37,318 nucleotides of DNA from Saccoglossus kowalevskii (lineage: Eukaryota; Hemichordata; Enteropneusta; Harrimaniidae): the NCBI RefSeq assembly GCF_000003605.2, contig NW_003146281.1, forward strand, positions 392,060 through 429,377. Direction: 5' to 3'. Positions 1-37,318 of the stretch are shown here, one piece after another. Below the pieces are notes generated by a model. The model searched no databases. It worked only from the letters and a program-made list of their open reading frames with translations, and was not told the DNA's origin. Position numbers and translations under genes: made by a program. How positions within the stretch are numbered: position 1 is the first letter of the stretch; the number at the start of each line of letters is the position of its first letter.

Positions 1-469
1 ATAAAGTAATTTTGCATGACATAAGAAGACAGTAGCGATTCAGTGAAACACTCTCTAAATACGGTGTGTGGAACAATATAAGTTTGATACAGATATAAGT
101 GTGCTTCGTAGATTCAAGAGTTCGTCTTACAATCTTGTAATTGATGTGTGTGAAGGAAGTGAATGGGAAAATGATTTAATTTAGTGGCGGGAAAAATTCT
201 TAATTGTCCCTGAATAATTGGCGATAGAACAGAACGAGATGTTGATGATTCTGTAAGTGAGATTATACATTACAGAAAAGTATGTATGCAATTGGTGTGT
301 TTAATGCCAGCGTCCATAAAAAATGTTGGTAAGTCATACTCTACCGAGATCTATATTTCACTGGCGGACGTATACATTATGTCTATGCCCAATTATGCGG
401 AGATGATGATACCGCCCTCTGTGTCAGAAATGTAACTTTAAAAAGTCGCCAATAGATGGCGCCACTCAC
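1..469 (-). other. Partial intron 3 of erg
   Basis: This is intron sequence following the Pointed-domain exon, opening with GTGAGT at 469-464. I find no further ERG exon in it; the intron's acceptor must lie beyond position 1. Confidence 0.8.
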
Positions 470-670
470 ATTGTCGGAGAAACAGAAGATGCGCCAATAG
501 GACGTCTGAATTGTAGGGGTTTGTCAGTCGACAAAAATCGTCTCTTGACATCTTGCACAATTCTTTGCCATCCATCGTAAACTGGTGAGTATCAACGTCG
601 TGAAGATTGTACTCCTTTACGGCCCAATCCAACCATTGTATCACGTGGTCGTGGTTCCACATGTTGGGAT
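470..670 (-). CDS. erg: ERG/FLI1-type ETS factor, Pointed-domain exon
   Basis: This 201-bp exon carries most of the Pointed (PNT/SAM) domain, a helical protein-interaction module. The acceptor is TTTCTCACATTAG (AG at 672-671). Its first two bases finish the Asp codon begun in the previous exon (G|AT), giving VPA-DPNMW. Recognisable segments include QWLDWAVKEYNL, MDGKELCKMSRDDFCRL and YNSDVLLAHLLFLRQ, which match ERG at conserved positions. The exon ends CAA T followed by GTGAGT (469-464), phase 1, as expected before the next ERG exon. The loop before MDGKELCKM is one residue shorter than in human ERG (DVDTHQFTMDG against DVNILLFQNIDG). With the two upstream exons this gives 230 residues in the window. 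The ETS DNA-binding domain and C-terminal region are not present and should lie left of position 1. Family assignment is firm. Confidence 0.97.
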
Positions 671-755
671 CTAATGTGAGAAAATGCAAACGAATAGGTC
701 AAGTCGTTGCCATGGTATTAATAATGCAATGAGCCAATATATATATACGCACAAT

Positions 756-784
756 GTTAAACCATAGACCCTCTATGGTTAAAC
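756..784. repeat. Short inverted repeat (hairpin)
   Basis: Arms of 13 bp (756-768 and 772-784) pair with one mismatch around a 3-base loop; the core is AACCATAGA-CCC-TCTATGGTT. It lies just downstream of an (AT)n stretch inside intron 2. It has no run of T to suggest a terminator and no function is assigned. Confidence 0.75.
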
Positions 785-964
785 TATGCATTTTTAAATT
801 CTCATTTAATATCAGAGATAAGGATGTTTGAACTGTTGGTAGTCTGTTCACAGTTCTTCGCACATACTAGTACGTGTACTTCATTTCGCATGGTGCGCCC
901 TCTGTCGGCAAAGCTATATTGTCCATTTAACGAATAGCAGCTTCGGTATACAAAGGCAATCTTG

Positions 965-1115
965 CAGGGGCGGATACAGTTTTTTTATGGGGGGTCCAAA
1001 CTTTAAAATCGACAGACTAAGTTAAAGATTTTGTTATATTATACAAAAACAAATTGAATATTTTTTTCAACGGGGGGTCCGGACCCCAAGAACCCACCCC
1101 CTAGATCCGCCACTG
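965..1115. mobile_element. MITE-like non-autonomous DNA element, 151 bp
   Basis: The ends are inverted repeats: CAGGGGCGGATACAG at 965-979 against CTAGATCCGCCACTG at 1101-1115, whose complement is CAGTGGCGGATCTAG (12 of 15 match). Termini of the type CAGNGGCGGATC are widespread in small hAT-like elements of animals. The interior has GGGGGGTCC near both ends and a perfect 14-bp palindrome GGGGTCCGGACCCC (1074-1087). There is no open frame for a transposase. I could not find a clean 8-bp target duplication, so the superfamily is an inference. Confidence 0.7.
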
Positions 1116-1289
1116 TCTTTTTAATGTGACATGTGTAGAATTAACAAAGTTACTCATATCCACCGTCTGATATCGAGTTTAGTTTCGGAAGTTACAGTCA
1201 CCGTGTAACCATAGTCCCCGTCGTATCTATATACCCGACTTCCAAAGATAGGGAACTTAAACTCCGGACGGGTCAAGAAAAGGTGCTAG

Positions 1290-1460
1290 ACATGGGATGA
1301 AAGCGAATGGGTTAAGACAATTTTAGATTTGGTGGGATATGGTGCGAGGGGTGGGATAGGGTTCGAATGGGATGGATAGGCTGGAAAGAGACAGGATGTG
1401 CTGGAAGAAACGTGCATGGATTGCATAGAAAAACAGATAGGATCGAATGAGATGAGATGA
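1290..1460 (+). repeat. Degenerate G-rich GGGATRGG-type low-complexity tract
   Basis: Purine-rich sequence with many loose copies of GGGAT, GGATAGG and GAATGGGAT, ending in GATGAGATGATAC. The copies are too diverged to define a unit. It is probably a decayed simple repeat. Confidence 0.45.
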
Positions 1461-3775
1461 TACTCGATAATTTATGAAATGGGTAAATTATTACTGCTGA
1501 TTATATGGTAAAGAATATTGATACAAAATACTATTATTATCAGGCACATGTCAGTTTACCTGTAATCGTAAGAAAGTAAGAAAAGCAGACAGTAACTATA
1601 AAAGTAATAGGCCAAATGTAGGGAAAGCATTAACTACAATGAAATGCACCAGCGTCTGACCAACCCGCCCTTCAGTCAGGCTAATTATGAGTCCCAGCGT
1701 GGTAGGCGGTGTGTGTTTGACGATATTATTATTTATCGTTATCAGCGACCAACCGAAATCTATAAATAGTTCTTTCTTATCAACGGAAGACAGCTTAGGA
1801 ACGAAAATAAAAATAAACTTTCAATAGTGATTCTGAGTTCCTGCTATTATTATACCACGTTTCCTCGATATTGTCCTCGGAAAACCTGAGGGAAAGAATT
1901 AGGATATCCCTATGTTTCCTATGATTTGAAGCTGGAAGTACTCAAGCAAGTGGAAAACGGGCGCGAATCCCTCCATCACACGCGACGCGATATTAGATCA
2001 CAGAATCAGAATTGGGTTAAATCGTTGTAGTCGCCACGTGGCGCGTTTAAATCTGTGTAAACAAACACTCTACTGTATTTTACACACATGGGACATGGGA
2101 CCCACGTTGAACACGGTGCGGTGTGGAGGCTGTGGCACTTTAATGTATATTTCAGCCCACCCGACATCAGAGAGTCACGTGGTTGTAATTTGTATGATAG
2201 ATGCTCTCAGCAGCTTTATTGCACGTTGAAAAAAACAGCACATCTCACACCCACAATAGATCCATTCATAGTTGTCTAATAAATACAAATATCAGTTTTC
2301 GACTTTTCTCGTAAATACGGGATTGTTCAAATTCAATTCGGGAGGTAACTTTAAAAGTTTGCGAAATCTTCGTCAGTAATGTGTATCGCTATTAGTGGAA
2401 ACGATGCGAGTATGATCCACACAAAATACGCCCCTTCCTTTATTTTCAATTTCCTTACAAAATTATAGCTATCGAAAATGGATATTTTAAAGTTTTTGAA
2501 AATTATACGTCCTGGACGCGGTTAATTCATTGTCTCAATTAATTCGTTTTTTAATCTCGTACAGTCATCTGTCAAAAATCGTATTTCCGGCAGATTTGGC
2601 TGTCACGAGATCGCTTCAAAATGAAAAGAACATCGGAAGTCACAGGAAGTCCGTTACATCTCAAAACCGTCAAAGCTGACACGACGTTAGTTAAACAAAG
2701 ACATGTACATTTCATCATGAACAACGTCAGCGAATATGGGACATTTCCATAGAGACACTTTTGCTAGGAGCAAGCTGCCTGCTCGGCCTTGGTGGCCATC
2801 TTGTGTTTGCTCCTTATTTCCCCGATGACAGAAATCTGAAGTAGTTCAGTTTAAAAATTTGGGTGAATTACAAAACACTGCATCTGTTCCATCGCATATC
2901 AAATCGCATATTTCAATTGTATTTTGTTTCAACGACTGTTGGTCGTTACGTTCGCTATTTGAGCAGCGAAATCCACATCAAGGGAGGAGAGACGTTATCG
3001 ACAAATAACATTGTTGAGCAATCGTTGATGATAGAATCGGTTTAGTGTACTCTTGGCGAAACAATCTTCTTAAATATTTATGAATTCCAATGGAGTTGAA
3101 TCAAATCCGCCAATCAACGAGCACATTGCGCAACGACGTCATTTGAAAGTGTCACAATATTATTCAATCGGCCAATAGAAACCTTTCGTTTTAGTTCGAA
3201 TTGGGAAAGTTATAAAAATTGAATATTTATAAAGATGAGGGACATTCAGCTAACTGGTGAATTATCATAATATTTCTTTTGAATTTATAGGTTTAATGGT
3301 AATACCTTGGTTCCTATGCGTTTGTATATCGCGTTAGAGCAGGGTACACCATACAATGTGAGTTGGCGAGACAGTACGGAACATTCCCAGACCAGACTGT
3401 TAGACTGAGAACAGTGATGAAAACAATTAGAAATCTGCTGAATAGTATTGTCCATCTTTATAGTACAAACATTGCGTGCAAAAGCACATGGTTAACTTTA
3501 AACAACGACCTTGTTATAACATGTGACTTGAGTCCCTCGGACACGTGACGTCCTCGCCCGCGACTTGGGCTAACAGGAACAGAATAAGATTATTTTATTA
3601 TATTTGATAAATTTATTTATTTCACCATCGTTGAAACAAATAATACTATACAAAGAAGTATACTTAATATAAACATGGTGAGGACCAATTCGATAATTCA
3701 ACTTATCTAGTCAAGTCTGTAGTTCCAGTGAAGAAACATAGTGGCAAATTGGATGATATGAAAAGCAAAAGGCAA

Positions 3776-3858
<83 letters not shown>
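3776..3858 (+). repeat. (AAT)n microsatellite
   Basis: An uninterrupted AAT tract of 83 bp, about 27 units, in intron 2. The poly-leucine frame it creates on the minus strand is an artefact of TTA repeats. Confidence 0.98.
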
Positions 3859-6720
3859 GGGGAATGGATAAATCAATATCTTCAATCGTATGAGCAAAAT
3901 TATCATTTTATGTATGGGCTCAGATCTTAGCATGTTCCGTGCCTAAGTCATGCCGAGTGTTCATTATGGACCTACTAAACAACACGCATTGTAAATACAA
4001 TGTTTGTTCACAGGAAATCGGCTGTGACACAATGACTGTCGAGTTTCAGGTTGTTATTTTCTTGTGAATCCAGGGTTGCATGTTCTATCAAGTACACTAG
4101 CAAATACACTTATGCTAAGCAATGCTGGAGATATGGGTTTTTAAGGAAAAAAAATAGATGACTTGCGACACTAACGAAAAGGTAGACATAGAGCCGCATA
4201 TCCTAATTGACTGACGCGTCGTTGAGGCAACAGAAAATTGTACATTGATATGTTTTCATGTACATAGTGATCTTAAAATATCTAACTAGTTGAAAATTTG
4301 ATTTAGGGGTCCAGTTTGACTCGGAGTGTCCTAGAAAATCGGTCCAGTTAGAGCGAACACTGCCAGACTCGTTAGTTGGAGACAAGACACATATGTCATT
4401 TAACGTCTAACAACCTCTAATCATTTGTGAGGCATTTAATGCCGTGCTCATCATTTTTAATTCGCAATTATCTAATTAAATAAATAAACATCGACAGTTT
4501 TCATGAATTATTTTTCATAAATGTATTTCCTTAAAAATGTTTCATGTTGATATCATATTTATCTTTAACAAAAAGGGTTGTTTTGTTCACGAAAAAATAA
4601 TTAATTATAAATTATAACACATGGGCATATGCTAGCTTTATGTAGCAGATACTAAATTGTGTGTGCTGCAAGTCAACCATAAAGCCCAGTACGGACTTAC
4701 AGTGTCGAACTAACACTGAGTATGTCATGCTCGCCATAGTTTTTAAAAGTAATACAACGAGTAATTATTATTTGTCCGGTTTCCGAGTCGAGGCGACCAC
4801 AAACAATTAACACTTGCAGTGGACAACACGGTCTTATTGTTGGGATCCAGTCACTCTGTAAATGCTCTTGATTCCTATATACTAGTATTTCTTTCTTATT
4901 AATTATTGACCGAAACAAGATTTGTCAACGTTTTTATGTTTACTCGGAGTGAGTGGTGATTGTTTATATTGGTAACATGATTAAGGCATGCACACGCATC
5001 CTTGTAAGCTTAGGTCAAAACTCGGTACTCATACACTATTATGAGTTTGCTGCGCTGAGTCACTCAATACAACGACACCACGAGATATACCCGTCTTGTT
5101 CGGCGTATTCGTACCTTTTCCCGACACCAGAGTGACTTAGTAGTAGCGGTTTAGGTGCGCCTTAAACACAAGCCGCCGACTGTTTTACAGCGTACGCGTA
5201 GTTTAAACCAATAAGTTAGTTCGGGTGTACGATGCAGTTAGTAAGTAGCCCAGTGGACAGAAAAAGTAAAACTATCTTAAAATAACCTTGCGAATTGAGG
5301 AAATGTATACCGATTTATCTGGGGACATGTAACAGTGATTATTGGTGTAATTGAGCGCATGGCACATATAACTGTCAGCAGAACACACAAAGGTGGCTTT
5401 GTCTGCCGCTATTCAATTAATTACTAACTGATCAATGTAGTGTGTGTTTCAATTTCTAATGTTGTTCATCAGCCAATGATGTAAACAACGCCTGTAGTTT
5501 AAATCCCGTCGCGTGCCACGGCATGTGTTACAATCAAACAAACATGCAAAACTCTTCCTGTTCATATTAAAAACAATTTCTTAGGCATACTTAGGATTTG
5601 GACATATTTTTTTTAAATATCTGCTAAAAAAAGAACGATACATTTGAAAATTTAGAGACATGAATTGCGGACCGTCAGGTTTGCGCTCTTCTCCGTTATG
5701 GTTGAATTTTAATAATGTTCACCTGTTTTTGCAGTTTGTTACCATAATGTTCAGGGTATTGGTAACATGCAGTGATTTGTCGAGTGCGGCACCATCGTCA
5801 GTAACAATGTTAAACTCATTTAAATTCCTGTAACTTACTTTCGTTACTCAGATCCCCTAAATCAGGCACGCGATTTGCCAATAAGACACTTTTAAACGAA
5901 AGCGAAAGCTAGATCTACGAAAGTAGAGAACTCGGTGTATTTTCAGTACACGTGTGTCGGCTCTTCGTGGGAGTGTGCGCTGACCGATTAGAAGGCGAGT
6001 ACACTCCACGCGCCGGCGACATAGTGGTGGTATTGTCCTTGTTCTTAAACCGAAACAGTTAATGTTGCCAGCGAGATTTGAAACCACTTTGAAAAGCGAA
6101 ATTCCCACGAAAATAAAGAAACCGCGACGAGGTGAAAACTAAGCGAAATTGGATTTAATTAGTGAATCTATCTGGAAGCGAGGACACGCAGAACAAGAGA
6201 GGCGTGTTTCCAGACGTCGGCTGTGTTACAACAAATGGTACAATTGCCCGTGCCCTTCCGAGCAACATTGCCTTACTGTGTACTATTCGGTTTAATTTTA
6301 ATTTTAATAAAATCAAGTAATATGTTTTTATCAAAAACATTATTCGCTAATTGCGGTAACATTTTGCATTGCAAACTGTGATGCGAAATAAATCATTGCC
6401 CTGTTGAAGTATTAGTAATTAAAAAATATTCAAATGAGTTTAGATTGTGAGCGGATCGTGCAAGGGCATATATTGGACAACAGTCTGAAAATGTAATTTT
6501 TTTTCACATCTAGCAGTTTGCGGACTGTGGTACTTCGTCGACGTATGCCTTGACTCAGTATTCGTTGATTTAGCCGCAGCACGGCAAATACTGACTCTTA
6601 AATTGTATAAATGATGCATCAACTTTATTCCGCTACTACGAAACCTTTGCGGACTGTGAGAAAGCGAAAAAGTATCAGCGGACGTATACCAGAGAAGATG
6701 AGCGTAAAATCATAACTGAC

Positions 6721-7129
6721 CTGCTGGCACGATAACCCTTCTTTCATGTGTTGTCATGTTGGGTGGTGGCGGCGATGGTGGTCGCTGTTCACGATGTTCA
6801 GAGTACGCTGGGCAGGCAAACTCGCTTCCCACTGTCCCAAGACCTGAGTTTGAAATCATAGAACGCTGACGTTTGACGACGCTACAATCAAGAGGTGACT
6901 CCCCCGTAGCAGTACTCGAAGAAACTGTGTCCATCTCTCGCTTCATCCTGCTCCCAATGATGGTCCAATGTTGTTCTGGTTGATGGTGACTGGGGGCTTT
7001 CAGTTTAGTGACCGAACCGCAACTGTGTGGGAGATGACTGGAGGGTGAGATAGCCACGTTACGAGGAGGGCTGTGTTGGTACTGCGTATCAAACAAAGAC
7101 TGGTCGTCTGAAACCACTGACAAAGCTTC
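6721..7129 (-). CDS. erg: ERG/FLI1-type ETS factor, second coding exon
   Basis: This 409-bp exon encodes 136 codons plus one base. It begins EALSVVSDDQSLFD, nearly identical to FLI1 and ERG, after a pyrimidine-rich acceptor ending TTTCAG (AG at 7131-7130), and ends PPPPNMTTHERRVIVPA with split codon G|AT at donor GTCAGT (from 6720). The middle is low-complexity and Ser/Pro/His-rich. MKREMD at exon residues 62-67 fits the sumoylation consensus (hydrophobic-K-x-E) and sits where FLI1 has VKRE and ERG has IKME. GESPLDCSVVK around residues 76-86 matches the ESPVDCSVSK region of FLI1. In my recollection vertebrate ERG encodes this stretch in two exons; here it is one. The last dozen residues start the Pointed domain. 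The product would be a nuclear DNA-binding regulator, in vertebrates linked to endothelial and blood development. ERG and FLI1 cannot be separated here, as expected of a pre-duplication orthologue. Confidence 0.96.
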
Positions 7130-8494
7130 CTGAAATATACACAGACACATTAAAAACACGCCTGTATGAGCCGGGAAACAAAACGTTATGACTTAGTGTG
7201 ATGAAGCGAACATAGAATAATAATACGCACACTTTCTTAGAGTCTTGGTGCTAACTTTCTTTTACAAGTCAATGAATTTGTTTTTCGTACATGTATTTAA
7301 TTCATAAACAAAGATCGCCGACCTCTTTGCTAAAATGATCGCACGTCAGTATGCGCAAAACATTGGGATTACTGAAGTGATTATTTTTAAGTATGGATGT
7401 TTCGATATTTTGCAATTACAAATGCAATTTGTTGTTTGTTGATTGTGTCGGCATATAACCACCATAATTAAAGTATTACTATAAACGGGGGAAAAAGTGT
7501 CATCACTCACTACTGGACAACCGGAACGGCGTCCAATAAATGAACGACTCGCGTTGCCCATTCGAATTTGACTACGATGTATTTGATTCAGTTCGACGTA
7601 TAATACTGTTAAACAAAAACAACTGGATTCATACAATTTACCCTCATTTCTTTTAATTCATATATTTATATATTTTGTTGATCTCGTAGTATGTGTACTT
7701 ACATTGCGGGCAGAAATTTGGATGGACGGAACACTATGATGTGACATTCGTCTAAGAAAAGAGCGTGATTTACATGAAGAATTTGAAGAATTCGCAAACT
7801 CATCTTTTTGGATTTTTCACAGTTAGATGTAACTTGAAAATAATCATTCATTATGTCGCCACTCAGTTTGTATGTTTCTGTCAATTGTTTGAGGCTGATC
7901 AATTAAAATTAAGGGGTATATATCCGTAGAAAAAACATTTGAGATGTACTGACAGGACAGATTGTTGATATACTTTGCAGAATACGAACGAATCGTAGAA
8001 ATAAACGGTAAGCTGAGTGAATGAGTGGCAGATGAACTTAATTTTTCCTAAAAATCGGCACTACAGTCGCTTGACTCGCAAAAGAAACGTAAAACATGAT
8101 AGATATGGACCGATGCGTGCACCAAATTGATCAAGGAAATGCTGTACAACTCTACGGGAAGTGACAAGGAAATGATTTCAACGGGACGTTGTTCTGTTTT
8201 CAGGCTCTTACATCGACATACAGAGGTAAAAGTAAAAGGAAACAGAGAGTTGAGATTTTATGTGTTTTGATTTTCTGCCTTACTATCGAACGGATGTTTC
8301 CTACACTTATTTTTGCCGGTGATCAGGGAGCGTCCCACCTGTAAACTACATACGTGAAATGAAGGCACATTTCCCCCATGGGTAGCGTCACATTGAAATA
8401 GCTGTGTCCCATGGCAGCAGGTGATTACTTAAACGCGGTTAATGATATAATGTCGAGTTTGTTTTGTTTTCAGAAATTGGAATGTTGCACTTAC

Positions 8495-8515
8495 GTGATA
8501 CCGCACTGAAGACAT
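8495..8515 (-). CDS. Possible alternative first coding exon of erg (MSSVRYH)
   Basis: Seven codons, ATG to CAC, end in phase 0 at a perfect donor GTAAGT (8494-8489), so splicing to 7129 would give MSSVRYH-EALSVVSDDQ. Vertebrate ERG and FLI1 have comparable short alternative starts before the same exon (MASTIK, MDGTIK). A TATA box lies about 200 bp upstream at 8716-8711, and if transcription starts some 30 bp below it, this ATG is the first one in the transcript. The frame stays open upstream, but with no further ATG after the predicted start site. Against it: short open frames ending at GTAAGT are expected by chance several times in an intron this long, and a second one occurs at 15144-15124. 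Confidence 0.3.
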
Positions 8516-8710
8516 CGCGGATATCGGAACAAACTTGTCGGTTGAAAACGGACGCTGATTATGACAAAATGATCGCTTTCCCCTTCCTCCGTTCTGCCGT
8601 GTTTTTGTGAGATATCCTTCTTTCAAAATACTATCTTGAAAAATCACTGTTAGTTTTTCTGCGATGCTTTGATTGGTGACCACTAAGGCATACCTAGTCA
8701 CTACCGGTCC

Positions 8711-8753
8711 TTTATAGCCCACACTTGCAAGGACCCCACAACTGACCAATCAG
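8711..8753 (-). promoter_or_regulatory. Candidate internal promoter: TATA box with CCAAT box
   Basis: On the minus strand CTATAAAGG (TATAAA at 8716-8711) is preceded about 30 bp upstream by ATTGG within CTGATTGGTCAG (8753-8742), an inverted CCAAT box. A further inverted CCAAT motif is at 8674-8670. The spacing suits a core promoter starting near 8685 and feeding the candidate exon at 8515-8495. This rests on motifs only, and such motifs are common in AT-rich DNA. Confidence 0.25.
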
Positions 8754-9360
8754 CTACTTTTTATAGGGGTGGTAGCTACTAATGCGGAGGGGATATTCCA
8801 CTTCCTCAGCTAACGTTATAATATATATCCCATTGTTTTTCAGCGACTAACTATAATAGGTAGATTTTGGAGTACACTTACTATAAACTAACTTTCCCTT
8901 TCTTATCCATCCCATTTACATACCAACCTCCCCCTCGTCACAAATTGTACGTTCCGTCAAGAATATTGAATTTTCAAAACAAGTTAATATAGCAGATATG
9001 AATTATTCATGAACCCGTCGCTGCACTGTACTTAAACAAGCTCAGAGAATAGGTAAGGCATGTGGTTTCGGCGAACCGTAACAGAAATTAATGAAACTAC
9101 AAGCAACACTCAAATAAATCAGCCTGCGAGCCACGAATCAAGCCCTGCATTAATTATTCACTTCTTCCGGTTTTTTAATATTGCTTTGAAGTGAACGATC
9201 ATCTTTAGCTGGGCGTTATCATCATTGTAAAAACTATTGAATCACAGAGAGCATTAAAGTTACATCGAGACTGGATTACCCACTCGTCCGTCCACAACTA
9301 ATGAATAGCGCTTCGAAAAATGATAACGTTCCGACTTGCATTCGCCCGCCCGGGAATATA

Positions 9361-9680
9361 GCGTCGAAGGGGAGGGAATCGAAGCAGATATGTCTACGTG
9401 AACATCGGAGGGGGGGGCTATACTTGAAAGGAGACATTTTGCGGGGATATCCCCTTAAACATCGAAGGAGAAGTTTAAAGCAGACATTTGCCGGGGATAT
9501 TCCCGTAATATTGAAGGGGGGACTCAACTTGAAAGCAGAAATTCTCCGGAGGATATCCCCGTAAACATCAAAGGGAAGGGTACTCGAGCAGACTTTCGTC
9601 GAAGATATCCCTGTAAACATCGGAGTGGATGGGACCCAAAGCATACATTCGCCGGGGATATCCCCGTAACATCGAAGAGA
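9361..9680. repeat. Degenerate ~50-59 bp minisatellite centred on GGGGATATCCCC
   Basis: About six copies share a block around GATATC followed by CCCGTAAACATCGAAGG and AGCAGACATTYG. GATAT cores start at 9387, 9446, 9496, 9552, 9604 and 9657, so the spacing is 59, 50, 56, 52 and 53. In the best copies the core is the perfect palindrome GGGGATATCCCC. The open frames on both strands here come from the repeat. It lies in intron 1. Confidence 0.85.
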
Positions 9681-10992
9681 GTCAAATCACACGTTATTTG
9701 TTAAAAATCAACAAGCATTGCTCAATTTTATTTTATCGTGGTATACCACTTAGACTACCTAAAAGTTGTAGGACATTCAAAATAATAATTTATCCGTATT
9801 TCAAAAAAAATTAAATAAATAAATTATAAAAAAAGTTATGTGTATTATTCACTGACGTGGCAAACGCACACTCTTTGGCGGATTTCATTCTCTTTTTATT
9901 AGTCAGTTTGTATAGTTTTCTCGTCTAAATTGATTTACTCAAATTCGACAGCAGCACGAATCTGATATTTTGTAGCTTTTGGAAAGTGATCGCAAACGTT
10001 GATGAAAGACGTTATATCCGTCTCAAAATTAAAATTTGTTGATTCTCACCTCTGCGAATATGTCTTACAAAACTGTACACTGCTACACAAAGACATACAA
10101 GTAAATTTCTTTACTTTTTTAATGGTATTTAAAAAAGGCTAATACTGAAAGCGCGTGAGAACAAAGCCATCACCATAAACGTTGAGAGGAGGCCGTCCAT
10201 ACGTCAGCGGAGAACACAATAGCAGTGACAGTGGCGCCTGGCTTGTGTCGCGTTGTATTGGAACTCAGGCACCGTAGAAATGCTGTGTTGCAGGTGTTTC
10301 TACTAACTTAAATGCTTTTTCAACATCATGCATTAATTTATGTTTTAACGTCATATAAAGCGCATGGGTTTATTGAAACGGCCAGGCCTGTCCGCGTTCG
10401 AATTGAACACTCCCACGGCTCCGTTTTAAAAACGGCTCGGATACATTTAATTGAATATGGCCGTTCGACAATATATATCGCAAATATTCTCGCGACGTTT
10501 TTGTTTGATTGCAATGATTTGATTGTTGTCCGGGAGTTATGATTGCCGCCATGCACTATTGAAATCACCGATAGGATTGGAGGACACATCCGAGTGATTT
10601 CCCGCCAAGCCGACTGTCTCTTAAACTCAACTCTCTTTTCAATTGGGCGGTTATTATGTTCCATTTCACCTGTCCGTTTTATCCAAATCAATGCTATTCA
10701 TTTTATGCGATTTTGATTGTTGAATCGACGCAAATTAATAACGATTAAAACATACTAAAGTACTTTTCTATTTGCACGCTTACGTGAAGTCATCTAGTAT
10801 GCATGCAAGCTGTATATCTAGCTTTCATAGTTGAATTTCGTTCAGAGAACATTACCCGTTTCAACAATTCACATGGGTTTTATTTATATGACACGTTCAT
10901 CTGTTACAATATTAAGTGAATTTATTTATATGAATGCCGCAACTGGTCGGTCAATTTACGGACATTTCATCATACTGTTACTTCCCGGCGTT

Positions 10993-10993
<1 letters not shown>

Positions 10994-11073
<80 letters not shown>
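10994..11073 (+). repeat. (GATT)20 microsatellite
   Basis: A perfect 80-bp tract of the tetranucleotide GATT in intron 1. No interruptions are visible. Confidence 0.98.
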
Positions 11074-11897
11074 TCAAAATGCAAATAATGCAGAATTGGG
11101 ATTTAGGACGGACTCACATTTCCACCAATGAACCATAATTTTCGCCTTATTTCGTTTTAATTAGTTGATAGAAAGATATTATACAGTATCTATCTCAATT
11201 GGAAATATCGTAATATATGTCATAAGTCGAGTACGGCATATGTAGCCATGTTGTAGCCGTATTCAAGTTAGGACATTTGAAATAAAGCCGTGTTCCCAAT
11301 TACAAGATACTACAGGACTGAGTAGTTGTTACAGCCATTAATCGTATATTTGTATGAAATACGGTTAATTATACATTCAACTATCTATACAATGCTAAAA
11401 CTATAGGCAAGAAACAATTTCTTGTATGTCCCATAATTCATCGCGGCGATATATTATGTGGTATATTTCACGTCAATAAAACCATTCTCGTGCTTCCTGT
11501 CAGCTATGATTTGTCTAATTTACTAAGTTTTATGGGACGAATCGACTGAGAAAACATGAAATTTAATTTCAGCAAACGATGGAATCGTTTCCGTTCTTTC
11601 CAGTTGTCTTCCATTTTTAAAATAGTAGTCTGTCTCATACAAGGCCGCCGCGCAAGAGCTAGTGAGTGTCCCAGGTGAAGGAATCTAGACGTTACTCGGC
11701 TCAAATCGGGTAATTTTTCCCAGCAAAGCTTTTTTGTATTTTTTATTGTTAATTTTGAACCAAGTTGGCTAAATGTTCTAATATATGAAAAAGTACAGTG
11801 TAAGATGATAATGCTAATACCACGCTGTTGTCGTAAATGGACTTCTTTGCCATGATGTGTTATACATTGAGTGCAATTTGAATGAATGATAACACTA

Positions 11898-11928
11898 CCT
11901 CCCTTCTCTCCACCTCCCCTCCCCTCCC
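11898..11928 (-). repeat. Polypurine tract, possible G-quadruplex in the erg transcript
   Basis: The minus strand reads GGGAGGGGAGGGGAGG followed by TGGAGAGAAGGGAGG. Four runs of at least three G occur, three of them separated by single A. The G-rich strand is the erg coding strand, so the pre-mRNA would carry it. Folding is predicted, not shown. Confidence 0.5.
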
Positions 11929-12545
11929 GAGTCACAATAAAGATTTCGAACGGCTTCGTAATTAGTAGTAGTTTCAAATTGAATTGCAAATATGTTATCA
12001 CGTTATCACGTTATTCAATTCTACCTCATATTAGGGGACATTTCAGCAATACCCTTATGAGAAATACATCTGCCGTTTTCATTGACCGTAGCTTCCTTTG
12101 CAGTTTCCGCTAAAAATGCATAGTTGATTCCATGTGAAATTAACAACAAACTCTCAATGAAAGCGACACGATATGTTGAATTTCAATTGAACATATAAAA
12201 TAAAAACATTCCACGCACATTTTGTTCGTTTCGGTGGTGCAGTCGGAATTGTGTACAACCCCATGACCTATATTGTCATTTTTAGTAATGATGAATTATA
12301 ACAGCAATACTTCTTAATATTATGCTTCAAAGTTGGTGTATTTTGAATTGAACACACTGGTACGTGCTTTAAATGAGATTACAAATACTTTGTTATTTTG
12401 TTGTTAAAATATGTTCACCAACAAATGAGAAATGCGCATAATTAAGAAGAGTTTGCCTCAACGAAGTAGTAAAAAATCGCATCATTCGTGAATTCTAAAA
12501 AATGAGCCATATTTTGTTAGGCAATATCATGAGATGTCTATTTAA

Positions 12546-12629
12546 CGACAGTGGTTGCCGTGACGAGTCGTGGTTGATATGTGAGTCCAACGCGACGTAC
12601 AACATAAATTGGTTATTTACATGAAATTC
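12546..12629 (+). repeat. Dispersed repeat fragment, copy 1
   Basis: About 85 bp resembling the stretch at 22756-22846, with shared blocks GATATG, GCGACGTA and TTATTTACATGAAATTC. It is probably a remnant of a dispersed element. Similarity stops at the right edge of both copies, right after TGAAATTC. Confidence 0.4.
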
Positions 12630-15600
12630 TGTGATGTAGTTCCATAGAAACAATGAAATTGCGATTTACCCCGTACTGATAAAGTTAGTCAAAATACTTT
12701 TTGTACTTAGAAGATTTATACATTAAAAACTTGTCTGGGTACCCCGAGTTATTTATTTTAATGGTCAGTCACTAGGCTAACTTTCCTGTATCCGCGCGCA
12801 AACTTCAATATTACAAAGATGTGAAACATTACCGATGGGAGACAACAATATTCCTGGAAACCGTTTTACTAATCTTTTAATGTCTTCTCACTTTTGACAA
12901 AAATACGATGACGAGCTGGCCCAACTGAACTACTTAACTGATGTGTACCACGCCCCACACCCATTACATCCACGCTGGGTTATCAACACGTGCAACTGTA
13001 CTTTTATGATGCATACCCATTTAATATTCGCAAGAACATACACACTATTATTCCATTATTTAATTTTTAATGGCACTGTTAAATTCGTACTAAGCGCGTT
13101 GTCATCACCTGCATGCGCATAACCCACAAAGTCTGTATTTATGAAATTGGTCTTATTAAGGTGCATATGTCTAATCCTGAAAACCATTGAAAATAAGAGT
13201 ATATATTTTATATTTAATATTATTATATTATCTAATTATTTTATTTAAGACGGCCCACAAATCTGTGTTCTGATTTGGATGTAATGACAGTCGCTGTATT
13301 CTATTTGTTCATACTTGTATTATCGAAAGAATATTGACGAAAATAAACAATTTAACTTTCATTTATTGCTTACTATATTCATAGCACTGTGGGTTTTTTT
13401 ATAAACCGACTGAAATTATTCATGTAGCCGTGAATGACAATTGCGCCGACGACATTGACAATGTACAATGTGAAATATTGAATATATAAAAATACTATGA
13501 CAACTAAGATTTACCAACAATTGTCTTGGCATTGGTGAAATAGTAATAATTCGTGAACAAATAAAAAATAAACGAATATCCGAAAATATGAAATATTAAA
13601 AAACTATGTTTTTATTGAGAAATCTGAGATGAGACTGGGGACGGGACAGCTGAAATGTTGAAATATAATTTATACATGCACTATGAATATGAGATAACCG
13701 CGGAAATGAACGCACTTTTAATGACATTTTGGGAGGTGAATTTCAATGAAAATAGATCGATTCGCACGTGATTGTCGAGCACCGTCCATTGTCATCACCA
13801 GGACAACGACACGTGATGAGCACCTGCAGCGCTTTGAGTGACATATACGTCCATTTTGTATTATGACAATGAATAAATATACGATAATTGACAAAAACAG
13901 TCTTTTTCAAGAAAATACCATGCATTTAAAAACAAAAAATGATGTTTTACATGCATGTGTCGGCTTGCGATGCGTACCCGTGTGATCGTATCAGAACCCA
14001 TTGCGAGCACGTGACACATGTCGCTGATGACGCTTGACTTCTGAACAACAAAGTGATTCTGTAGTGTACCCATTTATAAATGACGGTGTAAACTACCGCA
14101 GCTTTTTTCAGTTTTCTAAGTAATTTTTTTACGCTATAACAAATTAAAACAAATAAATGAGGAATCTCAGAAACAAGTTTACGCAGTTATTTATGAATAG
14201 ACCAGAGTAAAGGCGGAAAAGCGACATATTTGTTTTAATTTTAGTGATGGTACATTATATTATTATATTTGTGAGGACATTTTAAATACATAAAACGTAA
14301 ACATAGTGCTGGTCGTTAAATCAAGTTGGTAGCCAGGGACCTTAATCAGATGACGATATTATAGAAGCTGCGATATCAGAACTATGCTCAGAATTCTACT
14401 TTTTTTGATGTTTCATAGTAGTAAAATGTTGGAATGGAAACGATTTTGTCATGGAACCCAATCTATCCATCTTCCGTCTCATCATTATTACGGGTATTTA
14501 ATTAATTTATCAGAAGCCTATATTGACTTTATTTTCATCTTTAATTTGGATGAGGTTATGGTTATGGCACGTGTTTATATTTGGAATTATTCCCAATGTT
14601 AGTTAGAGGGCGCTATTGTTAAAAAATGTGTCTCCAGGCCGGGCGAGAAGGTCCCGTAGAACTTTGGAACTTTCTGTCCAAACTGACAACGAGGCTGATA
14701 TCTTCGTATTGTGTTGAGATGCAAACGCTTTATTTACAGCCCAAGCCATTATCCGGTGAGTGTACCGGCATACCTAGTCCGGGAAGTTATAATCCATACG
14801 GTGCATAAGTTTCAACAAAGACATCATATAGTAATATGTACGGATTAATCGCAAAGTGCTCATGAAATGGCACGTAAATCGCCGTGATAATTCACATCGA
14901 TGTTTTTCATCATTGAAGTGATTTTAACGGTAACTTATTGCGTCTGTAAACTTCATTTGTCAGATCACCTCCACGCCAATAAACTGCCTGCATGAGTTTA
15001 CATAGTAGATTCCTAAGCGGAATGGCAACGAGTCATTATACAGGGGGAATAAGTTTTCTACAAAAACGTTTCACTAGAAATAGCTACGTGAGTTGGTGGT
15101 AACAAACAAAAACAAAGACTTACTTCATTAGCAGAGCGGGTCATTTTTTAGGTGAAATATTTAGCTGGTACGTGTATGATGGTAGTCCGTCTGAGTAATG
15201 AAATCATCAAGGTATGTTGGATGTATTAAATCGTAATCATCTACTGAGTCACCTTAATAAACTGCCCAGACAATCAGAAACGAAGGTCAATGACCGGTAC
15301 TTCTGTTTTATTCTCCACTGTCTTCCTGTGCTACACGCATGCGTGGGTGTTCTCACTGTGCGTTGATGTGTCATTTCAGGCACACGAATTGCGCCCTCAT
15401 TTGCCGAAATTTGTTTTAAGTTCTACAATCTCGTCGACTTTGGCTCTCCTGGGTCAATTATATATCTGGCATTTTGTGTAGTTAGACAAAAAGATGGTGT
15501 GTTTGATTTGAAGGTTTGCGTGGGCGGTGTAGCACTAAGCCCGGCAGCTAACTCGCCAGTCTGGAGTCAGTTGCGGTTGGAAACCCAATGTTGGGGGCCA

Positions 15601-17280
15601 TTGTCTCCTAATGTCTCTTCGAATTACTAGCAACAGGCATATTCCGATCACTGATTAACCATTAAATGATATTAAAGAAGAATAAACAAACTTTGCCTTG
15701 TCTGATGCCAGAAAATAACTTTTTATGACGCAGCCAAATGTAGTTTAATGTCGATATTAAATTGATACCAAGGTAACAGTCCGAGTACTCGTAACTTATA
15801 ACATTCATGGCGAATGAAACCAGCGCACACCAGTGACCATGCCATAAACAATGACGTCACAGGGTGTGGCGAACATTGAAGTACTGTTTTCTATCATGAG
15901 TTTGTTTTTACTGATACTGAAATAAAAGGTTAAAACTGTCGATCATATCGAAAAAAAGTAACTGTTACTGACGATAAATTAATATCCTCAGCATAGTCCT
16001 TCAGTTTAAGTAACACTGGCATTTCAGATAGCCGTTCCTATTAACTGTATTCATGCTTGAACCTCATGTGAATCAGTCGGTATAAAAACAGATTGTTAAT
16101 AGCCGATGGTAGTTGGAAAACATTGATTCCATTCTTATAAACTTCAAGTTATCAAGGGGTGCTCAACTGTGACCAGGCGCTTTACGCATAGCGATCAGTT
16201 CGTCCCAGGCTACACGAAGCGGTAGCCGACTATGACCGATGCAGTACGGTAACATTTGCGATAGACACGGGAAACATGGCTTAAAACGAAATATTCAAAT
16301 CCAATCACATATTGAGATATCACCCATTCGGAATATTGAACACAGCGCAGAAGTAAGCTATGGGGGAAGTTGAAGGACTTTCAGACTGAAAAATAGCGAC
16401 GAACAAGCGAAAACGTTAAAATCGAATCGGATAGGGGAAAGCAAGATGGCGGCACTGTCACTGCTTTGTAAGAATTCGTTGCCATGAAATGTGGAAAACA
16501 AGTTCCAGATCAATGACGACATCGTCCACCGTGCTGATTGCAACAAAATCAATCTCAATTCTTTTTGTTATGTTTTTCCTTCAACTACCAATAACAACTA
16601 CTCGTATGAGTCAGGTTGAATAAAGCAAACCGGGGAAACCAACTAGTCACCAGTTCACAACAAGTCGATGACACGTACATTGTGAAGTACATTCAATGAG
16701 TAGACGGTAATACTGTGCGGCGCAAATTAAAAGAGGTTAAGATCCAGTCACAACAACGTATTTAAGTTTTGAGCTCAAATTTTGTTCCCGCTCAAAATTG
16801 AGTAAATTTGTTCAAATTTTCTGTGAATTTCACTGAATTCATTATTAATTTTGGACCAAACAGGCCTAATGTGACATTGCTTATAGTTTTTGATAAAAAA
16901 AAATATAAATTTTCGTCAACATTGTCTGTGTAAAAGAGCAGACTATAAAGTAAACTATTGTATGGATGATGACTGCAGTTCAATTTCAGCTCTCAAAGTG
17001 TTAACATTATTTTGACGATTCTGAGTTTGACCTTCCTCAAATTGGCAAAGTGGCATAAGCCACGTCAAAGTTTGTTGCTGTATTGCTATGGAAAGAAAGT
17101 TTTTTTTCAAATATAAACTTACACTGACATCAAAATAACAACTTATTGACGAAATGTCATCGTCGGGAAGTTAATGTGTGCTTCCGTGTTTTTCACAGAC
17201 TCAGTGCAAATGCACTGCGCATTTGTGCGTTTGTGGTCGAACATGGCGCCTCTGAACAGAAACGTCATTTGGTGTAGTTT

Positions 17281-17450
17281 GGCAGTCCAGTTTCGCTGTC
17301 CAGTTTGGCAGTCCAGTTTGGCAATCCAGTTTGGCAGTCCAGTTTGGCTGTCCAGTTTGGCAGTCCAGTTTGGCAGTCCAGTTTGGCAGTCCAGTTTCGC
17401 TGTCCAGTTTGGCAGTCCAGTTAGGCAGTCCAGTTTTGTCGGTCTAGTTT
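17281..17450 (+). repeat. 13-bp minisatellite GGCAGTCCAGTTT, 13 copies
   Basis: Thirteen head-to-tail copies of GGCAGTCCAGTTT with few substitutions; the CGCTGTCCAGTTT variant occurs at copies 2 and 10, and the last copy is a diverged 14-mer. Because 13 is not a multiple of three, the frame returns every 39 bp, which gives an apparent Gln/Ser/Phe-rich 13-residue peptide repeat on the plus strand. Confidence 0.95.
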
Positions 17451-17796
17451 AGCCTCTCGGGCTTCGTAGAGGTTATGTAAAATACAGGATACCTTGCATG
17501 CATCACAACGTACACCACTAAATTATATAATCTTTAACAATTATTATTAATAGTTTATGTAAAACTGTGTTCCTTGTTGGGATATGCTAACATACTCATA
17601 AATGTTTTTATTTTCATCCGTAGCGTATTATTTGAAAGATATATCTATATTGTGTAATTTATTGATATAGAATTGACTGGAATAATTTCAAGTTAAGATT
17701 GCCAGTCTGATAGCAATGTTGAGACCATAGCTCTGTATTTAATAGGCTGTATAGGAATGATTTAATTCGTATTTCGTTATTATATTTTTACGGTGA

Positions 17797-18610
17797 AGAA
17801 TTAGATTATTATTAGCATTGCTTTATTTTGTATAAATTTTGCTGGACAGATGCTGAAAAAAACATTGCTGTTGAAACCTTGGTATAGAGTGCATCGATAA
17901 TAAGGATTATTGCGACTAGAAGCAACACATGGACTTTGAAGAAGTTATGCTCCTCGGTTGACAGGAAAAATTGTTAAAAACGTTCTCAAATGTTCATCAA
18001 CTAATACAAAATATATCCAATATCATTTTGGTAACAACTACCCTGAACTCGTGCGTCATTGAAATTACCGCCATAAGGAACGATGCTCCGCCGATGTGTG
18101 ATAACGTGGAAAACTCGATCTTACGAGTGTCTCTTATTTTTAATTGAAATGTATCAGTTAGCATCTTTAATGCCTCTTCATAAGATAGTGACATTTGTCC
18201 TGTTTTCTGGGCACTGGTTACTGGTGGGTTGAATTTGACATTGACTATTTAAAAAGCTGTCGAAATCTTGTTTAATCTGCATCTCGTGGTAAACCAAATT
18301 GACACTGCTACAAACTTGAGTTCATCGACATTTAGCTGATTAATTTCAAAAAAATATTTCTAATTATTACATTATTAATAAACCGTGGCTTTTATTTTAG
18401 TATTAAACCGCAAACAAGTCTGTGTAAAACTGAATTCCGGACATCGCTCTAGACGCTGATACGGCGAGACTCCGAGTCGATGCTCAGCCTCGCCGCTGAT
18501 GATTAAGCTCGCAACACGCAATAATCTTTATCAATAACACACTTTCTCATAATTTTCTGTAGTTTATCTAATTACCATAAATTTGTCAAAGACGTTCACT
18601 TCTTTCTTTT
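17797..18610. repeat. Tandem segmental duplication, copy A (~814 bp)
   Basis: This segment is repeated in the same orientation starting 856 bp further on. Matching landmarks include AGAATTAGATTATTA, GCTGGACAGATGCTG, GTGCATCGATAAT, AACCGCAAACAAGTCTGTGT and TTTGTCAAAGACGTTCAC. Flanks of each copy differ by indels and many substitutions, while about 250 bp around 17970-18210 are nearly identical. Copy A has an extra ~32-bp stretch near 17930-17961. On the minus strand it includes a 65-codon open frame (18194-17997) that I do not recognise. Confidence 0.92.
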
Positions 18611-18652
18611 GCAAGTGGCGTTAGTTAAACAGTTATTATATAGCTGCTGTAA

Positions 18653-19490
18653 AGAATTAGATTATTAGAATTGTTTCTTTTTAAGTCAATTTGGCTGGAC
18701 AGATGCTGTAAGGAAAACATTGCTGTTGAAATCTTGGTAGAGTGCATCGATAATATGGATTATTGCGACTTGAGATAACACGTGACAGGAAAAATTGTTA
18801 AAAACGTTCTCAAATGTTCATCAACTAATACAAAATATATCCAATATCATTTTGGTAACAACTACCCTGAACTCGTGCGTCATTGAAATTACCGCCATAG
18901 GGAACGATGCTCCGCCGATGTGTGATAACGTGGAAAACTCGATCTTACGAGTGTCACCTATTTTTAATTGAAATGTATCAGTTAGCATCTTTAAGGCCTC
19001 GTCATAAGATAGTGACGTTTGTCCCGTTTTCTGCATGGACACTTGTAACTGTTATTTCCGGTTACGTGTGACATTCAATGTGCACATGACATTGACATTT
19101 TAAAAAGTAGTCAAAATCGTGTTTTATCTACATCCCGGGTAAACCGGACTGGCACTGTTACAATCTTAAGTTCATCGACATTTAGCTGACTAATTTCAGA
19201 AGACGTGGAGTAAAAAAGTGTGAAATTGAGGGAATTGACAATGTGAATATTAATGAGTAGTATATCGCGACGTCATGATGTTTAATTTAGTTTTAAACCG
19301 CAAACAAGTCTGTGTAAATTCCGGGCATCGCGAGTCTCGACGCGGATACAGCGAGACTCGATGCTCAGCCTCGCCGCTGATGATCAAGTCTGCAACACGC
19401 AATAGTATATACTAATAACACACGTTCTCATAATTTTGCGTAGCTCATCTAATTACCCTAAATTTGTCAAAGACGTTCACATCTTGGTTT
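18653..19490. repeat. Tandem segmental duplication, copy B (~838 bp)
   Basis: Second copy of the duplicated segment, directly after copy A. The minus-strand open frame at 19042-18821 matches that of copy A with about five substitutions, of which at least three change the amino acid, and both end at the same TAG. The ATG used in copy A is ACG here, so no common start codon exists. High identity begins just after a CAG on the minus strand, which could be a splice acceptor, but no polypyrimidine tract supports it. Confidence 0.92.
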
Positions 19491-19639
19491 TACGAGTACT
19501 GTTAGATTACACGACGAACTAACTGTGTTATTCTCGAAAAAAAAAACATAAACTGCAAGGGTGAGTACGTGGTTATTACAAGATTATATTTACTCACGTA
19601 AATAAAAAAAATTAGTAAGTTTGTCTATCATGATTTTGT

Positions 19640-19935
19640 TCAATTCAATAAGTTTATCCGTTTACCGTTTAAGTTTGTAATTTGGTAATTTATAGTTGAA
19701 TTTATAGTTTGCCAGGTTTCTGTTGGATTTAGTAACTTTGTCACTCACGGTTGAAAGTAATAACTTTGACAGCTTACGGTCGAAATTATTAAATTGTTTG
19801 TTTACGGGTTCTATTTGTTAATTTTCAGTTGAATTTATAATTTCGCCCCTTCACGAATAAATTAAGCAGCTTTGCATGTTTACAAACAAATTTCGTAACT
19901 TTGTCCGTTTACGGTTGAAGTTCGTGATTTTATTT
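19640..19935 (+). repeat. Diverged repeats of an AACTTTGTCCGTTTACGG-like unit
   Basis: Loose repeats of TTTATCCGTTTACCGTTTAA, TAACTTTGTCACTCACGGTT, AACTTTGACAGCTTACGGTC and AACTTTGTCCGTTTACGGTT, interspersed with AATTTATAGTT blocks. Spacing is irregular. It looks like an old, decayed tandem array right of the segmental duplication. Confidence 0.5.
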
Positions 19936-21850
19936 TTCTGTTCAGCACATCTATAACGCGTTCTTCAGTATGAAGTCACGTGGTTACATTTATAAAAGTC
20001 AGTATTCTACTTGAATCCCCTATTATTGATTGAAATGTGATCTATTTACCTGCTGATCGGATCACCCACATAGTACAGTGCAAATAACTACCAGGTATGT
20101 GAAATACACTACAATACAACATGTAATTATCGATGATGTGCATTTCCGAGTCCCCCTCCTGATAGTAATATAAAGAGATTCAGATAACCCCAATTTGAGG
20201 CCACACACTGTGAAGCGGGGGCAAGTGAACCACCCGAATCACATTAAGTTCAAAGTCTGCTAAAATATGAAAATACTCCTATTTTAGCATTATTAAACGC
20301 ATAATGCGTACTTTAAACCACATCTGAATCGACGTATTGCAATATGTTAAGCTGTAATTACCAACTTGAATGTAACGGACACACGTGGCAAAACAACATC
20401 AATTTATTATTTTGTTTCTAAATTTCTATTAAACAAAACGAAAATCAAATTTGTAATTTGTTTTCAAAATGCTGCTAAACAAACACGAACCACAAAATTA
20501 GTCATGTTCACAGCATACTGTGTATTTGAAAACACAACAGGAAATATTGCCATTCAGTCTACAAACTTGAATCATCCATCGGTTTGTACTCTAATTATAA
20601 TATGTGATTCAATGTTTACAAAATATGTCTGGATTATAAATATTTTCATGAATTTATTACGCTTCACAGTTCCCTTCTAGGCGCCAATTTACTTTTGTTT
20701 TAAATCTCAAACAACCAAACCGTCAGTGAGCGAGTTGATATACACCATTATAATCAGACAGAATTTGATTGGTCCGGTCGCAAAGAACATCACGAATGTA
20801 TTTTACAATTTTCGCGATCTCCGACTGCCAATAAAAGTTACAAGTAATCTCTATCAGAATCCTAATCATAATATCTAAATGCCCATTTCATTGTAAGTAG
20901 TCAAAAGAAACGCGCGAAAGGCAAACAAAAACAATTATTGTATATTTCTTACTAAAAATGTTATGCGAACAAAAGTTGATATTTTAATTTCATGCTTGGT
21001 GCTAAAACAGCCCAAGAACAACACAAATCTGTTTACGACAAGAATATAGACCCGTTGTCGACAACAGTTATTGACGGGTTGTTTTTTGCAGAACAAAAGA
21101 TTATCAAAGAAATTAACCAGATGAACCATTAAATAAAATGTTTTTTTCTCACATAATCCATGTTAATTTCAAGCGTTAAGTAAGCAGTGCATTCCGTTAA
21201 TTAACGTCTAATTTACTATCCCGTTTATGTAGTTAAAAAGCACAACAGGAAGTAACATGGACAGTGTCCAGAACGCGACACGGTCGACAGTATAATTGGC
21301 GACCTTCTTCTGCAGGTCTATGGTATACAGTAATGTTTGAACACCCTGAATATAAGACTTGAATAACTCACTGGTAAGGCGTCGCAGATGTCCCTGCTTA
21401 GATCCATGTCAAGTCAAAACAAATAATTGTATTTTCCACACACTCCAATCAAAGAACGTGCCGACTGTTCTGTTTCCTACACTGTAGTAAAAGTCCTCGA
21501 ATATAGTCCGTATATGGAGAGGGTTTTCAGTAAGACAAAAAATAGGTCCAAAGATAGCGATTAACCAATGAATGAAGCGATGGGTGGCGGTCAAATAACT
21601 TAGCATAAAAAACAGACAATTTGGCGTGGGTGGGGGTTATAGACGGTGTATTTGGACTCGCTTAGTGACTTAGAATCGGATACGGGGCAAGGGTGCAACT
21701 TGAGTCATTGTAAACTTGTCACAAGCTTCATGTACGGTATAGTGTGTCCAAGAAAACGATGAACTCCATTCATCTTTCAGTAAATACCGTGTCGGCCGCC
21801 AATGGTACCGGTGGCAGCGACATCAGCGATCGTTCCGCCTTTCGTGACCA

Positions 21851-22306
21851 TGTCGACCAACACGATGTTTTGCAAGCATTGCGCGGTGTCGCGTTTTTCC
21901 TATCGACCAACAAGTGCACGGTGTCTTGCAAGCATTGCGCGGTGTCGCGTTTTTCCTGTCGACCAACAAGTGCACGGTGTCTTGCAAGCATTGCGCGGTG
22001 TCGCGTTTTTCCTGTCAACCAACAAGTGCACGGTGTCTTGCAAGCATTGCGCGGTGTCGCGTTTTTCCTATCGACCAACAAGTGCACGATGTTTTGCCTG
22101 CATTGCGCGGTGTCGCGTTTTTCCTGTCAACCAACAAGTGCACGGTGTCTTGCAAGCATTGCGCGGTGTCGCGTTTTTCCTATCGACCAACAAGTGCACG
22201 ATGTTTTGCCTGCATTGCGCGGTGTCGCGTTTTTCCTGTCGACCAACAAGTACACGGTGTCTTGCAAGCATTGCACGGTGTCGCGCTTCCAGTGACCGCC
22301 AACAAA
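21851..22306 (+). repeat. 56-bp minisatellite, 8 copies
   Basis: Eight copies, with GCGCGGTGTCGCG starting at 21881 and then every 56 bp up to 22273. The first copy is 50 bp and the last is diverged at its end. Two variants alternate: ACGATGTTTTGCCTGC and ACGGTGTCTTGCAAGC; copies 4-5 and 6-7 are the same dimer, so a 112-bp block was duplicated. The unit has no stop codon in several frames, which gives overlapping open frames of 154-203 codons on the plus strand and 87-105 on the minus strand. These are best read as products of the repeat. It is much more GC-rich than the surrounding intron. Confidence 0.96.
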
Positions 22307-22512
22307 AGCTACACTGGGTCGATAACTTCACCGTTTTTAATTACGGAAAGAGTAACACGGAAGAAGCAAGGATTATAACGCCGCTGATTCAACTCAGAAA
22401 TATTTATCAGTGAAAGATATCCTTTATTCGTCTAGCGCAACATGTGGTCCACACCAGTGTACTTACGACAAGAACTGAAATTACCTGAGTTCACAAACTT
22501 GCCTACAAATGT

Positions 22513-22610
22513 ATGTTCACTGCTATCAATTTCCGTGATTTTATATTTTGATACGAAATTTTGAGAAAATCACTGAGTGGAATGTTCACTGCTACTAAAT
22601 TGCCATGACT
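22513..22610 (+). repeat. Imperfect direct repeat, 69 bp apart
   Basis: ATGTTCACTGCTATCAATTT at 22513 recurs as ATGTTCACTGCTACTAAATT at 22582, each followed by a CCRTGAYTT-like block. Two copies only; no function is evident. Confidence 0.6.
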
Positions 22611-22755
22611 TGCGAGACTCGGAAACATTTGTATATCACGAGATTAAAGCGAAACAGTAGAGCGAAAGTCGTATAGACAATTTACAATATATATCAATAT
22701 AGATGCCACAGTCTCCGCCTTAAAATGAAATTAATGGCCTTCGATATTTTAAAGG

Positions 22756-22846
22756 GCGGCAGTCGTCGTGCCGCGTCCTGTTCGATATGGGACTCATAGC
22801 GACGTATACAACGCGTGTAAAATACATTGTTTATTTACATGAAATT
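22756..22846 (+). repeat. Dispersed repeat fragment, copy 2
   Basis: This is the partner of the fragment at 12546-12629, with shared GCGACGTA and TTTATTTACATGAAATTC and an internal insertion of about 6 bp. Probably a diverged dispersed element. Confidence 0.4.
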
Positions 22847-24521
22847 CGAACACGCGCTGCGCGACAGCCACCGCGCTTTAAATAACTGAATAAAAGTAGA
22901 TATCATATTATAAACTTTATTTATATGAGACTTGCCCAGTCCACGTGTACGATTATTGACACCATGTATTGTCTTTGTACCAAATTTGCACAAGATTAGT
23001 GAAATTGCAATTCCATGAGAAATTGATAGAACACATAAATTTTGAACAAATCGTGAAATTGAGAACCACGTGCACGAGTTACCCACTAGGTACAACACCA
23101 AGTTTCAGTGGTTTGGTGACAACAATGGCCAACGAGCCGCGCACAGAATATCGAAACGAAAAAAAAAATAATATCAGTGTGCATTGTTTTTGTATCTGCT
23201 TTGGACAGAATCGATCAAGGTATTGAGAGAAATGGTCGAGAACACATGAAAATAAAACTACCATGGTCGCTTGTCAGCCATATTGAATCACAAGTAACCC
23301 ACCAAGGAATACCCGAGAAATCCGGTCGATATTACCTACCCCGCCCACCGTATTCGAGTAGATTCAACCAATCCTACAAATCCGTTCACTAAACATACTA
23401 TGATACACACATACATACAATGTTGAATGTATAATAACTATACCGATATACAATGATACTTTGCAATTAGACGAACGTCGTGAGGATTCGCATATCCTCG
23501 GGGCGGAACAAAACGTTCCACGTTACTAAGACGCGCACCACTGGGCTCTGCGCGCGCTGCCGGGGAACGCCGAGCGAAGAGCCGGTAAAAATTCGAGAAA
23601 ACAACAGGAACTCATCTCTGAAGTAATCCTGAACAATCAAATTTATATGCGTTACATACGCAGGGATAATCTTGTTACACTGTTCAGGGGAGTCTCAACA
23701 ACCATCCCAAAGTACAGTTTTCTGAGAGTTTTCGGCCTTTGTTTTCTCCGTGATGGTTGCCATGCGGTGAAAATGCCCGGATGTCCGCCCCGAGAATTGC
23801 GCCAAACTCCAATTATTTAATAGTAAGAGAAAGTAACCGTTGTCATTCCCACGGTCATCGAGGACAGTCGGGAATGTAATAAATGCGATAATTACAACGG
23901 AAAACTATAGAAAAGATGTGGTTAACTACGAAGCCAACACGTCGCTACATACTAAATAAATGACGGGGAATACAATCCGTGAGTTTTTTTTACACCTAAT
24001 GTGTTATTTCTACATCATCAATGCAACTACTTGGCTAGTATATAAACACCCGCCACAAAACGCGACAAACGCGGTCGATCACCGACAAACAACAGCACAA
24101 AGAGTCTTGTTTTCACGCATGTCTGCACCTAGTTTGTCGTAAAACGCCATGCAAATTGAATTAACTACAGCAAAGCGATCAACTCAGTGTTTTATTGTAA
24201 CGACGTTGAACAAAGAGCCATATGTCTGATGACCCAGTTCCAGCAATGATGTCTCCCAATGCTACTATAAAATCATGTCTGTATGTCTATTTGACTGTCT
24301 ACTATGGTGGTCCTAGCATCTCCTCCCTTTAATGCACTTTAAAACGGTAAAATATTGCACCAAATCTCAAAGTATTCACGCTGCATTATTGGTTAGTCTC
24401 GCGTGAACCTCGAAAGTTTGGCTTGCAGTAATAAGTTTTTAAAAAGCAGTTTTACCAATGTTTCACGCCAATGTTTTATATAAGGATATTTTTTCTGAGG
24501 ATATAAAAAAAATCACTTAAA

Positions 24522-24556
24522 AATATATATATACATGTATATATATATATATATAT
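24522..24556. repeat. (AT)n tract with palindromic centre
   Basis: An AT dinucleotide run interrupted once by ATACATGTAT, so that the tract is self-complementary around ACATGT. It is likely to form a cruciform or hairpin but is otherwise a simple repeat. Confidence 0.9.
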
Positions 24557-25766
24557 CAGAAGATATCACTGGAATAGCTGCAGAAATATATGTTTTGGTT
24601 TCGTTATATGAAATGATTGTTGAGTAAAGAAAGATTGCAGCCACTCAATAATACAAAGCAGTCGACCGGATGTTCGGTCTTCCACTGACACCAGTTTTAA
24701 AATGCAACGGCTAGAAACAGTGCAGATTCGTTCGAAATATTAATGAAAAGTTTCAAAATTTGTTCAGTGATGATTATAAATATCATTTTTTTTAGGAGTA
24801 TTGGTATTAGATTAATTATAATAAGTTTGAAACACAGCACAAACGAATTGTTGCTTCATTGAATTACTGACCTGTGTGCCGAGCTGTCGTTCGTGTTGTG
24901 ATGGCAAATGTTCTAAAAAATACTATTTTTTCACACCTTGGTGCGATGAACAGTTTACGTTCCTTTGGCGCCAATAAAGTACCTGGCAACTTTTTACAGG
25001 ATTCTTAAGAAGTTAAAGAGCAGGGTTGTAGCATTACCTCTGACTTGGCGTGGTGATCCTAGTATTCAACTGATCTAATTCTTCACCAAGGTTTTTTTTT
25101 TTACAAATGCCTTATGTTCGATAATCACTCAATCCGGGACGTCGCTTTATCAGAAAACGTCGATAATGTATAAAGTAACGCATCCACGTCTCAAAAACGG
25201 TGCACAATTCGGGTATACACTGAGATTATAGGGACCACAAAATGAATAATTATATTTGTTTTAGTGATATTAGTTATATTACGTCATATCCTTACAGATT
25301 TGGCATATAAGACCAGAAATGACAATAAAGTAAGTTATATCATCGCCTATTGTAATTGAGTGACGTCATAACTTCCATAACCGTAAAGACAGAAAACTCG
25401 CACTATCGCACTTGATTTTTTTATTCTGAGGTGATAAAATTGAATTCTATTTTGTTTAAATCACAATTCACGAGAATTTAATTAACCTATGACTATAAGA
25501 CAGTTGACAATTCTCAACATCGTTCGAACACAGCTTCAAGTAACCATGGCAACTCGGTAGGAAACGATTATACGAGGATACAGTGGACATTGATCGCGTA
25601 GTGTATTTAGTAGGGCACAGACAAATAGAAATACTTCGCTGGTCAATTCCAAAATTGATGCGCGCGCGTTATTTCTTTTATGTGATTCGGGGGAAAAAAT
25701 TAAAAAAGGACATGGTGCACACAATAACCGAAGCGCGCGATGACCAAAAACAGGAATGGTACTTAC

Positions 25767-25847
25767 TTCATCAAGTTCGTTTGCATCTGGTACCGTCTGA
25801 TTTGCATCTGGTACTGTCTGGTTGTAGGTCATGTTGGTAACGTACAT
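25767..25847 (-). CDS. erg: ERG/FLI1-type ETS factor, first coding exon
   Basis: This is the N-terminal coding exon of an ERG-subfamily transcription factor, 27 codons from an ATG at 25847 with A at -3 and an in-frame TGA 42 bp upstream. It ends in phase 0 with GAA followed by a perfect GTAAGT donor (25766-25761). The decisive sign is the motif QTVPD, known from the start of long vertebrate ERG isoforms (MIQTVPD...), directly before the EALSVV exon. Here the motif is doubled: QTVPDAN occurs twice, encoded by adjacent 21-bp units at 25800-25820 and 25779-25799. The exon joins in phase 0 to the exon at 7129, giving ...NELDE-EALSVVSDDQ. A second in-frame ATG, codon 6, is also well placed and aligns better with the human start. 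The splice over 18.6 kb is inferred, but motif, phase and donor agree. Confidence 0.8.
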
Positions 25848-26889
25848 TGTTTTGTCCACTATGCGCCGGTATTTTCAACGAGGAACTGCAGCAATCCTGA
25901 TAAGGGAATTGAGCAACACGATTATGTATTGTCATGGCAACGACGAGAAAAATGTTTCGGTGTTCGAATTAGTTTACTGGGTATATTGTGTATTCTGTAC
26001 AGAATAATTACAGCCAATGACAGCATTAGTTGCCGCAGAGGTATAAGAACGATCCTGTCCAAGTTTGAATAATAATGATTGAAATCGTTGGAATTGAGCC
26101 GTAATTATTACTGTATAGTCAATGTATATTTTTAACCAGTTAGAATATATAAGCAGGGGAAATCGTCTAAGACGCGCACAACACTGCCGTCACACGAAAC
26201 CGATCGCGAACAGCCAAATATGACCGTACATCGCAAAGTTACCTAGAATTTATAATGAAATACGGCAGATTGGACCTGCTACTAGTTGTCTATCTATCTG
26301 TCATTGGGGCGTGGCAGCGGGAAACTGGATAAAGAAACGGAAACTACTAGTTTACTCAGCATGTACCTATGTGAGTAGAACTGTATATTTGATATACCGG
26401 CGGGTGTGTGTCAACAATAAATAGCAACTTTTAATTAATATAATACCCTCATTGTAAGTTGTCATGAAAATTTTAATATTCCTTAAAGATGGAGAAAATA
26501 CGAATCATGTATGTAAGACGACCCCCAAATTCCCCTAAGACATAAAGAAATATCGAATAACTGGATACAATGTTTGATAAATCTGGATCTTTAGTATGTA
26601 TTGATTGCGTGTGCTAGTTAATAGGATGTTTACAAGTTACTCGCATGTGATGAGCTGATAAGTGATGCAATGTGGTCCCATGTTTCAGAAAAAAAAAACT
26701 TTCACTATGTTGGTAACGTGTACTCACCGGAGAAACGTACTGCACACTTGTTATACTTGGAAAGAGGAATCCAATAGACGAGTAGGTCGTGTGGCAGCCA
26801 CTATCCCGGACAGAGTAACTAAAGAAGAGAGTAAATCCGTTAAGTTTCCATACCCCCTCATACTTTACACGCGTGGAAATATGAGCGAA

Positions 26890-26947
26890 TTTATACCCGG
26901 TGGGAGTGTGCCGGTCGTTAGAACATTCGAAGTCCGGATGTCGGAAG
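26890..26947 (-). promoter_or_regulatory. Candidate upstream erg promoter: TATA box and paired ETS sites
   Basis: On the minus strand GGGTATAAATT (TATAAA at 26895-26890) lies about 40 bp downstream of two adjacent ETS motifs, read on the plus strand as CCGGATGT (26934-26941) and CGGAAG (26942-26947). A GTGAGT donor at 26727-26722 could end a non-coding first exon of about 135 bp. Acceptor-like AGs at 25897-25896 and 25887-25886 would bring it to the ATG at 25847. ETS sites would allow autoregulation, which is known for ERG and FLI1 in vertebrates. Upstream ATGs occur in the putative leader. Everything here is motif-based inference. Confidence 0.22.
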
Positions 26948-28649
26948 GACCGATTTGGAAATGATACGCTTATTGAACGATGTGTGGGCGATACCATTCC
27001 GATAAAGGGGGAGTTAATTGGGAATGGTTATTTTGTTGGAAAAAATATGAAAGTCACTCAACAGAACAATGCCTCTCTGCTAATATGGTCGCGACCACCA
27101 AAATAAGGGGTTGCCCATTAAAAATCTGTCAGGGAAGATGGTTGTCCAATCATAGCTTTCCTTTGAGTTAGATGTGTTTTTTCATGATAATGTACGTGGA
27201 ATTTATTTTTATACATTTTTTTTCTTCTGCAGATTTTTTTTCGCAATTTTTTTCAATACATTTCTTTTCAACTCCCTCGCCCCCAGAATTTGTAATGATT
27301 AACCCCTTAGATTTTGTAGCACAAACCTGCTCAGAATGAGTACAATTTTCGAAGCGAAACGAACCAGTTGGAGTGCCATGTGGGGGTATCTTTTCTGTTC
27401 CGGCCCAGTACCGAAAGGTCTACTTTCGGCTGAACATGTCTAAAACCGTAATTGGTGAAGCCAAAAAGTATAGATACCGGCGATACGGAGAGTATTCTTA
27501 CTAACCTACGAGCATGGACACGCTTTTATTTTGATGTACCGTCTTTCAAAAACAAACATTGATACAACAAATTTCACGCAATCCCAAAATCGGCGTAACA
27601 TATACGAGATCAGAGGAACATATCAAATTAATTAGTCTCCACGATTTCAAAACAGCACAATGTTTCCGATATCGGAGCGTGAGAACGAGTGTACCGCCCA
27701 GATACAACTGGACTCAGAGTAAAAACAATCGGTGAATTGTTTGAAGGAGTCGTTCGCGACAACTTTAAGTTACACTGATATCGATTACAATTAACCTGAC
27801 GGAAACAAACTCCAAACAGTAATCAAAACAATCGAACGTTTGAGAAACCTAATTAATTCACAGAGCTCACGCCTATTTAAACCTAATGGTGTGAGCTTCA
27901 GTGCAGGCTAGTTTTAACGTTTCAATATACTTTGGGATTCGCGGTCAAACCAAATGATTTTATCATATTCATGGTGATAAATAATCAGTGTTCATTCTGC
28001 AAATAATGCAAAGTTATAATTCATATAGATAACAATACACATGGCAACGAGTCGAAAATACGTGACGTCATCGAAATCATTCAACAATCACTTTAGGACC
28101 TGATATTCTCGACCGCGGGACATACGAAATCTTAGTGATGACATTGTCGCCGAGTATTCTCAAATATTAAAAACTCATGTATGTGTCAATATTCTGAGAT
28201 TTGAATGTACAACATACAAACATAGTACACGTGTGAAAGCCCCACAGACCTTTCAGTAACAAACTGCTCAAATTATTATCTTCAACCTTCTCTGCTTTCA
28301 AGCTTGAAATGTATTTTCACCTACCAACGGCGTCAAACCCCGCATGTGCGCCTGGATAAGTGTTAAAGAAAGGAACCAAACACCGCAAATGACGGGAATA
28401 TGAATGACTTGTTCTTGAATTGTATCTACCCGCCCCCAACGGGTTAATACAGACACAGTCACACTTTTTGATCCCCGTGTTCATTTGCTAGTCAGTGAAA
28501 CAATTTCGTTACAGAAACGAGAACTCGTGAAATTTCCAGAAACACGAAATCATCGGCGGAAATTGATTTTTTTGTAAGTATTATGGTGTGGTACAAACTT
28601 TTCCTTCAAAAAGCATCGGTACATTCGTAGTGGGCTCATGGATGTTTCG

Positions 28650-28890
28650 ACATGAATGAACACTCTTAGTGGCCCCGGAAACTTTTCAGAACATGCTTGC
28701 AATAGAACGTTTTTTTTTTTTTTTACAGAGAATGCATTTACAACGGGTCCGAAGAAGTTTTCTTGTAAGAATATGTTCTCTGCCGACACAGGGTCGTTTT
28801 CGCATGAGAATATATTTCCAGTTAGCGCGGGGATGTTTTCACAGGAGAGTGCATTTACAACAGACACGGAGACGTTTTCCTTTAAAGGAA
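28650..28890 (+). repeat. Degenerate 39-bp minisatellite
   Basis: GTTTTC cores at 28757, 28796, 28835 and 28874 are exactly 39 bp apart, each followed by an AGAATATR-like block and a Thr/Ala-coding segment. On the plus strand this gives a 13-residue period beginning F-S (FSCKNMF, FSHENIF, FSQESAF). An earlier diverged copy near 28680 is separated by a run of 14-16 T. Open frames exist on both strands. Substitutions fall in all codon positions, so coding is doubtful. Confidence 0.8.
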
Positions 28891-29111
28891 ACATCAATCC
28901 AAACAACCTAATGACCCCTAATCCACAAATGTAAGAGAATGCAATTTACAATTTGTTATATCACTTTTCATTCTCTAGATATTCAACTTTATATCAGTAT
29001 TATGTAGTCAGCCATCTTGATTCTCAAGCAAAGGATTGTGGGTAAAGCATGACATCATAGAATCTGTTGTCAGAAATTGAGAAAATTATTTCATCTATAA
29101 CTTCAAAAGTG

Positions 29112-29185
29112 TTGTTTTGCCCAGGGACGTTTTCATAGGAGAATTCATTTGCAATTGGCCCGAGAAGCTTTTCTGTAAAAAAGGT
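29112..29185 (+). repeat. Detached copy of the 39-bp repeat
   Basis: GACGTTTTCATAGGAGAATTC followed by ATTTGCAATTGGCCCGAGAAG and CTTTTCTGTAAAAA resembles the units at 28.65-28.89 kb, about 230 bp away, and is probably a detached or decayed part of the same array. Confidence 0.55.
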
Positions 29186-29401
29186 GGGATTGCGGGATTG
29201 CCATGACTTCTATAATTTCAAGAATTTAACAAGCTCGGAAATAAAAACAAACACTATTTGATAAACTGTAAATTACTAGTATTCAACAAAGAAGAAACAA
29301 CATTCAACACCATGACAATTAACTCCATAATTTAATAACAAAACAAAAACAATTTATACTTATTTACATTTGTAATAAATCAAAACACTGCAATATTATA
29401 G

Positions 29402-29450
29402 TTGGATTATCAAAAGACTATATAGTCTTCTCTATAGTCTTTGGATTATC
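29402..29450. repeat. Hairpin flanked by a 10-bp direct repeat
   Basis: TTGGATTATC at 29402-29411 and 29441-29450 flanks a perfect inverted repeat AAAGACTATA (29413-29422) and TATAGTCTTT (29433-29442) with a 10-base loop. The second arm overlaps the right direct repeat by two bases. It could be a minimal insertion footprint or a replication-slippage product. Confidence 0.7.
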
Positions 29451-29950
29451 ATACTACTTGTTACAGAATTTAAACAAAATAATTTATATTATCAGTTATC
29501 TCATTTTATATTTCATTATTTTTGAAACTTTAATTGTATTTTCATTAACTTTATTTTGCCATGTGACCAACTTTTCTGTCAATTCTTATTTTTTAATAAT
29601 CGCCACTGGTTTGACTAGATATGCAGGCCTCGGATTGAAAATTTGTTTGGGCGGCAATTATCACCAACAAATTACTGTATTATTAGACAGTTGTCTGTCT
29701 AGGGCTGTATTCATGAGTCACGTGAGTACCATAGACAGGACATCATGGTGCATCCCGACATTGGTTTGCCAACTTCCTGTTATGCTTTGGCGGGTCACTT
29801 CCGGGTCGCTACGAACATCGTAAAAGTATCACAAATAATAATGTTTTGATTTGCAGTAACATTATGCAATTGACCGCTCGGTCATTCACCTTCACGATGT
29901 GTAATAACTATTGTTTTTGTTTTCACGAACACGACTGTGACGCGACCTTT

Positions 29951-30070
29951 CAGTCCGTCAGGGGCAACCCGTCAGTCCGTTAGGCGCGATCCGCCAGTCC
30001 GTTAGGCGCAATCCGTCAGCCTGTTAGGCGCAATCCATCTGAGTCCGTTAGGCGAGATCCGTCAATCCGG
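29951..30070 (+). repeat. 22-bp minisatellite, about 5 copies
   Basis: Head-to-tail copies of a unit built on CAGTCCGTTAGGCGCAATCC start at 29951, 29973, 29995, 30017 and about 30042, with a final fragment CAATCCGG. The fourth copy carries a 3-base insertion. It is GC-richer than its surroundings. Confidence 0.92.
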
Positions 30071-31850
30071 GCTCAATAGTAACATTACTGTATTAGTATT
30101 TGAACAAATGTAACCTTCGCATTCAAGGTGCGTTCACGGTCTATTCATCGATGTCTATCATCGTTTTTAGAAACGTGCCGATGTCCTTTTAAAACTAACA
30201 CAGACGGTGTGGCCGCCTTTGGCCCCAATAATCACTTGTTGTTAGATTGAACAGAAAATGTCTTTATAAAATAAAAAAGGGACTTGTCCTTGTACTAACA
30301 CGCAATTCAACAAAGGGACAATGCGGTTCTTACTTATTTGATACGGGGGTGGGGTATTTCACCCAAAAAAATGAATTTTTAATTAAAAAACTATTGGAGC
30401 ATTCAATTAAATATACAATTAAGAGATAAAATCATTTTCAAAATGCCAAATTAAAATTAAGTAGCTAGCATAACTTGTACAAAACAGGTTAGTAAACACC
30501 ATGGTTCACGATAGAGCAGTATACTACACACCCCCACCCCTACTTCCGATTTACTTTGGCGGCGTGCAATTTTAGAAGTTTCAGAAGCGGTAAACTTGCA
30601 GTACGGACACACCAGGCGCGGCGACCCTGCGTTCGCCACCACCACCCCTACCGGAGAGAGCTGTCACTACGTTCACTGCCCTCTGTCTTCACCAGAGCGA
30701 GTCAGTTTCTATTGTCGCCCAAGACATTCCGACGGGTTCGTCGACTGGACCTTAGGACATCGCCTGTTTATGTCTTATTTAAAATAATAAAGAATGTTTT
30801 TCTTTTCAAATTTACCTACTTTCCTGTATGTGAACTTTCGCACAGACGGCGTTGTCGTTATACATGATTGCCCCGCTAGTGGTGGTCGTACGGGAAGTGA
30901 CTGAAGATGTCCCGGATTTGGGGTAAATGGCCAGTCGGTCATTGAACTGGTACTTACGCAGGAGATTATTTGTTTAATAACTTTCTCACGCATCAAATTG
31001 AAGGGCAGTCATCAAAATTATTTACCATATGGTCCATATACATTATCGTCGTAATCAATTCGAAGTTGAATTTCATCGTCGGCGGGCGAGCAAAGGAGAA
31101 TATCAAAGTGCGCCAGCTAGCGGCCATATTGAGAATCATATCATATCTTTGTCTTGTTGAATCATATATTATTGTGCGTTGTTGATGTGGTGGAATCCCG
31201 CAATGTATTGTGGGAGTGTTTTTTTTTTCTTCTCTTAAATAACGAGTCGGCACCAACTACCGTGTGTTTTATTTATTCAATTGTAGCTCTGAGATTGCAT
31301 TTCGGGCGTTTCCCGAGAAAACCACCACCTGATACCAAAGATTACAAAGCTGGTTGTTCCAACCTGTTTAGAACTGAAACTTTATCTAACACATAAACGA
31401 GGTTATGGTTTCCTCTCAAAGTGGTTAAAGAAGATAAGCCGCTGAATCGTGTTAGCCCTGATAACATATATGCTATCAAATTAATACTCGTAATCTATTT
31501 TAGAAGCTGGCTTCATTCTTAGCACAACCATGGATATTTTATCGTATTGTCACATTTAAAAGAACTTGTTCTGTCTTCAATTTACCGTAAATCCGGACTT
31601 CCCATATACGTCAACATAGGATATAAATATAGTTTCACCATGACTACCTGTCATCGCCCCATCGACAAAAATAGCACTGGAAACTCCCATTACAAGTGTA
31701 TGTGCCGCTGAAGCAGGTTTATTTCTCACCCTAAGTGATGATGCCTTTTAAATTCCAAATGTCCAAAATTAGAGAATTAACATAAACAAAGCTAGTTCGG
31801 GCTCATGGTCAACAATGATAGTTTTCACACATAGGCCGTAAACGTCGCTG

Positions 31851-31913
31851 TTTGGGGGTAGTTTTGAAGCTAATAATAATCACCCCCAAAACGGAGTGCA
31901 CACTGGCTTCAAA
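31851..31913. repeat. Interleaved inverted repeats
   Basis: TTTGGGGGT (31851-31859) pairs with ACCCCCAAA (31882-31890), and TTTGAAGC (31863-31870) pairs with GCTTCAAA (31906-31913). The order A-B-A'-B' is that of an H-type pseudoknot if transcribed. Both stems are perfect. Confidence 0.6.
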
Positions 31914-34900
31914 CAACATACTAGTATATCCAACGTGTCTAACCCCCCCCCCGGGAAAACTATAATACATAGTCGTTCAGGGTCCAAGCCTCTGGTGTGG
32001 GTTAATATAAGACCTTTAGATTGAGCGTAGATAGTTGCTTACAATGAAACAACCAAAGAAAAAAACTCTGGATTTCTTCCTGGTGTGCAGTATCCGTGTA
32101 TGCACACTGTGCGTAGCGGGTCCGTGGGCAAAGGATAGCCTTTCATGAAAGTTGATTTCAGCGTATTTCATTTAGGATTTTAAAAGATTTGTTATCGGCC
32201 AATGAACCCCCCTATCTTTTGTTACTCTCTCATCGAATACACGTGCCAAAGGAACCACCAATGTTTTGTTGTGACCTTTACAAAGTTGATGAAAACAATT
32301 CACTTCGTTTTAATTCCAATTCTCTGTGTTAATATTGGTTCACTACTGAATATTTCTGCGGTCGTTACCGCGAGCCGGTCTTACTTTACCTTGTTGTGAA
32401 ACCACAAATATGCAATGAAAGGGGCGAGCGTATTTGTACTAAGAAACAAAAAAGACATTCCAGTGATTTTTAACGCGTTTTGCCGACTTTCAGTCGTTGT
32501 GTGTCTTTCTTCGACGTAACCTAAAACTACTCACCCCGGTTTTTAATCTGGGTGGGGAAATTCTAAAAATCAGATAGGACAATAGTTATCGTTGAAACAC
32601 AACTGGTGTGTCAGTGTTGTGATGTTATGTTGCACGTGACAACTAGTAACTATCCAGTTACTTTGGAGAAAAACGTCAGAGTGTTCTGTGTATACTGTCT
32701 GTAACTATATCTTAACACAATATTTATATTCAATGTCGGCGTATATGCAATAACAAGTAGTAGTCTTCTTAATTCATAGATTAAAGCCCAATTGCCGCCT
32801 TATGAATTGTTTGATGTAAGCCCGCTACATGCTACGAATTATGAATTCACTATACGGGATTGCGCCCTCTGGTGTCGACTCACGAAAGTAGAAAGTGTAC
32901 GGACAAAAGATTCAGTCTACACACGTACGTGTAGGTGGCAGGGACCTGAGACATGTTAAACTTACGTAAGACTTTATTCCTGAATTATTAAAAAACTAGT
33001 AAGAGTGAGTGGACATAATATATTGTGTATTCACATCGCAAAGTGTTGAAATCATATAGTTTAATATTATCATCTGGTATGCCCATATTCGCGGTGTGAT
33101 TGGGGGCGCTGTTCACGACGGCATGTAACAGTCGTATCCCGTAATCGTTATATACCATCTATATGAAATCAACATCAATATTAACTAAAGAGCCAGGCGC
33201 AGCGTTTAAGGAATTTTTTTCGAAATACAGTACTAGTACTTTGTATCATATCGTGTTATTTATGTGGCATATCACCAATGGCATATTAACAAGTGTGCAT
33301 TCAGGCATTTGATATGATTAATTAAATTAACATACCAAACTAATTGACAAGTCAACGCTGCTCACGCCCAATAATAAATAGGTACGAAATCAACGTAACT
33401 AACATAACGTGACTATCACATTCTGTTAACTAACTCAAAATTATTAGTTCTAAGTAATATTGACCTTTGACTCTGTCAGTCCGTATGATCCAGACCTCTA
33501 TACAGAGTTCCTAAACGCAGGACTAAACTCTCTCATTAGCATATTGTATCTGAGCACAATAGTGTGTCACCGAATGCATATCATCTATACACGCCGTGTT
33601 CTATTTGCATAACTCGTAATGCATCGTAATTGAATACATATATAAAATCGCAAGTTGTTTACACTGGTGCTCTCAGAAATTAATTTATTATCGCGCCTAC
33701 TACCTCATTTCCTGCCTGGTGCATTATGGGTATATACTGATTTATCCCGACAATTTATGACAACAACATCAACTAAAACAGCTCAGATCACACTGTTTTG
33801 ATTAAAATATATTCCATCCTGATATTTCCAGATCACGACGAACACGGTAATATTCTGGTGCTAAATTATATTTTGGGACGCATGTTTTTGGTTAGTCATT
33901 CTTGATAAGTAGAATGCTGGCTGATATATTCAAGACTGAGAGGGGAACATTGATAAAGACACTACATGTGGTGATTAGTGATCCACGTCGTGACGATTAC
34001 ATTTTAGCGACATTTTGAAAAAAACGCCAATGTAAGTAACAGCGTTCGCAATTCCGAGCGTGTAAAGGGTCTATTGGCAAAGTTCAAGTACTGAGGTTGA
34101 AACAACGCCAAGAATATCTTTAAAAACACACCTATCAAACACGCTGAGAACAAAAATGACCGTTTTAATTACATGATAACTGTTTGACAATATACTTCAA
34201 ACAAACCGCTCTAACTCTGTAAATCAATGATACACGTGTCAAGTTTGGCCATCGTGCATTGCGTTTTCGTGACATCTGACGTCGGGGTGACACGAACCCG
34301 GGTGTGAATCTCTGACTCTTGCCTCCAGTTACTAATACCTACCGGAGAAATGACACACAAGATATTATATAAGTTAAAAAATATAAATATCACAGGGTTT
34401 AATTTTTGGTATTAATTTAGTATATTTAGACATCATAATAATTAAAACTTATAGCAATATGTTACCATGGTAATACTTGTGTCAATAAAATAACCCCGTT
34501 CAATACTTAGGTGGTTCGCTTCTCGTAGTCTCATGTTACACAACTGAAACAACAGACTTCATTCCAAAATTACATATATCACGAAGAGGGTACATCACTA
34601 TTTATATTGTTATTTTGATATTTCAACAAATTTTCTTGATCATGAAAACACATTTTATATCATTTTTATAACAATCAGAATTCGGACTGGACAACATAAT
34701 CTGTCATGTTGTGTAGATCAGAACAAATTGTTAAATTTTAAACGTACAATGCGTACGTCACGTGGGAGCCATGACAAACACGATCTAAAGACTGTGAAGT
34801 TTTAAAGCTACCACGATCTTGAATTGATATTATAATAATTTATGGTTGGATGCAGGTCAATCCCTGGTAGCAAGTAACATTGGCAATATTCTATTAAATA

Positions 34901-35420
34901 AACGTTACATTTTCTGGTATCAATACATAAATGACAAAACATCGACGACACATAAAATTTCGTTAGCGATTGCTAGTTATGTCCTTTATTTTCTGTCGTA
35001 TTTGTGCGTCTGTTAATACTTACGATAGGTTTATCAAATAAAGCACTCAACGCAGTCTGAAACCTACTTTAGTTTCAACGGAAATTAGTTTATTTCGTTC
35101 TTGTATAATTCACAAGTCTGTTGTATCTATATTTCCTAATAACTATAATAAACAATATCAGTCGTGTATCGTCTCAAAATGGTACTTTGTCGTGTGCAGG
35201 CAATCAGCAGTCACGTGACACCTGTAGTCTCTAAAGACTAGCATATCTTACCGGACACAGATATTTAAACCAAATCCTTCCTGACAGTGTTTGTTATCGT
35301 CTAACATCAAACAAGCCACAGTTGTCCTGCAACGTGCCTTCGAATACCGTGTAAACAAACAATTTGTATTTCACGCGCGTTTTATACTATACGAACTATC
35401 GTGTATTCAGTTGTAGTACA

Positions 35421-37318
35421 ATCCCTTTGACGTGGTTCGAAAGTGAATATTACACTCCCCGAGGCAGAATGAGCATCCCATTGACTTTGATCGAAAGTGA
35501 ATATTACACTCCCCGAGGCAGAATGAGCATCACTTTGACTTGGCTCGAAAGTGAATATTACACTCCCCGAGGCAGAATTAGCATCACTATGACTTGGTTC
35601 GAAAGTGAATATTACACTCCCCGAGAAAGAATGAGCTTCACATTGACTTGGTTCGAAAGTGAATATTACACTCCCCGAGGCAGAATGTGCATCCTTTTGA
35701 CGTGGTTCGAAAGTGAATATTACACTCCCCGAGGCAGAATCAGCATCCCTTTGACTGGGTTCGAAAGTGAATATTACACTCCCCGAGGAAGAATGAGCAT
35801 CACTTTGACTTGGCTCGAAAGTGAATATTACACTCCCCGAGGCAGAATTAGCATCACTATGACTTGGTTCGAAAGTGAATATTACACTCCCCGAGAAAGA
35901 ATGAGCTTCACATTGACTTGGTTCGAAAGTGAATATTACACTCCCCGAGGCAGAATGTGCATCCTTTTGACGTGGTTCGAAAGTGAATATTACACTCCCC
36001 GAGGAAGAATCAGCATCCCTTTGACTGGGTTCGAAAGTGAATATTACACTCCCCGAGGCAGAATGAGCATCACTTTGACTTGGCTCGAAAGTGAATATTA
36101 CACTCCCCGAGGCAGAATTAGCATCACTATGACTTGGTTCGAAAGTGAATATTACACTCCCCGAGAAAGAATGAGCTTCACATTGACTTGGTTCGAAAGT
36201 GAATATTACACTCCCCGAGGCAGAATGAGCATCACATTGACTTGGCTTGAAAGTGAATATTACACTCCCCGAGGCAGAATGAGCATCCCATTGACTTTGA
36301 TCGAAAGTGAATATTACACTCCCCGAGGCAGAATGAGCTTCACATTGACTTGGTTCGAAAGTGAATATTACACTCCCCGTGGCAGAATCAGCATCACTAT
36401 GACTTGGTTCGAAAGTGAATATTACACTCCCCGTGGCAGAATCAGCATCCCTTTGACTTGGTTCGAAAGTGAATATTACACTCCCCGAGGCAGAATGAGC
36501 ATCCCATTGACTTGGCTCGAAAGTGAATATTACACTCCCCGAGGCAGAATGAGCATCCCATTGACTTGGCTCGAAAGTGAATATTACACTCCCCAAGGCA
36601 GAATGAGCATCACTATGACTTGGTTCGAAAGTGAATATTACACTCCCCGAGGCAGAATGAGCATCCCATTAACTTTGATCGAAAGTGAATATTACACTCC
36701 CCGAGGCAGAATGAGCATTACTATGACTTGGTTCGAAAGTGAATATTACACTCCCCGAGGCAGAATGAGCATCCCATTGACTTTGATCGAAAGTGAATAT
36801 TACACTCCCCGAGGCAGAATGAGCATCCCATTGACTTTGATCGAAAGTGAATATTACACTCCCCGTGGCAGAATCAGCATCACTATGACTTGGTTCGAAA
36901 GTGAATATTACCCTCCCCAAGGCAGAATGAGCATCCATTTGACTTGGTTCGAAAGTGAATATTACACTCCCCGAGGCAGAATGAGCATCCATTTGACTTT
37001 GATCGAAAGTGAATATTACACTCCCCGAGGCAGAATGAGCATCCATTTGACTTGGTTCGAAAGTGAATATTACACTCCCCGAGGCAGAATGAGCATCCCT
37101 TTGACGTGGTTCGAAGGTGAATATTACACTCCCCGAGGCAGAATGAGCATCCCATTGACTTTGATCGAAAGTGAATATTACACTCCCCGAGGCAGAATGA
37201 GCATCCCATTGACTTTGATCGAAAGTGAATATTACACTCCCCAAGACAGAATGAGCATCACTATGACTTGGTTCGAAAGTGAATATTACACTCCCCGAGG
37301 CAGAATGAGCATCCCATT
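35421..37318 (-). repeat. 54-bp satellite array with 270-bp higher-order repeat, open at window edge
   Basis: Thirty-five copies of a 54-bp unit lie in strict register (CGAAAG at 35438 and every 54 bp to 37274), with no indel, running off the right edge. A block reading GAAAGTGAATATTACACTCC is almost invariant; variation gathers in the part after CCCC. Three successive five-monomer blocks repeat at 270 bp (GGCAGAATTAGCATCACTAT at 35571, 35841 and 36111). On the minus strand an 18-residue repeat (GSVIFTFEPSQxDAHSAS) is open from the window edge to 35382, broken by one TAA at 36671-36669 within a variant Gln codon. Most starts given for this frame are TTG, not ATG. The invariant block shows no excess of silent changes, so I read the array as satellite DNA; a repetitive protein is less likely. 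Confidence 0.97.

Follow-up and report, generated by a model that had tools for sequence, protein, structure and literature searches.

The minus strand of the window, by which the whole analysed stretch of 37,318 nucleotides is meant, very probably carries the 5' portion of a gene for an ERG/FLI1-type ETS transcription factor, from an animal that is probably no vertebrate, and the first coding exon of this gene would be the counterpart of the human ERG exon beginning MIQTVPDPAAHIK. The predicted splicing joins this exon, across an 18.6-kb phase-0 intron, to an exon that opens with EALSVV, which in turn connects in phase 1 with the PNT exon; past the edge of the window, a DPYQ exon and an ERG-type ETS exon presumably follow. 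The first coding exon appears to predate the ERG/FLI1 split. The exons, their phases, the resemblance to the human peptide and the gene order on the contig are directly seen. Taken together, the gene annotation is sound and its evolutionary message modest, and the homogenised ETS core nearby is the more unusual feature.

In a 572-Mb assembly of 4830 contigs, the genome search locates the window at C3684:392060-429377. It contains no N and has a G+C content of 38%, and the sequence flanking it on both sides reads N. Exon 1 (25847-25767, minus strand, 81 nt, 27 codons, MYVTNMTYNQTVPDANQTVPDANELDE) ends in phase 0 at the donor GTAAGT, and an in-frame TGA is the tenth codon 5' of its first ATG. 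The first coding intron occupies 7130..25766. Exon 2 (7129-6721, minus strand, 409 nt, EALSVVSDDQSLFD...PPPPNMTTHERRVIVPA) has the acceptor TTTCAG and the donor GTCAGT and ends in phase 1; exon 3 (670-470, minus strand, 201 nt), which encodes most of the PNT domain, lies between the acceptor CATTAG and the donor GTGAGT and likewise ends in phase 1. A check of coordinates and phases confirmed all three minus-strand exons of the original prediction, together with their boundaries, phases, donors and acceptors. What had been called the first exon does exist, is open and is in phase, but the proper term is first coding exon. Scored with a consensus matrix, the donors of exons 1, 2 and 3 rank 36th, 7th and 21st among 2340 minus-strand GTs, exon 1 having the weakest score of the three. 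By pyrimidine content, 330 of 1664 AGs equal or exceed the acceptor of exon 2 and 64 of 1664 that of exon 3, so that by this measure the acceptor of exon 2 does not stand out. Between 469 and 1, the frames that open behind AGs gave no convincing candidate for a further exon. A scan for bacterial-type promoters upstream of exon 1 is uninformative for an animal gene.

The small exon is identified by QTVPD. This peptide occurs twice in the six frames of the window, both times inside exon 1, and the neighbouring stretches, as far as they were scanned and readable, contain no further copy. The two occurrences belong to 21-bp tandem copies on the minus strand (25820-25800 and 25799-25779, spanning 25779..25820), each encoding QTVPDAN, with two differences that are both silent. 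After the second QTVPD come six residues and then the phase-0 junction to EALSVV (TTTCAG/GAAGCTTTG at the exon-2 boundary), which is the same spacing as between the human MIQTVPDPAAHIK exon and EALSVV. QTVPD had been claimed to stand directly before EALSVV in ERG; six residues in fact intervene, here (counted from the second copy) as in human ERG, and the identification of the exon by QTVPD stands. Around the junction, 13 of 20 residues are identical to human and seven differ; between QTVPD and the junction the sequences are dissimilar (ANELDE here, PAAHIK in human). The 27 residues of exon 1 alone gave no Pfam match. The motif, its spacing and a junction that matches the human peptide support the assignment of this exon as the ERG N-terminal exon.

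For human ERG, N-termini are given as MAST and MIQTVPDPAAH (PMC8345871). A TMPRSS2-ERG fusion peptide runs from DNSKMALNS into EALSVVSED (PMC7683782), and a splice-blocking oligo directed over the exon-4 acceptor covers TTCAG/GAAGC, its complement having been worked out by hand (PMC7493922). The human junction is thus placed directly before EALSVV. A skipped-exon peptide printed in PMC7493922 would instead place EALS in exon 3, which conflicts with the oligo of the same paper as well as with the fusion peptide. Three promoters and three N-termini are described for human ERG, and in transfected cells native human transcripts skip the start in exon 3 and are translated from exon 4 (PMC3589450). 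We infer, via PMC7493922, that exon 3 of that study is the MIQTVPD exon. In the open literature, MIQTVPD, QTVPD and EALSVVS were encountered in human cancer work, plus one unrelated occurrence, and such sequences are seldom printed; no open paper was found for MDGTIKE. A survey of ETS genes in the blood clam is available (PMC10664356). Titles and abstract beginnings among the open papers listed as matches mention neither a QTVPD exon in invertebrates nor conversion between ERG paralogs, which is weak evidence. The usual human FLI1 start is MDGTIK, which is not known to include QTVPD.

The family assignment is carried by the PNT domain. The joined three-exon translation matches Pfam SAM_PNT with an E-value of 2.2e-25, and the best PDB matches of the domain are FLI1 (126.9 bits, second chain 120.2) and ERG (123.8), the best other single-domain match being ETS1 at 55 bits. 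Four ETV6 concatemer constructs score 119.5-120.9 bits as the sum of three repeats, none of which exceeds 42 bits in the alignments shown. By these scores the PNT domain is of the ERG/FLI1 type, and EALSVVS opens exon 2, the N-terminal exon that is shared. Beyond the window, on the same strand and in the expected order, lie a DPYQ exon (DPYQMFGPASSRLANS, contig position 370464, minus strand, behind an AG acceptor and ending at GTGAGT in phase 1) and exon A, an ETS exon of ERG type (contig position 365658, minus strand, behind an AG acceptor), 26.9 kb downstream of exon 3. The end of the DPYQ exon is in phase with exon A, whose best PDB matches are FLI1 (224.2 bits) and ERG (218.3 bits). The sequence between exon 3 and exon A partly reads N, and exon A is presumed to continue the window gene along this predicted path. 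Within the introns of the window, other genes were sought with Pfam in 10 of the 33 frames of at least 90 aa (the frame of a tandem array in part); five had weak matches or none below the cut-off, apart from the frame of a 54-bp array. In that frame Bac_rhamnosid_C passed the cut-off with no single stretch passing alone, and it was rejected as an artefact of repetition. Neither Rfam families nor tRNAs were found in the window.

The genome search returned eight PNT matches, one of ERG type and one of Ets1/2 type, and one EALSVV exon in 572 Mb; such searches score the best candidates only, and the PNT and EALSVV counts are lower bounds. The Ets1/2-type match (L009) is on the same contig. Its PNT domain gives 82.3 bits with single-domain ETS1 and 48.8 with ERG (ETV6 concatemers sum higher), its ETS exon gives 169.9 bits with ETS1, 166.7 with ETS2 and 119.4 with FLI1, and by both domains it is of Ets1/2 type. 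The remaining six PNT matches reach at most 40.2 bits with ERG; in two of them (L015 and L016) ERG is still the top single-domain chain, at 31.0 and 33.8 bits. The Ets1/2 PNT exon lies about 76 kb from exon 1, and the two genes are divergently oriented.

Over the PNT domain, the window gene is identical to human ERG at 56 of 82 and to FLI1 at 53 of 82 positions, and ERG and FLI1 are identical to each other at 60 of 83. Of the 23 sites that distinguish human ERG from FLI1, seven show the ERG residue in the window gene, four the FLI1 residue and 12 neither. This comparison has a thin base of two human sequences; by it, the window gene would fall outside the ERG/FLI1 pair, as a pre-duplication gene should. 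Set against these distances and at least one PNT-bearing copy are two further ERG-type ETS units that lack a PNT domain. An exon common to human ERG and the window gene would go back to the shared ancestor of ERG and FLI1, and it is most likely that the QTVPD exon existed before the split. The proposal that the long ERG N-terminus is older than the ERG/FLI1 split is thus well supported, though not proven, by at least one ERG-type PNT domain and the PNT distances, with human and one genome compared, and it holds on condition that the source animal branched before the vertebrate duplications.

Two further ERG-type ETS exons, B (contig position 280618, minus strand) and C (contig position 273317, plus strand), occur on the contig, and A, B and C are each accompanied by a separate DPYQ exon and C-terminus. 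From codon 3 to codon 66 (192 nt) the three do not differ at a single nucleotide. Counted over codons for the same residue, silent differences in codons 1-66 number 1/66 (A-B), 1/66 (A-C) and 2/66 (B-C), rising to 2/20, 5/21 and 3/21 in codons 67-88 and to 26/47, 27/48 and 24/47 after codon 88; Fisher tests of codons 1-66 against those after 88 give p values of 9.9e-12 (A-B), 4.3e-12 (A-C) and 1.4e-9 (B-C). In the DPYQ exon the corresponding counts are 7/14, 6/13 and 8/13. The first base of the first codon in the ETS and DPYQ exons was taken from the acceptor, where it is always G. In 20000 shuffles (119 columns, 30 differing), no run of 64 identical-residue columns free of silent differences arose. 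Of the 57 residues that Ets1/2 shares with A, 23 are encoded with silent differences, so codon choice is not fixed in the wider family. The simplest reading of these counts would be gene conversion restricted to the DNA-binding core; constraint on the DNA itself is possible, as is an assembly artefact. In the genome search, none of the eight PNT matches is in the vicinity of B or C. A hand alignment of 35 C-terminal residues gives 21-24 shared residues between A, B and C and 17-20 of 34 with ERG or FLI1, which suggests that B and C may be lineage-specific copies; conversion could itself yield such likeness. There is about an even chance that these are three neighbouring ERG-type genes whose DNA-identical binding core has been kept by recurrent gene conversion, the window gene being the one that retains the ancient QTVPD N-terminus and the PNT domain, so that one shared DNA reader would be combined with three diverging regulatory halves. 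Three ETS exons with an identical DNA core would be well suited to a test of concerted evolution in a DNA-binding domain.

Several other explanations bear on the 5' end. Open frames are common here, 11 of 33 good upstream donors closing an open phase-0 ATG frame, and the QTVPD exon might be such a chance frame, with the true first coding exon elsewhere, for example of an MxxTIK type. Only one of those 11 frames contains QTVPD, and it does so at the human spacing. A dinucleotide model predicts 0.0096 occurrences of QTVPD per window, and about 4e-6 with the human spacing ahead of any of the 33 donors. Moreover, two MxxTIK-like patterns found no alternative first exon on the minus strand upstream of exon 2 within the window, first intron included. 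A chance exon is therefore rejected on the uniqueness and spacing of QTVPD and must be regarded as extremely unlikely. The chances are evenly balanced that the exon is real and is one of several alternative first exons, another start lying upstream, which is compatible with the preferred gene model. The three promoters and N-termini of human ERG would fit such an arrangement; against it, the MxxTIK patterns revealed no second start in the window, and the flanks are Ns.

The window gene could also be imagined as a post-duplication vertebrate ERG, with no implication for FLI1, and the slight excess of ERG-like over FLI1-like residues at the differing PNT sites points that way. It is very unlikely, however, given at least one ERG-type PNT domain, at least one Ets1/2-type PNT domain and at least one EALSVV exon in 572 Mb, the greater nearness of ERG and FLI1 to each other than to the window gene, and an exon 2 that continues past the point where human exon 4, 218 bp long (PMC7493922), ends. 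Another proposal is that the window exons are spliced to ETS exon B as well, about 85 kb further downstream, A and B being alternative 3' ends. B shares the strand of the window gene, and the genome search found a second copy of neither the EALSVV exon nor the ERG-type PNT exon. Yet B has a DPYQ exon and a C-terminus of its own, and C, which is built alike, is on the opposite strand and must have its own promoter; this splicing is unlikely.

In the preferred reading, a pre-split ERG/FLI1-type gene with the QTVPD exon as its first coding exon, a distant upstream promoter would drive the transcription that adds the QTVPD N-terminus. The exon would have belonged to the ERG/FLI1 ancestor and been lost or left unused in FLI1. 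Retention of the peptide makes it probable that translation begins at its start codon in some tissue, though transfected human transcripts use it little. If transcripts confirm the model, the QTVPD start would have been conserved since before the ERG/FLI1 split, and its conservation would argue for a role in the animal of a start codon reported as unused in transfected native human transcripts (PMC3589450).

Compared with human ERG, the isoform starting in exon 3 has a single QTVPD, whereas the peptide is doubled here. Human exons 4 and 5 probably correspond to one exon here, exon 2. In contrast to human ERG, three ERG-type ETS exons stand on one contig. Human FLI1 has the PNT and ETS domains in common with the window gene and gives the best PDB match of both. 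ERG-type genes with and without a PNT domain, comparable to A and B/C, are presumably also represented by Drosophila Ets21C and Ets65A. FLI1 and ETS1 are neighbours in human. ERG and ETS2 are also neighbours, as indicated by the "ERG-ETS2 interval" of a title cited within PMC3589450, and both human pairs are adjacent, like the ERG-type and Ets1/2-type genes on this contig.

Three ERG-type ETS exons are located beyond the window on the same contig (C3684), at positions 365658 (L002, minus strand, the presumed continuation of the window gene), 280618 (L003, minus strand) and 273317 (L001, plus strand). Comparison of the three copies revealed that codons 3–66 are identical in DNA across 192 nt, whereas the C-termini and adjoining exons have diverged. 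Such an identical core within diverged surroundings represents a signature of gene conversion. An Ets1/2-type gene, with PNT and ETS exons (L009 and L004), was also found on this contig (493501–495391, plus strand), divergently oriented to the window gene, from which its PNT exon is separated by about 76 kb.

Tandem repeats occur in several parts of the window. The array at 35421–37315 (35 copies at 91%) has a unit of 54 bp, a multiple of three, and for this reason each of its strands carries long open frames; the Pfam matches within it look like artefacts. The first coding intron contains two minisatellites, of 56 bp (7.6 copies, 21861–22285) and 13 bp (12.4 copies, 17276–17436). In the first coding exon, a 21-bp tandem duplication (25779–25820) doubles the QTVPDAN unit, and the two copies differ only by silent changes.
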